This document shows, in pieces, positions 1 through 64,000 of a DNA stretch of 64,000 bases. Numbering within the stretch: the first letter of the stretch is position 1; each line of letters begins with the position of its first letter. A program made the position numbers and the translations under genes. The stretch comes from Dokdonia sp. 4H-3-7-5 (GTDB lineage: Bacteria; Bacteroidota; Bacteroidia; Flavobacteriales; Flavobacteriaceae). The stretch spans positions 3,132,001 to 3,196,000 of the forward strand of contig NC_015496.1 of assembly GCF_000212355.1 (NCBI RefSeq), given 5' to 3'. The notes below the pieces were generated by a model that saw only the letters and a list, made by a program, of their open reading frames with translations, was not told where the DNA came from and did not search any database.

Positions 1-568
1 CATCACTAGCTTTAATTTTAGGTAAGTAGTGATTAAGAACTTCAAACATAGGGCTCCCCGTTTTTATAATTCTATCTGCAGGTAACCCTTCTTTAAGTAA
101 ATATTCTCTCGCAATATCGCTATAGGTAAGGTTTACATCTGCTGTGTGATCAACAATTTTCCTGTTTGTCTCTTCTGGCACACGCTGATCAAAGCAACGA
201 TTACCTGCCTCCATATGAAATATAGGTATGTGGCGCTTTTTTGCAGGAATAGCGCATAAACAGCTATTTGTATCTCCTAAAACTAAGAATGCATCTGGAT
301 TAATCTCTTCTAAAAGAGGATCTATTTTTATAAGAATATTACCTATAGTTTCCGTTGCTGATTTACCTGCAGCTTCAAGAAAATAATCCGGTTTTCTTAT
401 AGCAAGGTCATCAAAAAATATTTGATTAAGTTCATAATCATAATTTTGCCCAGTATGTACTAGAATATGCTCAATGGCTTCCGAAGCATCAAGTGCATCA
501 AGTACTCTTGATAAACGTATAATCTCTGGACGCGTACCTACGACGGTCATTACTTTTAATCTTTTCAT
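1..568 (-). CDS. UDP-N-acetylglucosamine 2-epimerase family protein (partial, C-terminus beyond left edge)
   Basis: The minus strand reads from an ATG at 568 without a stop to the window edge, giving about 189 residues that begin MKRLKVMTVVGTRPEIIRLS. The VGTRPEIIR start, the VHTGQNYD segment and the LGDTNS and HMEAGNR motifs are typical of non-hydrolysing UDP-GlcNAc 2-epimerases of the WecB/CapG/FnlC kind. The gene lies 9 bp downstream of the CapF-like gene and close to a CapE-like gene. It therefore probably performs the last step of UDP-L-FucNAc synthesis, epimerising UDP-N-acetyl-L-pneumosamine at C2. The family call is firm; the exact substrate is inferred from the neighbours. The C-terminal half is not in the window. 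Confidence 0.9.
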   Translation of the reverse strand, partial: MKRLKVMTVVGTRPEIIRLSRVLDALDASEAIEHILVHTGQNYDYELNQIFFDDLAIRKPDYFLEAAGKSATETIGNILIKIDPLLEEINPDAFLVLGDTNSCLCAIPAKKRHIPIFHMEAGNRCFDQRVPEETNRKIVDHTADVNLTYSDIAREYLLKEGLPADRIIKTGSPMFEVLNHYLPKIKASD

Positions 569-577
569 ATTTTTTAC

Positions 578-1696
578 TTAAACTTCTTCAAAATAAGTGT
601 CTGCATCAGCTGCATCATAAGGTTCGTTAATCCAAAAATTGGTATATAAAACATCATCTCCTATGTTTTTTATATTATGAGTGTACCATATAGGCATATC
701 TACGTAGGCTGGCTCATCACCATCAAGGTAAAAATCTAATATTTCGTTTGTACCTATCTTGCGTAATTGAATTAAAGCTTTTCCTTTAATAACTGCAAAA
801 CGCTCTATCTTTCTAGTATGATAATGATTTCCTCTAGTTATACCTGGAACTGTAGTCGAAAATGAAACTTGCCCTCCTACTCCTAATCTAATTATTTCAA
901 CAAAACTACCTCTTGGATCGGTATGTTGCGTAAATTTTACAGGAAAATGCGATGTTATATCCATATAACATCGATAGGTGTTAAATAGATGTAATTCAAA
1001 AGTGTTGGTCATCACTGGGATCACTCCAAGATCCTGATAGGTATTCTTAAAGCTTTGAAAGTAATTTAAAACTTCTGAAACTTTAGCGACAGCGGTATGA
1101 GAAATCACATACTCAGGTTCGTGTATACTGTCATTAATTTTATCCAAAATTTCTTGTACGAGCTCTAATACATAAATGAGCTTAAGCTCACCATCAATTT
1201 GAATAGTAGGTACTTCTCCTTTTGAAACTTGATGGGCAAATGTTGCTACAACTGAGTTATAGAAAGGTTTACCGAATGGACCAAAAACATTAGGAACAAT
1301 CATTCCGGTAAATGTAGCACCAACTTGCTCAGCCCAGTTATTGAGTAACTCCCTCGCTTTCTTTTTTGAAGATCCATAAAGATTTTCTCTACCTTCTTGA
1401 GATGAGGATGAAAAAAGTACGTGTGCTCTAGATTTAGTACGCTTTAATGAGGATATAAGGCTTTCTGCAAGATTAACATTAGTATCATATATGACCTGAG
1501 GATTATCGTGCCTATTCATTCCAGCAAGATGAACTATAGCATCGCATTTATTTACAAATTCATCCATCTTAGAATCTTTTTCAAAGAAAGAGCGTTCAAA
1601 AGGGACTAGTGTAAAATCTTCAGGTCTAGTATTAATTATCATTTTAAGGTGATTACCTACAAATCCAGCTTCTCCTGTTATACCTATAAATTTCAT
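578..1696 (-). CDS. capF: CapF-like bifunctional UDP-2-acetamido-2,6-dideoxy-hexulose reductase/epimerase
   Basis: This 372-residue protein has the two-part build of CapF (FnlB/WbjC). An N-terminal short-chain dehydrogenase domain carries a nucleotide-binding GEAGFVG loop (residues 8-14) and a YGSSK segment (Y107, K111). A C-terminal cupin domain carries HYHTRKIE at residues 291-298. In the family the cupin part performs C3 epimerisation and the SDR part reduces C4 with NADPH, giving the L-talose-type intermediate of UDP-L-FucNAc. It sits between the CapE-like gene upstream in the operon and the 2-epimerase downstream, which supports that pathway. The length is normal for the family. Confidence 0.93.
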   Translation of the reverse strand: MKFIGITGEAGFVGNHLKMIINTRPEDFTLVPFERSFFEKDSKMDEFVNKCDAIVHLAGMNRHDNPQVIYDTNVNLAESLISSLKRTKSRAHVLFSSSSQEGRENLYGSSKKKARELLNNWAEQVGATFTGMIVPNVFGPFGKPFYNSVVATFAHQVSKGEVPTIQIDGELKLIYVLELVQEILDKINDSIHEPEYVISHTAVAKVSEVLNYFQSFKNTYQDLGVIPVMTNTFELHLFNTYRCYMDITSHFPVKFTQHTDPRGSFVEIIRLGVGGQVSFSTTVPGITRGNHYHTRKIERFAVIKGKALIQLRKIGTNEILDFYLDGDEPAYVDMPIWYTHNIKNIGDDVLYTNFWINEPYDAADADTYFEEV

Positions 1697-1749
1697 AATA
1701 TATTTTTATCCCTTTTTATCGAATCTCATTTAGCGACCAATTAGATCAG

Positions 1750-1772
1750 CGTTTAAAGTTAGTTTTTAAACG
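1750..1772. repeat. Small inverted repeat in the gap upstream of capF
   Basis: CGTTTAAA (1750-1757) is followed, after 7 nt, by its exact reverse complement TTTAAACG (1765-1772). It lies in the 79-bp gap between the cupin gene and capF, the widest gap in this part of the operon. It could form a weak intra-operon hairpin or be chance in AT-rich DNA. Confidence 0.35.
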
Positions 1773-1775
1773 TAA

Positions 1776-2210
1776 CTACATTGGAGTGTTTGAATTGAAA
1801 TAATCAAGATCATATTTATAATCATCCTGTATTTCTCCCATCAAATAATCTGAAAATACAAGAATTGTTGCATTTTCCGTTAATGAGCTAATTCTCGTAA
1901 TATAACCATCTGGCACAAATAACACATCTCCGCTTTGCGCGAAAATAAGAAAACTATCTATAGATGCTTTAGGGTTGGGTACTTTCCAATTATCAACTTT
2001 TATGACGTCAATTTTCACTTGTCCAACTGAAGAAGAAAACCACCTCTTCTCAATCTGATGCCCTTGCCATCCCCGTACAGGACGATCTACACTATTAGTT
2101 ATCGAATACATCCTTCTGATTTGGGATGCATCAAAGTCATTGTTATAAACCAGTTCTCCTCGAATATCTTTGAATGACTTTCCTTTAATAATGTAAGGAA
2201 ATTGCTTCAT
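1776..2210 (-). CDS. WxcM/FdtA-like cupin sugar-processing protein
   Basis: This 144-residue single-domain protein resembles the WxcM-like C-terminal/FdtA sugar 3,4-ketoisomerase cupins. It starts with a DxRG segment and has a central RGWQGHQIEKRWF stretch, where family members usually have RGxHAHK. The first of the two usual histidines is Gln here (Q49), while H51 is kept. Its place between the capE-like and capF-like genes suggests a role in the same deoxy-aminosugar branch, perhaps an epimerase acting on a keto intermediate. The family is moderately sure; the reaction is not known. It starts 5 bp after the stop of the capE-like gene. Confidence 0.7.
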   Translation of the reverse strand: MKQFPYIIKGKSFKDIRGELVYNNDFDASQIRRMYSITNSVDRPVRGWQGHQIEKRWFSSSVGQVKIDVIKVDNWKVPNPKASIDSFLIFAQSGDVLFVPDGYITRISSLTENATILVFSDYLMGEIQDDYKYDLDYFNSNTPM

Positions 2211-2215
2211 GATTT

Positions 2216-3247
2216 TTAATTTGGATATTGAGAAACATCTTCGCCAAACACTTGCTTCTTAATTAGAGGTAAATTTGATAGTAATTGTTTCATCCCTTCA
2301 ACATCCTCTTGCTCTGTATTATGAGAGTTATAATCTTCTATCTCAGCAGCCGCATCTTCTCCCTCAGAAAAATATTGTGCATAGTTAAGGTCTCTATTAT
2401 CTGCAGGGATACGATAAAATTCTCCCATATCTTCTGCTTTAAGCATCTCTTCTCTAGTACAGAGGGTTTCATATAATTTTTCTCCGTGTCTTGTGCCTAT
2501 AATCTTTATATCGTTATCTGCCTTACATAATTCCTTAAGAGCTTGAGCAAGATCACCTATTGTTCCTGCTGGTGCTTTATTTACAAATAGGTCACCAGCA
2601 TTTCCATGCTCAAAAGCAAAAAGAACTAGCTCTACAGCTTCTTCTAGAGACATAAGAAAACGCGTCATACTAGGATCTGTTATTGTAATAGGATTTCCCT
2701 CTTGTATTTGTTTGAGAAATAAGGGTATTACAGAGCCTCTAGAGGCCATAACGTTACCATATCGAGTTAGGCATACTGTAGTGTCAGGATTATTGCGAGA
2801 GGCAGCAACGGCCACCTTCTCCATAAGCGCTTTAGAAATACCCATTGCATTAATGGGATATGCCGCTTTATCTGTACTCAAACAAATTACTTTTTTTACT
2901 TTATTAAAAGCTGCTGCATCAATTACATTCTGCGTGCCAAATACATTGGTTCTAGTAGCTTCTAGAGGAAAAAACTCACAAGAAGGGACCTGTTTCAATG
3001 CAGCAGCATGAAAAATATAATCAACACCACGGCTAGCTCTTTCAATACTATCATAGTTGCGCACATCACCTATATAAAATTTCAATTTATTATTTTTAAG
3101 TGCAGTACGCATATCATCCTGTTTCTTCTCGTCACGAGAAAATATTCTAATCTCACTGAAATGATCTGTATGTAGAAAACGCTGTAATACTGCGTTTCCA
3201 AATGAACCAGTTCCTCCAGTAATTAATAATATTTTATTTTTAAGCAT
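2216..3247 (-). CDS. capE: CapE-like UDP-GlcNAc 4,6-dehydratase/5-epimerase
   Basis: This 343-residue extended SDR has the Rossmann loop GGTGSFG (residues 11-17), STDK at 124-127 and an active-site M135-G-I-S-K139. Met replaces the usual Tyr of YxxxK, a hallmark of the CapE/FnlA group. The family converts UDP-GlcNAc to a UDP-2-acetamido-2,6-dideoxy-4-keto-hexose with inversion at C5, the first step towards UDP-L-FucNAc. The capF-like and 2-epimerase genes follow in the same operon, so the complete three-enzyme set is present. The EDYN segment near the end is ordinary for this group. Length and motifs fit the family well. Confidence 0.93.
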   Translation of the reverse strand: MLKNKILLITGGTGSFGNAVLQRFLHTDHFSEIRIFSRDEKKQDDMRTALKNNKLKFYIGDVRNYDSIERASRGVDYIFHAAALKQVPSCEFFPLEATRTNVFGTQNVIDAAAFNKVKKVICLSTDKAAYPINAMGISKALMEKVAVAASRNNPDTTVCLTRYGNVMASRGSVIPLFLKQIQEGNPITITDPSMTRFLMSLEEAVELVLFAFEHGNAGDLFVNKAPAGTIGDLAQALKELCKADNDIKIIGTRHGEKLYETLCTREEMLKAEDMGEFYRIPADNRDLNYAQYFSEGEDAAAEIEDYNSHNTEQEDVEGMKQLLSNLPLIKKQVFGEDVSQYPN

Positions 3248-3265
3248 AATTAATTTTGTTTTAGA

Positions 3266-4387
3266 TTAAGACCCGTAGGGCGCTTTCATATATTGCCAGA
3301 AGAACTTATACTCATCTAAGGACTGTATAGCAAATATGGTAATAAATATGAATCCTACAGTTGCTAGACTATATGTAACTCCCCTAAATTTATTAGAATG
3401 CAGCGACGATGAGCTAGATGCATCTAAAAGAAATGGAATCCAAACCATCATTATAATAGCAAAATACTGAGCTACTCTTCCTGCACTAGGGTTTACCCAT
3501 TGTAATGGGAGAAAAAATAGGGCAAGAGCAAAAACATTGTACATTACCACAACGCGGTAATTGTCTTTTGTTGCTTTTTTCATTAATATAAGGCCAATAA
3601 TACCAAGCACGATTTGAAAAGCAGTTAGTATTAATGACCCACCTGTTTTGTATTGCTCCGCATAAACTCCAAATCTATCTTCAACACCAAAAATAGTAAC
3701 AAAAAATAACGCGAGGTAATTTTTGAAGTACATGACTACAGGGAAAGTAATAATTGACAAACCAAAAATCAATTTAGGCCTATTCAATTTTACAACAGCA
3801 TAAAGAGGCAGAAAAACTAATGCAGATATATGAAACAATGACCCAATTAATACGAGAAGTATAAACCTCCAAATGTTACGCTTAACTAAATGCTCATAAC
3901 TTATGAATAAAACAGCAGTAGCAAGTGTTTGACGTATACCTGTAATAGAGTAAAACCCATAATAATAACCCATATATATAATAAAAGCGACTGCTATATG
4001 CCTTATGCTAGTAGTATTTTTATACATAAAATGACCAAAAGGAATCATAAAAAAGAAACCAACAATCATTAAATATACTTGATAATCTAATGTAAAAATC
4101 TGAATAACTTTTTGAAAAAAGAGATAGAATGGATCCTTACCTGAGAGAGTAAAAAGTTTGTTTAAAACAGAATTCCAATTAGTATTTTCAGCTTGTTTCC
4201 AAAGAACATTGTATTGATACGTGTCGGCACCGACTGCCCAATTTCTAAGGCCAGATTGTAGAGCAAGGATAAAAACAATTATGGCAATAAATTGTTTACG
4301 CCTTTTTTCATACGATCTTTCTGGAATCTCCACAGAAAAAAGAATTCCACAAGCAATAATCATAAGTATGATAAAAATACGATGCAT
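3266..4387 (-). CDS. EpsG-family polysaccharide polymerase (Wzy-like)
   Basis: This 373-residue, strongly hydrophobic protein has about ten predicted membrane segments. Near residue 47 it has RNWAVGADTYQYN, which matches the R-x-x-x-G-x-D-T-x-x-Y signature of EpsG proteins. EpsG/Wzy proteins are inner-membrane polymerases that join lipid-linked repeat units on the periplasmic side. It shares an operon with a flippase, glycosyltransferases and sugar-nucleotide enzymes, which fits. No other polymerase candidate is visible in the locus, so it is the best candidate for the Wzy role. The substrate cannot be told from sequence. Confidence 0.82.
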   Translation of the reverse strand: MHRIFIILMIIACGILFSVEIPERSYEKRRKQFIAIIVFILALQSGLRNWAVGADTYQYNVLWKQAENTNWNSVLNKLFTLSGKDPFYLFFQKVIQIFTLDYQVYLMIVGFFFMIPFGHFMYKNTTSIRHIAVAFIIYMGYYYGFYSITGIRQTLATAVLFISYEHLVKRNIWRFILLVLIGSLFHISALVFLPLYAVVKLNRPKLIFGLSIITFPVVMYFKNYLALFFVTIFGVEDRFGVYAEQYKTGGSLILTAFQIVLGIIGLILMKKATKDNYRVVVMYNVFALALFFLPLQWVNPSAGRVAQYFAIIMMVWIPFLLDASSSSSLHSNKFRGVTYSLATVGFIFITIFAIQSLDEYKFFWQYMKAPYGS

Positions 4388-4402
4388 AGATAGGGTAAAA
4401 AA

Positions 4403-4945
4403 CTAAGATTTTGTTTTTTGATAATTAAAAATTTTTTTTAATTCGTCATCTTTTTCCTTCCCGACGAGATGACCTATTTTCAATGAGTTTTGTTGAATCT
4501 TCTTCAGATAATCATCTGTAGATTTTATATACCGAGCAGGAACCCCGGCTACAACTGAATTATCTTCAACATTTTTTGTAACAACAGAACCAGCACCAAT
4601 GATACAATTATTTCCAATCGTAACCCCAGGCAGAATAATACTTCTAACCCCAATATAGACTTTATTACCAACAGTTATTGGAGAAGTTATCTCTAAATCA
4701 GGAAATTTATCTCTAAACAATAGGGTTCCGCCATCGTGTGTTATAAATACGACTTCTCTAGTAATATGAACATCATTTCCTAACTTAATACACCAAGGCT
4801 CAGTACCAAACATTCCTATTGGATTACCATAAATATGCAAGTTCTCTCCTGCATTCACACCAATATTTCTAGCATATCTTTCATGGTTTAATTTTGCTGA
4901 AATATTAATATATATATATTTATAAATTTTTTTTAAAATACTCAT
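4403..4945 (-). CDS. Left-handed beta-helix acyltransferase (hexapeptide repeat)
   Basis: This 180-residue protein has a run of hexapeptide repeats ending in [20 protein letters not shown] and GVPARYIK, the pattern of the LbH maltose/serine O-acetyltransferase-like group. A likely catalytic His lies in the VFITHDGG segment. Such enzymes use acetyl-CoA to O-acetylate sugars or to modify amino sugars. It starts 2 bp after the CBS-nucleotidyltransferase gene, so it is probably co-translated and modifies a repeat-unit sugar. Acceptor and position are unknown. Confidence 0.8.
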
Positions 4946-4947
4946 AA

Positions 4948-6000
4948 TCAGACTTTTAAAACACTCTTGTAATCATTCCAATTTCCAATATCCTGCCAAC
5001 TATTTTCTCCGATAGGGAATACTCCAACATTATGATTTTCATTTTTAACCTTGTCAATAAGTTCTGTGATATGATAAAAAGTGTTTTCTGGAATTAAATG
5101 TAGCATCTCTGGTTCCAATAAGTACATTCCTGTGTTTATTTGAAATACTAATTCAGGTTTTTCATCCATTTTACTTAGTAAACCGTTGTCTCCAGTCTCT
5201 ATAGTACCGTAAGGAATCTTATAACTTTTAAGTGCAGAAACTATCGTAATTTTATTTTCATTTCTTTTATGATATTCATAAATTTCCTCTAAGTCTTGAT
5301 CAATTAATATATCACAATTAGATACAAAAAATGGAGTTCTGATTTTATCCCTTATAAGAAACATCGAACCTGCAGTTCCTAAAGGTTTATCTTCTTGAAA
5401 ATATGAAATATTATAATCACTATTGTTTAAATCTTTAAAATAACTCTTTACCGTCTTCGCTTTATAATTTACAGATATGAAAAAATTATTACATCCAACA
5501 TCAACAAAGCGATCCATTATGTCCTCTATAATTGTTTTTTCATTAATTGGTAATAAAGGTTTAGGGAATACATTTGTTAGAGGACGAAGTCGTGTTCCCT
5601 TTCCACCAGCCATAATAATCACTGGTAAATTAAGCGATATATCTTTCTTTCTCTTGATGGATCCAAAAATTTCTTCCCAAAATAAAATATCGATTAACTT
5701 GCCATTTTGAGATATAATAGGCATTACCTCTGTACGTGCTTTGAGCATTTTTGATTTAACTTCTTCTCTTGGCTCAAGATCGGAACAGACAGTAATTTCT
5801 AATCTTAAGATACCTCCGATAGGACTTTCTAATGGGATTTTATTAATTATAGCCCTTTGAATGTCCCCTATACTAAGAACACTCTTGAATATATCACCCT
5901 CCATGACTAGAAGTAGTTTTCGTTTAAGGGAATCCATTTTTTCGAGTGCCTGTAATATTGAACACGTTTTATCTACAAATAGTGTTTCCTTTTTTATCAT
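4948..6000 (-). CDS. CBS-domain nucleotidyltransferase (PtmE-like NTP transferase)
   Basis: Residues 1 to about 120 look like a CBS-domain pair. They are followed by a sugar-1-phosphate nucleotidyltransferase domain that starts at [16 protein letters not shown] and continues with FPKPLLPI. This order is seen in PtmE-type enzymes, which make GDP-glucosamine in the Campylobacter legionaminic acid route, and in related hexose-1-phosphate nucleotidyltransferases. No sialic-acid-like synthase is visible here, so a legionaminate product is not supported. The CBS part may regulate by binding nucleotides. It overlaps the upstream glycosyltransferase gene by 4 bp (ATGA), which suggests translational coupling. 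Confidence 0.82.
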
Positions 6001-7214
6001 AATATATTTTTATTTTTTTGCTCAGATAAAATTGCTTGATAGATATCTAAGTAAGTTTTTGGGATTTTAGAATTATCGTAGATACTTGTAATTAATTCAT
6101 ATGCGTTTTCTATTAATGTATCCCTTCTATCCTTATTACTTAAAACAAGTTCAATTTTGTTCGCTAAATCATTTACATCCCCATTTTTACTTAAAACAAC
6201 ACACTCCTTTATCCTATTTAATTCTGGTATACCTCCAACGGCATTGGCAACTATTGGTAAACGCATGAACATTGCTTCTCTGAGAGACCCAGGAAGACCA
6301 TCAAAATGTGTAGGAAGTACATACAAACGTGCCGAAATTGCGAGGCGAAATACGTCTTCTTGAGTCTCTTGATAGCCTGCAAAAACAATCGCTTCGTCTA
6401 AACCAAGTGAAGATATTTTATTTTTAATATATAAAACGTATTCATTAGAACCTCCTCCAATAATAATAGCTTGAATTCTCGGATTCTTAAACTTTAACAA
6501 AGCTATGGCATCAATAAAATCTTCAATTCCCTTATCCTTAGTTATTCTCGCATAATAGACTAAATCATAAATAACAGGTGTATCACCTACTTTTACTTTA
6601 GGCTTTTTAGTGGGATAATGAGAACTATAAATCTTTGCATTTTTATTTATAATCCTCAATATGTTGTATACGTCTTGACTAGCATTGGTGAAGTATAATG
6701 CTTCACTGTTAATCTTATTTTCAATACGAATTCGATTCCATCTAACATAGTTTTTTAATATATTCCTTGGTTTTCTCGATAAATGAACAAAGCCTTGAAC
6801 TGTAATTAAAATAGGAATTGATTTTATTCTCAATACACCTACAGCGTACAACGGATTTTCAGACCCATGAAGGTGAATCAAATGAGGAGCAATACCCTTA
6901 ATTAACTTATTTACACGCTTTTGAACCTTTCTAAAGTTAAACTTTAAATTATAATATTTTGCTGGTAGATAATCAGACCTATACTTATATAATATAATTT
7001 TAATATTTCCAATGTTAGTCTTAGCAAAATTATTCGTGTAGTAATTTGGTGAAATAATAGTTAATTCTATATCTTCCCTATGCCTAAATAATTCTATTAA
7101 ATCTGATATCCAAGGAGAAACTACTGGATGATATGAATAAGACAGCTTTGATTGCAATTCCGAACTTGTAAAACTACAAAGCCAGATAATTTTAATTTTA
7201 TTTATTTTGTCCAA
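5997..7214 (-). CDS. Glycosyltransferase family 4 (GT-B)
   Basis: This 405-residue protein has the GT-B arrangement. The N-terminal half contains HLIHLHGSENPLYA. The C-terminal Rossmann half has IIGGGSNEY and the nucleotide-sugar site with SLREAMFMRLPIVANAVGGIPEL, the family-4 E-x7-E region. It probably transfers a sugar to the lipid-linked repeat unit at the cytoplasmic face of the inner membrane. It overlaps the GNAT gene upstream by 17 bp and the CBS-nucleotidyltransferase gene by 4 bp, a tight co-translated set. Donor and acceptor are unknown. Confidence 0.88.
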   Translation of the reverse strand: MDKINKIKIIWLCSFTSSELQSKLSYSYHPVVSPWISDLIELFRHREDIELTIISPNYYTNNFAKTNIGNIKIILYKYRSDYLPAKYYNLKFNFRKVQKRVNKLIKGIAPHLIHLHGSENPLYAVGVLRIKSIPILITVQGFVHLSRKPRNILKNYVRWNRIRIENKINSEALYFTNASQDVYNILRIINKNAKIYSSHYPTKKPKVKVGDTPVIYDLVYYARITKDKGIEDFIDAIALLKFKNPRIQAIIIGGGSNEYVLYIKNKISSLGLDEAIVFAGYQETQEDVFRLAISARLYVLPTHFDGLPGSLREAMFMRLPIVANAVGGIPELNRIKECVVLSKNGDVNDLANKIELVLSNKDRRDTLIENAYELITSIYDNSKIPKTYLDIYQAILSEQKNKNIL

Positions 7215-7749
7215 AGCTTTGATTATTTGCCTTAAATATGGAATAAATTAGAACATCATTATAAGAATCTTCAAAATAAAAATGTTCAACCAGTTTTCCC
7301 TCTTGCTTAAAACCATCTAATTTTTCAAACAAGTTAAGTGACTTTCTATTATAATCAACTACGTAGCTCGTTATCTTTCTCAAATTCAAAATATTAAAAG
7401 CATATGATATTATAAGTTCTACAAATTCTTTCCCGTAACCTTGGCCTTGATTTTTAGAATCTCCTATCATAAAACCTAGCGTCGATGTTCCCGATATTTG
7501 ATCTATATTGTTTAGTTGAACAACGCCTATAAATTCATCTTGACTAATAGTTTCTATCGCAAAATAAACATTCTTATTAGATATATCATTCAAAATACTT
7601 TCAAACCAGCTTGTTTCCATCTCAATAGTTTTTGGAAAACGAATACCTTGAGTTAATCTAATAAGATCCAATGAATTTCTCCATTCGTGCATTTTCAACT
7701 TATCTTGAAATTTTAAAGGGCGTAATCTAATTCTTTTACTTTCTAACAT
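7198..7749 (-). CDS. GNAT N-acetyltransferase (RimJ/RimL type)
   Basis: This 183-residue protein has the GNAT fold in full. It opens with RIRLRPLKFQDK, has the acetyl-CoA loop NQGQGYGKE near residue 108, and ends with the NRKSLNLFEKLDGFK segment typical of RimJ/RimL-like members. GNAT proteins in sugar loci, such as the PseH type, acetylate the 4-amino group of UDP-amino sugars. A DegT aminotransferase and a dehydratase in the same operon make an aminosugar acceptor likely. Ribosomal-protein acetylation is less likely given the position. Confidence 0.82.
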   Translation of the reverse strand: MLESKRIRLRPLKFQDKLKMHEWRNSLDLIRLTQGIRFPKTIEMETSWFESILNDISNKNVYFAIETISQDEFIGVVQLNNIDQISGTSTLGFMIGDSKNQGQGYGKEFVELIISYAFNILNLRKITSYVVDYNRKSLNLFEKLDGFKQEGKLVEHFYFEDSYNDVLIYSIFKANNQSFGQNK

Positions 7750-7756
7750 ATAATTA

Positions 7757-8923
7757 TTAGCTAAGATTTGTTAACATTAAATCATATAATTTTGAGTAAT
7801 TACACTCCAAATTATAAATATCATTTCCCTGAAAGATAACCTCTCCATATCTATTAAGACTATTTTTTATCCTTGGCACTACATCTCCCTTATTCAATGC
7901 AACTCTTAAATGAACTATAGAATCATCTTTAATAGTCGATTTCCATTCTTCAAGAACTGTTAATCCTGCATTAAATTCAAAAAATTTAATTAAGGAACTC
8001 TTCCCTACATCGCTTGTGATTTTTGGCAGATTACGCTGTGATATTGTAATGAGATAGTCTTCAATATCAGACCCTGTAGATAATTGAGTTAAATGTGAAG
8101 TTATAAAATCACCACCTAATCTTGGGCTTGTTTCAATAATATATATCTGATTATTTTGAATTTTTATCTCGGTATGTGATGCGCAATTTACAAAATTAAA
8201 AGCCCTACCAATTTTGCATAACAAATCACTAATTTCTAATTTAATATCGTCAGATAAATTTGCAGGCTGTTTATGTCCTAATTCTACATTATAAGGAAAT
8301 GGTGTCGTTTCTTTTTCTGTATAAGCAATTACTTTATGATTGCCATTAAAATGCAGCCCCTCGATAGAGTATTCCTTACCTTCAATAAATTCTTCAACTA
8401 ATAATTTGTTTTTTTTAGTATACTTAAAGGTATCAACAAAGTTAACTCTCAGATCATCCATTGTAGTACATAACACTACACCACGACTACCTGAATTATC
8501 TAAAGGTTTTATAATAACTGGAAAACTTCCTAAATACTCCTTTGCAGCAGCTAGTTCCACCCCTTTAGCACAAGGTAAATTATTCTTGAGGAATAATTCT
8601 TTCATTAAAAACTTATTTGTCGAAATTATTGCAGTTTCCTCACTTATAAATGGAAGCTTTAAAGTCTCTGCTACACGCGCCATCATCACTAGTGGCTTAT
8701 CGGAAGCTGCTGTTATAACACCACAAATACTCTCGCGACGAGCAATAGCTAAAGTCTTTTCATAATCTTGCCCATCGACTATTTCAAATACTGTCGCTTC
8801 TTTTTTACATAAAGCATTAGGGTCTGGATCGATCACAATAGTTCTCAACCCTCTATTTTTGCACTTTAAGATAAGAGACCTCTGTAAAATTGAACCTCCA
8901 AAGATTAGAATTGACTGCTGCAT
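7757..8923 (-). CDS. ATP-grasp ligase (carboxylate-amine ligase)
   Basis: This 388-residue protein has the ATP-grasp build. A pre-ATP-grasp Rossmann domain starts ILIFGGSILQRSLI. The FPVIIKPLDNSGSRGV phosphate-binding loop lies near residue 135, VEEFIEGKEYSIEG follows, and the Mg-binding end has IYIIETSPRLGGDF. The family joins a carboxylate to an amine by way of an acyl phosphate. It sits between a DegT aminotransferase gene (5 bp away) and a GNAT gene, so a reasonable role is to attach an amino acid or another acid to a 4-amino sugar of the polysaccharide. That role is inference. Confidence 0.85.
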   Translation of the reverse strand: MQQSILIFGGSILQRSLILKCKNRGLRTIVIDPDPNALCKKEATVFEIVDGQDYEKTLAIARRESICGVITAASDKPLVMMARVAETLKLPFISEETAIISTNKFLMKELFLKNNLPCAKGVELAAAKEYLGSFPVIIKPLDNSGSRGVVLCTTMDDLRVNFVDTFKYTKKNKLLVEEFIEGKEYSIEGLHFNGNHKVIAYTEKETTPFPYNVELGHKQPANLSDDIKLEISDLLCKIGRAFNFVNCASHTEIKIQNNQIYIIETSPRLGGDFITSHLTQLSTGSDIEDYLITISQRNLPKITSDVGKSSLIKFFEFNAGLTVLEEWKSTIKDDSIVHLRVALNKGDVVPRIKNSLNRYGEVIFQGNDIYNLECNYSKLYDLMLTNLS

Positions 8924-8928
8924 TCTTC

Positions 8929-10059
8929 TTAAGAATAAAAATTTCTAATAGTAAGAGCTATGAACTCAACATCCTCCTTTGTAAGTGCAGCATACATTGG
9001 TAATGTTATCTCATTTGCACAAACATACTCGGTTACTGGAAGCTTTGTCGTGTATTCCTTATAAATAGAGAATTTATGAATGGGTGGATAATGATTACTG
9101 GTTTGTATTCCTTGAGCGTGAAGATGCGCTCTTAATGCATCTCGATTTGCCTCTGTGCTGTCTTTTAATACTATAGGCATTATATAGTTAGATACATACT
9201 CTGTGTTATCACAAAAAGGTACAATAACCTGATCTATAGATTGCAACGCATCAATATAATATTTGCGCACATTCTGCCTTCTATCAAGATCAGCCTTTAA
9301 TTTTTTCATTTGCACAACACCTATAGATGCTCTAATATCATCTAATCTAAAATTATGCCCTAGCTCTACAATATCATACGAAGTGGCGTGCCCTTTTGCC
9401 CTTTGGTAAGACATTGTGGTCATACCATGAGATCTTAATAGCCTACATCTAGCAGCGATTTCATCATCATTAGTTATAATCATTCCTCCTTCACCAGTAC
9501 TTATATTTTTATTTGAAAAAAAACTATATGTACCCATACTACCTATAGTGCCTAATGTCTTGCCTTTATACTGTGACAAGGGAGCGTGACAAGTATCTTC
9601 TATAACTTTAAGGTTATGCTTTCGCGAAAGCGCCATTATACCATCCATATCTGCAGGAAAACCAGCCATATGAACAACCACTATTGCTTTGGTTTTTGAG
9701 GTTATTCTTTTTTCAATTTCAGCTGGGGTAATATTCATGTTATCCAACCCTCCAATATCACAAAAAACTGGTGTCGCACCAACATAACGGATACAGTTCA
9801 CAGATGCTGCAAATGTGAGGGATGGACAGATTACTTCATCACCCTGTTTTATATTATTAACTATCATTGCTAGATGCAAACCATCGGTGCAATTTGAAAC
9901 GCTTATTGCATGCTTAACATCAAACATTTCTATAAATTGTTCCTCAAGCTCCTGACATTTTGGCCCAGTGGAAATCCATTTAGAACGTATCGTATCTGTT
10001 ACTGCTTGTATTTCCTCTTCTCCAAAATTGAGTTGAAACAATGGAATCTTATAATCCAT
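8929..10059 (-). CDS. DegT/DnrJ/EryC1/StrS sugar aminotransferase
   Basis: This 376-residue PLP enzyme of the sugar aminotransferase family has FLxMF-like substrate loops, the D-T-C-H-A segment (residues 155-159) and the PLP lysine K184 in FFSNKNISTGEGG. It transfers an amino group from glutamate to a keto sugar nucleotide, most likely the 4-keto product of the dehydratase encoded at 12556-13743. It carries one copy of the genome palindrome GCTTTCGCGAAAGC at 9618-9631, the only exact copy in the first 21 kb. The length is normal. Confidence 0.93.
   Translation of the reverse strand: MDYKIPLFQLNFGEEEIQAVTDTIRSKWISTGPKCQELEEQFIEMFDVKHAISVSNCTDGLHLAMIVNNIKQGDEVICPSLTFAASVNCIRYVGATPVFCDIGGLDNMNITPAEIEKRITSKTKAIVVVHMAGFPADMDGIMALSRKHNLKVIEDTCHAPLSQYKGKTLGTIGSMGTYSFFSNKNISTGEGGMIITNDDEIAARCRLLRSHGMTTMSYQRAKGHATSYDIVELGHNFRLDDIRASIGVVQMKKLKADLDRRQNVRKYYIDALQSIDQVIVPFCDNTEYVSNYIMPIVLKDSTEANRDALRAHLHAQGIQTSNHYPPIHKFSIYKEYTTKLPVTEYVCANEITLPMYAALTKEDVEFIALTIRNFYS
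9618..9631. repeat. Palindrome GCTTTCGCGAAAGC, inside aminotransferase gene
   Basis: Exact 14-bp copy of the iterated palindrome. In this minus-strand gene it is read as part of LSRK (residues 144-147). Confidence 0.95.
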
Positions 10060-10061
10060 AA

Positions 10062-10985
10062 CTAATTTTTTATTTGATTTAATTTAATCTTTACTTTTTG
10101 CAAAAGAGAAAGCTTATCAATATGGTTTTTGAAATGGTGCTTGTCATAAGCCTTATTCCATTTTAAACTTACAGGATGGTTTGTAAGTTTAAATTTTTTA
10201 TCTGATGGATAAAAATGTTCCAAAGGCTTAGAGCTAATTTTATCATCACGGGAACTATTCTCACCAATATTAGATGCAAGATTTACTCTAGGAACTATAG
10301 ATCGTAATTTATTCTGAAATCTAAAAAATCCAAATTGATGATCCCAAGTGTTCTCTGAGTTATTTTTAAGCTGAGTAGCCAGCTTACTAAAGCTTTTCTT
10401 AAAATATCTCTTTTCACTATTACTTGCAAATTCCATTTCAGAAAGATTATTTTCTAAGGTATTGTAAATTTGTGGTACTGCTACATCAAATTTCTCCCAT
10501 ACACGTTTCCAAGTAGCCCAACCCCATATATGACCATAATTAGTAAGTAAATAATCACTAGTTGACGGAGTAGGAGTATAATTATTTGCACTAATCATTC
10601 CTATTCGTTCATCATCTTTATACCGTTCTAATAGCACTTCTGCAAAGTTAAAAAACTCTGGAACAGCTATTATGTCATCTTCTATTATTATAACTCTGTC
10701 ATCCTTTTCAAGCACCCACGATATAGCTCCAGAAACGCCATTTTTACACCCTACGTTATATTCCCTTATTAAGTAGTGAGCTTCACATTCCCAAGAAATA
10801 TTCTTAGTAATTTTAATAACTTCTTCTACCAATATTCTTTCTTCTGGTCGGCCTGATCGAGGTCCATCGATTGCTACATACAACTTTTTCGGTCGTACCA
10901 ATTCTAATGTTTCCATCACTTTAATTGTAGTATCAGGTCGATTAAAAGCTATTAGCAATACGGGAGTTTCACTATTTTTTTTCAT
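10062..10985 (-). CDS. GT-A type glycosyltransferase
   Basis: This 307-residue protein starts with PVLLIAFNRPDTTIKVMETL, as in GT-A nucleotide-sugar enzymes, and has an acidic metal-binding motif in RVIIIEDDIIAVPEFF. A GHIWGWATWKRVW segment follows, common in bacterial transferases annotated as family-2-like or hemolytic-type. It has no membrane segment. It probably adds one sugar of the repeat unit. It lies 2 bp from the aminotransferase gene and 18 bp from the flippase gene. The donor sugar is unknown. Confidence 0.8.
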   Translation of the reverse strand: MKKNSETPVLLIAFNRPDTTIKVMETLELVRPKKLYVAIDGPRSGRPEERILVEEVIKITKNISWECEAHYLIREYNVGCKNGVSGAISWVLEKDDRVIIIEDDIIAVPEFFNFAEVLLERYKDDERIGMISANNYTPTPSTSDYLLTNYGHIWGWATWKRVWEKFDVAVPQIYNTLENNLSEMEFASNSEKRYFKKSFSKLATQLKNNSENTWDHQFGFFRFQNKLRSIVPRVNLASNIGENSSRDDKISSKPLEHFYPSDKKFKLTNHPVSLKWNKAYDKHHFKNHIDKLSLLQKVKIKLNQIKN

Positions 10986-11003
10986 ACTAAAATTAAATAT
11001 TTA

Positions 11004-12533
11004 CTACTTATTTTTAAACCTAGCTAAAAATGTGTTGGCTATTTGTATAAATTTATCCTTTTCATTTTTATTAATACCGTATTTCCAGAACATTACAGTT
11101 AAAAGGGATCCAAAAGAGAATGAGACGACTAATAATCTAAAAAACCCGCTTTTCATATTAAAGTAGAACAGTAGTGCGATTATAAGAGATATAGATATTG
11201 GAATAATAACAGGGATGATAGATTCAAGAATGTAATTATATGGCTTTATTCCAACTATTTTCTTTCCAAAGTATAATCTATTGAAAAAAACTAGACCGGA
11301 AATAGATAATCCGACGATATATATAGAAGATGGACTATAACCAAAGCTAAATAATAAATATGCGGTTGGAATATTTAACAAAAAAAGAAACGTTTCAGTT
11401 ATTTGAAATTTTCTAATATCTCCAATTGCCCGAATTGCATCAGTTATTGGAAATGTGAATTTTTCTAAAAGTAATGTAAGAACCGTGATCTGGAAAAAAA
11501 TTACTACAAAATCAGGAATCTCTACTAACCATAATTCAAGTAATAATGGTGCTTCAATAAATACAGGAACTGCAAATAGACCAAATAAAAATATTGAAAA
11601 TTTTGCACTTACTTTAGTTATATAAATCATACGCTCTCTGTCTCCACTACCCTCGCTTTTTACCATCTGTGGATTTATTGCCATTGTCATACTCGTGGAT
11701 ACCATGTTTAAAGCTGTGCTAGCCGACTTTGAAATACCTTCTGCTGCATTAATTCTTACACCAAAAAAGGAATTGAGTAAAATACTCCTTATCTGAATTA
11801 CAGAAACAGCGGCAAGTGATCCAAACAAATTCCACCCTGTAAAATTAAGAATAGATTTCATTAATTTTTTATCAAAAGCAGCGTAAATTACTTTACTCTC
11901 CTTATAGTTTACTCTACTATAAACCTGTTTAATTACTCTAAGAATAATTTGAACTCCAAGCATTAAAACACCATACTGAATTAATAATTCAGTATCGCTA
12001 TAGAGTAAATAAATAGCTATTAATAATTTTAGAATATCACCTACAATATCAACTAACGATAAAACAATTAAATTTTCGTGAGCATTTATTAAGGCATCAT
12101 AAGGCACTGATATAACTGTAATTAAAGTAGTGAGCACCATACATCCAAAAATCACCTTAGCATCAAAAACTTTATCTAGGGGTATATTCAAAAAATTTTC
12201 AAATAGTATATATCCGCCAAATAACATCAAAATAACAACAACAATACCTACAAAATAATGTAAAAACAGCGTAGTATTAAATGTAGCTATTAGAAGTTTT
12301 TCATCATTAGAACCTAAACTATGAGCAATAAAGCGCATGGATGTATTAGACATATTAGAATTTAAAATCCCTAACATTGCTACTATACCAGCTACAAGCA
12401 TATAAATACCGTAATCAGTTTCACCAAGAGCTTCTAAAACAAATCGTGTAGTTATCAATCCAATAACTAATCCCAAAATTAGTCTTAGGTAAAGTATTCC
12501 TGTATTGTATACTACTTTATTTGCGTTCTTCAT
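11004..12533 (-). CDS. Wzx-like lipid-linked oligosaccharide flippase
   Basis: This 509-residue membrane protein has about 12-14 hydrophobic segments. The start is typical of the MOP/MATE polysaccharide transporter superfamily: YNTGILYLRLILGLVIGLITTRFVLEALGETDYGIY in outline, with TRxxLxALGExDYGI as the key residues. It would flip undecaprenyl-linked repeat units from the cytoplasm to the periplasm for the EpsG/Wzy-like polymerase. It is flanked by a glycosyltransferase gene and a dehydratase gene in the same operon. The superfamily is clear; substrate specificity is not. Confidence 0.88.
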   Translation of the reverse strand: MKNANKVVYNTGILYLRLILGLVIGLITTRFVLEALGETDYGIYMLVAGIVAMLGILNSNMSNTSMRFIAHSLGSNDEKLLIATFNTTLFLHYFVGIVVVILMLFGGYILFENFLNIPLDKVFDAKVIFGCMVLTTLITVISVPYDALINAHENLIVLSLVDIVGDILKLLIAIYLLYSDTELLIQYGVLMLGVQIILRVIKQVYSRVNYKESKVIYAAFDKKLMKSILNFTGWNLFGSLAAVSVIQIRSILLNSFFGVRINAAEGISKSASTALNMVSTSMTMAINPQMVKSEGSGDRERMIYITKVSAKFSIFLFGLFAVPVFIEAPLLLELWLVEIPDFVVIFFQITVLTLLLEKFTFPITDAIRAIGDIRKFQITETFLFLLNIPTAYLLFSFGYSPSSIYIVGLSISGLVFFNRLYFGKKIVGIKPYNYILESIIPVIIPISISLIIALLFYFNMKSGFFRLLVVSFSFGSLLTVMFWKYGINKNEKDKFIQIANTFLARFKNK

Positions 12534-12555
12534 TAATGGTATGATGATAAATAGA

Positions 12556-13743
12556 TTACATCTTTGAATCTAAATATTTTCCAGTTTCTTTATGTCCAAA
12601 ATTAGGAATCATTTTATGAAATAAGTCTACAAGAGTTTCTTTGTCCCAACGTCTATTATTTTTCATATGATTAATCTCGCTACTAAACATCTCCAGCGTT
12701 TCTTGATCATAAATTGCATCATTCTTAATTATTCCGAAATTATTAAATCTCTTTAAATCAATTATTTCTGTTTCGGTAAAAAATTCCTCAAAGTCCTTTT
12801 CACCTGTCGTGTCACTAGATGTAAATAAACAAGGCCATTTTCCTTCTTTTATTAGTGTATCAGCTTTAGACCTCGCATCTTCTTCGGTTGAACACATATG
12901 AGCTTCATAGCCCCTTTGTTCTAAAAATTTAATTGCAATATCTGCAAATGAAATAAGATTTAAATGTTCATCTAATTTTGGAAAAAATATATCCCTATTT
13001 TCTCCTAAAAGACAAGAAACTAAACATAATTCTCCTGATTCTTGGGGAGTCACAAAATATCGTCTTACATCATTGGGAGCCACTATTGGTTGTTTTTTTA
13101 AGATTCTTTGATTAAATCCGTGCAATAAAGAACCATCTGAAAAGGCAACATTTGCAAAACGAGCAGTAGAGATATTTATTTCTTCACTTTTTCTCATTAA
13201 GAACATCTCCATAATTCTTTTAGAACCACCCATCATATTAACAGGGTTAGCAGCTTTATCAGTTGATACACAAAAATATTTCTTTACTCCTTTAGCAATA
13301 GCCTGCCCTAAAGTTTTTTCTGTATTAAAAATATTTACATCAATCATGCGCATGAGAGTATAGGGGTCCTTCTCGCTACGCACGTGTTTTAATGCTGAAA
13401 GGTTTAATATATAATCATATGCCCCATCTGCTTCAAAAAAAGCATCATACTCTATAGAACCAATATCTAATGCAAATGTCTTAAAGTCTCCATCGATATA
13501 GCCAAAAGTACTCCTAAGATCACGAACTAGTTCAACCATATTATTCTCACTAATATCTACAACGTGCAATTTTAGTGGGTTTCGCTTGAAAATTTCTTGA
13601 GTAACAGCTTGACCGATTGAGCCTGCCCCTCCTATAACTAAGAAGCGGGAGCTACTTACGATCTCAACTAACTCATCTTCGTATTGAGCTATATCCTTAG
13701 CAAATAATTGCTTCTCTCGTCCAATTAAATTTAAAACATTCAT
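12556..13743 (-). CDS. UDP-sugar 4,6-dehydratase, CapD/FlaA1-like
   Basis: This 395-residue extended SDR has GGAGSIGQ (residues 38-45), the acid/base region STDK (160-163), and M171-G-G-S-K175, where Met again stands in place of Tyr. It belongs to the polysaccharide-biosynthesis CapD-like 4,6-dehydratases, which turn NDP-GlcNAc into the 4-keto-6-deoxy form. It is distinct from the shorter CapE-like protein at 2216-3247. With the DegT aminotransferase, GNAT and ATP-grasp genes downstream, it most likely starts a 4-amino-4,6-dideoxy sugar branch. The roughly 30-residue N-terminal extension before the Rossmann fold is typical of LegB-like relatives. Confidence 0.85.
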   Translation of the reverse strand: MNVLNLIGREKQLFAKDIAQYEDELVEIVSSSRFLVIGGAGSIGQAVTQEIFKRNPLKLHVVDISENNMVELVRDLRSTFGYIDGDFKTFALDIGSIEYDAFFEADGAYDYILNLSALKHVRSEKDPYTLMRMIDVNIFNTEKTLGQAIAKGVKKYFCVSTDKAANPVNMMGGSKRIMEMFLMRKSEEINISTARFANVAFSDGSLLHGFNQRILKKQPIVAPNDVRRYFVTPQESGELCLVSCLLGENRDIFFPKLDEHLNLISFADIAIKFLEQRGYEAHMCSTEEDARSKADTLIKEGKWPCLFTSSDTTGEKDFEEFFTETEIIDLKRFNNFGIIKNDAIYDQETLEMFSSEINHMKNNRRWDKETLVDLFHKMIPNFGHKETGKYLDSKM

Positions 13744-13804
13744 TATTTAACAAATTAGTAGCTTAATAAAAACCTTCAAGAATTACCTTAATTTTGAATA
13801 ATTA

Positions 13805-14740
13805 CTAGACTATTTTTTCAAAGTATTTTATTGTTTTTTCTAACCCATCTTTAAGTTCAACTTTTGGCTTCCAACCATCTAATTTCTCAAATGCTAATGA
13901 AATGTTTGGTTGTCTTTGCATTGGATCATCTTGAGGAAGAGGTCTAAAAACAATTTTAGAAGGTGATTTAGTTAGCTTTAAAATATTTTGAGCTAATTCT
14001 AGCATTGTGAATTCATTAGGATTACCTAAATTAACTGGACCTGTAAATGAATCATCTGAAGCCATCATTCTAATCATTCCCTCTACTAAATCATCTACAT
14101 ACTGAAAACTACGAGTTTGTTTACCATCTCCATAAATGGTTATGTCTTCCCCCTTCAATGCTTGAACAATAAAGTTAGAGACTACTCTCCCGTCATAAGG
14201 ATTCATCCTCGTTCCATATGTATTAAAAATTCTAATGATTTTGATTTTTACATCATTTTGATTTTTATAATTCACAAATAAAGACTCTGCACATCTTTTT
14301 CCTTCATCATAACAGGACCTCAATCCAATAGGATTCACATTGCCCCAATATTCTTCAGTTTGCGGGTGAACTTCTGGATCTCCATAAACTTCACTAGTTG
14401 AGGCTTGTAAAATTTTTGCATTTACTCTCTTTGCCAAACCAAGCATATTAATGGCCCCTATTACAGATGTCTTAATAGTCTTAATGGGATTATGTTGATA
14501 GTGGGGGGGTGATGCTGGACACGCCAAATTATAAATTTCATCTACTTCTGCATAAAAAGGTTCAGTAACGTCGTGCCTTATTAATTCAAATAATGGATTT
14601 TCTAACAAATGAATTACATTCATCTTATTACCCGTAAAATAATTATCTACACAAATAACTTCGTTTCCTTCTTTCAATAACCTTTCACATAAGTGAGAAC
14701 CTAAAAAACCTGCTCCACCCGTTACTAATATTTTTTTCAT
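13805..14740 (-). CDS. UDP-glucuronate decarboxylase (UDP-xylose synthase)
   Basis: This 311-residue SDR is very close to UXS enzymes. It has [12 protein letters not shown] at the start, [29 protein letters not shown], and [19 protein letters not shown] with the catalytic Y-x-x-x-K in the last. It oxidises and decarboxylates UDP-glucuronate to UDP-xylose with tightly bound NAD. The UDP-glucose dehydrogenase encoded at 18503-19897 would supply the substrate. The 109-bp upstream gap (14741-14849) is extremely AT-rich; I saw no clear promoter there. Confidence 0.93.
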
Positions 14741-14849
14741 TGCTAAGTTTTATTTATTTCTCAATTTAAAATTTCTTCTAAATTTTAAATTAAAAATTAT
14801 ATACTAAATTCAAATTTTAAATTTCAATTTTTATGCGAGTCTTCAATTT

Positions 14850-15947
14850 TTATTTTTTCAAAAATACACGCGCATAGTCTAGAATAATTATTCTTAAATA
14901 GATTAGTGCAATAACTAAAAGTGAACCAAATAATGTTATGAGAATTACACCTCTTAACTTCTTGGGAGAGCTTGCATTGAGTGGAACTGCGGGCGGTTCT
15001 ATCGTCATAAATACAGGTGTATCTCTTTTGAGCTGCAATTTCATACTCTCATGTTCACTAAGAACATTTGAATAAACCTCCGATGCTAGTTCAAAATCGT
15101 TTTCAAGTTGAGTTAATCTATTTAATGCAATGTTACTTCTAAGATTTATATTACGATCTTGATAATTTGCAAGAATTGCTCTCTTAATCTCATAATCATC
15201 TTTAACTTCTTCTAAACGATCAGTGATGTATTGAAACTCAGTTCTTGTCTTTTTTATATTACTTTCTATTATATAGGATTGCAAGTGATTTTGAATAATC
15301 CCGGCAATTTGAGCAGATGCTAGAGCTTCAGGAAATGAGCTGTTAATCTCTATAATACCATCATCCTCATTTACACCAAGACTAAGATTTTCATAAAGAA
15401 AGCCAATTCTCTCTTCTTCTTTAGGCGAAAGATAAACTAAGGTTGAATCAGATATCTTTTTGAATTGATCACTAATTGCAGGGCTTTTATTAGATTTTAT
15501 TGCATTTACTATTTTTCCAGGAAGTCCTATTGTATAGCCAAGGATAACATCGAGGCTGCTCGTTTGAGGATATTTACCTAAATATTCACTTATTGTTATA
15601 GGGGAGCTTTCATAACTACTAGTAATCTCAGAATTTAATAGCTTTTTTTGAAAAGGACCACTCTTAAAAATAATTGGATAAAGTGTAGGATAAATTAAAT
15701 TTTCATTACCTCCTCCACCTACATTAATACCCACCAATTTTGCAACACTACTTATATTGCTATTGAGCTTTTTGCCTTCTGAAACTTGAAGGATAAAAGA
15801 AGTATGTGAGCTATACATTTTTGGTGTACCCCACATAATAATAATACTCATAACAAAAATAAAAAATGTTGAAAATAATATCAACTTCTTAAATTTTAAT
15901 AAATTTGTTATGATATACTCTACATCGAATGTACTTTCCTTCTTCAT
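14850..15947 (-). CDS. Wzz/GumC-like chain-length determinant protein
   Basis: This 365-residue protein has a membrane segment near residues 20-40, a long periplasmic part with coiled-coil character (about 230-300), and a second membrane segment near 335-355. The second segment is preceded by a proline-rich PPAVPLNASSPKK motif. This is the layout of polysaccharide co-polymerases, which set chain length and couple polymerase to the outer-membrane exporter. No fused or adjacent tyrosine kinase is visible. It lies directly after the Wza-like gene. Confidence 0.87.
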   Translation of the reverse strand: MKKESTFDVEYIITNLLKFKKLILFSTFFIFVMSIIIMWGTPKMYSSHTSFILQVSEGKKLNSNISSVAKLVGINVGGGGNENLIYPTLYPIIFKSGPFQKKLLNSEITSSYESSPITISEYLGKYPQTSSLDVILGYTIGLPGKIVNAIKSNKSPAISDQFKKISDSTLVYLSPKEEERIGFLYENLSLGVNEDDGIIEINSSFPEALASAQIAGIIQNHLQSYIIESNIKKTRTEFQYITDRLEEVKDDYEIKRAILANYQDRNINLRSNIALNRLTQLENDFELASEVYSNVLSEHESMKLQLKRDTPVFMTIEPPAVPLNASSPKKLRGVILITLFGSLLVIALIYLRIIILDYARVFLKK

Positions 15948-15988
15948 AAGTTATCGTTTCGAGATATAATTAGTCAATAATAATTTAT

Positions 15989-18421
15989 TTAATTTGCTAA
16001 TCTATCAACTAACAATCCTAAAGTCCCTAGCCCAGTAGTTATACCTATTATCTCTTGTACAGACAGGCCACCTGTTCTCTCTGGCTTAGGTGGAATTAAA
16101 ATTACCGACCCAGGCTCTACATCTGGGTAGTTTCTAAAGAAAAGGAACTTTTTAGTAGAGGAAACTTCTCCGTTAGCCTTAATTACATAAACTTTTCCTT
16201 TCTTTGCATTTGAGGTAAAACCTCCAGAACCGTTAATATAACTTTTTAATGATTTTCGCTTATCAAAACGAATTAGAGCGGGAGCTAGGACTTCTCCTCG
16301 AACCTCTACCGTTTGCTTGAATGAGGGAATTGTTAATTGATCACCCTCCTCTAAAATAATATCATATTTTAATTTATTTTTATTAGAGCTAAGTATCTTT
16401 TCTAAATCTAGTGCAATTCTGAATTCCTTATCATTATTTTCATTAATAATTTCCCCATCATCACTCAGATTTTCGACTAAAGCTCTTTGTGTTTTTTCAT
16501 CACGAACTCTCAATTTTCTAATTAATGTTGCTCCTTTGATATTTGCGTATGGCGAAAGGCCTCCAGCGTTTTGTATCAAATCTGATACACGATCGTTTTT
16601 AGAAACGATTGAGTATTCTCCTGGATAAAAAACCTCACCCTTTACGGAAACACTTTGTTGCTTGACAAAACCTTTTCTAAATCTAACAGAGATTCTATCA
16701 AAAGGCTTCAGTTCAAAATCTGTATTTATGCCGACTGAAAGCTCCTCATTTCCAGACCATTTCAAAATTTTACTCTCCGTGCTTAAATCTTCGTCTACAA
16801 CGCGTCTAAAAACATCTACAGAAAGAGGATCTGCGCCATCTCTAAACCCGCCCCCTAAAGCAATAAGGTCACCAACTTTTAAACCATCAATAAATGGAAT
16901 TGTTTTTGGATCATTTACTGCTCCGTTTATAGATAATGTCATTGAATCTTCTAATGAACTACTGCTGAACACTTTTACAGCATCTTCTCTTTTTAATAAG
17001 ATATCAAAATCTCCACTAACTACTTCATTAATAGAAAAAGAAATAGCCTCCTTCTTAAGCCCTTTATTAGTACGATATAAAATCGCGCGTTCTAAAAAAG
17101 CATCATCTGTTGGTCCGAGAGATTTTTGAAGTAAATCAGAAAGCTTCATATCTGCTTGCAACTCATAAGATCCAGGCCTATAAATTGACCCTTCGATGGT
17201 GATTTTATTAACAAAACGATCGGTTATAGGTTGAATATCAATTAGATCCCCATCTACCAAGGCTACATTAGATTCAGATACGTCAATTTCTTTTACTGAA
17301 CGCTGAGCGCCTTCAACGCGTTCAATAACAACTTTCTCTTTATAAGCATTTGATGTAAATCCTCCGAAATAAAGACTCAAATCAGTAAAAGATTCATTGG
17401 GTAAGACCTCATAAAGACCTGGACGCTTTACCTCCCCAGTTACATTTACACGCTTATCATAAGGTCTTACAATAATTGCATCCTGATCCTTAATAAATAA
17501 ATTACCTTCAGTATTTCCTGAAATGATATATTTATAAATATCAAAATTACCTATAACAATACCATCCCTTACAATAAGTATATTTCTAAAAGTCCCATTC
17601 TCAGTAGGCCCACCAGCAGCATAAAGGGCATTAAGAACATTTGAAAGAGCTGATAAACTATAGGTGCCGGGAACCTTTACTTGGCCTATAATATTAACTT
17701 GAACTCTTCTTATACCAGTAAGAGAAAGATCAACATTAACTCTATAAGGACTATTTTCTTGGGCTGAAATACCACTATAAATTGATTTAAAACGCCCATT
17801 TACTTTTGTTCTTGCTTCTTTTATTGTCAGACCACTTAAAACTATTGGCCCCAAATTTGGGATATTTATAGAGCCATTGGCCCCTACAGTGCGTTCAAAA
17901 ACATCTTCGGCAGCACCAAAAACAGATATAGTTATTTGATCACCTGGACCTAACTGATAATTTTCTGGAGTAGCTAAATTAAGAGCAGGTTCAAAAGATA
18001 TATTTGGGTTATTAAAAAAATCAAACCCGAACAAGGGATTAGAAATAGAAGTAGATGTATTTTCCAATTCACCTCTGCCGAATCTTCTTTCGTCGCTAGC
18101 TGGTGCTTTTCTTACGACTTTCGAATCAACTACTTCCTCTTGCGAAGAACTACCAATACCTGAGGTTACTGGCAAACTTTCGATACGGCGCTTAAGTTTA
18201 GTGATTTGGCTCTTAGAAAGCCCTCGAGATGCACCTATTAATTCTAAATCACCTAAACTATAACCTTCATCTTGTGCACGTTCCCAGTATAAACTTACTT
18301 GTTCATCAGACAAAGCATCAATATCAAGTGACTTTAAATTACTAGGGTCGAAAGATTGAGAATGACCTATAGTAAAAAACAATAAAAAAACAATCAGTAC
18401 AACGCAATTAATATATTTCAT
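15989..18421 (-). CDS. Wza-like outer-membrane polysaccharide export protein with multiple SLBB domains
   Basis: I chose the ATG at 18421, which gives MKYINCVVLIVFLLFF and a signal peptide ending near GHSQS; a TTG two codons upstream is the only alternative. The roughly 810-residue mature part has a Poly_export domain that starts at YQLGPGDQITISVFG, followed by at least five SLBB-type repeats. Each repeat has a V-x-G-x-V-x-x-P-G-x-Y-x-L signature, for example VNIIGQVKVPGTYSL and VSVKGEVFYPGEYSI. It ends with a hydrophobic stretch. It would form the outer-membrane/periplasmic conduit for the polymer. No lipobox cysteine is evident, unlike E. coli Wza. Confidence 0.92.
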   Translation of the reverse strand: MKYINCVVLIVFLLFFTIGHSQSFDPSNLKSLDIDALSDEQVSLYWERAQDEGYSLGDLELIGASRGLSKSQITKLKRRIESLPVTSGIGSSSQEEVVDSKVVRKAPASDERRFGRGELENTSTSISNPLFGFDFFNNPNISFEPALNLATPENYQLGPGDQITISVFGAAEDVFERTVGANGSINIPNLGPIVLSGLTIKEARTKVNGRFKSIYSGISAQENSPYRVNVDLSLTGIRRVQVNIIGQVKVPGTYSLSALSNVLNALYAAGGPTENGTFRNILIVRDGIVIGNFDIYKYIISGNTEGNLFIKDQDAIIVRPYDKRVNVTGEVKRPGLYEVLPNESFTDLSLYFGGFTSNAYKEKVVIERVEGAQRSVKEIDVSESNVALVDGDLIDIQPITDRFVNKITIEGSIYRPGSYELQADMKLSDLLQKSLGPTDDAFLERAILYRTNKGLKKEAISFSINEVVSGDFDILLKREDAVKVFSSSSLEDSMTLSINGAVNDPKTIPFIDGLKVGDLIALGGGFRDGADPLSVDVFRRVVDEDLSTESKILKWSGNEELSVGINTDFELKPFDRISVRFRKGFVKQQSVSVKGEVFYPGEYSIVSKNDRVSDLIQNAGGLSPYANIKGATLIRKLRVRDEKTQRALVENLSDDGEIINENNDKEFRIALDLEKILSSNKNKLKYDIILEEGDQLTIPSFKQTVEVRGEVLAPALIRFDKRKSLKSYINGSGGFTSNAKKGKVYVIKANGEVSSTKKFLFFRNYPDVEPGSVILIPPKPERTGGLSVQEIIGITTGLGTLGLLVDRLAN

Positions 18422-18502
18422 ACACAAAATGTAAATACTTTAAAAAAAAACTGAATTACCATAAACGCTAATAAATTAATAAAACAAATATGCCTAGGTC
18501 AA

Positions 18503-19897
18503 CTATCCTTTACCTACACTATAACAATCAAAACCAATTGATTTTAAATTATCAATATCTAAAATAGCTCTTCCATCAAAAACAAATGCAGGTTTCAACA
18601 TATCATTATATATGGAATTCCAATCGTAACTTTTAAATTCATCCCACTCCGTGCACACTGCAATCGCATGGGAATCTTTAAATGCTTCAGCTGGATTACT
18701 CACCACTGTAACCAATGATTTGTTTTCTGATTCAGATCTCGTATTTAAATAGTCTAAATCTGCATAGACCTTTTCTGATGGCACTTTAGGGTCGTATACG
18801 ACAACCTCCGCTTGCTCACTTAACAAATAATCTGCTACATATATAGCAGGAGATTCTCTTGTATCATTAGTATCTTTTTTAAAAGCCCAACCTAACAAGA
18901 CTATTTTTTTACCAGAAACTGTATTAAATAATGTTTCTACTATTTTCTTTGCAAATCTCCTTTTTTGATGATCATTCATAATAATGACCTGTTCCCAATA
19001 ATCTGCTACTTCATCAAGACCATAGGATTTTGCAATGTATACAAGATTTAATATATCTTTTTGAAAACAAGACCCACCAAACCCAACAGATGCTTTTAAA
19101 AATTTTGGACCTATCCTAGAGTCTGAACCAATTGCTCGTGCTACTTCATTAACATCTGCTTCAGTAACTTCACACAATTCCGACAAGGCATTTATAGACG
19201 ATACACGCTGTGCTAAGAATGCATTTGCAGTTAGTTTAGAAAGTTCAGAAGACCAAACATTAGTCGTCAAAATTCTTTCTGGAGTAAGCCAATTAGCATA
19301 GATATCTGTAAGTTTCTTTGCTGCAGCAATTCCTCTCTCTGTATTTTCTCGTCCTACTAGTACTCGATCAGCGTTTTGAAGATCCTCTATTGCTGTACCT
19401 TCTGCTAAAAATTCTGGATTTGAAAGAATATCAAATTGTACACCATTACCTGTGTTTTCTAAAATCCTCTTAAGTGCTTCAGCAGTCCTTACCGGTAAAG
19501 TTGACTTTTCAACAATTATTTTATTAGTTGTAGCAACTCTAGCAATTTGCCTTGCGCAAAGTTCAATAAATTTTAAATCTGCGGCCATTCCCTTACCTAC
19601 CCCATAAGTTTTTGTCGGAGTATTTACAGAAATAAATATCATATCTGCTTCGTCAATAGCTTTGTCTACTTCTGTAGAAAAGAATAAGTTTCTACCTCTA
19701 GCCTCACCTACTACTGCATCTAAACCTGGTTCATAAATTGGTAGCTTATTTAAATCCTCATCATTCCATGCAGCAATCCTTTCTTTATTAAGATCTACAA
19801 CAGTAACATTAATATGTGGACATTTTTGAGCTATGACTGACATTGTAGGACCTCCCACATAGCCAGCACCAATACAACAGATATTTTTTACAGACAT
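18503..19897 (-). CDS. ugd: UDP-glucose 6-dehydrogenase
   Basis: This 464-residue NAD-dependent nucleotide-sugar dehydrogenase begins with [21 protein letters not shown], which resembles the animal-type UGDH rather than the short bacterial form. It has the catalytic [11 protein letters not shown] motif with its Cys, and [14 protein letters not shown]. It oxidises UDP-glucose to UDP-glucuronate and so feeds the UDP-glucuronate 4-epimerase gene upstream and the UDP-xylose synthase gene downstream. A good promoter-like pair lies just upstream, so it may start an internal transcript running into wza and wzz. Confidence 0.94.
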
Positions 19898-19918
19898 TAT
19901 AAATTTTGTTTAAGCTCG

Positions 19919-19950
19919 CAAATATATAAATTAATGATACCATCACTCAA
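19919..19950 (-). promoter_or_regulatory. Bacteroidota-type promoter for ugd
   Basis: On the minus strand TTG (19950-19948) is followed after 21 nt by TATATTTG (19926-19919), which fits the TTG/TAnnTTTG consensus. The -7 box ends 21 nt before the ATG at 19897. It would allow ugd and the export genes to be expressed apart from the genes upstream. Confidence 0.55.
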
Positions 19951-20006
19951 AATATAAGGTAATAAATCAATTTACAGAATTAATTGAATAGTGAAGCTCT
20001 AAAATT

Positions 20007-21008
20007 TTAATAATAAGACCTGTACCAAGCTAGAAAAGCTGCAATTCCCTCTGCAACAGAGACGGATGGCGCATAGCCAAAATCATTTTGTAATGAGGAA
20101 ACATCTGCCCATGTTCTGTGTACATCGCCATCTTGCATAGGCATCATTTGCTTTATAGCAGTTATACCTAACTCCGATTCTAATACCGTAATAAAATCTA
20201 ACAGCTTGACCGGTTCACTATTCCCTATATTATAGATTGGTTTTTTAGTCCGCGAAGTACCAGTAATTACTGTTATTACCCCTTCTATGATATCTGATAT
20301 ATATGTAAAATCACGTGAGAGATTACCTTCGTTAAAAACTTTAATAGGTCTCTTATTTAATATAGCATCTGTAAATAAAAACATGGCCATATCAGGCCTT
20401 CCCCAAGGTCCGTAAACGGTAAAAAATCGTAGTCCTATAGTCTCTATATTAAATAGATGACTATACGTATGCGCCATTAACTCATTAGATTTTTTGGTCG
20501 CTGCATAAATACTTATAGGCTCATCTACAGACTGTTTTTCTGTAAAAGGGACCTCTTTACTATTACCGTAAACACTGCTACTACTAGCATAAACCAATTT
20601 TGAAACTTTACAATCTCTACAGCATTCCAAAATATTCAAGAAACCCACAATATTAGTATCTACATATACTTCTGGATTATCTATAGAGTACCGCACTCCT
20701 GCTTGAGCTGCGAGATTACAGACTTGATCAAATGAATTTCTTTTAAACAGTATAGGTAACCCTTCCCTATCTTGAAGATTTAATCTAATAAATAGGAAGT
20801 TGTCTTCTAGATTACTAGTAGAAAGTGTATTCCACTTTTCTGCCTGTTCCCTCACCACACCCAGCTCTTTAAGTCTATCAAACTTGAGTTGTGGGTCATA
20901 ATAATCATTTATATTATCGAGGCCTACCACAGTGTGACCCTCGCTCAATAAGCGTTTACAAAGATGATAGCCTATAAATCCAGCAGCGCCAGTAACAAGA
21001 ATTTTCAT
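20007..21008 (-). CDS. UDP-glucuronate 4-epimerase (CapI/LpsL-like)
   Basis: This 333-residue SDR has VTGAAGFIGYHLCKRL at the start and LDNINDYYDPQLKFDRL, typical of UDP-glucuronate 4-epimerases. The catalytic SSSVYG and Y-A-A-T-K segments follow, then FFTVYGPWGRPDMA. It interconverts UDP-GlcA and UDP-GalA. It lies 109 bp upstream of ugd, which makes its substrate. Length and motifs are normal. Confidence 0.92.
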   Translation of the reverse strand: MKILVTGAAGFIGYHLCKRLLSEGHTVVGLDNINDYYDPQLKFDRLKELGVVREQAEKWNTLSTSNLEDNFLFIRLNLQDREGLPILFKRNSFDQVCNLAAQAGVRYSIDNPEVYVDTNIVGFLNILECCRDCKVSKLVYASSSSVYGNSKEVPFTEKQSVDEPISIYAATKKSNELMAHTYSHLFNIETIGLRFFTVYGPWGRPDMAMFLFTDAILNKRPIKVFNEGNLSRDFTYISDIIEGVITVITGTSRTKKPIYNIGNSEPVKLLDFITVLESELGITAIKQMMPMQDGDVHRTWADVSSLQNDFGYAPSVSVAEGIAAFLAWYRSYY

Positions 21009-21015
21009 AAATCAA

Positions 21016-21819
21016 TTAGTGTGCTACGAAGTTAGGACTAAAAAGTGATTCTTTATTGTAGAATAGTCTCTTACTTGTATGCTCAACATAAACAGCTCCT
21101 CCTACTCCTTCACAAATAGCGTCTCCTGCTGCAGTATCCCATTCCATACAAGGCCCAAAACGAGGATACACATCTGCAGTTCCTTCTGCAACAAGACAAA
21201 ACTTGTACGCACTACCAGATGGTACTACTTCTGTATTTTTACCTGCATTCTGCAAGTCATTTACAAATTCCTGGGTTTTTAAATTTAAATGTGAGCGACT
21301 AGTGACTACTTTGACATGATTAAGGTTATTGTAGTTTTTAAGCTTTCGCGAAAGCGGGATTACCTTATTTATCAACGTTTCCCAAGAAATATCATCTTTT
21401 GGACCAACCAACTTATAACTAGCTCCATCATCAGATCCACCAGCATATATAGTTTTATGCACAGGGACATAAATCACACCAAAAACAGGTCTGTGACCTA
21501 CCACTAAAGCGATATTTACCGTAAACTCGCCGTTGCGTTTTACAAACTCCTTAGTACCATCTAGAGGATCTACCATCCAAAATTGATCCCATTTTGTACG
21601 AATTTCAAAAGGTATTTCACTTCCTTCCTCACTCAATATTGGAATCCCAGTTTGCTCGAGCTGAGTCACAATGGCTTCATGAGCTTTAAGATCTGCCTCA
21701 GTGAGTGGAAAATTATCTGATTTATGTGTAACATCAAAGTCACGACGATAAACATCCATAATAACTTCCCCTGCTTTTATTGCAGCTTGAATTGCGATAG
21801 TTTTCCAAGATTTATTCAT
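21016..21819 (-). CDS. cysQ: 3'(2'),5'-bisphosphate nucleotidase CysQ-like
   Basis: This 267-residue Mg-dependent phosphatase of the inositol-monophosphatase superfamily has LSEEGSE, the metal-binding WMVDPLDGTKEF motif and the later MEWDTAAGDAI motif. The family removes a phosphate from PAP/PAPS. It lies between the UDP-glucuronate epimerase gene and rfbD, overlapping rfbD by 4 bp, which suggests co-expression with surface-polymer genes, perhaps to clear PAP made by sulfotransferases. No sulfotransferase gene is visible here. It carries one exact genome palindrome (21342-21355), read as LSRK. Confidence 0.9.
   Translation of the reverse strand: MNKSWKTIAIQAAIKAGEVIMDVYRRDFDVTHKSDNFPLTEADLKAHEAIVTQLEQTGIPILSEEGSEIPFEIRTKWDQFWMVDPLDGTKEFVKRNGEFTVNIALVVGHRPVFGVIYVPVHKTIYAGGSDDGASYKLVGPKDDISWETLINKVIPLSRKLKNYNNLNHVKVVTSRSHLNLKTQEFVNDLQNAGKNTEVVPSGSAYKFCLVAEGTADVYPRFGPCMEWDTAAGDAICEGVGGAVYVEHTSKRLFYNKESLFSPNFVAH
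21342..21355. repeat. Palindrome GCTTTCGCGAAAGC, inside cysQ
   Basis: Exact 14-bp copy. The gene reads it as LSRK within PLSRKLKNY. Confidence 0.95.
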
Positions 21820-22709
21820 TTTAGTCTTTTGAGCATTTTTTGTAGCGAACTACTCCATTCTGGAGTATCAACTTTAAATTGCTTTTCAATCTTATGCGTG
21901 TCTAGCACACTATTTTTAGGTCGTTTTGTTTTGGTAGGAAATAAATCGCTTGTAACTGGAGTTATGAGCACATCGATTTGTGCGTGCTCAAAGATAGCTT
22001 TCGCAAAATCATACCAAGTAATACTTCCCTTATTAGAAAAATGATATACACCAAAACTATCTTCTTTCAATTCTCGTGCAACAGTTAAAATAGTATCTGC
22101 AAGGTCATTTGCCCAGGTAGGGCAACCCAACTGGTCATTGACAACAGAGAGCTGTCCCCTCTCTTCCCCTAATCGCAGCATTGTTTTTACAAAATTATGA
22201 CCGTACACACTGTAAACCCATGACGTACGAATAATAGCGTATTTTGTTATATTGGATGCCTCAATTAATTGTTCTCCGCCTAGTTTTGACGCACCATAAA
22301 CTGTTTGCGGATTAGGCTTATCACTTTCTACATATGCAGTGGATTTATCTCCATCAAAAACATAATCCGTAGATATATGAATTAGTGCACATTTTCGCTT
22401 TTTACACTCCTCGGCGAGATAACCCACAGCTGCTTCATTTATAAGGAAAGCTTGATCTTTATCGTCTTCGGCAGCATCTACGGCTGTATATGCAGCAGTA
22501 TTAATAACAACATCTGGTTGATGTTTATCTAGTACTATTGAGATATTATCACGAGAAGTTATATCAAGGTCCTTTCTAGAAAGAAATATATACTCAAAAT
22601 CAGCATGATGCTTAGACTGCTCTAGTAACGCCATCCCTAGCTGACCAAGAGCTCCAGTGACTACAATCTTTTTTAAAGTGACCTCTCTATTACTCGCAGT
22701 AACATTCAT
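21816..22709 (-). CDS. rfbD: dTDP-4-dehydrorhamnose reductase
   Basis: This roughly 297-residue SDR-like reductase performs the last step of dTDP-L-rhamnose synthesis. It shows VVTGALGQLGMALLE, STDYVFDGDKSTAY, Y-G-A-S-K and RTSWVYSVYGHNFVKTML, all typical. I chose the ATG at 22709, which overlaps the rfbC stop by one base (TGATG); a TTG one codon upstream is less likely. A near-copy of the genome palindrome (about 21957) encodes DFAKAIFE here. Confidence 0.93.
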   Translation of the reverse strand: MNVTASNREVTLKKIVVTGALGQLGMALLEQSKHHADFEYIFLSRKDLDITSRDNISIVLDKHQPDVVINTAAYTAVDAAEDDKDQAFLINEAAVGYLAEECKKRKCALIHISTDYVFDGDKSTAYVESDKPNPQTVYGASKLGGEQLIEASNITKYAIIRTSWVYSVYGHNFVKTMLRLGEERGQLSVVNDQLGCPTWANDLADTILTVARELKEDSFGVYHFSNKGSITWYDFAKAIFEHAQIDVLITPVTSDLFPTKTKRPKNSVLDTHKIEKQFKVDTPEWSSSLQKMLKRLK

Positions 22710-23263
22710 CAAAAAGAAATGTTTTTAAGTTCGCTGAGCATAGGGTTTTCTAAATCCTTAGGGGAAAGCAGAAATTCATGCTCGTTAAGCAACCAATCAA
22801 TCTTTAATGATACATCATTGTAAGCAAGTCCACGTTCACTTTTTTGATCATAAAACGCGTCACACTTATATGCAAAGATAGCAGTATCACTCAATGTAAT
22901 AAACCCATGCGCCATTCCTTTAGGTACAAAGAGCTGCTTTTTATTAGCACCTGAAAGTTCGATAGCAAAAGATTTTCCATAAGTAGGTTCTTCCTTACGA
23001 AGATCTACAACAACATCTAGCACCTTACCCTCAATTACTCTTACAAGTTTAGATTGCGCATGTTTTCCTATCTGAAAATGGAGTCCTCTTAGTACTCCGA
23101 AAGATGATTTAGACTGATTATCTTGAACAAACAATGGGGAAAAACCCGCGAACCTTTCAAAAGCTTCTGAATTATACGATTCATAAAAATATCCTCGGTC
23201 ATCTTCAAATACCTTTGGAGTGCATATAATTAAATCTTTGAATACTGTTTTTTGAAATTCCAC
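22709..23263 (-). CDS. rfbC: dTDP-4-dehydrorhamnose 3,5-epimerase
   Basis: This 184-residue RmlC cupin has FEDDRGYFYESYN, the catalytic RGLHFQ (with His), KLVRVIEGKVLDVVVDLR and VPKGMAHGFI. It epimerises C3 and C5 of dTDP-4-keto-6-deoxyglucose. It is joined to rfbA by one shared base and to rfbD the same way, so the set is very probably co-translated. Confidence 0.95.
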   Translation of the reverse strand: MEFQKTVFKDLIICTPKVFEDDRGYFYESYNSEAFERFAGFSPLFVQDNQSKSSFGVLRGLHFQIGKHAQSKLVRVIEGKVLDVVVDLRKEEPTYGKSFAIELSGANKKQLFVPKGMAHGFITLSDTAIFAYKCDAFYDQKSERGLAYNDVSLKIDWLLNEHEFLLSPKDLENPMLSELKNISF

Positions 23264-24117
23264 TATAGTGTATTTATATATTGTGCATAAGCACCTTTAC
23301 CATACCTTGATGCACTTGCCTTAAGTGCTTCGTATGATATCCAATTCATTTTGTAAGCAATTTCTTCAAGACATGCTATCATTGTACTTTGATTGCGCTG
23401 TATCACTCTTATAAATTCTGTTGCATCATCTAGCGCGTCTACTGTACCTGTATCAAACCAAGACATACCTCTACTCATGATACCTACTGAAAGTTTTTTC
23501 TTCTCGAGATATTCTTGATTAATTGTAGTAATTTCTAACTCTCCGCGTTCTGACGGTTTTATTTTCTTTGCAATCCCCACTACCTCGTTATCATAGAAAT
23601 AAATTCCAGGAACTGCGTAATTAGATTTTGGTGTACTAGGCTTTTCCTCAATGCTTGTTGCTTTCATTTCCTTATCAAAAGCCACAACACCAAATCGTTC
23701 TGGATCTCTAACAGGATAAGCAAAAATAGCCGCACCATCTACATCATTCTTACTTTGCAATAACTGACTAAGACCATTACCGTAAAAGATGTTATCTCCT
23801 AATACTAAGGCAACTTTATCAGTCCCTATAAACGATTCGCCTATTATGAATGCATCTGCAAGCCCGTTAGGTGATTCTTGCACTTCATAAGAAAACAAAC
23901 AACCTAAAGAGCTACCATCACCAAGTAAACGCTCAAAAAGGTGTCTATCTTCAGGTGTAGTTATTATCAATATCTCTCTTATACCCGCAAGCATTAATAC
24001 AGAGATAGGATAGAAAATCATAGGTTTATCATACACGGGTAACAACTGCTTACTTACCGCTATGGTAAGTGGTGATAAACGCGTGCCCGAGCCGCCTGCA
24101 AGTACAATACCTTTCAT
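23263..24117 (-). CDS. rfbA: Glucose-1-phosphate thymidylyltransferase
   Basis: This 284-residue RmlA has [16 protein letters not shown] at the start, [27 protein letters not shown], and [17 protein letters not shown] near the end. It makes dTDP-glucose from dTTP and glucose-1-phosphate, opening the rhamnose pathway. Its start base is shared with the rfbB stop. Length and motifs are standard. Confidence 0.96.
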
Positions 24118-25160
24118 TATGAGTACATTTTCTTATAATATTCTTGGTAAGCTCCAGAAGTTACATTTTTGAGCCACTGATTATTTTCAAGATACCAATT
24201 TACAGTAAGTTCTAAACCTTCCTCAAAAGTAACAGATGGTTTCCAACCAAGTTCTTTTTCAATTTTTGTTGCATCTATTGCATACCTCTTATCATGACCC
24301 GGACGGTCTTTCGCGTAAGTTATAAGTGATTTTGAAGAATCCCGCTTTCGCGAAAGCTTATCATCCATTATATCACACAATAGCTTTACTAAGTCAATAT
24401 TTTTCCACTCATTAAAACCGCCAATGTTATAGGTTTCCTTTAATATACCTTTTTCAAATATAAGTGCTATTGCAGCCGCATGATCCTTCACAAATAACCA
24501 ATCTCTCGTATAATTACCATCACCATAAACAGGCAAAGATGTACCCTCGATAATATTATTGATAAATAAAGGAATTAATTTTTCTGGAAATTGGTTAGGA
24601 CCATAATTATTAGAGCAATTGCTAATAATATATGGCAAACCATAGGTCTCCCCATAAGCTCTTACAAAATGATCTGAACTTGCCTTCGAGGCTGCATAGG
24701 GCGAATTTGGATCATAAGAAGTAGTTTCAGTGAAGAGTCCGCTTTCACCTAGTGAACCGTAGACTTCGTCTGTACTGATATGGTAGAAAAGTTTTGAAGA
24801 GTAATCTTCTTTCCAAATACTTCTTGCTGCGTTAAGAAGATTAAGTGTACCAATAATATTAGTCTGTACAAATGCTAAAGGATCTTTTATACTTCTATCA
24901 ACATGTGATTCTGCCGCTAGATGGATTATTTTATCAAATTGGTAACTAGAAAACAGATTCATCAAAAAAGGGGCATCATTGATATCCCCTTTTATAAATG
25001 TATAATTGCTAGACGCTTCTACATCGGAAAGGTTCTCTAGGTTTCCAGCATAAGTAAGAATATCAAGATTGTAAATATGACTTTTAGGAAAAACTTCTAA
25101 AAATAGTCTCACCACGTGAGACCCTATAAAACCTGCTCCACCTGTAATAAGAATGTTCAT
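24117..25160 (-). CDS. rfbB: dTDP-glucose 4,6-dehydratase
   Basis: This 347-residue RmlB has [40 protein letters not shown] and [15 protein letters not shown]. It turns dTDP-glucose into the 4-keto-6-deoxy form. Residues around 270 contain LSRKRDS, encoded by an exact genome palindrome (24344-24357). A degenerate copy lies 38 bp away at 24306-24319. It is joined to the dehydrogenase gene at 25160 by one shared base. Confidence 0.96.
24344..24357. repeat. Palindrome GCTTTCGCGAAAGC, inside rfbB
   Basis: Exact 14-bp copy read as LSRK, in a loop region where RmlB enzymes vary. A copy with three mismatches lies at 24306-24319. Confidence 0.95.
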
Positions 25161-26440
25161 TACAGCTTAGCATCTGCTTTATTACCTAACACCCCTTTTA
25201 CGTCATAAACTACAGATTTATCATTCTTAAGAGAATTTAAATCTAAAGAAGCAAATTCTTTATGCGCCACAGCTTGTACGATAGCATCATATTTTTGGTT
25301 TGGAACTTCTGTAAGAGCATCTAGTCCGTATTCATGGTCTACTTCGGCAGCATTTACCCATGGATCATAAATGGTTACATTAACCCCAAATTCTTTCAAA
25401 TGCCTAATAACGTCTGTAACTTTCGTGTTACGTACATCTGGACAATTCTCCTTAAAAGTAATTCCAAGAATCAATAACTCAGACCCTTTTACTTTGATAT
25501 CGTTTTTAAGCATAAGCTTTACCACCTCCGAAGCTACATATGCCCCCATACTATCATTAAGACGTCTACCTGCTAAAATAATTTCTGGATGATATCCTAA
25601 TTCTTGTGCTTTCTGTGCTAGATAATATGGGTCTACACCTATACAATGTCCTCCTACTAGGCCAGGTTTAAATGGTAAAAAATTCCACTTTGTACCTGCT
25701 GCTTCTAGGACATCATGAGTATTAATACCCATCAAATTAAAAATCTTAGCTAGTTCATTTACAAAAGCAATATTGATATCACGTTGTGAGTTTTCTATAA
25801 CTTTAGAAGCTTCTGCTACTTTAATAGTTGGAGCTAGATGCGTTCCTGCGGTAATGATAGAGCTATATAAATCATCTACTTTCTTTCCTATTTCTGGAGT
25901 ACTTCCAGAGGTTACTTTTAAAATTTTTTCGACAGTGTGTTCTTTATCTCCTGGATTGATACGTTCTGGAGAATAGCCTACAAAGAAGTCTACATTAAAC
26001 TTAAGTCCGCTTACACGTTCCAAAACAGGCACACATTCATCTTCTGTTACACCAGGATAAACAGTGCTCTCGTAAACTACGATATCACCTTTCTTTAAAA
26101 CCTTACCTACAGTCTCACTACTTTTATATAAAGGGGTAAGAACAGGTCTGTTATTTTTATCAACCGGAGTCGGAACGGTTACTATATAATAATTACAATC
26201 TTCAATATCCTTACTATCTGCACTACATAACAAACCGTTTAAGTCATTATTATCAGTTTTAAGAACGCTTTGTAACACTTCGTCAGCAACCTCTAATGTA
26301 CTATCTGTGCCTGATTGAAGTTCAGCAATACGTTTTTTGTTGATATCAAATCCTACCGTATTGTACTTAGTCCCAAATAACCTAGCCAGTGGTAATCCAA
26401 CATAACCTAATCCAATAACTCCTACCTTTATTTTTGTCAT
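25160..26440 (-). CDS. Nucleotide-sugar dehydrogenase, WbpO/TviB type
   Basis: This 426-residue UDP-sugar dehydrogenase has [30 protein letters not shown], and the catalytic [20 protein letters not shown] with its Cys. This is the pattern of WbpO/TviB enzymes, which oxidise UDP-GalNAc or UDP-GlcNAc to the uronic acid. The epimerase gene just upstream (26478-27476) is WbpP/TviC-like, so UDP-GalNAcA is the likely product. The 37-bp gap between them carries an exact genome palindrome. Confidence 0.9.
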
Positions 26441-26455
26441 ATCTATATTTTTTAT

Positions 26456-26469
26456 GCTTTCGCGAAAGC
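26456..26469. repeat. Palindrome GCTTTCGCGAAAGC, between wbpP-like and wbpO-like genes
   Basis: Exact 14-bp copy in the short intergenic gap inside the operon. Confidence 0.95.
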
Positions 26470-26477
26470 AAAAAACT

Positions 26478-27476
26478 CTATTTTAAATTTTTCCAGTACC
26501 ATGCCATTGCTTCTTTGAGTCCGTCTTTAATACTGAATTGTGGGTCGTACCCTACTCTACTTCTTGCGCGATCAATACTCGCTAGGCTATGTGGAACATC
26601 CCCAGCTCTTTTTGGTCCAAATTTTATTTCAACATCCGCAATTTCACTATCAAACTGACTTAATTCAGTTTTTAGTATCGCAACAAGTTCGTTTAAATCA
26701 GTTCTTTCTCCGTAAGCAACATTGTATACAGTATTCATTGCTTCCTCATTCTCGGTAAGCATAGCACGAATATTCATTTGAATAACATTGTCAATATACG
26801 TGAAATCACGAGAAAATGTACCATCACCGTTCATCACTGGCGATTCATGGTCCATTAATAATTTTGTAAATTTTGGAATAACAGCGGCATACGCCCCATT
26901 GGGATCTTGCTTACGACCAAAAACATTAAAATATCGCAAACCTATACAATCCAATCCATATGTTTTATGAAATACATCTGCATATAATTCATTTACATAT
27001 TTTGTAATTGCATATGGTGATAATGGCTTCCCAATAATATCTTCTTGCTTTGGTAATCCTTGAGAATCACCATAAGTAGAGGAACTCGCAGCATACACAA
27101 AGCGCTTCACCCCCTTGTCTTTAGACGCTATAAGCATGTTCAAAAAACCTCCCACATTTACTTCATTACTTGTTGCAGGATCTTGAATAGATCTAGGTAC
27201 CGATCCTAGTGCAGCTTGATGAAGAACATAGTCACAATTAGAAACACCGCTCTTACATACGTTGATATCTCTAATATCTCCTTCTATAAAGGTAAAGTTA
27301 GGATTTGACATAATAGCATCAAGATTATGCTTGTGACCCGTAGCTAGATTGTCTAAACAAGTTACTATTGCTCCATGCTCAATCAATACCTCACAAATAT
27401 TCGAACCTATAAATCCAGCTCCTCCCGTTACTAATACTTTTTTTCCCTCGACTTGATTATATAAATTGTCATTCAT
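26478..27476 (-). CDS. UDP-N-acetylglucosamine 4-epimerase, WbpP/TviC type
   Basis: The ATG at 27476 ([13 protein letters not shown]) is the likely start; a TTG six codons upstream overlaps a promoter-like box. The roughly 332-residue SDR has [49 protein letters not shown] and Y-A-I-T-K, typical of WbpP/TviC C4 epimerases acting on N-acetylated UDP-hexoses. It is the first gene of the long minus-strand polysaccharide locus and pairs with the dehydrogenase gene downstream. Confidence 0.92.
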
Positions 27477-27491
27477 AAAATTAATTTTGAG

Positions 27492-27499
27492 CAAATATA
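27492..27499 (-). promoter_or_regulatory. Probable -7 promoter box of the polysaccharide operon
   Basis: TATATTTG on the minus strand matches TAnnTTTG and ends 15 nt before the chosen ATG of the first gene. No TTG box is found at the usual distance, so this is a half-supported promoter. Confidence 0.4.
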
Positions 27500-27544
27500 A
27501 AGTATTTTGACTGTCTAGAGAACTATGTCTATTTTACGATAATC

Positions 27545-27572
27545 TTAGTATAATGGGTTAAACTTATACTAA
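27545..27572. promoter_or_regulatory. Inverted repeat in the dps/polysaccharide divergent region
   Basis: TTAGTATAA (27545-27553) and TTATACTAA (27564-27572) are exact reverse complements, 10 nt apart, about 70 bp upstream of dps and 70 bp upstream of the divergent epimerase gene. The arm-to-arm distance suits a dimeric repressor on one DNA face. It may be an operator for dps, but no known box is matched. Confidence 0.4.
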
Positions 27573-27639
27573 ACCAACTCTAATTTTAACACTAATGAAC
27601 ACTACTTCGTAGTTTTACATAAAACAAAAAAAAAGAACT

Positions 27640-28131
27640 ATGAATTACCTAAACTTAGATAAAGAAAAAACTAATCATACTGTAAACGAGCTTAACACAC
27701 TATTAGCCGAATACCACGTGTACTATCAAAAGCTTCGTAACTTTCATTGGAATATTTCAGGAGTTAATTTCTTTGATTTACATATTAAATTTGAAGAATT
27801 ATATGACGACGCCAAGTTGAAAATTGACGAAATCGCAGAGCGAATTCTTACACTACGTTTTGCACCTACTAGTAATCTTTCTGACTACTTAGAAAAATCA
27901 AGCATCAAAGAGGCAAAATCAGATTTATCAGATAGAGATATGGTCGATAACATTCTTGAAGATCATGGAATTATTTTAAAACAACTAAGTGCTGTTGTGA
28001 AGAAAGCAGATGAGGCTGGTGACGAGGGGACTATTGACCTCATTGGAGCATATATACGTGAATTAGAAAAAACAAGCTGGATGCTGGATGCATGGAGAAA
28101 GAAAACAGCAGGAACATACACTGAAGCATAA
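27640..28131 (+). CDS. dps: Dps family DNA-binding ferritin
   Basis: This 163-residue four-helix ferritin-like protein keeps the Dps inter-subunit ferroxidase residues: YYQKLRNFHWNISG with the His, then FFDLHIKFEELYDD with the Asp and Glu residues. It ends in a helix with SWMLDAWRK. Dps 12-mers store iron and protect DNA from peroxide. It is a single gene, divergent from the polysaccharide locus, with its own terminator at 28151-28188 and an inverted repeat upstream that may bind a stress regulator. Confidence 0.95.
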   Translation: MNYLNLDKEKTNHTVNELNTLLAEYHVYYQKLRNFHWNISGVNFFDLHIKFEELYDDAKLKIDEIAERILTLRFAPTSNLSDYLEKSSIKEAKSDLSDRDMVDNILEDHGIILKQLSAVVKKADEAGDEGTIDLIGAYIRELEKTSWMLDAWRKKTAGTYTEA

Positions 28132-28150
28132 GTTTAACACATATGTTACT

Positions 28151-28188
28151 AAAAAGGCTCAATTACTATTTTGTAATTGAGCCTTTTT
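28151..28188 (+). terminator. Terminator after dps (bidirectional)
   Basis: Stem of 16 bp (28151-28166 with 28173-28188) with a 6-nt loop, flanked by A and T runs on both sides. It can also serve the minus-strand acyltransferase gene that ends at 28208. Confidence 0.9.
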
Positions 28189-28207
28189 TACGTCTGTAAC
28201 AATTCTT

Positions 28208-28762
28208 CTATTCCTCTGGAGTAAAACTATACTCAGGCACCTTCCCTACTGCTCCTTTAAAAAATGTATAGATAGTTTTCATATCTTCCTCAATATTTCC
28301 AGATGGATATAATGGTTTAGAAATACGATGCTCTTTCTTGCCAAAATCAAAAGCTACCATAATGATAGGTACTTCTGCTGCTAAGGCTATGTAATAAAAG
28401 CCGGTTTTTAGTTTATCAACTTTCTTACGCGTTCCTTCTGGAGCGATTGTAAGTCTAAATTCTTCTTTATCCTTAAAGACATCTGCGATAGACTGTACTT
28501 TATCTTGACCTGGAGTTCTGTCTATAGGTGCGCCTCCCATTGCCTTAAAAAGAAGACCCATAGGCCACTTAAACAGTTCTTTCTTTCCTATAAAGCCTAT
28601 TTTCACATCAAGTGCGCTTCGTAATAAAATCCCCATATAGAAATCATGCCAACTGGTATGCGGTACAGCGATTACCACTGCTTTTTTTACAGTATCTTGA
28701 GAAAAATCACCTATTGCTTTCCATCCTATAACATCGTTATATATCCATTTAAAAAATCCCAT
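28208..28762 (-). CDS. PlsC-like 1-acylglycerol-3-phosphate acyltransferase family protein
   Basis: This 184-residue protein is short for the family but has its key motifs: PHTSWHDF (H-x4-D) near residue 35 and APEGTRKK near 108. It has no clear long membrane segment. It probably acylates a lipid acceptor. It lies 5 bp after kdsB in the same direction, hinting at a link to envelope lipid or LPS synthesis. The family is firm; the acceptor is unknown. Confidence 0.85.
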   Translation of the reverse strand: MGFFKWIYNDVIGWKAIGDFSQDTVKKAVVIAVPHTSWHDFYMGILLRSALDVKIGFIGKKELFKWPMGLLFKAMGGAPIDRTPGQDKVQSIADVFKDKEEFRLTIAPEGTRKKVDKLKTGFYYIALAAEVPIIMVAFDFGKKEHRISKPLYPSGNIEEDMKTIYTFFKGAVGKVPEYSFTPEE

Positions 28763-28767
28763 AACTT

Positions 28768-29514
28768 TTATAAATCTTTATAAATTTTTATTGCCTTCTC
28801 AAGATCTTCTGGAGTATCAATTCCTATGGCTAGCTTGGAAGAACGTATCATTTTTATCTTTTTACCATATTCTAAAAAGCGAATGCATTCTATCTTTTCT
28901 GCTTTTTCTAATGGTGTCATGTTCATAGAAGCAAAGTCTAAAATAGCTTGCTTTCTAAAAGCATATATTCCCTTATGTTTGTAGGTTGTGATATCAGCTG
29001 TAGTTTCTCTCACGTAAGGCAAAGGAGATCTAGAAAAGTACAAAGCAAAATCTGCATTATCTACAATCACTTTTACGTTATTAGGATTTTCAATTTCTAC
29101 TACATCAGTCATAGGCATCATTACACTTGCAAGATCTATTTGATCTGCATCGTCGCCATAGAATACATCTAGTACCGGTGCAAGATCTTCTCGTGTAGTA
29201 AAAGGCTCATCACCTTGTACATTTACCACAATATCTACATCAAGACTTGCAACAGCTTCTGCAATACGATCGCTACCACACTCATGTTCTTTTATGCTCA
29301 TGATTGCTTTACCTCCAGCATCTTCTACCGCTTTGTAAATAACTTCACTATCAGTAACTACAAATACTTCGTCAAAAAGTCCTGTTGCAATAGTACTCTC
29401 GTAAGTGCGCACAATTACTGGCTTACCAGCCAAATCCTTCATCATTTTCCCTGGGAAACGTGAAGCTGCATAGCGAGCAGGAATCATGGCTATAATTTTA
29501 AGTTGTTTACTCAA
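28768..29514 (-). CDS. kdsB: 3-deoxy-manno-octulosonate cytidylyltransferase
   Basis: The protein matches Kds[19 protein letters not shown] at the N-terminus, [19 protein letters not shown], and [11 protein letters not shown] near the end. It activates Kdo with CTP for lipopolysaccharide core synthesis. The start needs care. The reading frame is open to an ATG at 29595, but the family starts right before KIIA. A TTG at 29514 gives [15 protein letters not shown] and is my choice; the ATG at 29487 would cut into the first strand. Confidence 0.9.
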
Positions 29515-29642
29515 AAGAGATGTTTTTAGAAAATTACAAGGGTTGTATTTACGCTTCCCGAAGTGAATTCGGTACGAGTTTCTCGACAGCGTCATACATC
29601 ACCTCAAAACAAGTAGCGAAGTTAATGAAAAGAGTACAAAAG

Positions 29643-30203
29643 CTATGCTTTTCTAAGACGACGAATTACCTTCCAAACTAAGCCCACTAATAATAATACG
29701 AGAATTAGTGCCAAAATAGGAGAAAATATACTTGCCACAGAGACTGTAGTCGCAGCAATTGTTTCTGTCCCAGCGATTACCGGGTTTGCGAGTCCGCCAG
29801 TGGTTGCTGTACTTCCTAATCTTGTAGCACTTGTAGTGCCAGAAACTGCTGCCGCTGCTCCGCCTCCAGCAATAATGGCAAGTGCCCAAGTGATGGTAGG
29901 ATCCATATCTCCCATCGTTGCTACCATTAATAATGTACCTGCTACTGCAGCTAGTGGTACTGATATAGTGTCTAGAATATTATCTACCCAAGGGATAAAG
30001 TAAGCTCCTATTTCAAAAATTGTGGCGACTCCTAGTAACACTAATGCGGGAACACTTCCCACCCATTCCCATGAATTGTTTACAGGAAACCAACCAAAAT
30101 GAGCCGAGAGACTTAATACTAATAAAGGGACAAACACTCTAAAGCCTGCAGATGCCGCTAGAGAAAACCCTAGAATGATACTTACAATTAATTCAAAACT
30201 CAT
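29643..30203 (-). CDS. DUF4126 membrane protein
   Basis: I chose the ATG at 30203 (MSFELIVSIILGFSLAASAGFR), where DUF4126 proteins normally begin; an upstream extension to 30260 is open but atypical. The roughly 186-residue protein is very hydrophobic, with about five membrane segments. It has SAGFRVFVPLLVLSL, a glycine/alanine-rich centre with GTTSATRLGSTATTGGLANP, and a short basic tail KVIRRLRKA. The function of this family is unknown. It stands alone, between kdsB and a helicase gene. Confidence 0.85.
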   Translation of the reverse strand: MSFELIVSIILGFSLAASAGFRVFVPLLVLSLSAHFGWFPVNNSWEWVGSVPALVLLGVATIFEIGAYFIPWVDNILDTISVPLAAVAGTLLMVATMGDMDPTITWALAIIAGGGAAAAVSGTTSATRLGSTATTGGLANPVIAGTETIAATTVSVASIFSPILALILVLLLVGLVWKVIRRLRKA

Positions 30204-30264
30204 AACGGTAAACTTAACTAATAATGTGCATAAGGTAAGAATGAAAAAGAAAAGTGCCAACGTA

Positions 30265-30372
30265 CTAACCTAACCCTAGCCCCGATTGCAGTGAAAATAC
30301 CGCAAGAGCTGGCGTAGCCGCGATGAGGAATTGTAACGTAAAGCGGGAAATAGCTCTAAAAAAACTATAACA
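30265..30372. other. Structured-looking, GC-rich intergenic element
   Basis: The gap between the DUF4126 gene and the helicase gene is clearly richer in G+C than other gaps here and holds the words AGCCCCGATTGCAGTG and AAGCGGGAAATAGCT. I recall similar sequence scattered between genes in other flavobacterial genomes, but I cannot verify that here. No convincing gene is seen, although the DUF4126 frame stays partly open into it. Confidence 0.4.
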
Positions 30373-31809
30373 TCAAGCCTCTTCTATAAACATATCATCT
30401 TTAAAACCTATTAAGTACAGCTTACTTTTAGATCGTGTGATGGCCGTATATAACCATCTCAAATAATCTTTATTCATACCGTCAGGAAGATAGGGTTGTT
30501 CTATAAAAACATTATCCCACTGTCCACCTTGTGATTTGTGACAGGTGATCGCATAGGAGAATTTAACCTGTAAGGCATTAAAGAATTTATTATTCTTTAT
30601 TTTTTGGAAACGTTTATAGTTAGAAGTTTCGTCTGCATAATCTTTTTGAACTTCCTTATATAAGGTGTCACCTTGCTCATATGGAAGTGCTGGCGTCTCA
30701 AGGGTAAGTACGTCAAGCATGACAACAGTTTCAAAAGGTTGCATCTGTGGGTAATCTACCATTTGCACTTTTACCTCTGCAAAACGGAAACCGTAGAGTT
30801 CCTTAATCGCTAGAATTTCTAGCACCTTTACAATATCGCCGTTTGCAATAAATCCAGCATCACTTTTTGCATCAATCCAGAAGTAGTTATTCTTTACCAC
30901 CATTAAGTGATCTCCAGCAGATATCTCCTCTTCTTGGAATAGAATTCTGTTTCTTATTTGCTGATTATATAAGTTTGCTCGTTTGTTCGACCGTACGATG
31001 ATGGCTGTCTCTTCTGTACCTACACTGCTGTAGCAGTCATTGATGGCATCCATAATCTCATGGCCATCTATAAGTCGCACCACGTCTGTAAATCCTGCGA
31101 TGTCAAATTTAAAATCTTCATAAAACTCTTCAGAGAGTTGCTCTCTTAAAGCGGTTGCGTTCATAAGGATACCACTATCCTCTGCTTGCCTCATTACTTC
31201 ATCAAGCTGTATGGTCTCGACATTTTTATTATACTGCATGGAAAGCAAATTAATGTCAAGTGCAGGTGACATATCAAGCTTTACTGGTGGTAACTGCGCC
31301 TCATCACCTACCAGAATGAGCTTACAATTATGACCGCTATAAATGTATTGCATCATATCATCCAGTAGTGATCCATTATCAAAAAACTTAGACTCTGCTG
31401 CTCGATCAGAGATCATAGATGCTTCATCAACTATAAAAATGCAGTTTCTATGCTTATTGGGCTGCAGACTAAAAGACACGCCGCCTCCACGCTCTTTTTT
31501 GGGGAAATAAATTTTTCTATGGATGGTATAGGCTTGTTTTTTACTGTAATTACTCGCCACCTTTGCAGCTCTTCCTGTAGGTGCCATGAGCACAGATGTC
31601 ATGCCAGCTTGCCATAAATTTTTAACTACAGTCCCAATTACTGTTGTTTTACCTGTACCTGCAAACCCTTTAAGAACAAACACTTTATCCTTAGAGGTGT
31701 CAAATAGAAAAGTAGACAATTGCTCTAACAGCCTGTCTTGCTTTAAAGTAGGTGTGTGCACAAAGTCTTTAACTAGCTGCTTGTAAAATGCTCTGGGTTC
31801 TTTAATCAT
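30373..31809 (-). CDS. RecD-like ATP-dependent DNA helicase
   Basis: This 478-residue SF1 helicase has Walker A GFAGTGKTTVIG near residue 45, a Walker B-like FIVDEASMIS, and VGDEAQLPPV (motif III). The C-terminal UvrD-like part has ITCHKSQGGQWDNV and RWLYTAITRSKSKLYLIG (motifs V-VI). Single-subunit RecD-like helicases of this length are common in Bacteroidota and probably act in DNA repair or replication support with 5'-3' polarity. It is a single-gene unit on the minus strand. Confidence 0.9.
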   Translation of the reverse strand: MIKEPRAFYKQLVKDFVHTPTLKQDRLLEQLSTFLFDTSKDKVFVLKGFAGTGKTTVIGTVVKNLWQAGMTSVLMAPTGRAAKVASNYSKKQAYTIHRKIYFPKKERGGGVSFSLQPNKHRNCIFIVDEASMISDRAAESKFFDNGSLLDDMMQYIYSGHNCKLILVGDEAQLPPVKLDMSPALDINLLSMQYNKNVETIQLDEVMRQAEDSGILMNATALREQLSEEFYEDFKFDIAGFTDVVRLIDGHEIMDAINDCYSSVGTEETAIIVRSNKRANLYNQQIRNRILFQEEEISAGDHLMVVKNNYFWIDAKSDAGFIANGDIVKVLEILAIKELYGFRFAEVKVQMVDYPQMQPFETVVMLDVLTLETPALPYEQGDTLYKEVQKDYADETSNYKRFQKIKNNKFFNALQVKFSYAITCHKSQGGQWDNVFIEQPYLPDGMNKDYLRWLYTAITRSKSKLYLIGFKDDMFIEEA

Positions 31810-31862
31810 AGGAGGTTGAGAATGCTCGCAAATTACATAATGAAAAATGAGATAATAAATTT

Positions 31863-31890
31863 TTGTGTGTAAAAAAAAATTGTAGATTTG
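31863..31890 (+). promoter_or_regulatory. Bacteroidota-type promoter of the DUF3822-rsmD operon
   Basis: TTG (31863-31865), 17 nt, then TAGATTTG (31883-31890), a match to TTG/TAnnTTTG. The ATG of the first gene lies 34 nt downstream. Confidence 0.6.
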
Positions 31891-31923
31891 TTCCTAACCA
31901 TAACTAATTTTAAACATCATTAC

Positions 31924-32574
31924 ATGAAACTAGTAATACAGCTTGTACTTTGGGTAGTAATTGCCGCTTTAGGTTACCTTCTTTTTAACGCAGTTTGGGG
32001 AGAGGTAGAATTTAATGAAATAAAAGAAAAGCGATATAAGGCCGCTATTACTAACATGAGAGACCTACGTAAAGCTCAGTTAGCTCATAAAACTGTAACA
32101 GGTAAATATGAAAAAGACTTTGACAAACTAGTTCGTTTTATTGATACAGCTGAGTTCACAATAACTCAACGTAGAGATACTTCGGTTCTTGATGTAGAGA
32201 AAACTAAGCGTTTCCGTGTCGACACAAAAAAGAATATCGTAATAATAGATACTTTAGGAACTAAGTCAGTAAAGGATTCTTTATTTAAAGGTTCAGATCG
32301 TTATAAGACAATGATCAATGTACCTATTGAAGGGATTGATGCAAAGTATACTATGGACGCTGGAGAAATTGAAAAAAACAACACCATGTATCCAGTATTT
32401 GAAATTTCTTTAAAGAAAGATATATTACTTGCAGACCAACCTAAAGATTATGTTGCTAAAGAAAAGCAAATCGTATCTGTAGACGGTGTAAATGGAGATG
32501 CATTAACTATAGGATCAATGGTTTCTATTAATACTAACAGTAACTTCCCAAAAAGTTACGGTGTTGATGATTAA
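31924..32574 (+). CDS. Hypothetical membrane-anchored protein
   Basis: I chose the ATG at 31924, which gives MKLVIQLVLWVVIAALGYLLFN: one membrane segment at the N-terminus and about 195 residues beyond it. A short coiled region, YKAAITNMRDLRKAQLAHKTVTGKY, resembles the stalk region of pseudopilin-like or periplasmic proteins. The rest is predicted to be beta-rich and ends SNFPKSYGVDD. I know no functional family. It overlaps the DUF3822 gene by 8 bp, so it belongs to the same operon as rsmD. Confidence 0.75.
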   Translation: MKLVIQLVLWVVIAALGYLLFNAVWGEVEFNEIKEKRYKAAITNMRDLRKAQLAHKTVTGKYEKDFDKLVRFIDTAEFTITQRRDTSVLDVEKTKRFRVDTKKNIVIIDTLGTKSVKDSLFKGSDRYKTMINVPIEGIDAKYTMDAGEIEKNNTMYPVFEISLKKDILLADQPKDYVAKEKQIVSVDGVNGDALTIGSMVSINTNSNFPKSYGVDD

Positions 32575-33358
32575 TCAAGGTCATTCTAACTCATTATATA
32601 GTCTGTCCATCCAAATACATTTGGATGGACTTTCTTTTTTTACTCAACATATCCATTCTAAGGACGTAAAGGATGCAGAGGTAGTATGCTTTCGCGAAAA
32701 CGTGAATCCTACAACCCTACTCGTTGAAATAGAAAAGGCTTTCAAAGAGATAGAGGCGCTCGCACAACCCTTTTCTAAGGTTACTGTGGTATATGCTAAC
32801 GAATTGTTTACAATTGTCCCACAGGCGCTATTTGATAGTGAGAAGGCAGCAGACTATCTTAAGTTTAATACAAAGATTTTAAGTACTGATTATATAGCTC
32901 ACGACACCATAGATTTTTATGATCTTATCAATGTTTATGTGCCCTATTCAAACGTAAACAACTTCTTCTTTGACACTTTTGGATCGTTTGAGTATTATCA
33001 CAGTACTACAATATTTGCAAAACATCTTCTTACGGAGTATTCTAATAATGAAGAAGCTCAAGTATTAATAAATTTACAAAGCTCGTATTTTGAGATGGGC
33101 GTTGTAAAGAATAAAAAACTACTTTTTATTAATAGGTTTGAGATACGCGCCAAGGAAGATTTTATATATTACCTACTATTCACTCTAGAGCAACTAGAAC
33201 TCAATCCAGAAAATACACCTGTAACACTTACAGGTATTATAGAAAAGGACGACGAATTTTATAGTATAGCACATACGTACATCAGACATCTTATTATTAA
33301 AGATAGTCCGTCTACCAGCCTCACAAGATCTCAATCTCTACTCGCAACACTACTATGA
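32567..33358 (+). CDS. DUF3822 family protein
   Basis: The ATG at 32567 (MINQGHSNSLYSLSIQIHLDGLSFF) is preferred over a GTG two codons upstream. The 263-residue protein matches the DUF3822 pattern seen upstream of rsmD in Bacteroidota, which I recall as having an actin/hexokinase-like fold. Its function is unknown. It overlaps rsmD by 4 bp (ATGA). A near-copy of the genome palindrome at 32688-32700 encodes CFREN. Confidence 0.82.
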   Translation: MINQGHSNSLYSLSIQIHLDGLSFFTQHIHSKDVKDAEVVCFRENVNPTTLLVEIEKAFKEIEALAQPFSKVTVVYANELFTIVPQALFDSEKAADYLKFNTKILSTDYIAHDTIDFYDLINVYVPYSNVNNFFFDTFGSFEYYHSTTIFAKHLLTEYSNNEEAQVLINLQSSYFEMGVVKNKKLLFINRFEIRAKEDFIYYLLFTLEQLELNPENTPVTLTGIIEKDDEFYSIAHTYIRHLIIKDSPSTSLTRSQSLLATLL

Positions 33359-33915
33359 CAAGAATAATCTCAGGAAAATATAAAGGACGCCGCATCGCTG
33401 CTCCAAAAAAATTACCCGTACGCCCTACCACAGATATGGCAAAGGAAGCATTGTTTAATATTCTGAGAAGCAATTACCATATGAGCCAACTTAGGGTTTT
33501 AGACCTTTTTGCTGGTACAGGAAATATAAGTTATGAGTTTGCCTCACGCGGCTCAGACCAGATTACAGCCGTAGATGCAAATTATGGTTGTGTGCAGTTT
33601 ATAAATAAAACGGCAGAGGAGTTTGAATTTTCAATTCAAACCATAAAAAGTGACGTATTTAAATATCTAGAGCGTGCAAGAGGCACTTATGATATCATTT
33701 TTGCAGATCCACCTTATGACATCGACATTAAGGATTTTGAAAAAATAGCAACGCTTGTTTTTAAACAAAATCTGCTAGATCAAGATGGTACCTTGATCAT
33801 AGAACACGGAAAATATACTAAAATGGACTCGTTTCCTAATTATGTACAAACACGTAATTATGGTGGGAATGCCTTCAGCTTTTTTGGAATGCCAGAAAGC
33901 GACGAAGAGGAATAG
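33355..33915 (+). CDS. rsmD: 16S rRNA (guanine966-N2)-methyltransferase
   Basis: This 186-residue class I methyltransferase has IISGKYKGRRIAAP, RPTTDMAKEALFNIL, the SAM-binding VLDLFAGTGNISYEF, and the catalytic FADPPYD. It methylates G966 of 16S rRNA during 30S assembly. It is translationally coupled to the DUF3822 gene and is the last gene of the operon, followed by a strong terminator. Confidence 0.94.
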   Translation: MTRIISGKYKGRRIAAPKKLPVRPTTDMAKEALFNILRSNYHMSQLRVLDLFAGTGNISYEFASRGSDQITAVDANYGCVQFINKTAEEFEFSIQTIKSDVFKYLERARGTYDIIFADPPYDIDIKDFEKIATLVFKQNLLDQDGTLIIEHGKYTKMDSFPNYVQTRNYGGNAFSFFGMPESDEEE

Positions 33916-33930
33916 TATTTATTCAAGCAC

Positions 33931-33944
33931 GCTTTCGCGAAAGC
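33931..33944. repeat. Palindrome GCTTTCGCGAAAGC, downstream of rsmD
   Basis: Exact 14-bp copy, part of an 18-bp palindrome that starts and ends ACGC/GCGT. It lies 16 nt after the rsmD stop and just before the terminator. Confidence 0.95.
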
Positions 33945-33959
33945 GTAACAACTTATAGT

Positions 33960-34000
33960 ATAACAAATAAATCCCGCAACTAGCGGGATTTATTTGTTAT
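33960..34000 (+). terminator. Strong bidirectional terminator between rsmD and rnpB
   Basis: Perfect 18-bp stem (33960-33977 with 33983-34000) with a 5-nt loop and AT-rich flanks. It can end rsmD transcripts on the plus strand and rnpB transcripts on the minus strand. Confidence 0.92.
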
Positions 34001-34026
34001 AAAAAGCTTGTAAAATCTTAAAAAAA

Positions 34027-34340
34027 AGCAGGCCTATAAGCCGGATTCTGTTCACTCTAGATGATTCTAGAGATTCCTTATTATTTATCTGGGATTACTA
34101 TTACTAGTAACCTCTATCTGCCTACCCTCCCACAACGCGCGGATCACACTTAACTGTGAGTATACTTGACATTGCACCGCATAGAGTTTACCTGGGTTCG
34201 CTACAGCATTACCTGTACATTCTTTCTGTTGCACTTGTCCTCCACTAAAAATAAATTTAGCGTGACGGCCGTTAGCCGCTATGCTATCCTATGGTGTCCG
34301 GACTTTCCTATCCATTGCTGGATCAATAAGGCGGCCTGCT
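34027..34340 (-). ncRNA. rnpB: RNase P RNA
   Basis: On the minus strand the conserved core word AGGAAAGTCCGGAC occurs near the 5' end (about 34295-34310), and ACAGAATCCGGCTTATAGGC near the 3' end (about 34033-34055), as in all bacterial RNase P RNAs. The ends AGCAGGCC (34340-34333) and GGCCTGCT (34034-34027) are exact complements and form helix P1, which sets the ends and gives about 314 nt. The RNA is the catalytic part of RNase P, which trims tRNA 5' leaders. Confidence 0.95.
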
Positions 34341-34344
34341 GGTG

Positions 34345-34375
34345 CAAAGGTACTCTAACTATTATAAGGGAGCAA
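34345..34375 (-). promoter_or_regulatory. Promoter of rnpB
   Basis: Minus strand: TTG (34375-34373), 20 nt, then TACCTTTG (34352-34345), a full match to TTG/TAnnTTTG. It is placed right for a transcript that starts at or near 34340, where helix P1 begins. Confidence 0.8.
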
Positions 34376-34391
34376 CGCATTACTCCCTTAT
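34364..34391 (-). terminator. Hairpin after ppc overlapping the rnpB promoter
   Basis: ATAAGGGAG (34364-34372) and CTCCCTTAT (34383-34391) form a perfect 9-bp stem with a 10-nt loop, 9 nt beyond the ppc stop. It has no T-run on the minus strand, so it is only a possible terminator. The rnpB -33 TTG lies in its loop. Confidence 0.55.
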
Positions 34392-34400
34392 GATGCTTTT

Positions 34401-36980
34401 TTATGCCGAGTTTCTACTCGCATTAATATTTCCAAATAATGATCTCGTCACCATCTGCTCATACACAGCAAGCTTATCTGTTTGTTCTCCAGATTTTTGC
34501 ATTTCTTGTATAGCTCTCAATGCATATTGCTGGATGGTAAGAAGTGGTAATACAATGCGCTCCCTTTCTTGTATGGAAGCTTTACCTGCTTGTTCATTTT
34601 CCATTAACTCCTTAAGTCCTGACACTTCAAGCATTAATCGCTTGCTACGCTCATATTCATCAAATAGAATTTTCCAGAAAGCACCAAACTCCTCGTCATC
34701 TGCCATATAAGCCGTTAAGCCAAAGAAAGACTTGGTAAGGCTCATCATACTATTTTCAAGCAGCGTACGGAAGAATGAACTGTTCTTATAAAGCTCTTTT
34801 ACCTCGTCAAGAGTTCCTTTTTCTTCAAAAGAAGCCAGCGCAGTACCTACGCCATAAAATCCTGGAACGTTTTGTTTAAGTTGGCTCCAACTTCCCACAA
34901 AAGGAATGGCTCTTAAATCCCCAAAATCTAGCGTAGACTTCTGAGAACGCTTACTTGGCCTACTACCAATATTTGTTTTTGCATAATACTTAAGCGTACT
35001 CATACGCTCTAGGTACGGCAAGAATTTATCGTGCTGTTTAAAAGCTGTATATGCTTCATAACTCTTTTGAGCTAGTGCTTCTAGTGTTGCTCTGTCGGTA
35101 TCTGTAATATCATTATTTGCGGAAGCAAAAACTTCATTTGCAACACCACTACTTAATAATTGCTCCAGGTTATATTGACATGAATCCAATGTTCCAAAAT
35201 TTGAACTGATGGTTTGTCCTTGTACTGTAAGTTGTATTTCTTGGGCTTCAATTTTTGGTCCTAAAGATGCATAAAATTGATGTGTCTTTCCGCCTCCACG
35301 TGCTGGTGGTCCTCCTCTACCGTCAAAGAAGATTACAGTAACTCCGTATTTTCTAGACATGGCAGTCATCGCTTCTTTGGCTTTAAAAATACTCCAGTTT
35401 GCCATGAGATACCCACCATCCTTAGTTCCATCAGAAAAGCCTAGCATGATAGTCTGTCTCATGCCGCGACGCTTTAAATGCGCGCTGTAGGTTGGGTTTG
35501 TATATAACGCCTCCATCACTTCTGGAGCAGCAATTAAATCTGGAACGGTCTCAAAAAGCGGAGAAACATCTGCTGTAGGCATATCCCAATCACATAGTCT
35601 TAAGAACGTAAACGCCTGCATTACATGCAATGCACTTTGTGAATTACTTATGATATAACGGTTGGAACCTTTTTCTCCATTTTCTTCCTGAATGGTTTTC
35701 ATGGCATAAATGGAACCAAGTGTTTTTGTGACAACTTCTTCACTAAAACTCTCTGGATCTAAGGAGCCAGAAACATCATTTAAAAATGCAATCTGCGCTT
35801 CGTCATCTAGACTCAAGTAGTTCTCTGGAAATATAGCTTTACCATCTATCTGAGCATGTGCTACTATTTCTTCAAACACAATTTTATGGATGCTACTATC
35901 TTGTCTTATATCTAGAGAAGCAAAATGTAACCCAAACAATTCTACTTTGTGAATTAAGCTATCTATATGGTCTAAGTATAAACTTTGATGTTTATCACGC
36001 ACGACATCTCGCACCTCTTTAAGAACTCTAAGAATATGTTTTTGATCAATCTCTGGCTTTCCTTCTACAAAGATGGCTTTATACAACGCAGCCTCTAATG
36101 ATCCCAGAAGTTCCTCAGTACCTTGAAAAGTTATACGACGACGCAGTTGTCTTAGTTCGCGATAATAATTCCTTAGTACGGTGCTGCGTAATTTACGTGC
36201 AACTTTAAGCGTGATTGCTGTAGTCACAAATGGATTACCATCGCGATCTCCACCTGGCCAAAAACCTAAATCTACTAGTGAGTTACTAAAAGCTTCGTCT
36301 TGTATTAAGTGCTTATGTAAGTAATCATAAATAGCACCTGCACTATGGTAAAACACATTTTCTAGGTACCATATTAAACTTACTGCCTCATCATAAGGCG
36401 TTGGTTTTTCTTTCTTAAAGAAAGGTGTTTTTCCTAGTTGAGCCAGTAATGATTTTATGTCTTCAAGACGGTCTTCTCGTATTGCTTCACTAAGATCATT
36501 AATAATACCTAGCACAACTCCTGGATAAAATTGCGTAGGGTGTGCAGTAAGTACTGGTCTTATTTTAAAAGTATTTAAGTAAGCAATAAGCTCTTCTTTT
36601 TTACCAGTTGCCTCTGCTTCTTCTTTTATGTTACGCAGTGTTCCGCGTCCGTCCATATTGTTTACAATACGATATGAAGCATCCTCTATCGCATCAAAAA
36701 GTACTACTTGGCGTTCTATATATTGAATAAACTTAAACAGTAAATCTTCTCTTTCCTTTGCCGAAGCATCTCTCATGTATCTTTCAAAAAAGTACTCAAT
36801 GATTTCAGAAGGATTTTTATTGTCTTCATATCCTGCTTTACAAATAGAATGAAAAAGCGGTAGAAGTACTCCTGTATTTGAAATACCGTCAAAGGGAAGT
36901 GTCATAAATATAGCGTTGTACACTTCATATTTTGACTTTACGTTTGTATTAAATCTCTCAATTTTTGGTTCTCTAGACAT
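34401..36980 (-). CDS. ppc: Phosphoenolpyruvate carboxylase
   Basis: This 859-residue PEPC has the key motifs LTAHPTQ (near residue 153, catalytic His), FWPGGDRDGNPFVT, MLGFSDGTKDGGYLMANW and the glycine-rich FFDGRGGPPARGGGKTH loop. It makes oxaloacetate from PEP and bicarbonate. The C-terminus is RNSA, where most PEPCs end RNTG; the Arg and Asn are kept. It is a single gene with rnpB downstream. I saw no clear promoter in the 324-bp gap upstream. Confidence 0.95.
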   Translation of the reverse strand: MSREPKIERFNTNVKSKYEVYNAIFMTLPFDGISNTGVLLPLFHSICKAGYEDNKNPSEIIEYFFERYMRDASAKEREDLLFKFIQYIERQVVLFDAIEDASYRIVNNMDGRGTLRNIKEEAEATGKKEELIAYLNTFKIRPVLTAHPTQFYPGVVLGIINDLSEAIREDRLEDIKSLLAQLGKTPFFKKEKPTPYDEAVSLIWYLENVFYHSAGAIYDYLHKHLIQDEAFSNSLVDLGFWPGGDRDGNPFVTTAITLKVARKLRSTVLRNYYRELRQLRRRITFQGTEELLGSLEAALYKAIFVEGKPEIDQKHILRVLKEVRDVVRDKHQSLYLDHIDSLIHKVELFGLHFASLDIRQDSSIHKIVFEEIVAHAQIDGKAIFPENYLSLDDEAQIAFLNDVSGSLDPESFSEEVVTKTLGSIYAMKTIQEENGEKGSNRYIISNSQSALHVMQAFTFLRLCDWDMPTADVSPLFETVPDLIAAPEVMEALYTNPTYSAHLKRRGMRQTIMLGFSDGTKDGGYLMANWSIFKAKEAMTAMSRKYGVTVIFFDGRGGPPARGGGKTHQFYASLGPKIEAQEIQLTVQGQTISSNFGTLDSCQYNLEQLLSSGVANEVFASANNDITDTDRATLEALAQKSYEAYTAFKQHDKFLPYLERMSTLKYYAKTNIGSRPSKRSQKSTLDFGDLRAIPFVGSWSQLKQNVPGFYGVGTALASFEEKGTLDEVKELYKNSSFFRTLLENSMMSLTKSFFGLTAYMADDEEFGAFWKILFDEYERSKRLMLEVSGLKELMENEQAGKASIQERERIVLPLLTIQQYALRAIQEMQKSGEQTDKLAVYEQMVTRSLFGNINASRNSA

Positions 36981-37147
36981 GGGTATTATTTTTATTAAAA
37001 GTACATATCACTTTTCACTTACTATATAGGGTTGTTAAATTTCAGAATCTCATAATTACACTCGTTTATGAGTCAACCTCATTAGCAAATAGCCAATTAA
37101 TACATCGTAAAATTTATAATTTCTCTTTTTTGATGGGTTATTATTAC

Positions 37148-37161
37148 GCTTTCGCGAAAGC
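37148..37161. repeat. Palindrome GCTTTCGCGAAAGC, extended to 22 bp
   Basis: Exact core. The symmetry extends to 37144-37165 (TTAC outside the core on the left, GTAA on the right), which is the longest copy in the window. Confidence 0.95.
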
Positions 37162-37256
37162 GTAAAACCACATACTTCCAGCTTTTTTTGAATATTCTGA
37201 GAAGTAAAGTAGCAATAAGGAGTTTATAACAATCTGCAAGGAAAAACAAGAGCATA

Positions 37257-37285
37257 AAAAAAGGTCAGCAACCGCTGACCTTTTT
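37257..37285 (-). terminator. Terminator of the M16 peptidase operon
   Basis: GGTCAGC (37263-37269) and GCTGACC (37274-37280) pair around a 4-nt loop, with an A run on the left that becomes a T run on the minus strand. Confidence 0.88.
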
Positions 37286-37304
37286 AAAATTATGTGATTA
37301 ATGA

Positions 37305-39374
37305 TTACTCAAAATCTGCATCTGAAACTCCTTCATTTACTTTGATCTCTGTAACATTAAACTCTATAGCTTGCGGGCCTAAAGACTGGCTCAATGTAAA
37401 TGGAAACATGATTCCTCCTACATCTTGATACTTGCTATAAACGATCGTAGTCTTGAAAGTTTGACCTTGTGCTTCTTGTACAGAAACTTCTTGAAGTTTA
37501 AGTCCAGTTTTTGCACTGTAATAAGCCATTTTACCTCCATCAACCTTTACAACATAAGCATCTTCACCATCTACTTTCTCCATACCTTCTAGAGTAGCTC
37601 CACCACTTAACCAGTTTACTTCTGGAAAAGGAGAAGATTCTGCTTTTACTTTTGCAATATCATCACCTTCTAGGTCTTTACGCTGTCCTTGTGCTACCAT
37701 ATAAGCGGTCTCACCATCTAGCACTTGCTTAGAAAGAGAATTACCTCCCATCATGATGTTCTGTACAAATTGCTCTTTGGTAGTTTTTTTAAGCTCAAAA
37801 TCTAACGTCATACCTTGCACAGTACCTTGTGCCTTGATATACACAGAGTTTACTGCAGCAATCTTATCTTTACCACCTATGGCAGCAATGTAAGATTCAA
37901 GCACTTTATTTACCGTTAAATCTGCAGGAAGTTCTTTCTTAAATTCTGGCTTTGCAATTGCTTTACCATATACATCATAGTATTTTACAGGTACAGCTTT
38001 ACCATTAATAACAACCTTATTGAGGTTATCAATTACTTCGCTACCTTTTCCAGTAACTACGATTCTAGCATTATCTCCTTTAAACAATTTACTTGCAGCA
38101 TTCTGCACGTCTTGTTGAGATACTTTATCAATATTAGAAAGGTAATTTTTGTAGAAATCCTTAGGAAGTCCTTTGCTCTCAATATTGTAAGCATAGTTTG
38201 CGATAGTTTGTGGACGCTCTAACGCTAGTACAAAATTACCTGTATACTTTGCCTTAGCATTTGCAAGCTCTTCGGCAGATACTGGCTCAGATCCCATGCG
38301 ATTAATCTCTTTTACAATCTCAACCACAGAGCTATCTGTAACTACGTTACGTACACTTGCTGTAGCGCTAAAACGTGTTACCGTTTTCTCGTTAGATCCT
38401 ATTCTAGAATAAGAACCGTAAGTATACCCTTTATCTTCACGTAAGTTGTTAAAAAGACGAGCTTCTCCACCACCACCTAAGATGTTGTTTGCAATCAATG
38501 CAGGAAAATAATCTGCATCAGTCATTTTTAATTCTACAGTGTTCTGAACAGCAATTTCTGACTGTACAGCGTTATCCATGTTAATGAAGTTTATTTCTGT
38601 AGTAGATGCATTTCCTTGCTCTGAGAATGGCGTTTCAGGAATGTTTCCTTTTTTCCAGCTCTTAAAGTTCTTCGTTACAATCTTCTTTACATTATCAAAA
38701 TCTACATCACCTATAATGATTAAATATCCATTATTAGGTCTGAAGTAATCTGAGTGAAACTTATTTACATCTGCAAGAGTTACATTGTTTACCGTTTCTT
38801 CTGTAGTAAATTCTCCATAAGGGTGATCTGCACCGTAAGCAAGAACGCTTTGTACACGACCTGCAATTGCACTTACACTTTTCTCATTAGATTTTAAACC
38901 TTCTATGAGACGCTCCTTTTCCTTGTCAAACTCTACTTGTGTAAAGTTAGGATTGATACCAGCATCTGCTGTAAGTTCTATAAGACGCTCAAAATACTTT
39001 GATAGTCCGCTAGCAAATGCACTTTGAGAACCAAAACCTATGTTTGCTCCTAAGTAATCTACTTCTTCCTCATAAACATCTTTTTCAATGTTTTTAGAAC
39101 CTTTACCCAGCATAGATGACGTAAGGGAAGCAACGCCTGCCTTATCTCCTTCTACAATAAGAGGATTATTCATCGTAAGTTGAATAGATACTCTAGGTAA
39201 CTTTTTATTCTCAACAACCATTACTTTAAGACCATTCTTGAGCTCAAAAGATGTTGGATCTTTTAAATTAATCTCAGGAGCCGGACCTGGCTTAGGTTGT
39301 ATGCTTCTGTCTACTTGTGCATAACCAGCAGTTGCTAGCATTAATAGTGCACCTAATATAATATGCTTTTTCAT
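37305..39374 (-). CDS. M16 family protein without zinc motif, with C-terminal LolA-like domain
   Basis: The protein has 689 residues with a signal peptide (cut near GYAQ). Two M16 (insulinase-like) halves follow, but the place of the HxxEH zinc motif is SLTSS (residues 83-87), so this subunit cannot bind zinc in the usual way. From about residue 490 there is a separate beta-rich domain of the kind seen in LolA/outer-membrane-lipoprotein-sorting or DUF4292-like proteins. It shares one base with the active M16 gene upstream. The two probably form a heterodimer, as in mitochondrial processing peptidase, acting in the periplasm. Confidence 0.88.
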   Translation of the reverse strand: MKKHIILGALLMLATAGYAQVDRSIQPKPGPAPEINLKDPTSFELKNGLKVMVVENKKLPRVSIQLTMNNPLIVEGDKAGVASLTSSMLGKGSKNIEKDVYEEEVDYLGANIGFGSQSAFASGLSKYFERLIELTADAGINPNFTQVEFDKEKERLIEGLKSNEKSVSAIAGRVQSVLAYGADHPYGEFTTEETVNNVTLADVNKFHSDYFRPNNGYLIIIGDVDFDNVKKIVTKNFKSWKKGNIPETPFSEQGNASTTEINFINMDNAVQSEIAVQNTVELKMTDADYFPALIANNILGGGGEARLFNNLREDKGYTYGSYSRIGSNEKTVTRFSATASVRNVVTDSSVVEIVKEINRMGSEPVSAEELANAKAKYTGNFVLALERPQTIANYAYNIESKGLPKDFYKNYLSNIDKVSQQDVQNAASKLFKGDNARIVVTGKGSEVIDNLNKVVINGKAVPVKYYDVYGKAIAKPEFKKELPADLTVNKVLESYIAAIGGKDKIAAVNSVYIKAQGTVQGMTLDFELKKTTKEQFVQNIMMGGNSLSKQVLDGETAYMVAQGQRKDLEGDDIAKVKAESSPFPEVNWLSGGATLEGMEKVDGEDAYVVKVDGGKMAYYSAKTGLKLQEVSVQEAQGQTFKTTIVYSKYQDVGGIMFPFTLSQSLGPQAIEFNVTEIKVNEGVSDADFE

Positions 39375-40693
39375 TAATTTTCTTTTTGAGATTCTGGTAA
39401 GTACTCTAATATTACACGCTCATTTTCTTTGAGGTACTTTATAGCAGCTGCTTTAATGTCCTCTCTTGTTATAGATCTGTAAATATCAATCTCTGTATTA
39501 ATAAGATTAGTATCATCATATAACATGTAGTTACGAGCAAGTGAATTTGCAATACCTTCTACACTACTGTTAGAATTTACAAAACGGTTTTCAAATTTAT
39601 TTTGAAGTTTTTGATAATCTCTTTCAGATATTAGCGTTGTTTGAAGTTTTACAATCTCCTCATCCATTTCTGTTATTAAATCTTCTAGAGAGTTTTCGCC
39701 TAGAGGTAACGCTCCTATTAAGTAAGAACCGTAATCTTCTTGAGCACCGCTAAAAGCAAATACTTGTAATGCTTTCTTCTGGTCATCTACAAGTTTCTTG
39801 TAAAGTCTAGAGCTTTTACCATCACTTAATACAGATGATACCATGTCTAACACATAAGCATCTTTTTCTGTTTGAGCGGGAGTTCTGTAAGCTAAGAATA
39901 TCGCAGGAATCTGGATGTTAGGATCATAAAACTTCTCTCTTACAGGTACCACAGGATCTTCTTTAAACGTGCTACGTGCAATATCCTTACCTCTTGGAAT
40001 AGGTGCAAAGTATTTATTAATCATCTCTTTAGTCTCTGCAAGATCAATATCTCCAGCTACAACTAAGACTGCGTTATTTGGCACATAATAGGTATCGCTA
40101 AATTTTTGAAAATCTTCTAGTGTTGCACTAGCAAGGTGATCAAGAGATCCTATTGTTGTCCAGCGATATGGATGCTTCTTAAAAAGCATCTTCCCTATTA
40201 CTTCTTGAAAACGTCCGTATGGCTGATTGTCCACTCGTAAACGTTTTTCTTCTTGCACTACTTCCTTTTGAGTATCTACGCCTATTTGATTGATGATTGG
40301 GTGTAATAAACGTTCAGATTCCATCCATAGACCTAATTCTAGGTTGTTAGAAGGAAATACTTCGTAATAATACGTTCTGTCTTGTGTCGTGTTTGCATTG
40401 TTTTGTCCTCCGTTTGAAGAAACTACCTTAAACCACTCACCACGTTCAATATTTTCTGTACCCTCAAAAAGTAAGTGTTCAAAAAAGTGAGCAAAACCAG
40501 TTTTACTTGGATCTTCATCTTTTGCACCTACGTGATACATTACAGATGTAGTTACTACTGGAGCGCCATTATCCTGATGAAGAATAACGTGCATTCCATT
40601 GTCAAGATCATACTCTTCAAAGCTAACCTCTTGAGCATTAAGCGCTACGCCACTTAATAAAAGAGCTGCTAAAGCATACATTTTCTTTTTCAT
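39374..40693 (-). CDS. M16 family zinc metallopeptidase, catalytic subunit
   Basis: This 439-residue protein has a signal peptide (MKKKMYALAALLLSGVALNA) and the inverted zinc motif H69-F-F-E-H73. A downstream VVQEEKRLRVDNQPYG segment supplies the third ligand Glu. M16 enzymes cut peptides in a closed chamber made of four homologous domains. This protein has two, so it needs the partner encoded by the overlapping downstream gene (37305-39374). It is probably periplasmic. The gene is divergent from the DUF4159 gene. Confidence 0.92.
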   Translation of the reverse strand: MKKKMYALAALLLSGVALNAQEVSFEEYDLDNGMHVILHQDNGAPVVTTSVMYHVGAKDEDPSKTGFAHFFEHLLFEGTENIERGEWFKVVSSNGGQNNANTTQDRTYYYEVFPSNNLELGLWMESERLLHPIINQIGVDTQKEVVQEEKRLRVDNQPYGRFQEVIGKMLFKKHPYRWTTIGSLDHLASATLEDFQKFSDTYYVPNNAVLVVAGDIDLAETKEMINKYFAPIPRGKDIARSTFKEDPVVPVREKFYDPNIQIPAIFLAYRTPAQTEKDAYVLDMVSSVLSDGKSSRLYKKLVDDQKKALQVFAFSGAQEDYGSYLIGALPLGENSLEDLITEMDEEIVKLQTTLISERDYQKLQNKFENRFVNSNSSVEGIANSLARNYMLYDDTNLINTEIDIYRSITREDIKAAAIKYLKENERVILEYLPESQKEN

Positions 40694-40931
40694 ATTAGAT
40701 TTTAAAGTTATTGTTAGTACGTAAGTCGCAACAAGATAAAATTGTTACAACTTTACGTAAGTAAATTTAAATACTCGTTTGATTAAACACAAGCCACTTG
40801 TATATATATTCCTACAATTTAGAATGATAATACCTAATCTACAGTACATTAGTATTCTGCTGCAACTTTCTTGTTAATTAGGACTTCCATCATTTTGGTA
40901 TTCACTATTTTTATTTTTTAAGAAAAACCTT

Positions 40932-41579
40932 ATGAAGCGTAGTATTCTCGCACTTGTTATCATGTTATTTATGTTCGCTTTCGCGAAAGCGCAAGATCTA
41001 GCAGTGCTTAAGTATAAAGGAGGTGGAGACTGGTATAGTAACCCAACAGCCCTACCTAATCTTATTACTTTTTGTAATAAAAACATCAACACGAAGATGA
41101 ATCCCGCTCCCGTATCTGTAGATGCTGGTAGTACAGATATTTTCCAATATCCCTTATTACACATGACTGGGCATGGTAATGTTCTCTTTACAGATAATGA
41201 TGTAGAAAACATGCGTAGCTACCTAATAAGCGGAGGTTTCTTGCACATTGATGATAATTACGGAATGGCTGAGTATTTACCTAAGGAACTTAAAAAGATC
41301 TTCCCAGAGCAAGAACTTACAGAACTTGCCGCTACTCATCCTATATTTTCTAGCGCATATAGATTTCCTAAAGGGCTACCTAAAATCCACGAGCATGATG
41401 GCAAACGACCACAGGCGCTAGGACTTTTTTATGAAGATAGACTTGTTGTGCTTTTCACTACAGAATCAGACTTAGGTGACGGCTGGGAAGATCCAGAAGT
41501 ACATGGAGACCCAGAAAGCGTACGCGAGAAAGCACTACAAATGGGTGCTAATATTGTTAAGTATGCTTTTGAGAATTAG
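40932..41579 (+). CDS. DUF4159 domain protein, secreted
   Basis: This 215-residue protein has a signal peptide, MKRSILALVIMLFMFAFAKAQ, with cleavage after AKA. The exact genome palindrome (40977-40990) encodes AFAKA, the signal-peptide cleavage region. The mature part has YKGGGDWYSNPTALPNL, LHMTGHGNV, RSYLISGGFLHIDDNYG and a glutamine-amidotransferase-like layout, as in DUF4159. The molecular function is unknown. Confidence 0.85.
   Translation: MKRSILALVIMLFMFAFAKAQDLAVLKYKGGGDWYSNPTALPNLITFCNKNINTKMNPAPVSVDAGSTDIFQYPLLHMTGHGNVLFTDNDVENMRSYLISGGFLHIDDNYGMAEYLPKELKKIFPEQELTELAATHPIFSSAYRFPKGLPKIHEHDGKRPQALGLFYEDRLVVLFTTESDLGDGWEDPEVHGDPESVREKALQMGANIVKYAFEN
40977..40990. repeat. Palindrome GCTTTCGCGAAAGC, inside a signal-peptide coding region
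   Basis: Exact 14-bp copy read as AFAKA in the DUF4159 gene. Confidence 0.95.
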
Positions 41580-41608
41580 ATTATATTTCTATTAAAAAAT
41601 TTAGACCT

Positions 41609-41944
41609 TTGAAATTATACTATTACTGTAATTCATGTAAAAAAGAAAATAGCTTTAATACTAAAGCTAGCAATCGTTTTGAATTACAAGAAGAACGCGG
41701 CAATCATATAAATGACAGATGTAATCATTGTGGAACCCAAGTTAAAAGAAGAGTTAATCGAGTTCACGCAAAACCCGATATAAAAATAGTTTCAATAGGT
41801 TTATTATTAGGTATAATATCGACTATATTTTTATGGAATCTTGGCTGGATAGCAACCCTAACATTTAGTATTCCTATTCTTGCATTTTCATATGCTAGTC
41901 AACAAGCGAATAATTTTAATAAAGTAATGGTAGACGATAAATAG
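41609..41944 (+). CDS. Small zinc-ribbon membrane protein
   Basis: A TTG at 41609 starts a 111-residue protein; no ATG is available before the first cysteine. Two pairs, CNSCKK (near residue 8) and CNHCGT (near 38), form a zinc-ribbon-like knuckle. Two membrane segments follow (about 60-75 and 78-93) with a short tail. I know no function. It lies 29 bp after the DUF4159 gene and 28 bp before the TrmH-like gene, same strand, so it may share a transcript. Confidence 0.72.
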   Translation: MKLYYYCNSCKKENSFNTKASNRFELQEERGNHINDRCNHCGTQVKRRVNRVHAKPDIKIVSIGLLLGIISTIFLWNLGWIATLTFSIPILAFSYASQQANNFNKVMVDDK

Positions 41945-41972
41945 TCGGCTACAAACCCTAATTACCTATACT

Positions 41973-42470
41973 GTGCAACTCGCCCATAATCATCACAAAC
42001 CATCCACTCACAATAAAGAGATTATCCTCGTCTGTGAGCATATGACTAGTCCTGCAAATGCTGGAAGTATTTTTAGGCTAGCAGATGCCTTTGGTGTAAA
42101 AGAAATTATTTTCTGCGGAAATCAACCAGATACAAGAAGTAGCCGCTTACGTAAAACAGCTAGAAACACAGAAAAGACAATACCTTTTCGCGTAAGCGAT
42201 ACTATAAAAAATACATTACAAGAACTACATGACCTTTCCTTTACTAGTATTGCCTTAGAAATCACATCAAATAGTAAACCGATGAGCACGGTAGATTTTT
42301 CTAGATTAGATAAAGTTGCTCTAATAATAGGTGCAGAAAACATAGGAATTACGGACGAAACACTGGAGCAATGCAATAACATAGCGCATATTACGATGTA
42401 TGGTATTAATAGTAGTATGAATGTAGCACAAGCTACAGGTATTGCTCTTTATGAACTTACAAGGTCATAA
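41973..42470 (+). CDS. TrmH/SpoU family RNA 2'-O-methyltransferase
   Basis: A GTG at 41973 is the likely start, giving 165 residues. The SPOUT fold is shown by HMTSPANAGSIFRLADAFG near residue 24, LIIGAENIGI in the middle, and the knot motif YGINSSMNVAQATGIALYEL at the end. It probably methylates a ribose in tRNA or rRNA; the target is unknown. The protein lacks the N-terminal substrate-binding domain of the larger SpoU proteins. Confidence 0.88.
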   Translation: MQLAHNHHKPSTHNKEIILVCEHMTSPANAGSIFRLADAFGVKEIIFCGNQPDTRSSRLRKTARNTEKTIPFRVSDTIKNTLQELHDLSFTSIALEITSNSKPMSTVDFSRLDKVALIIGAENIGITDETLEQCNNIAHITMYGINSSMNVAQATGIALYELTRS

Positions 42471-42492
42471 TTATAGTATCTTGCAGCCTCAA

Positions 42493-43590
42493 ATGAAACC
42501 ACTCAAAGCAAAAATAATAAGCATAGGTATATTACGAGCAATAGGCGTTGTAGTAGGCGTTCTCATGGTACTATGGTTGCTATATACCATTCAAAGTGTA
42601 ATCGTTTATCTTGCCGTAGCTGCGGTATTGTCACTAGTAGGAAGACCTATTGTGAAGTTTTTACGGTATTCACTTAAATTTAGCCCCACTTGGGCATCCG
42701 TAGTGACCATTCTCCTACTCATCATGATTATTATGGGAGTGCTCGCCTTGTTTATACCAGTGGTGATTGATCAGAGTCAGCATCTTAGTCAGATTAATTT
42801 TGATGATGTAAAGGTGAATATTAATCGATTGTACGGAGAGATTGCCGCCTACTTTGGTATTAATAAAATGACCATCATACAAGGTGTACAACAAGCCGAT
42901 TTTGTAAAGAATTTTGATTTTGGAATTATCCCAACCTTTCTAAATAGTATTCTAGGAAATCTAGGAGCTGCGGGTATAGGGATTTTTGCTATTATTTTTA
43001 TCACTTTTTTCTTTTTGAAAGACAATAGACTTCTAATAAATAGCTTGTTAGTATTTGCCAGGAGAGGTAATGAAGGTAAATTTTTACGTGTTTTTGAAAA
43101 GATTAAATACTTGCTATCTCGCTATTTCATAGGACTCATCATACAGGTGTTTACAATGTTTGTACTTTATGCGATTATCTTGCTTTCCTTTGGGATAGAC
43201 AATGCACTTGCAATTGCATTATTTTGTGCGGTATTAAACCTAGTTCCTTATATCGGTCCGCTGGTAGGTGGAGGTGTCATGTTATTACTTGTGACATCTA
43301 GTAATATCAATATGGATTTTAGAACTGTGATATTACCTAAGCTGTTTTGGATTTTTATATGCTATGGAGCTGCACAAATGGTAGATAATTTTATCATACA
43401 ACCATTCGTTTTTGGAAATAGTGTAAAATCACATCCCCTAGAGATATTTCTTGCAATCATTATTGCAGGATTACTATTTGGGGTATTCGGGATGATTCTT
43501 GCCGTACCTGTATATACTGCACTTAAAGTGATTTCTAAGGAATTTTTAAGTGAATACAAAATTGTTCAAAAACTTACACAAGATTTGTAA
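42493..43590 (+). CDS. AI-2E family transporter
   Basis: The ATG at 42493 (MKPLKAKIISIGILR) lies 22 nt after the previous stop. The 365-residue protein has about eight membrane segments in the AI-2E pattern, with the family signature LVPYIGPLVGGGVMLL and the later DNFIIQPFVFG and HPLEIFLAIIIAG. Members export small molecules or act as Na+/H+ antiporters; the substrate is unknown. It shares one base (TAATG) with the methyltransferase gene downstream. Confidence 0.9.
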   Translation: MKPLKAKIISIGILRAIGVVVGVLMVLWLLYTIQSVIVYLAVAAVLSLVGRPIVKFLRYSLKFSPTWASVVTILLLIMIIMGVLALFIPVVIDQSQHLSQINFDDVKVNINRLYGEIAAYFGINKMTIIQGVQQADFVKNFDFGIIPTFLNSILGNLGAAGIGIFAIIFITFFFLKDNRLLINSLLVFARRGNEGKFLRVFEKIKYLLSRYFIGLIIQVFTMFVLYAIILLSFGIDNALAIALFCAVLNLVPYIGPLVGGGVMLLLVTSSNINMDFRTVILPKLFWIFICYGAAQMVDNFIIQPFVFGNSVKSHPLEIFLAIIIAGLLFGVFGMILAVPVYTALKVISKEFLSEYKIVQKLTQDL

Positions 43591-44771
43591 TGAACACGAT
43601 GCTTTTAAAGCCAGAAGTGCTTGATTATTTGAAGCTTCATGAGCAAACACCACTACACTCATTCATTCTCAAAGGTAGTCCGTTCAAAGAAATAAGCGTT
43701 CAAGAACTAGCGCAACAGCTAGAAGGCAAACGTAAAGCAAAGGGTAAATTACCGCTATGGCATGAAACAGATGGGATTTTATTTCCACCTAAAATTAACC
43801 TAGAGCAAACCTCTTCACAAGCTACAGCTCGTTACAAAGCGAGTCTTATGGAAGGTAACCATATTGTTGATGGAACTGGTGGGTTTGGTATTGATGCATT
43901 TTACTTTGCTCAAATAGCAAAGCATGTTACGCACATTGAAATGAATGGTGAGCTTTCCGCTTTCGCGAAAAATAATGCGCAAACACTACAGCAATCTAAT
44001 ATTGATTTTATAGTAGGTGATTCCATAGAATTCTTTTCTAAAACTGAGCAGAAGTTCGATACCATTTTCTTAGACCCTGGAAGACGTACAGACGCAAAGG
44101 GAAAAGTATTTATGCTTAAAGACTGCCTACCTAATGTTCCTTTATATAAAAATCTATTACTCTCTAAGTGTGATAGCTTATGGATTAAAACTGCGCCATT
44201 ATTAGATATATCTGCAGGACTAGAAGAACTACAACATGTTGCCGAAATGCATATTGTTGCACTTAAAAACGAGGTAAAAGAAATACTGTGGAAGCTATCG
44301 CCTAAGAAAATGAGTATGCCTCAAGTTACCGTCGTTAACTTAGATACCGAAGATCCTACACTTACATTTGATTATACCGCAATTTTTGAGTCTACTCCCA
44401 CATATGCAGCGCCTCAAACATATCTATATGAGCCCAATGCTGCACTTATGAAAAGCGGAGCTTTTCATTGGGCTTGTGATTATTTTGAAGTAGATAAACT
44501 ACATGAGCACTCACATCTCTACACATCGGCAGAGTTAAAAGAATTTGCTGGAAGACGCTTTGAAATTTTAGAGGTACTACCCTACTCAAAGAAAGTAGCA
44601 AAAGAATTGCAAATCAATAAGGCAAATATCACTACCCGTAATTTTCCTATGAAGGTAGAAGATATACGCAAGAAGCTTAAGATTAAAGATGGAGGTTCTG
44701 TTTACTTATTTTTTACAACGCTTCAAGATGGAGCACTTGTGGTCATAAAATGTAACAAAGCCAACTTGTAG
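43590..44771 (+). CDS. Class I SAM methyltransferase with THUMP-like domain
   Basis: This 393-residue protein has the SAM-binding IVDGTGGFGIDAFYFA near residue 92 and the motif IV region FLDPGRRTDAKGKVFMLKDCLPNV. The C-terminal domain resembles the THUMP-like part of related proteins. It is common in Bacteroidota and may modify RNA or a protein; the substrate is not known. A near-copy of the genome palindrome at 43959-43970 encodes SAFAKNN. Confidence 0.82.
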   Translation: MNTMLLKPEVLDYLKLHEQTPLHSFILKGSPFKEISVQELAQQLEGKRKAKGKLPLWHETDGILFPPKINLEQTSSQATARYKASLMEGNHIVDGTGGFGIDAFYFAQIAKHVTHIEMNGELSAFAKNNAQTLQQSNIDFIVGDSIEFFSKTEQKFDTIFLDPGRRTDAKGKVFMLKDCLPNVPLYKNLLLSKCDSLWIKTAPLLDISAGLEELQHVAEMHIVALKNEVKEILWKLSPKKMSMPQVTVVNLDTEDPTLTFDYTAIFESTPTYAAPQTYLYEPNAALMKSGAFHWACDYFEVDKLHEHSHLYTSAELKEFAGRRFEILEVLPYSKKVAKELQINKANITTRNFPMKVEDIRKKLKIKDGGSVYLFFTTLQDGALVVIKCNKANL

Positions 44772-44777
44772 TTTTAC

Positions 44778-45017
44778 CTACTTCTTCTTAGGAGGCATCG
44801 GTCCACGCTTATGTATCACAAGACCATTTAAGAAATTACGTAAAAACTGATCGCCACACTCCATAAACTTAGGATGGTCAGGATTTCTAAAAATAGCCCC
44901 TAGTTCGCTCTTAGATACTTGAAATTCTACGAGCTTACAGATTTCAATGATTTCATCATCACGCAATTGAAGTGCTACTCGTAATTTTTTAAAGATATCG
45001 TTGTTTGTAAGAGCCAT
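44778..45017 (-). CDS. DUF1456 (YehS-like) single-repeat protein
   Basis: The ATG at 45017 gives MALTNNDIFKKLRVALQLRDDE, 79 residues. E. coli YehS has two tandem DUF1456 repeats; this one has a single repeat with FRNPDHPKFMECGDQFLRNFLNGLV, closest to the second YehS half, plus a basic PPKKK tail. Function unknown. It is convergent with the methyltransferase gene that ends at 44771. Confidence 0.82.
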   Translation of the reverse strand: MALTNNDIFKKLRVALQLRDDEIIEICKLVEFQVSKSELGAIFRNPDHPKFMECGDQFLRNFLNGLVIHKRGPMPPKKK

Positions 45018-45159
45018 ACTTGTCTGTTTTAAGCGCAAGTTACGAGATTAGACAGACAATCTTTACGGTATAAGAGAACTAAATTAGTTAAATAGCAATT
45101 TATAGCACTCAATTTTTTAATGATCAAATGCCTATATAATGGCGATTACAAGGGTTTTA

Positions 45160-45173
45160 GCTTTCGCGAAAGC
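45160..45173. repeat. Palindrome GCTTTCGCGAAAGC, upstream of csp
   Basis: Exact 14-bp copy, 40 bp upstream of the cold-shock gene's -33 box. Confidence 0.95.
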
Positions 45174-45212
45174 GTATAAAAAAACTATTTTAAAACTATT
45201 AACTGCAATTAA

Positions 45213-45242
45213 TTGTTTCTGTATTAAATAACTGTAAATTTG
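45213..45242 (+). promoter_or_regulatory. Promoter of the cold-shock gene
   Basis: TTG (45213-45215), 19 nt, then TAAATTTG (45235-45242), a very good match to the Bacteroidota consensus. It leaves a short 5' leader of roughly 20 nt. Confidence 0.78.
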
Positions 45243-45268
45243 CAACTTAACATATTTAAATTATTACA

Positions 45269-45463
45269 ATGCACAAAGGAACAGTAAAATTCTTCAACGA
45301 CACTAAAGGTTTTGGATTTATCAATGAAGAAGAAGCAAACCAAGAGCACTTCGTACACGTAACAGGACTTATCGACGAGGTAAGAGAAGGTGACGCTGTT
45401 GAGTTTGAATTAAAAGAAGGTAAAAAAGGATTAAATGCAGTAAACGTCAGAGTAATTGACTAA
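45269..45463 (+). CDS. Cold-shock domain protein (CspA family)
   Basis: This 64-residue protein is a single cold-shock domain. It has GTVKFFNDTKGFGFIN (RNP1-type KGFGFI) and EEHFVHVTG-like EHFVHVTGL (RNP2). It binds single-stranded RNA or DNA and acts as an RNA chaperone. It is monocistronic, with a strong promoter and a clean terminator. Confidence 0.95.
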   Translation: MHKGTVKFFNDTKGFGFINEEEANQEHFVHVTGLIDEVREGDAVEFELKEGKKGLNAVNVRVID

Positions 45464-45500
45464 GCACATATAACTTTTTAGTTCACTTTTATGAACTTGC

Positions 45501-45530
45501 AATGCCAGTCTTATGACTGGCATTTTTTTT
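45501..45530 (+). terminator. Terminator after csp
   Basis: Stem AATGCCAGTC with GACTGGCATT (45501-45510, 45515-45524), a TTAT loop and an eight-T run. Confidence 0.93.
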
Positions 45531-45559
45531 GTCCAATTATATAGTACTTTTGTAGCTCT

Positions 45560-46342
45560 ATGGAAGAAAGAAAACAAACACGCATAAATAAATATCTAAG
45601 TGAAGTGGGCTACTGCTCCCGCCGTGCTGCAGATAAATTGATTGAGCAAGGAAGAGTAACCATAAATGGTAGAATTCCAGAGATGGGAACAAAGATCTCG
45701 CAAGGTGACGAGGTTCACGTAAATGGCGAACTTATCTCTGCTCCTACAGAAAAGCCTGTTTATATCGCCTTTAACAAGCCTGTAGGTATCGTTTGCACGA
45801 CAGATACACGCGTAGAAAAGGATAATATCATTGATTACATTAATTATCCTAGTCGCATATTTCCTATAGGAAGACTAGATAAACCTTCTGAAGGTCTTAT
45901 CTTTTTAACTAATGACGGAGATATTGTAAATAAAATTTTACGCGCTCGTAACAATCACGAAAAAGAATACGAAGTGTGGGTAGATAGACCTATTACACCT
46001 TCTTTTATTCAACAGATGGGGAATGGCGTACCTATACTTGATACTGTAACACGTACCTGTCACGTAGAACAGTTAAGTAGATTTTCTTTTAAAATCATTC
46101 TTACTCAAGGACTCAATCGCCAGATACGCCGCATGTGTGAAGCACTTGATTATGAGGTTACACGTTTAAAGCGTAACAGGATTATGAATGTTTCACTAGA
46201 CGTGGAGGAAGGAAAATGGCGCTATATAACAGAAGAGGAAATGAAAGAAATCTATGTACTTGTAGCAGATTCTGAGAAAACACAGGCAGAAAAAGATGCC
46301 GAACCAAAATTTAAAGATTTAAGAAGTTCTAGAAATAGATAA
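45560..46342 (+). CDS. rluF: 23S rRNA pseudouridine synthase RluF-like
   Basis: This 260-residue protein has an N-terminal S4 domain ([20 protein letters not shown]) and a RsuA-family catalytic domain with [18 protein letters not shown] (catalytic Asp). RluF-like words follow: [27 protein letters not shown] and [18 protein letters not shown]. It isomerises a uridine in 23S rRNA (U2604 in E. coli). The tail is charged and variable. A TAnnTTTG box lies at 45545-45552, too close to the start for a standard leader. Confidence 0.9.
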
Positions 46343-46354
46343 TATTTTAAATAC

Positions 46355-46368
46355 GCTTTCGCGAAAGC
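46355..46368. repeat. Palindrome GCTTTCGCGAAAGC, after rluF
   Basis: Exact 14-bp copy within an 18-bp palindrome, 13 nt after the rluF stop and before the terminator. Confidence 0.95.
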
Positions 46369-46391
46369 GTTATTTTAAAATCTAGAAAATA

Positions 46392-46425
46392 AAAAAGGCA
46401 AAGAATATATATTCTTTGCCTTTTT
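46392..46425. terminator. Bidirectional terminator between rluF and the small-protein gene
   Basis: Perfect 15-bp stem (46392-46406 with 46411-46425), 4-nt loop, with A and T runs on both sides. It serves rluF (+) and the 59-residue gene (-). Confidence 0.92.
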
Positions 46426-46441
46426 CTATAAAAGCCTTTTA

Positions 46442-46621
46442 CTATTGTTCTTTCTTAGCTCGTAATACCGCTTCATCATTAGCCTCTTTCTTAGCTAAAT
46501 CTGATTCTTCTCGATGTACACCATTTCCTATGGATATAGGATTAGGATTATCTCTAACGATGCGTGCTTCTATTTCTTTTTCTCGCTCTGACTTATTTTT
46601 GTTTTCATTTAACTTTTTCAT
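46442..46621 (-). CDS. Small highly charged protein (59 aa)
   Basis: The minus strand has an ATG at 46621 and a TAG at 46442-46444. The protein starts MKKLNENKNKSEREKEIEAR, contains the uncharged patch RDNPNPISIGNGVH, and ends LRAKKEQ. It is rich in Lys and Glu, with no membrane segment, and probably helical at both ends. It fills the gap exactly between the next gene and a perfect terminator, and its codon use looks ordinary, so it is probably real. I know no function. Confidence 0.65.
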   Translation of the reverse strand: MKKLNENKNKSEREKEIEARIVRDNPNPISIGNGVHREESDLAKKEANDEAVLRAKKEQ

Positions 46622-46683
46622 ATACTAAAGATACTGAGCTATTCTAAATGATATGGTTAACACGTCGTTAAGAATAGTTAAGC

Positions 46684-47367
46684 TTAGTTTAATTTAAAGC
46701 TCACCGCTATTTTAGTTGTGATAATAAGCTCACCAGGTGCAATAGTTTCTCCTCCTGAGTTGTCCATTTCCATAGACATCATTCTTGCTTTATACATAGG
46801 TGGCTGTGGTGAAGAAGTGCCTTGCTCACTTATTTGTACCGCCTTACCTATAGTCTGTCCGAGCGCTTCTGCATATGCTGTTGCTTTTTCTTTTGCATCC
46901 TTTATTGCTGCTATACGAGCGTCTGCCTTTAAAGCATCCATCTTAGACGATGTGAATTGTACATTGTCAATACGATTAATACCAGAATTAAGAAGTCCAG
47001 TCATTACACCTTCATACATTTTTAATTCTTTGAGCTGTATAGTGAGCGTTTGGTTTGCGTTATAATTATACATCTTGCTGTTATAATCGTAATTTTTATT
47101 AAGATTAATGTATTCTGTTTGTACATACTTATTGTCAATTCCTTGAGAACGTAAAAACTTAATCACCTTGTCTATAGACTGATCATTTTCTGCCTTTACT
47201 TGTTGCGCTTCCTTTCCTTGAGTTTCTACACGAACTTTTATCACCACGCCATCTGGAATTACTTTTACAATTCCTTCTCCTGTGACATTTACAAGTGGCT
47301 CCATAGTATTAGTTTGTGCAGTTAGACTCATTACCGTAAATAATAATATTGCTGTTAGATATTTCAT
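46684..47367 (-). CDS. SIMPL domain (DUF541) secreted protein
   Basis: The ATG at 47367 gives MKYLTAILLFTVMSLTAQ, a signal peptide; upstream extension into the rhomboid gene is open but unlikely. The roughly 227-residue protein has VNVTGEGIVKVIPDGVVIKV at the start and AIKDAKEKATAYAEALGQTIG in the second half, the standard SIMPL layout. It is probably periplasmic. E. coli YggE, a relative, affects oxidative-stress tolerance; the mechanism is unknown. It follows the rhomboid gene on the same strand. Confidence 0.9.
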   Translation of the reverse strand: MKYLTAILLFTVMSLTAQTNTMEPLVNVTGEGIVKVIPDGVVIKVRVETQGKEAQQVKAENDQSIDKVIKFLRSQGIDNKYVQTEYINLNKNYDYNSKMYNYNANQTLTIQLKELKMYEGVMTGLLNSGINRIDNVQFTSSKMDALKADARIAAIKDAKEKATAYAEALGQTIGKAVQISEQGTSSPQPPMYKARMMSMEMDNSGGETIAPGELIITTKIAVSFKLN

Positions 47368-47416
47368 ATTTGTTTGTTTTAGACAATTAAGATAACAAAG
47401 TTGATACCATAGTTTC

Positions 47417-48049
47417 TTAAATCTTTCCCATTTTAAATAAGACAAAGAAAACAAGAATGGGTGCTGCAAGCGCAAGCACAATAGGTAATCTAACTTCTAG
47501 GAGCTCTGGAACCGAAATGAGCGCGATTGCATAACCCGCAATAGCACCACCAAAATGGGCATCATGCCCTATATTGTCATTGCGCTTTACCATACCATAA
47601 ATGGAATAAATCATATATCCTACTCCGAACACCCAACCTGGTAAAAAGTAAATTTCTAGTCCTGGATTAAGTAGAATACCAGCGTACACAACACCCATTA
47701 CTGCTCCACTAGCTCCTACTGCAGAGTAATGATACTCATCTTTATGTAGAAAATAAGACAGAATATTACCTAAGAGCAAACTGGATAGATATACCAGTAA
47801 AAACTTAGGTACACCTATGGTATAGATCACAGCATTTGCAAAGAAATATAACGTGAGCATATTAAATAATAAATGTTGCGTGTTTGCATGTAAAAAGGCA
47901 GAAGATACCATACGCACCTGCTCTCCTCTTCGTATAGCACCTATATTAAATTTGTATTTTTCAAACATAGAGTAGTTATTAAAACCACTCATAGAGAATA
48001 AAACATTTGCTAAGATAATTGCAATTGTAACTGGATGTAAATCCGCCAT
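47417..48049 (-). CDS. Rhomboid family intramembrane serine protease
   Basis: This 210-residue protein has six membrane segments and the catalytic pair: Ser in VGASGAVMGVVYAG and His in HDAHFGGAIAGYA. The HANTQHLLFNMLTLYFF segment supplies the conserved His/Asn of the oxyanion site. It cleaves membrane proteins inside the bilayer; targets are unknown. It is divergent from the LpxL-like acyltransferase gene with a 64-bp gap, which holds a TATATTTG box (48079-48086) on the plus strand. Confidence 0.93.
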   Translation of the reverse strand: MADLHPVTIAIILANVLFSMSGFNNYSMFEKYKFNIGAIRRGEQVRMVSSAFLHANTQHLLFNMLTLYFFANAVIYTIGVPKFLLVYLSSLLLGNILSYFLHKDEYHYSAVGASGAVMGVVYAGILLNPGLEIYFLPGWVFGVGYMIYSIYGMVKRNDNIGHDAHFGGAIAGYAIALISVPELLEVRLPIVLALAAPILVFFVLFKMGKI

Positions 48050-48113
48050 AAATACTAAGTTTTACTTGTAAAGATAGCTATATTTGTGCTATCAATTTCT
48101 TAACAAAATCTGA

Positions 48114-49019
48114 ATGAAAGTAGTTGTTTTCTGGTTATTCTATCCCCTTTTATGGTTACTCTCTGTACTTCCTTTTAGAGCTTTATACATCGTTTCAGAT
48201 TGTTGTTACTTTCTTGTTTATCATGTCATAGGTTACCGTAAGAAAACGGTGAGATATAACTTAAGACTTACTTTCCCAAACAAGTCTAATGATGAGCTTA
48301 AGACTATTGAAAAAGAGTTTTATAGCCATTTTTGCGATATGTTTCTAGAGATGATCAAGTCTATGAATATTAAGAAAGAAGATCTCTTAGAACGTTACCA
48401 GTTTACAAACAAGGAACTCATTACTCAGTATGATAAAGATGGTTTGAGCACTTGCCTGATGATGGGACATTATGCTAGTTATGAGTGGATTTTTGCCCTA
48501 CAGCTTTCCATGGAAAATCCTGGTTATGCTGTATATAAAAAGATCAAGCATAAACAATTTGATGATCTTATAAGAAAGATACGTGGCCGCTGGAATACCT
48601 TTATGATTGACTCAAAAGAAACTGTGCGCTATATACAACGACTAGAGAGTGACAATAAAATAGGTACTTATGGCTTTGTTGCAGATCAAACACCTCGGTA
48701 TCATAAAGCACATTTCTGGACAGACTTTTTAGGTCATGAAGTACCTTTTTTTACTGGTGTTGAACGTATTGCCAAAGAATTTTCTCTACCCGTGATATAT
48801 TTTGGGACAGAAAAAATGAGCAGAGGTCATTATAGAGGAACATTTGAGTTACTAACTCCTAATGCTTCAGCAACTGGTGAAGGTGAGGTTACTAACGCTT
48901 TCGCGAAAGCGCTAGAAAAACAAATTCTTGCACGTCCAGAATACTACTTATGGACACATAAGCGTTTTAAACTTCTAGGTAAAAAGGAAGAAATACTTTC
49001 AAAAATAAAGAAGGCCTAA
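48114..49019 (+). CDS. LpxL/HtrB-like lipid A acyltransferase
   Basis: This 301-residue protein has an N-terminal membrane anchor (VVVFWLFYPLLWLLSVLPFR), the H-x4-E motif in MMGHYASYEW (near residue 120), and the later VADQTPRYHKAHFWTDFLG, where LpxL proteins have DQ motifs. It adds a secondary acyl chain to lipid A or a related lipid. It carries the exact palindrome at 48897-48910, read as NAFAKALEK near the end. Confidence 0.9.
   Translation: MKVVVFWLFYPLLWLLSVLPFRALYIVSDCCYFLVYHVIGYRKKTVRYNLRLTFPNKSNDELKTIEKEFYSHFCDMFLEMIKSMNIKKEDLLERYQFTNKELITQYDKDGLSTCLMMGHYASYEWIFALQLSMENPGYAVYKKIKHKQFDDLIRKIRGRWNTFMIDSKETVRYIQRLESDNKIGTYGFVADQTPRYHKAHFWTDFLGHEVPFFTGVERIAKEFSLPVIYFGTEKMSRGHYRGTFELLTPNASATGEGEVTNAFAKALEKQILARPEYYLWTHKRFKLLGKKEEILSKIKKA
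48897..48910. repeat. Palindrome GCTTTCGCGAAAGC, inside the LpxL-like gene
   Basis: Exact 14-bp copy in the frame that gives AFAKA. Confidence 0.95.
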
Positions 49020-49024
49020 GTCTC

Positions 49025-50530
49025 TTAAAACTCAAACCACTGGTCTATCGCTTCGCTTCTACTCTTTGACGTAGCAGCGTCATCCTTGTGTAAATACTCA
49101 TTTGAGTGCGTCTGATAACGATAATCTTCTGACCATTCTTTATGATTTAATGCAAGTTCTTTAATGGCACTACAAGCATATAAAACCTCTTCGTTAGTGA
49201 GTGTAGGATGTATAGACATTCTAATCCAACCTGGTTTGTGAATTAAATTACCAGCGTCGATCTCGCAGGTAAGTGAATTAGATGTTTTTTGATCTACGTT
49301 GAGTAAATAATGACCGTAAGTACCTGCACAACTACATCCACCGCGCGTTTGAACTCCAAAACGATCATTAAGCATTTTTACAGCAAGGTTAAAGTGTAAA
49401 TCACTTATGTAAAATGAGATTACTCCCAACCTGTCTTTGTGATTACTAGCCAAAATATTAATATCCGGTACTTCATTGAGTTCTTTCCAGATAATATCTA
49501 TAAGCTCGTGCTCACGGCTCACAATATTATCAACGCCCATCTCTTCTTTGAGCTTTATAGACAGAGCTGTACGTATGGTTTGTAAAAAACCTGGTGTACC
49601 GCCATCTTCACGTTCTTCTATGTTGTCTATATACTTGTGTTCTCCCCAAGGATTTGTCCAAGAAACAGTACCTCCGCCTGGGTTATCTGGTACGACGTTT
49701 TTATATAATCCTTTATTAAAAATCAATACACCTGAAGATCCAGGACCTCCTAAAAATTTGTGTGGCGAAAAGAAAATCGCATCTAATCGTTCTTCGGGAT
49801 TTGCAGGATGCATATCTATATTAACATAGGGCGCGCTGCAAGCAAAATCTACAAAACACAGTCCGCCATGCGCGTGCATTAATCTTGCTACATCATGATA
49901 CGGAGTTTGGATACCTGTTACATTGCTACACGCTGTTATAGAAGCAATTTTAAACGGATGATTCTCATATTTAAGAAGTTCGTTTTCAAACATTTCTATA
50001 CAAAAAAGTCCATCCTCCTTTGCAGGCACTACTACAACCTTAGCTGTAGTTTCTAACCACGTAGTTTGGTTACTATGATGCTCCATATGAGAGATAAAAA
50101 CAATAGGTTTTATCTCCTCTGGTACGGTTACAAACTTTTTTATATTCTCAGGAACTTTTAATCCTAGTATTCGTTGGAATTTATTGATCATTCCCGTCAT
50201 TCCGTTACCTCCTACAATGAGAACATCATCTTGATTTGCATGAACATGCTCTTTAATGATATCCTTGGCTTTGTGGTAACTCATGGTCATCGCAGTACCA
50301 GAGACAGTAGTCTCCGTATGTGTATTTGCCACATAGGGACCAAAATCACGTGTCATTTTATCTTCTATAGGTCCATACAGTCTCCCAGAGGCTGTCCAAT
50401 CTGTATATAGTAATCGCTGGGTGCCATAAGGTGAAGTAAAGAATTGATCTACGCCTACAATGTTTTCGCGAAAGCGTGTAAAGTAATTCTCTAGTTTACC
50501 GCTAGACTTAATAGGATTTAATGTTTTCAT
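49025..50530 (-). CDS. Class V aminotransferase (cysteine desulfurase-like)
   Basis: The ATG at 50530 (MKTLNPIKSSGKLENYF) is preferred to a TTG two codons upstream. The roughly 501-residue PLP protein has NGMTGMINKFQRILG, FVDFACSAPY, the PLP lysine in FFSPHKFLGGPGSSGVL, and a late RGGCSCAGTYGHYLL, where cysteine desulfurases place their Cys. The extra length sets it apart from SufS/IscS; the substrate is unclear. It is convergent with the LpxL-like gene. A near-copy of the palindrome (50462-50475) encodes RFREN. Confidence 0.87.
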   Translation of the reverse strand: MKTLNPIKSSGKLENYFTRFRENIVGVDQFFTSPYGTQRLLYTDWTASGRLYGPIEDKMTRDFGPYVANTHTETTVSGTAMTMSYHKAKDIIKEHVHANQDDVLIVGGNGMTGMINKFQRILGLKVPENIKKFVTVPEEIKPIVFISHMEHHSNQTTWLETTAKVVVVPAKEDGLFCIEMFENELLKYENHPFKIASITACSNVTGIQTPYHDVARLMHAHGGLCFVDFACSAPYVNIDMHPANPEERLDAIFFSPHKFLGGPGSSGVLIFNKGLYKNVVPDNPGGGTVSWTNPWGEHKYIDNIEEREDGGTPGFLQTIRTALSIKLKEEMGVDNIVSREHELIDIIWKELNEVPDINILASNHKDRLGVISFYISDLHFNLAVKMLNDRFGVQTRGGCSCAGTYGHYLLNVDQKTSNSLTCEIDAGNLIHKPGWIRMSIHPTLTNEEVLYACSAIKELALNHKEWSEDYRYQTHSNEYLHKDDAATSKSRSEAIDQWFEF

Positions 50531-50571
50531 ATTCAAAACTTTAGGATGTAAATTTATTAAAAAAGTCTACA

Positions 50572-50597
50572 AAAAAGGAGCGCCGTGGCGCTCCTTT
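50572..50597 (-). terminator. Terminator after glmM
   Basis: GGAGCGC and GCGCTCC pair around a 4-nt loop, flanked by an A run that reads as T on the minus strand. It separates glmM from the class V gene downstream. Confidence 0.88.
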
Positions 50598-50619
50598 TTA
50601 AATTTGTAAATAAGATATA

Positions 50620-52008
50620 TTACAAGCCTGCAACCTCCTTTATAATAGCAATCATATCATTTGCGATTTGATCTGCATTTTCTTGCGTGCTTGCTTCTGT
50701 ATAAATACGAATTATAGGCTCTGTATTTGATTTACGTAAATGTACCCAGTGGTTTTCAAAATCTACTTTTACACCGTCTACCGTTGATACATCTTCATTA
50801 GCATATTTAGCAGCCATTTTTTCTAGCAAAGCATCTACATCAAGCTCTGGTGTGAGTTGGATTTTTTGCTTACTCATAAAATATGGAGGATAACTAGCTT
50901 TAAGTTCGCTCACAGTTATCTTCAGTTTTGCAAGGTGCGTTAAAAATAATGCAGTTCCCACTAGGCTATCACGACCGTAATGCGAAGCTGGATAGATGAT
51001 TCCACCATTTCCTTCTCCACCTATTACAGCGTGTTGGTCTTTCATAGTTTGCACTACGTTTACCTCTCCTACAGCACTTGCAAAGTATTCTCCGCCATGC
51101 TTTCTAGTGATATCACGTAAGGCACGCGAAGAAGATAAATTTGAAACCGTATTTCCTTTAGTCTCTCCTAGTACGTAATCTGCACAAGCAACAAGCGTGT
51201 ACTCTTCTCCAAACATTTCACCCTTCTCATCTATAAAAGCAAGACGATCTACATCTGGATCTACTACGACACCAAAATCTGCACGCTCATCTACTACCAT
51301 TTTACAGATGTCACCTAAGTGTTCTTTAAGTGGCTCAGGATTGTGTGGGAATTCACCATTAGGCGTGCAATATAATTTTACTGCCTCCACTCCTAATTCT
51401 TCAAGGAGTCTTGGTATTGCGATACCTCCGGTAGAGTTTACACCATCTACTACGACTTTAAATTTGGCAGCCTTAATAGTATCTACATCTACAAGTTCTA
51501 GCGCCTTTACTTCTTCTATATGTAAATCGATGTAAGCATCATTTTTTGTGATGGCACCTAGATCATCTACTTCGGCAAAGGTGAAGTCTTCATTTTCTGC
51601 ATACTTAAGGATCTTCTCTCCCTCTACTCCGTTTAAAAATTCTCCTTTGCTATTTAATAACTTTAAAGCATTCCACTGTTTTGGATTGTGAGAAGCCGTG
51701 AGTATGATTCCACCGTCTGCATGTTCCATAGGTACCGCGATTTCTACGGTAGGCGTGGTAGAAAGTCCTAAATCTATAATATGAATCCCCATTCCTATTA
51801 AGGTATTCATCACAAGTTCTTGTATCATAGATCCAGAGATACGAGCATCACGCCCTACTACTACTCTATAGGTTTCTTTGTTACGGTCATTCTTGAGCCA
51901 GGCCCCATATGCTGCAGCAAATTTAACCGCATCTACTGGTGTTAAGTTATCTCCTGTGCGTCCTCCTATAGTTCCGCGTATTCCTGAAATGGATTTTATT
52001 AGTGTCAT
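50620..52008 (-). CDS. glmM: Phosphoglucosamine mutase
   Basis: This 462-residue alpha-D-phosphohexomutase has SGIRGTIG at the start, the phosphoserine loop TASHNPKQWNALK (S106), the metal loop DPDVDRLAF, the sugar-binding GEGNGG and the late phosphate-binding RKSNTEPIIRIYTEA. It interconverts glucosamine-6-P and glucosamine-1-P for UDP-GlcNAc, the feedstock of several enzymes in the polysaccharide locus. PMM/PGM activity cannot be excluded. A TACTTTTG box (52059-52052) may be its -7 element. Confidence 0.88.
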   Translation of the reverse strand: MTLIKSISGIRGTIGGRTGDNLTPVDAVKFAAAYGAWLKNDRNKETYRVVVGRDARISGSMIQELVMNTLIGMGIHIIDLGLSTTPTVEIAVPMEHADGGIILTASHNPKQWNALKLLNSKGEFLNGVEGEKILKYAENEDFTFAEVDDLGAITKNDAYIDLHIEEVKALELVDVDTIKAAKFKVVVDGVNSTGGIAIPRLLEELGVEAVKLYCTPNGEFPHNPEPLKEHLGDICKMVVDERADFGVVVDPDVDRLAFIDEKGEMFGEEYTLVACADYVLGETKGNTVSNLSSSRALRDITRKHGGEYFASAVGEVNVVQTMKDQHAVIGGEGNGGIIYPASHYGRDSLVGTALFLTHLAKLKITVSELKASYPPYFMSKQKIQLTPELDVDALLEKMAAKYANEDVSTVDGVKVDFENHWVHLRKSNTEPIIRIYTEASTQENADQIANDMIAIIKEVAGL

Positions 52009-52116
52009 AAATTATGATATTCTGAGATTAGGTGTTAGTTGATTGATGACGCAAAAGTAAAGAATTGAACTCGATAGCACTTATGACGCAATTCAAATTA
52101 TGTTTAAGTTTTTTTT

Positions 52117-52130
52117 GCTTTCGCGAAAGC
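52117..52130. repeat. Palindrome GCTTTCGCGAAAGC, glmM/AcpH divergent region
   Basis: Exact 14-bp copy in the 208-bp divergent intergenic region. Confidence 0.95.
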
Positions 52131-52216
52131 GTAACTATCGCAACATTGATTTTTTGAGTAATATTTGCCCCATTACCATTGATAATACAACTTGCAACGA
52201 CTATCTTGTTCTCTAT

Positions 52217-52801
52217 ATGAACTTCCTTGCACACATTTACCTTACAGACGGATTACCACAAGAGACCATAGGCAACTTTATGGCAGATGGTATAAAAGGT
52301 AAAAAGTACCTCAAATACTCATATGATATCCAGAAAGGGATTTTAATACACCGCTGGATAGATAGTTATACAGACAGTCACCCTATTGTAAAACAAAGCA
52401 CAAAGCGGCTTCACGAGAAATATGGACACTACTCTGGTGTGATAGTAGATATTCTATACGATCATTTTCTTGCCAAAAACTGGAAGAACTATCACGACAC
52501 GCCTTTAGACATATACATCGCAGATTTTTATCAATTACTTGAGGATAATCACCATCTGCTCACGAGCCGAATTCAGAAAATGATGATCCCTATGATGAAA
52601 CAAAACTGGTTACTCAGTTATGCGACTATGGAAGGAATAGGCACAGTGCTCTATAATATGAATATACGCACAAAGCGCCGCGTAGCGATGGATAAGGCTA
52701 TAGAAGACCTAGCAGAACATTATGAAGCCTTTGAAGATGAGTTTACACGGTTTTTTGAGGAGCTGCAGGCATTTGTTGCATTAAAACTTAAAGAACTATA
52801 A
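52217..52801 (+). CDS. AcpH-like acyl carrier protein phosphodiesterase
   Basis: The ATG at 52217 (MNFLAHIYLTDGLPQETIGNF) matches the family start; an open extension upstream runs through the palindrome and is rejected. The 194-residue protein has HRWIDSYTDSHPIVK near residue 50, ILYDHFLAKNW and MEGIGTVLYNM, all typical of ACP phosphodiesterase (DUF479). It would remove the 4'-phosphopantetheine arm from ACP, though the true role in this group is uncertain. Confidence 0.88.
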   Translation: MNFLAHIYLTDGLPQETIGNFMADGIKGKKYLKYSYDIQKGILIHRWIDSYTDSHPIVKQSTKRLHEKYGHYSGVIVDILYDHFLAKNWKNYHDTPLDIYIADFYQLLEDNHHLLTSRIQKMMIPMMKQNWLLSYATMEGIGTVLYNMNIRTKRRVAMDKAIEDLAEHYEAFEDEFTRFFEELQAFVALKLKEL

Positions 52802-52834
52802 GTTTGATATATTTACGTTAGAAAATTCAACTAC

Positions 52835-54526
52835 ATGAAAAAACTATTCTTACTGCTCTCCCCACTTTTATTTATCACTTGCAAAACAGAAAGACCCGCT
52901 CCTGAGCCCGTACATGGAGTAATTGCACAAAAAGCTATGGTAGTTTCTGCTCGAGAAGAAGCTTCACGCATAGGATCAGAAATTATGGAGCAAGGCGGTA
53001 ATGTTTTTGACGCCATGATTGCAACAGATATGGCGCTCAACGTGGCTTATCCTTTTGCAGGAAGTCTAGGTGGTGGTGGTTTTCTAGTATATCGTACTAA
53101 GGATGGCGAGATAGGCGCGCTGGATTATAGAGAGATGGCTCCCGCAGCCGCTACGCACGATATGTATCTTGATCAAGATGGTAATGTGATTCCTAACTTG
53201 AGCACAGAGGGAAGCCTTGCTGTGGGTGTTCCTGGAGGTCTTGCGGGTATGTTTGCCGTTTATGAGAAGTTTGGCTCTTTACCTATGTCCCAGATTTTAC
53301 AGCCAGTAATAGATCTTGCCCGCAATGGTTATGTGGTTACAGAAAATCAGGCAAAACGATTTGATGCGTTGCGCGAGAAATTTATCGAGCTTAATGGAGA
53401 TAGTATTTTATATGCAAACGCTTTCGCGAAAATGTCTACCCTCAAAAATGAAGCCCTTGCAAAAACACTAGAGCGCATTGTTGTAAACGGTAAAGATGAA
53501 TTTTACAAAGGAGAGACTGGACAGAAGTTAGTAAACTATCTACAATCAAAAGGTGGCATCATCACAATGGAAGATCTTGCTACTTACGAAGCAAAATGGC
53601 GCACTCCAGTAACTTTTGAATATGATAACCTAAAGATTATATCCATGAGCCCTCCTAGTTCTGGTGGTGTTTGCTTATCTGAAATCATGCAGATGATTGA
53701 ACCTTACGACATCTCACAATATGGACATAATACAGTAGAAAGCATCCAGCTACTTACCGAAGCCGAGCGTCGTGCCTATGCAGATCGTAGCTTTTATCTA
53801 GGTGATCCCGACTTTGTAGAAATTCCGCTAGAAACATTACTCTCTGACGAGTATGCAAAAAATAGAATGGATACTTTTTCTTGGGATACCGCAACAAAAT
53901 CAAGTGATATGAGCCACGGGAAGTTACCAGGTTATGAAAGTATGGAAACCACACACTACAGTGCGATAGATCAGTACGGTAATGCAATCGCCGTGACAAC
54001 AACGCTTAACGGTGCTTATGGATCAAAATTATATGTAGGCGAGATAGGTTTCTTTTTAAATAATGAAATGGACGATTTTTCTAGCAAACCTGGAGTGCCT
54101 AATATGTTTGGCCTCATAGGTGCCGAAGCTAATAAGATTGAACCAGGGAAGCGCATGCTATCAAGTATGACTCCTACGCTAGTAGAAAAAGATGGGGAGT
54201 TCTGGATGACCGTAGGAACTCCTGGAGGCTCTACGATTATAACGTCTGTACTGCAAACGATACTTAACGTACATGAATATGGAATGACTATGCAAGAAGC
54301 GGTTAATGCACCACGCTTCCACCACCAGTGGTTGCCAGATGTTGTATTATTTGAACCAAATAGTTTCGATGCTGAAACTATAAAAAGATTACAAGAAAAG
54401 GGATATAATACTAATGAAGAGCAATCTCCAGTTATTGGAAAAGTGGACGGTATTTTAGTGCTTCCTGAAGGCACCTTAGAAGGTGGCGCAGATAGACGTG
54501 GAGATGATACTGCGGTAGGGTTCTAA
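52835..54526 (+). CDS. ggt: Gamma-glutamyltransferase, lipoprotein
   Basis: This 563-residue Ntn hydrolase has a lipoprotein signal (LLFITC lipobox, Cys at residue 16), so it is anchored to a membrane rather than free in the periplasm. The large subunit has GGGGFLVYR and DYREMAP. The small subunit starts at the autocatalytic Thr373 in ETTHYSAIDQYGNAIAVTTT and has GKRMLSSMTPTLV and GTPGGSTI. It hydrolyses or transfers the gamma-glutamyl group of glutathione and similar peptides. A near-copy of the palindrome (53420-53432) encodes NAFAKM. Confidence 0.94.
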   Translation: MKKLFLLLSPLLFITCKTERPAPEPVHGVIAQKAMVVSAREEASRIGSEIMEQGGNVFDAMIATDMALNVAYPFAGSLGGGGFLVYRTKDGEIGALDYREMAPAAATHDMYLDQDGNVIPNLSTEGSLAVGVPGGLAGMFAVYEKFGSLPMSQILQPVIDLARNGYVVTENQAKRFDALREKFIELNGDSILYANAFAKMSTLKNEALAKTLERIVVNGKDEFYKGETGQKLVNYLQSKGGIITMEDLATYEAKWRTPVTFEYDNLKIISMSPPSSGGVCLSEIMQMIEPYDISQYGHNTVESIQLLTEAERRAYADRSFYLGDPDFVEIPLETLLSDEYAKNRMDTFSWDTATKSSDMSHGKLPGYESMETTHYSAIDQYGNAIAVTTTLNGAYGSKLYVGEIGFFLNNEMDDFSSKPGVPNMFGLIGAEANKIEPGKRMLSSMTPTLVEKDGEFWMTVGTPGGSTIITSVLQTILNVHEYGMTMQEAVNAPRFHHQWLPDVVLFEPNSFDAETIKRLQEKGYNTNEEQSPVIGKVDGILVLPEGTLEGGADRRGDDTAVGF

Positions 54527-54620
54527 ATAGCTTGCCGAGTACAACACTCAATTTTATAATAACTTTAAGAATACAGTAAATACTATAGTTGATTATAGAA
54601 CGTTTTTATCGTTTTAACAG

Positions 54621-54650
54621 TAAAGGTTGCTATCTTTGGCAGCCTTTTTG
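54621..54650 (+). terminator. Terminator after ggt
   Basis: AAGGTTGC and GCAGCCTT form an 8-bp stem with one G-T pair and a short loop, followed by a T run. The loop contains TATCTTTG, which could instead be a -7 box. Confidence 0.6.
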
Positions 54651-54685
54651 TATACTATAAGAAATCTTTAAAAAAACATATATTT

Positions 54686-55582
54686 ATGAAATACATTGCG
54701 CTATTTATGTGCTCCTTCCTTGCCTCAATGATGACGGCACAAAATCTTCCACTAGCGGTAAGTGATGTCGCTCCATTAGAGACACATTCTAGTCCTATTC
54801 TTCAAGAACTACTTTCTCAAGAAATAGCAAAGAATCCTAAATGGAAGAGCATGGTCAAAGCAAATAAAATGTCTATAGGTATTGTAGATATGAGTAATGT
54901 AGATAGAATAGAATATGCAGGATTAAACGATGAGTTTATGATGTATGCAGCGAGTCTACCCAAAATTGCAATTTTACTTGCAGCTATGGACGCTATAGAA
55001 AATGGCGAACTCAAAGATTCTAAGGAAGTACGCAAGGATATGCACCTCATGATAAGTAAATCAAATAATGCTGCATCTACACGTATGATTGACCGTGTAG
55101 GTTATGAAAAAATAGAACAAGTACTACGTAGCGATCAGCTTAAACTTTATGATGAAGAAGTAGGTGGAGGTTTATGGGTAGGTAAAAGATATGCTGCTGG
55201 CGGAAGACGCCACCCAGAACCTATGAAAGGTCTCAGCCATGCTGCTACTGCAAGACAAGTGTGTAGTTTTTATTACCAACTTGCAATGGGAAATCTTATT
55301 AACCCAGCACGATCTTTAGAAATGCTTAAAATCATGAAAGATCCTGCATTACACCACAAATTTGTAAATACCCTTGATAAAATTGCTCCAAAAGCTGATA
55401 TCTATAGAAAGTCAGGGTCATGGAAAAACTGGCACTCAGATTCTGTGTTAGTATGGGGACCTGAGCGTAAATATATTTTGGTTGCTCTTATAGATGATTC
55501 TCAAGGAGAGCAGATTGTTAGAGATTTAGTAATTCCTTTAGAAAAAGCAATGAAAAAATCACGAGCTTTAGCATTCAACTAG
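54686..55582 (+). CDS. Secreted serine hydrolase, class A beta-lactamase-like
   Basis: This 298-residue protein has a signal peptide (cut near TAQ). It carries the three active-site motifs of the class A fold: S90-L-P-K93, S126-N-N and K242-S-G. It lacks the E-x-x-x-N omega loop in an obvious form, so penicillin breakdown is doubtful; it may be an esterase or peptidoglycan-related hydrolase. The protein encoded at 58514-59761 has the same three motifs, so they may be distant paralogs. It lies 26 bp upstream of the transporter-HEAT gene, probably one transcript. Confidence 0.85.
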   Translation: MKYIALFMCSFLASMMTAQNLPLAVSDVAPLETHSSPILQELLSQEIAKNPKWKSMVKANKMSIGIVDMSNVDRIEYAGLNDEFMMYAASLPKIAILLAAMDAIENGELKDSKEVRKDMHLMISKSNNAASTRMIDRVGYEKIEQVLRSDQLKLYDEEVGGGLWVGKRYAAGGRRHPEPMKGLSHAATARQVCSFYYQLAMGNLINPARSLEMLKIMKDPALHHKFVNTLDKIAPKADIYRKSGSWKNWHSDSVLVWGPERKYILVALIDDSQGEQIVRDLVIPLEKAMKKSRALAFN

Positions 55583-55608
55583 AGCATCTCACAATCCAAA
55601 CATAATTA

Positions 55609-58452
55609 ATGATAAAAAGACTTTATAAAAAAGCCTTTGATATAAGAGATGGTGAAATCACCATCTCTTTTTTTATGCAACTGTACATCTTTTTGGTGAT
55701 TACAGTATTGCTCATTGTTAAGCCTACAGTAAATGCGCTTTTCCTCTCTGCACTAGGTGCAGAAAAATTACCGTACGGGTATCTTATGGTTGCTGTGGTA
55801 GCTATTGTTAGTTCGTTTTTTTATAACAAAGCGCTTAAACAGTATTCGTTCAAGAGAGTTGCGACAATCACACTCTCTGCTTTTTGTCTATTTTTCATTA
55901 TTCTTTCTGTAGCGCTACACTTCAAGTTTCTTAATGTTTGGATACTTTATCTCTATTATGTTCTTATATCGCTTTTTGCAGTTGTAGTTACTTCACAGTT
56001 CTGGATACTAGCGAATATGGTGTACAATGCTAGAGAAGCAAAGCGCTTATTTGGTTTTATAGGAGCTGGTGCTATTGCTGGAGGTATTTTTGGAGGATAT
56101 TTGACAACGCTTATTTCTGCCATGTTCGGGAATAAGGTTTCTATTCTCATAGCAGGTATTCTTATTCTCTCATGTGTGCCCATTTTACACCACATATGGA
56201 ATTTAAGGCTCCGTACGCTTACCGTTTATTCTAGAAAGAAGGAAGTACATCAAGCAACTTCGCCAGACCGCAATGCGTACCAACTCATATCAAAATCAAA
56301 GCATTTACTATACCTCGCGTCTATAATTGGTGTAAGCGTAGTTGTTGCTAAGCTCGTAGATTTTCAATTCAGTGATTTTGCGCATAGAGCATTGCCAGAT
56401 TCAGATGAGTTAGCTTCGTTTTTGGGTTTTTGGTTCTCATCATTTAATGTCGTTGCACTATTAATTCAGCTGTTTATCACAAACAGAGTGCTCAGTTATC
56501 TTGGGGTAACCTCAACCATGCTCATCCTTCCACTAGGGATTGCTTTGGGATCCCTCCTATTTCTTACGGTACCTGAGCTTTGGGTACTTATCATTATCAA
56601 AGGATTAGATGGTAGTTTCAAACAATCAATAAACAAAGCAGCTGCCGAGCTATCTATTTTACCCATACCTTATGCTATCAAAAATCAAGCTAAATCATTT
56701 ATAGATATTGTGGTAGACAGTGTTGCTACGGGTCTCGCAGGATTTTTGCTCATTTTTGTTATAAAAGGAATGGAACTAGACACTAAGTTTGTGACAGTAC
56801 TCACACTCTTTTTTCTATTTGTTTGGCTCATTTTAATTTACAAATTAAGAGATGCTTATTTTGACTCTTTCAGAACTAACCTGAAGAGCTTACTTCTCAA
56901 TAAGGAGAGTTCTAAAAAGACATTCCAAGAAGATAGAACAATCTCTACCGCGAGACGTATTTTACAAACTGGTGAAGAACAAGAAATACTAACGCTCCTT
57001 ACGAGGTTATCTACTACAAAACTCAATCCTCTTAAGTCACATATTGTAAAACTTCTCGATCACCCTTCTAACGCTGTAAAAAAAGCAGCTTTAGAAGAAT
57101 TATATATTTACAAAGAAGGTACAGCGCTAGCTAAGGTGAAGACACTACTCTCTAACGAAGATGATGCGCTCACACTCGCTGTATTACAATACTTATTGCA
57201 TCACACCCAATTAGAAGACGACAGCGTTTTTAACGAATACCTCAACCACGCTAATCAAAGAATATCAAAAGCGGCATTACTTTGTCTCGCACAAGATGCG
57301 CGCACTAATGATCGTCTTGCAACGCGATTTGACTTAAGAAATCGTATTACCAAAGAAATTGAGAGATTAGGAACTCCCGAAGGATTAGAAAATCAAAAAG
57401 AAACATCAGAATTACTGTTAACGATTGCATACTCTGGGATGAAAGAATTTTATTATTTCATTTCTATTCATTTTAGTAATAAGCAACGTTCTGTTGCTAG
57501 AAAAGCGATTCAAGCTGCAGGTATCACTACAGATCCATTGTTTGTAGGACATCTATTACAATATCTGGAGGATAAGGACTTACGTAAGACTGCTATAAAA
57601 AGTTTAACCCAGTACGGACCAGAAATTACCAAAACCCTGCTTCAGTTAGAAAGTGAGGATGCTTTCAGCCTTGACATAAAAAGAAATCTACCTAAGGTTA
57701 TTGCAACTTTTAATTCTCAGAATGCAGTGCGCATTTTATATAAATTTCTAGCTAGTAATAATCTTATCGTACGTAAAAATGCCTCAAAATCACTGCTAAA
57801 GCTGAGCACACAAAATCCTTCTCTAGTAATTGATAAGCGACGTATAACGAGGTACATCCTAACGGAAAGCAACTATTATCAAAGTACTATAAATGCCCTA
57901 TCAACTTTTTTAAAACTTGTAAATAACACAAGTATGCTGGAAAGCTCCACAGATAAACAAACAGAAATTTTACTTGCGCGTGAGGCAATTGTTATCATTC
58001 TAAGAGAGCAAGTAGATTTAAGTTTGAATAGTATTTTTACCTTACTGAGCATACGCTATAACCAAGATGACATTACAGCCGCTTTTTTAGGATTAAAAAG
58101 CGATGATGATAATGCAAAAGTGAACGCCATAGAATTTCTAGACAATCTACTTCACATCAAGCTTAAGAATAAAATTCTACCGCTGCTAGAGTACAACATT
58201 ATTGAAACAGAAGGAGCAGATACAGCACACTTTGAAATAGAAGATCAGTCAGAATTTCAAACTATTCGTAATTTAATAAGAAACCGAAGCAGGCAAATGA
58301 ATATCGCCATGCTACATCTTATAGAAATTTTAGAGGATGCGAGATACATTCCCATCACACAATCTTTTACTAAACATAAAAACAAAGGCATAAGCAAGCT
58401 AGCAACGAGAGTTCTACAAGGTCTTAAAAGCTCTCAAAAAGCTAACAAATAA
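55609..58452 (+). CDS. Nucleotide-transporter-like membrane protein with C-terminal HEAT repeats
   Basis: Of 947 residues, about 1-420 have 12 membrane segments with a pattern close to NTT/AAA-type ATP/ADP transporters and MFS proteins (LIVKPTVNALFLSALGAEKLPYGYL near the start). From about residue 440 to the end there are repeated helical pairs such as LLDHPSNAVKKAALEELY and KFLASNNLIVRKNASKSLL, which are HEAT-like repeats. The cytoplasmic repeat part probably binds partners. Substrate unknown. Similar fusions are known in Bacteroidota but not well studied. Confidence 0.82.
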   Translation: MIKRLYKKAFDIRDGEITISFFMQLYIFLVITVLLIVKPTVNALFLSALGAEKLPYGYLMVAVVAIVSSFFYNKALKQYSFKRVATITLSAFCLFFIILSVALHFKFLNVWILYLYYVLISLFAVVVTSQFWILANMVYNAREAKRLFGFIGAGAIAGGIFGGYLTTLISAMFGNKVSILIAGILILSCVPILHHIWNLRLRTLTVYSRKKEVHQATSPDRNAYQLISKSKHLLYLASIIGVSVVVAKLVDFQFSDFAHRALPDSDELASFLGFWFSSFNVVALLIQLFITNRVLSYLGVTSTMLILPLGIALGSLLFLTVPELWVLIIIKGLDGSFKQSINKAAAELSILPIPYAIKNQAKSFIDIVVDSVATGLAGFLLIFVIKGMELDTKFVTVLTLFFLFVWLILIYKLRDAYFDSFRTNLKSLLLNKESSKKTFQEDRTISTARRILQTGEEQEILTLLTRLSTTKLNPLKSHIVKLLDHPSNAVKKAALEELYIYKEGTALAKVKTLLSNEDDALTLAVLQYLLHHTQLEDDSVFNEYLNHANQRISKAALLCLAQDARTNDRLATRFDLRNRITKEIERLGTPEGLENQKETSELLLTIAYSGMKEFYYFISIHFSNKQRSVARKAIQAAGITTDPLFVGHLLQYLEDKDLRKTAIKSLTQYGPEITKTLLQLESEDAFSLDIKRNLPKVIATFNSQNAVRILYKFLASNNLIVRKNASKSLLKLSTQNPSLVIDKRRITRYILTESNYYQSTINALSTFLKLVNNTSMLESSTDKQTEILLAREAIVIILREQVDLSLNSIFTLLSIRYNQDDITAAFLGLKSDDDNAKVNAIEFLDNLLHIKLKNKILPLLEYNIIETEGADTAHFEIEDQSEFQTIRNLIRNRSRQMNIAMLHLIEILEDARYIPITQSFTKHKNKGISKLATRVLQGLKSSQKANK

Positions 58453-58456
58453 TATA

Positions 58457-58493
58457 AAAAATGCCCATTAGATGAGTTCTAATGGGCATTTTT
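58457..58493. terminator. Bidirectional terminator between convergent genes
   Basis: Perfect 14-bp stem (58457-58470 with 58480-58493), 9-nt loop, A and T runs on both ends. Confidence 0.92.
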
Positions 58494-58513
58494 AAAAGTA
58501 TTAATTATGATGA

Positions 58514-59761
58514 CTAGGATGGATTCACCACCTCATCAATACTACTTGCTAGATACATATGAGCTCCAGCAGAGTTTTTATTAAGAACATTGGTCATTAA
58601 GCAAACGATGTACTTCTTTCCATTAGGTTGCTCTACAATGATTACAGAGTTCATATAGTTATATACATTTCCGGCATAATCCTTACATCCTGGGTCTTTA
58701 CTGCGATCACATTTGTAAAATGATCCAGATTTAAAAAACACAGCGGCATCATCAAGTCTATTAGATTGTGCATAACGTATCCTTCTATCTGTCATATATA
58801 GTAATCGCTTCATCTCGAGTGAGCTTTCTTCATCTATAACGTTTCCTTGTTCTAAGGCTACCAGAAACTTCATGAGTCCTTTAGGAGTTCCTATACTTCC
58901 ACCTTCTCTTCCTACATACTTTCCAGCAGGTCTTGTAAACATCCCTCCTAGTCTCCAGTCATCTTCTGTTATCCCTAGCTCTCTTAGGGGCTGATTCACA
59001 ACTCGGTTTGCTTGGCTGGTAAGGGAGTCTCTGTCTGTCTCTACAAAGTAATTTTCAGACTCTTCTTCTGTTAAGTCGGCATAATCTCTTCCAAAGGCGT
59101 CTAGCAACATCGTTTCTCTATATAATACACTCGCAGCTCCATTATTACTCACAGACACCATATGATCTGCCCACTCATATAATGAGAATTCATCACTTGC
59201 CACTACTTGACGTTTTGTAAGCTTATCTTTTTCAATATCATAAATAGGAATCGTATGATGATCACCTGTACCCCAATAACGTGCTTTTACACGCTTATTA
59301 CACATAAGTCCTGTACGTAGTGCAAAATCATCTGGATAGGTCTCTGCTAGCTCATTAAAAAAACCGTTTAGTACGGCAATTTTACCCACACTTCCTGGCT
59401 GGTAACCAGCGTTCTCTCTGTGGGCTGCATATTTCAAATTTTCTGAATCGCTCATATCAAGAACTGCAAGGGAGTAGTTTCCGCCTGGAGTGATTCTTGC
59501 AATAGCGCGCGCAAATTCTGGATCTTCAACGAGAAGTGCACCAAGAGAATCTTGCTTTCGCGAAAGCAAATTCAACTTAATATCATTTAATTTTAAATAA
59601 GCTCCATTAGGAATACGCTTATTAGTAATGCTATCTTTCTCCATTTTTTGAAGACGATACAATCTTTTGATTCCAGTGCTGTCATATCCATCTATTGGAT
59701 AAATCATCGTGGCAACAAGCGTGGATAATGCAATAAATGTAAATGTGATAAATGTCTTCAT
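58514..59761 (-). CDS. Secreted serine hydrolase, class A beta-lactamase-like, co-transcribed with dikinase-like gene
   Basis: The 415-residue protein has an N-terminal signal or membrane anchor (FITFTFIALSTLVATMIY). The motifs S124-V-G-K127, S205-N-N and K344-S-G match the class A beta-lactamase/serine hydrolase layout. A long insert between the SNN and KSG motifs (residues 215-285) is unusual. Two further segments, DPGCKDYAG and VYNYMNSVIIVEQP, are specific to this subgroup. Its start base is shared with the stop of the upstream dikinase-like gene, so the two products probably work together outside the cytoplasm. An exact palindrome at 59554-59567 encodes LSRK. Confidence 0.82.
   Translation of the reverse strand: MKTFITFTFIALSTLVATMIYPIDGYDSTGIKRLYRLQKMEKDSITNKRIPNGAYLKLNDIKLNLLSRKQDSLGALLVEDPEFARAIARITPGGNYSLAVLDMSDSENLKYAAHRENAGYQPGSVGKIAVLNGFFNELAETYPDDFALRTGLMCNKRVKARYWGTGDHHTIPIYDIEKDKLTKRQVVASDEFSLYEWADHMVSVSNNGAASVLYRETMLLDAFGRDYADLTEEESENYFVETDRDSLTSQANRVVNQPLRELGITEDDWRLGGMFTRPAGKYVGREGGSIGTPKGLMKFLVALEQGNVIDEESSLEMKRLLYMTDRRIRYAQSNRLDDAAVFFKSGSFYKCDRSKDPGCKDYAGNVYNYMNSVIIVEQPNGKKYIVCLMTNVLNKNSAGAHMYLASSIDEVVNPS
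59554..59567. repeat. Palindrome GCTTTCGCGAAAGC, inside serine hydrolase gene
   Basis: Exact 14-bp copy, read as LSRK (residues 67-69 and neighbours). Confidence 0.95.
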
Positions 59762-62679
59762 TAGTTTATTGGTGCGTCTAAGGTTATTAAAAAGTCTTCA
59801 TTAATTACTGGCGATATAGATTCTAAATATTCAGAAGTCTTTGCCGTTTTATTCTCTACAAAAGGTCTAATCTGGAATAACCACAATTTGTCATTCTCAA
59901 ATCCAAGCTCAACGTCATAGGCTCCTTCATAAGTAGATCCTGTCATTTCTGGAAGGCGCGTTCTTATAGACTGAGCAATTGCACGTATATCATTTATGTT
60001 TTTCTCGTTGAGTATTTGCTTATCAAAGGTGGCTATGTTCTTCTTAACACCTCCCGTTGCCGGTAAGCGTATATAATCTGCTTGACGTGCAGGAGAAAGT
60101 AACCTGCTGCCTGTTGCTATTACAAGTCTAGTTTCGGCGGCTTGGCCATCTACTGCTCCTCCTGCACCACGGCTAAAGGCGATTGTAAGATCCTCATCTG
60201 TCCCTTGATTAATTCCTTTGGTAATCATCACTCCACTATAATCCACATCTACAGATGGTATAATTAAAATGGATGGAAATACATTTTCTGGATTACTCAA
60301 ATATTGCTGGCGCCACTTAAAGCTACGCTCCGTGTATGGAGAAGCCCAAACGTCTTTAATTCCTTTCAAGATTTTATCTTCATCAAGTATATTAAAGAGG
60401 GTCAAGTTCAATCCTGCGCCTGTAAACTCTTCAAGGTCTTCCATATTTGTATCACTACGTAAAAACACGGGTGTTTTACCAATAGGTGATTTAAACACTT
60501 TTTGGAAATCTGCTCGCAAGCTATTCACAAATGAGGGTTTCAGTGTCATTAAATTAATCGCATCACGCAACCTCTTCAACTCTTCCAGTTGGAAGGTCTC
60601 TATCTCTTTTGACGATGCGCCAGAGGTTTTCATGTCTTCCGCTTTCGCGAAAGCGTTATTTAAAAACTCCCAGTAAGAACCATCATAGCTTGGCATCTTT
60701 TGATCCATATGATCTTTAAATATTCCGAAAGGAATCACAAGACCTTCTACCACCTGCTCTGGAAACATCTTTTTGAGCTGACCAAGATTTGCTGCCTTAG
60801 GACCTACAAGTTTTCCAGATGCACTTGCATCAAGGTCTCGCATATTTATAATATCCTTTTTATCAAGTTGAATTTTTTCTACAGGTACCGTTACTTGGCT
60901 AGTAGAACGTTGTTTCTTTGTAAATAACTCACGTTCCTCATCTGTAATATCATCTTCGCCTTTTATGATAACACTTCCTTTATTTGAAACTGCATAAAAC
61001 ACGTTCTTACCGCTATACTTACTCAAATCCTGAAGGTTTTCTTGAGATAAGGCCGCATTAGGAATACCTAAATTTCTAGCAAGTAATTGCACGTGAGAAA
61101 CAAGATTACCTTCTGACACAGTCATAATACCAGCAACGGGTTTAAGATCTGATGGCGGTTTTTCAAAAACGTAAATCTTCTCCGTATCTACCTCCACTCC
61201 TTCTGGAGATCCTTCTATAACGACAAGCTCACCATAAGCATAACCTGGGTTTAATCCTCGTACAGAAGATTGTCCATCTATATCCATCACCTTGTTTTCA
61301 AGTCCTGAATGCTTTGCTATAAAAGCTCCCAACGTACTTACACTCTCTCCTAAGTCAAGAGCAACAGACGAGCGTACACGATCATCTATAAAACCATACG
61401 CTTTAGGCTCAAACTGCGCATAAATATCTACAACTTCTTGATAGTTTGCTTTTACCTGAGAGGCGCTCCACTCTACAAGTCCCCTTGATGTGGCAAGAAA
61501 ATCGTTTAGTTGTGCTACGCTTTTATCGTTATGATAACTATCGGCAATTAGATAAGGCTCTACCGCTGCCCACTCATTCATTTCTATAAGTCCTGTTCCC
61601 GTTGCGGCATAACCCAACGTCTGAATCTTATATAGTAAACTCTTGAGCGTCTCTGGTTTCCACTCTTGTGTTTTTATAAGAAGTATATCTTCAAGTTCGT
61701 TAGAGAGATCAAGCATAGTAAGCTTATCACTTCCTCTATCTAAAGTTTCTATCTCTTGGCGGATTAAACACAAAATATCTGCAATTTCTGGCACTAATAT
61801 TTCAGGAGAGGCGTCACGCTCGCTGTTTGTAAGAAAGCTTGTAATACGTTCCGTGAGCTCATTTTTTACAGATACTTGATTTACTTGCGCTTGTAACTCC
61901 TTAAAATTAATGGGTGCATAAAAAGCAGCCATTGTTTTTTCTAAAGCATCAAACTGAGATTTTAATTTATCAGAAAGATTGCCTTTATGCTTTGCTCTAA
62001 ATTCTTGTACCATCTGGATATCACTCACGCTAGGTTTACCATGGATCTTAATACGGGCATCCATAAACTTAGGATAATCTTCGGCAAGGATTTTTGATTC
62101 GCTACGCATACGTTGTGCAATGTTACTATCACCATCGTGTGGTATATCTCGCAATGTTTGACGCAGTAAATAGTAATTCTGTCTTAGTCTCGTATCGCTA
62201 CGCAGTAGCCACTCATAAAAGTCGATACCCCATGCTTCTTCATCTTCAGATTGTACAGCTCCTCTATAAAATTGAGATTTGCGCTGCACCCATCCATCAT
62301 CTATACTCCCTAAGTAGCGAGCAAGTTGATATTGTTTAATGCGGCTATGGTCGTTTGCCACATCCCAAAAAAGTTCTTTGTCTGTATTTGCAAGAATGTC
62401 TGCCACATATAAATGATGCTTTTTACCTAGTGTGATAAGATCATCACTGTAACTAGCATGTTGTACTCCACCACCTATGTCATCTGGACAAGGGTCACGT
62501 GCTTCACGCTGTGTACCATCTTTACAAAACCATTCTATCTTTTTGTAAGGACCACGAGCATTTTCTTTAAATGTTTCAATACTCTTTTTTATAGATGCCA
62601 CAGGAAGGTCCTGCGCATACACTGTACTTGCTATACAAATAGTAAGGCTTGTAAGCAATAACTGGGTAATTTTCAACAT
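59761..62679 (-). CDS. Secreted dikinase-like protein (PEP/pyruvate-binding and phosphohistidine domains)
   Basis: The protein has 972 residues with a signal peptide (MLKITQLLLTSLTICIASTVYAQ). Residues 25-430 are mostly helical and unrecognised. A phosphohistidine swivel domain follows with VSEGNLVSHVQLLARNLGIP (H529). A PPDK_N-type ATP-binding domain comes last: GPKAANLG (626-633), LRSDTNMEDLEEFTGAGLN (740-758) and LWLFQIRPFVE near the end. The swivel-then-ATP order is that of glucan water dikinase; PEP synthase has the reverse order plus a PEP barrel, absent here. Export is odd, because ATP is scarce in the periplasm. An exact palindrome (60641-60654) encodes NAFAKAED. Confidence 0.85.
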   Translation of the reverse strand: MLKITQLLLTSLTICIASTVYAQDLPVASIKKSIETFKENARGPYKKIEWFCKDGTQREARDPCPDDIGGGVQHASYSDDLITLGKKHHLYVADILANTDKELFWDVANDHSRIKQYQLARYLGSIDDGWVQRKSQFYRGAVQSEDEEAWGIDFYEWLLRSDTRLRQNYYLLRQTLRDIPHDGDSNIAQRMRSESKILAEDYPKFMDARIKIHGKPSVSDIQMVQEFRAKHKGNLSDKLKSQFDALEKTMAAFYAPINFKELQAQVNQVSVKNELTERITSFLTNSERDASPEILVPEIADILCLIRQEIETLDRGSDKLTMLDLSNELEDILLIKTQEWKPETLKSLLYKIQTLGYAATGTGLIEMNEWAAVEPYLIADSYHNDKSVAQLNDFLATSRGLVEWSASQVKANYQEVVDIYAQFEPKAYGFIDDRVRSSVALDLGESVSTLGAFIAKHSGLENKVMDIDGQSSVRGLNPGYAYGELVVIEGSPEGVEVDTEKIYVFEKPPSDLKPVAGIMTVSEGNLVSHVQLLARNLGIPNAALSQENLQDLSKYSGKNVFYAVSNKGSVIIKGEDDITDEERELFTKKQRSTSQVTVPVEKIQLDKKDIINMRDLDASASGKLVGPKAANLGQLKKMFPEQVVEGLVIPFGIFKDHMDQKMPSYDGSYWEFLNNAFAKAEDMKTSGASSKEIETFQLEELKRLRDAINLMTLKPSFVNSLRADFQKVFKSPIGKTPVFLRSDTNMEDLEEFTGAGLNLTLFNILDEDKILKGIKDVWASPYTERSFKWRQQYLSNPENVFPSILIIPSVDVDYSGVMITKGINQGTDEDLTIAFSRGAGGAVDGQAAETRLVIATGSRLLSPARQADYIRLPATGGVKKNIATFDKQILNEKNINDIRAIAQSIRTRLPEMTGSTYEGAYDVELGFENDKLWLFQIRPFVENKTAKTSEYLESISPVINEDFLITLDAPIN
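60641..60654. repeat. Palindrome GCTTTCGCGAAAGC, inside dikinase-like gene
   Basis: Exact 14-bp copy, read as AFAKA (residues 676-680). Confidence 0.95.
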
Positions 62680-62701
62680 GTAGTAATGTTTGATTTGATT
62701 G

Positions 62702-62727
62702 TTTGGACTAATATAGGTTAGTCCAAA
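62702..62727. promoter_or_regulatory. Inverted repeat upstream of the dikinase-hydrolase operon
   Basis: TTTGGACTAA (62702-62711) and TTAGTCCAAA (62718-62727) are exact reverse complements with a 6-nt spacer, 23 bp upstream of the ATG at 62679. It may be an operator or a leader hairpin. There is no T run, so a terminator is unlikely. Confidence 0.5.
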
Positions 62728-62868
62728 TTTGATTGACTAGAGATTAACGTAAATCTAAGTGATAATTAACTTAATAATAACGATTACAGCCTACAGCCAG
62801 CCTATTTGGTAGCCATATACCTACGATAAAATTTATAGGCTTGAATCACCAATGATATGAAGTGTTAC

Positions 62869-62882
62869 GCTTTCGCGAAAGC
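62869..62882. repeat. Palindrome GCTTTCGCGAAAGC, downstream of the histidine kinase gene
   Basis: Exact 14-bp copy within a 20-bp palindrome (62866-62885), 9 nt after the kinase stop codon. Confidence 0.95.
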
Positions 62883-62890
62883 GTACTTAG

Positions 62891-64000
62891 CTATCTCGCT
62901 ATTGTAAAAACAAACTCTGTAAATTTCCCAAGCTCCGACTTTACTTTTATCGTACCGCCAAGATTATTTACAAGTTTCTGCACAGTAGAAAGTCCGATTC
63001 CATGACCGCGTTCTCCATTTTTATCAAGATGTCCTACGGTACTAAATAGCGTAAAAATACTATCTACCTTATCCTCTTCTATACCACGACCATTGTCTCT
63101 TATAGAAAATTCAAAATGCTTGGACGTTTGGGTGGCCTTGATATCTATTACCGTATGCTTCTTATCATTATACTTAAGACTGTTCCCTATAAGGTTTAAG
63201 AAAATCTGGTCAAGTGCAGACCTATTGCAATGCAACTCTATATTATTTTCTGGGAAATGAACGTCGCACTCATAATTGATATTGAGAAGATCTACAAGAT
63301 CCTCAAGCATATCATTAAGCATAAACTCATGCACATCATCCTTATCATACGCGGTACTCTCATAATGCGTAAGAATGTTAGTGATATACTTACTCATAGA
63401 CAGAGATGACTTTTTGAGGTAACTTAAATAGTTTTTACCTTTTTCATCTATCTCGTCATTATATTTTTTCTTTAAAATATCTGATGTCAATATAAGATTT
63501 GCTAGTGGCATTTTAAGATCGTGAGATACGGTCCCTGCAAAATCTTGTAGTAAAGAATTATGCTTAGTGAGGTTCTCCTTGGCAGCTCTTAGCTTAGCAT
63601 TTACAGATCGTAATTCAAAAAGACGTTCTACCTGCTTACCTAAGGTAATGAGTGCTTCTCTTTGTTCCTGATTAAGTTTATTAGGCTTATGATCAATCAC
63701 ACATAATGATCCTACAGCCATCCTGTTCTTAGTGCGCAATGGGATTCCAGCATAGAAAATAACTGGTGAATCACCCTTAGTAAGTGGGTTGTTTACAAAC
63801 CTCAAATCCTTTGTAGCGTCTGGAATCTCAAAAATCTCGTTAGGTGTTAAAATCGCGTGTGCGCAAAATGAGCTATCTCGTGAGGTTTCACAAGGTGCAA
63901 ACCCTACTTTAGACTTAAACCACTGTCTGTCTTCATCTACTAGAGTGACGAGGGCTACAGGCGTATTGCATATGTAAGCAGCAAGTTTAGTAATGTAATC
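62891..64000 (-). CDS. GAF-domain sensor histidine kinase (partial, N-terminus beyond right edge)
   Basis: The frame stays open to the window edge, so the N-terminus is missing. About 369 residues are visible. First is a GAF domain with ICNTPVALVTLVDEDRQWFKS and SSFCAHAI, then LRTKNRMAVGSLCVID. A dimerisation domain follows with the phospho-acceptor His in GTVSHDLKMPLANL. The ATPase domain comes last: LIGNSLKYN (N box), IRDNGRGI (G1) and GHGIGLSTVQKLV (G2). It is likely cytosolic as far as seen. No response regulator is visible next to it. Confidence 0.92.
   Translation of the reverse strand, partial: DYITKLAAYICNTPVALVTLVDEDRQWFKSKVGFAPCETSRDSSFCAHAILTPNEIFEIPDATKDLRFVNNPLTKGDSPVIFYAGIPLRTKNRMAVGSLCVIDHKPNKLNQEQREALITLGKQVERLFELRSVNAKLRAAKENLTKHNSLLQDFAGTVSHDLKMPLANLILTSDILKKKYNDEIDEKGKNYLSYLKKSSLSMSKYITNILTHYESTAYDKDDVHEFMLNDMLEDLVDLLNINYECDVHFPENNIELHCNRSALDQIFLNLIGNSLKYNDKKHTVIDIKATQTSKHFEFSIRDNGRGIEEDKVDSIFTLFSTVGHLDKNGERGHGIGLSTVQKLVNNLGGTIKVKSELGKFTEFVFTIAR

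Follow-up and report, generated by a model that had tools for sequence, protein, structure and literature searches.

The DUS of Neisseria, an uptake word, is evenly spaced, in excess between genes, gained in place and written in a genus-level dialect. Sites of the parS/Noc and matS types are long palindromes that serve homodimeric chromosome-organising proteins, while Chi, which is short and directional, occurs about once per 4–5 kb. The HIPs of cyanobacteria are presented in PMC4390886 as genome-wide iterated, clade-limited palindromes without a settled function.

The word described here, GCTTTCGCGAAAGC, is a 14-bp palindrome with 14 exact copies in the window (the whole 64-kb stretch of DNA analysed, from Dokdonia sp. 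4H-3-7-5) and 757 copies in the whole genome (3,389,993 bp); the reversed pattern, used as a control, has no match in the same genome. All 14 copies listed in a preliminary description of the sequence lie at the positions given there. In 564 kb of the genome (about 5 kb of the sample masked) there are 133 copies, where a third-order Markov model expects 0.0014. These counts exclude both a near-Markov frequency and confinement to the window, within which 22 matches with up to three mismatches were found against a mean of 1.65 and a largest value of 6 in 100 dinucleotide shuffles. Copies occur in 20 of 20 sampled 20-kb stretches round the chromosome. The density, about 0.22 per kb, is similar to the one per 4–5 kb of Chi, from which the word differs in being long and symmetric. 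Like HIP1 (GCGATCGC) and the alternate HIPs, it is a clade-limited palindrome iterated genome-wide and hugely over-represented, but it is longer (14 bp, with a 12-bp minimum, versus 5–8 bp) and sparser (HIPs reach 1–2 per kb) than the HIPs named in PMC4390886. The early likening to HIP1 or uptake words stands for genome-wide iteration, genus-level distribution and a different sequence, and its suggestion of a protein-binding site is plausible.

Within the window, copies at 9618–9631, 21342–21355 and 24344–24357 fall inside minus-strand ORFs for a DegT/DnrJ aminotransferase (8929–10059), a member of the inositol monophosphatase family (21016–21819) and an NAD-dependent epimerase/dehydratase (24117–25160; best Pfam match GDP_Man_Dehyd), and further minus-strand ORFs hold copies at 59554–59567 (ORF 58514–59761) and 60641–60654 (ORF 59761–62679, with a pyruvate phosphate dikinase-type ATP-binding domain). 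Among plus-strand ORFs, the lipid A acyltransferase (48114–49019) contains a copy at 48897–48910 that is missing from the same place in genomes G271, G269 and G267; the copy at 40977–40990 is near the beginning of a DUF4159 ORF (40932–41579), and that at 52117–52130 is at the very start of an ACP phosphodiesterase ORF (52100–52801), where it may precede the true start codon. Other copies follow stop codons. The copy at 26456–26469 sits in a 37-bp gap between two minus-strand ORFs, directly past the stop of ORF 26478–27494; that at 33931–33944 is 15 bp past the stop of plus-strand ORF 33355–33915, ahead of the RNase P RNA gene, and differs by two bases in the relative G271; that at 46355–46368 is 12 bp past the stop of plus-strand ORF 45560–46342; and that at 62869–62882 lies directly past the stop of a minus-strand ORF ending at 62891. 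The copies at 37148–37161 and 45160–45173 are intergenic. Extended perfect symmetry, as reported earlier, was found at two of these sites: 37148–37161 is the centre of a 22-bp perfect palindrome (37144–37165), and 62869–62882 of a 20-bp palindrome (62866–62885).

The four near-copies noted earlier are also present, 32688 and 50462 with one mismatch and 43959 and 53420 with two, and each is a half-type copy. The sequence reads GCTTTCGCGAAA-AC at 32688–32701 (plus strand), GCTTTCGCGAAA-AA at 43959–43972 (plus), GCTTTCGCGAAA-AT at 53420–53433 (plus) and GT-TTTCGCGAAAGC at 50462–50475 (minus), with the 12-mer intact at the first and, on the minus strand, at the last of these; all four 12-mers are kept in G271. 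At the place aligned to 53420–53433, the Leeuwenhoekiella marinoflava orthologue has a full copy, one base off. The degenerate copies are a different matter: those at 24307–24320 (plus; noted as near 24306) and 42184–42197 (plus) exist with three mismatches each, near chance level, and the one placed at 21957 really lies at 21997–22010 (plus), where two mismatches break the core, and is probably not a functional copy. Another three-mismatch match, absent from the earlier list, is found at 1080.

All 149 occurrences of TTCGCGAA in a 464-kb sample are embedded in TTTCGCGAAA and flanked by GC on one side or both. The mismatch spectrum is nearly all-or-none (144, 20 and 38 copies with zero, one and two mismatches) and has hardly any decayed tail; one outer GC is the sole defect in 34 of the 38 two-mismatch copies. 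Outside the shared 14 bp, the copies have in common a weak preference over a few flanking bases. Judged from sequence, the minimal site would be the 12-mer GCTTTCGCGAAA, while the whole 14-bp palindrome would be preferred, extended more weakly to about GTTACGCTTTCGCGAAAGCGTAAC. Such a symmetric 12–14-bp specificity, together with the all-or-none spectrum, agrees with a dimer able to accept one half that is incomplete. The chances are about even, in our judgement, that the word is the site of a putative sequence-specific homodimeric DNA-binding protein acting chromosome-wide.

The preliminary description held that the word was not tied to any one gene family, strand or terminator, which is not quite right as to placement: the density of copies between ORFs is about six times that inside them, and the stretch 3′ of stop codons is favoured, so that the word sits preferentially in sequence tolerant of change. 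Convergent gaps are the richest class (13.65 per 10 kb), and 15 of 32 copies in tandem gaps are centred at most 26 bp past a stop codon, compared with 5.7 in simulation. This intergenic enrichment, strongest in convergent gaps and past stops, would suit a role in expression, either as the operator of a global regulator of transcription or as a signal in transcript 3′ ends. Against it, ORFs contain 76 of the 133 copies, the lowest intergenic density is that of divergent (promoter) gaps (6.26 per 10 kb), and copies at most 26 bp before start codons number 2 versus 5.7 simulated (P 0.04). The flank composition reveals no T-run beside the word, which is therefore not an intrinsic terminator by itself, and operators are not expected to be evenly spaced; a role of this kind is unlikely. 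The three closest copy pairs examined (136, 435 and 197 bp apart) adjoin unrelated genes, and the idea of an autoregulatory cluster was dropped for that reason.

Copies are spaced more evenly than chance. For the first 100, the coefficient of variation (CV) of spacing is 0.715 versus 0.986 simulated, with 4 gaps below 1 kb versus 19.7 simulated; exact and half-type copies over 184 kb give 0.638 versus 0.975, and the first 100 copies of D. donghaensis 0.736 versus 0.986. The CV is not significant for the window's 14 copies (P 0.17) or, when half-type copies are left out, for the 39 exact ones in the 184 kb (P 0.22), though both sets have fewer short gaps than expected.

The copies are under strong purifying selection. 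In G271, at 92.6% identity, 35 of 37 words are identical, whereas random 14-mers are identical in 43.5% of cases (binomial P 5e-11), and the figure is alike for genic (16 of 17) and intergenic (19 of 20) words and for half-type 12-mers (15 of 16). G269 keeps 9 of 10 words against a background of 22–30%, and G267 keeps 4 of 7 against 8–18%. In aligned orthologues, copies replace existing sequence, so that gain is in place, by substitution; no word-length insertion was seen in the orthologue alignments made, a few pairs of which were uninformative as the alignment ended short of the site. Two further explanations, insertional spread of a small mobile or REP-like repeat and simple bias in base composition, draw on the many copies and the symmetry. 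The former is at odds with the lack of insertions in alignable orthologues and with sharing limited to 14 bp and weak flanks, and the latter with the Markov expectation given above; this pair of explanations is barely credible.

Among the genera sampled, only three have the word in high number. Every one of 18 Dokdonia genomes searched has 369–905 copies, and a survey of 249 genomes of the family found 408–857 copies in five (two Dokdonia, two of a Nonlabens-like genus and one of a third genus) and 0–17 in the other 244. BBFL7, of which four loci were examined, is presumably a Nonlabens. Dokdonia genomes of 3.3–3.4 Mb have 757–905 copies and those of 5.5 Mb have 740–903, and this failure to scale with genome size counts against a simple one-per-length requirement. 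Across genera, orthologue comparison places the sites mostly at different positions. No unusually similar gene emerged as a lead from a search of sampled sequence of the third genus against the other word genera, and a literature search of titles, abstracts and term counts contained, among the matches listed, neither GCTTTCGCGAAAGC nor a flavobacterial iterated palindrome.

Some long-resident mobile DNA carries the word. One metal-resistance island of about 62 kb holds the exact word 14 times and another 3 TTTCGCGAAA cores, and the word is at host-like density on this island and on some phages (18 records, chosen for holding the word). Two phage pairs at about 66% identity each share one site; one other is not shared. 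Host density on phages was dropped as a general rule, since the first viral contigs were pre-selected for the word and four unselected ones are mostly empty: these phage-bearing contigs of Dokdonia assemblies, picked without regard to the word and including G270:C76 (46% GC), which may be a contaminant, hold 2 GC-flanked cores in 69 kb against about 22 expected. The profiles used for finding phages matched in 1 of 17 genomes (portal, PF04860) and 3 of 21 (terminase, phrog_38). The depletion indicates that the site is unnecessary on some replicons in these assemblies. No copy is present in a related pair of phages from a Nonlabens host, which have no integrase annotated and are taken as lytic.

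DNA uptake is the main rival to a chromosome-wide binding site. Competent Dokdonia and Nonlabens would preferentially import word-bearing DNA, and biased uptake with recombination would spread the word by molecular drive, as in Neisseria and Haemophilus. The iterated, evenly spaced copies gained by substitution, the intergenic excess, the genus-level distribution and the near absence elsewhere all fit, and the empty Nonlabens-host phages and depleted Dokdonia phage contigs are as expected of DNA outside the uptake economy. It is less readily explained how uptake of chromosomal DNA would bring host-like density to the mobile island and to the word-selected phages. Known uptake-word readers act through type IV pili, and we know of no uptake word that is a palindrome, both of which count against uptake. 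In favour of uptake, a full-length pilus assembly ATPase of family PF00437 scores over the cut-off in 6 of the 15 word genomes searched and in 0 of 5 non-word genomes. In the other 9 word genomes, the window's own among them, no match exceeds it, so that a ComP/type-IV-pilus reader common to carriers is not seen by this measure and one in the window's genome is unlikely. The word therefore resembles Neisseria DUS and Pasteurellaceae USS in even spacing, intergenic excess, in-place gain and genus-level dialect, but differs in its symmetry, in the lack of an over-cut-off PF00437 in the window's genome and in being carried by a mobile island and some temperate phages. The flavobacterial genus Riemerella is reported in PMC7965970 to undergo natural transformation with a preference for its own DNA, which lends uptake some support; on balance uptake is possible, if somewhat doubtful.

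A methylation word of the HIP1 kind has been considered too, in which an orphan methyltransferase would read an inner palindrome such as TCGCGA or CGCG, with the longer word enriched through methyl-directed repair or through protection. The CpG-rich palindromic core speaks for this; against it, to our knowledge, the information content of 12–14 bp plus flanks exceeds that of any contiguous methyltransferase site. Cyanobacterial HIP1 and alternate HIPs track cognate methyltransferases (PMC4390886), whereas the carriers of this word share neither PF00145 nor PF01555. The m5C methyltransferase family PF00145 is present in 6 of 14 word genomes and without match in 8, the window's own included, and PF01555 is over cut-off in only 2 of 14; the window's genome and G269 have weak matches to it that stay under the cut-off. 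The restriction- or methylation-type partner proposed earlier thus gains no support from the two families tested, and this explanation is very improbable.

Chromosome-organising systems offer another comparison. The TTTC/GAAA arm spacing of the word differs from that of parS, and hundreds of copies along the sampled chromosome contrast with the few sites, or dozens in one macrodomain, of parS, Noc and matS; few origin-proximal sites with a chromosomal ParB is not the pattern seen. Each of the five word genomes tested has one ParB gene, and the protein shows no matching change: altered ParB specificity was rejected, as an alignment of 19 ParBs has no column specific to word genomes. In other genera, the rare copies form clusters spanning tens of kilobases that at first looked parS-like, an idea ruled out by nearly all of those examined lying inside ORFs, mostly long. 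Many word-bearing ORFs of one island examined by Pfam are metal-efflux genes, and second ParB genes near some of the clusters, several of about 600 aa, are taken to belong to conjugative elements. The candidate families PF00145, PF01555, PF00437 and ParB yielded no binding protein for the word.

For the homodimeric protein, we infer binding as a dimer and a role inside the cell, chromosome-wide. The dimer would serve, for example, chromosome folding or compaction, segregation, or repair and recombination; it would need about one site per 3–4 kb, and selection would keep at least that many. A bolder version, offered tentatively, is a new chromosome-organising system, in which a dimer would read about a thousand evenly spaced 12–14-bp palindromes in Dokdonia, Nonlabens and the third genus, and islands and some temperate phages would evolve sites to pass as "self".

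Iterated genome-wide words mark basic DNA machinery such as uptake, repair and segregation. Compared with HIP1, this word is longer and cleaner, its purifying selection is measurable, and it comes without the methyltransferase partners tested for. It also serves as a distinctive marker of DNA that has probably left these genera, as with the copper/metal-resistance island in other flavobacteria, where it occurs at donor-like density. Its hosts are culturable marine bacteria, so that the role of the word is directly testable.

The window holds 14 exact copies of the palindrome GCTTTCGCGAAAGC, all where the preliminary description placed them, and the near-copies that it reported at 32688, 43959, 50462 and 53420 are genuine; the first of its more degenerate copies lies at 21997, not at 21957. 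The extended symmetry noted for some copies reaches 20–22 bp at 62866-62885 and 37144-37165. With up to three mismatches, the window contains 22 matches, compared with 1.65 in shuffled sequences. The single 3,389,993-bp contig of the genome, in which the window spans positions 3,132,001-3,196,000, carries 757 exact copies and none of the word read backwards, the control. The excess over chance claimed from the window also holds in 564 kb of the genome, with 133 copies where a third-order Markov model gives 0.0014.

The word likewise recurs in related flavobacteria. All 18 Dokdonia genomes searched hold 369–905 copies each, the two lowest counts belonging to genomes that are 78% and 85% complete, and copy number does not rise with genome size. 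Across 249 genomes of the family, five have hundreds of copies (two Dokdonia, two of a Nonlabens-like genus, one of a third genus, with 408 copies and 46% GC in its sample); the remaining 244 have 0–17. At the level of the order (296 genomes), high counts are again confined to Dokdonia and the Nonlabens-like genus, all others having at most 16. Named genomes include at least 111 word-bearing stretches, and among those listed 74 come from Dokdonia (45) and Nonlabens (29). The two Nonlabens-like genomes match Nonlabens loci at 79, 83 and 79% (three longest matches) and 68% (fourth) for G242, and at 78 and 67% for G010; their identities to Dokdonia loci are 72–74% and 72%. A ParB tree of 19 rows requires three changes for the carriers (2–3 in bootstraps), with only one forced by well-supported branches, so that the word may have had one origin or several.

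The anatomy of the site was examined in 464 kb of the genome (the window and 20 stretches of 20 kb taken at even intervals). Every TTCGCGAA is TTTCGCGAAA (149/149), and GC flanks this core on at least one side in all 149 cases, which makes the 12-mer GCTTTCGCGAAA the minimal unit, and on both sides in 113. Beyond the 14 bp, a weaker symmetric preference runs outward as G (77%), T (61%), A (69%) and A (63%), with G at only 3–5% in flank positions 4 to 7; the extended consensus is approximately GTTACGCTTTCGCGAAAGCGTAAC, and flanks in the other two word genera are similar, not identical. Copies are nearly all-or-none in their mismatches: 144 are perfect, 20 have one mismatch (15 of these at the two outermost bases), 38 have two (34 having lost one outer GC) and 32 have three, where control palindromes average 12.6 and reach 37 at most.

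Copies are conserved well beyond their surroundings. In 150 kb aligned to a relative at 92.6% identity (G271), 35 of the 37 alignable copies (2 of 39 could not be aligned) are identical, compared with 43.5% of random 14-mers (binomial P 5e-11). Identical copies make up 16/17 in genes and 19/20 between genes, half-type copies, with GC on one side only, keep their 12-mer in 15 of 16 cases, and identity is 96–100% inside the 14 bp compared with 82–96% across 38 positions on each side. At 85.7% identity (G269), 9/10 exact copies and 3/3 half-type 12-mers are kept; at 79.5% (G267), 4/7 and only 1/4. Six places have the word in only one of this genome and G271: at four of them the difference amounts to one or two substitutions or a single-base gap, and at the other two the alignment is poor. 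Alignments of 21 more distant gene pairs, some uninformative, show copies in place and no word-length insertions; in some, the word changes several residues while the flanks are kept. None of the 21 has copies in exactly the same codon position between genera. A Dokdonia gene (L312, 11542-12639) and its orthologues in two Nonlabens (L203, L201) all have the word in one variable loop, offset by ∼1 base, which suggests that it was gained separately at a site that tolerates it. In Leeuwenhoekiella marinoflava, which has at least one word-bearing stretch among the matches listed, a full copy is shifted by one base in the alignment relative to the half-type copy at 53420. Within Dokdonia, one copy is also present in D. 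sinensis, at 68% protein identity.

Placement was scored on simple open reading frames (ATG starts, ≥60 aa). ORFs, 500 kb in total, hold 76 copies and the 62 kb between them 57, a six-fold difference in density (70 and 43 with a cruder ORF set on 464 kb). Copies per 10 kb number 13.65 in convergent, 9.26 in tandem and 6.26 in divergent gaps. Of the 32 copies in tandem gaps, 15 have their centre no more than 26 bp past the preceding stop codon and 2 no more than 26 bp ahead of the following start codon, with 5.7 simulated for each. Genic copies are most commonly read as AFAKA (42/76); in D. donghaensis (L392, 4764-7544) the word falls within an apparent signal peptide (SAFAKA), where an in-frame copy should be readily tolerated. 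One window copy sits in the stretch that separates the adjoining ORF from the RNase P RNA gene (RF00010, 34021-34342, minus strand), and shortly downstream of another lies a perfect overlapping palindrome, AAAAAGGCAAAGAATATATATTCTTTGCCTTTTT (46392-46425), which looks like a two-way terminator. The window also encodes a Flavo-1 RNA (RF01705, 30274-30354, plus strand).

Spacing is over-even. The first 100 copies in the genome have a coefficient of variation (CV) of 0.715 compared with 0.986 in simulations, and 4 gaps below 1 kb compared with 19.7; in D. donghaensis the first 100 give 0.736 compared with 0.986. Over 184 kb, exact and half-type copies together give 0.638 compared with 0.975; the 39 exact copies alone are not significantly even by CV (0.85, P 0.22), with 0 gaps below 1 kb compared with 7.3. 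Evenness is weak in the window's 14 copies (CV P 0.17, short gaps P 0.04), and counts in twenty 20-kb stretches are mildly under-dispersed (P 0.105).

In behaviour, the closest named kind is HIP1 (PMC4390886), to which, along with DNA-uptake words, the preliminary description likened it. A methyltransferase partner, defining for HIP1, is common to the 14 word genomes neither in the m5C family PF00145, without a match in eight including Dokdonia sp. 4H-3-7-5, nor in PF01555, over cut-off in only two and with a weak sub-cut-off match in this genome. On the evidence of these two families, the word is therefore not classed as a HIP1-type methylation word. ParB, single in five word genomes, has no specific change in carriers (19-row comparison) and was rejected as a word-specific reader. 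In G269, two adjoining m5C methyltransferase matches each lie in a 700-aa open frame (C1:2994546-2996633).

The few copies in other genera are clustered. A ∼62-kb region of a non-word genome (G076:C3:32331-94750, L394–L397) has 14 exact copies and three further TTTCGCGAAA cores, among genes for copper and heavy-metal resistance (RND efflux, P-type metal ATPase, multicopper oxidase). A pair exactly 933 bp apart recurs there and in four other genera, and accompanies an ORF of ∼409 aa in L059, L060, L062 and L065. With the word at Dokdonia-like density in genera otherwise nearly devoid of it, this is probably a mobile island that came out of a word genus, and the word on it is likely a sequence tag of the donor. 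Among virus contigs selected because they contain the word are some whose genes (transposase, integrase, portal, terminase) mark them as temperate phages, with up to 8 copies of the 12-mer in 37 kb; in each of two phage pairs, one site is common to both at ∼66% identity and one other is not. Four phage-bearing contigs in Dokdonia assemblies, picked regardless of the word, have 2 GC-flanked cores in 69 kb compared with ∼22 expected. The related Nonlabens phages P12024S and P12024L (35.7 kb each), presumed lytic for want of an annotated integrase, contain no word, no TTCGCGAA and no TCGCGA.

Accumulation driven by DNA uptake would produce most of these patterns too and may account for the word. 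PF00437, the ATPase that assembles type IV pili and type II secretion systems, exceeds its cut-off in six of 15 word genomes (G268, G272, G274, G278, G282 and G242) and in 0/5 others, and the zero among the others favours uptake. The known form of uptake is opposed by the ATPase falling short of cut-off in Dokdonia sp. 4H-3-7-5, and uptake in general by its being missing in most carriers tested, by the symmetry of the word and by the presence of the word on the island and some phages. Taken together, the symmetry and length of the word, its all-or-none mismatches, the purifying selection on it and its even spacing point to the site of a putative dimeric DNA-binding protein, which would read the word and act along the whole chromosome.
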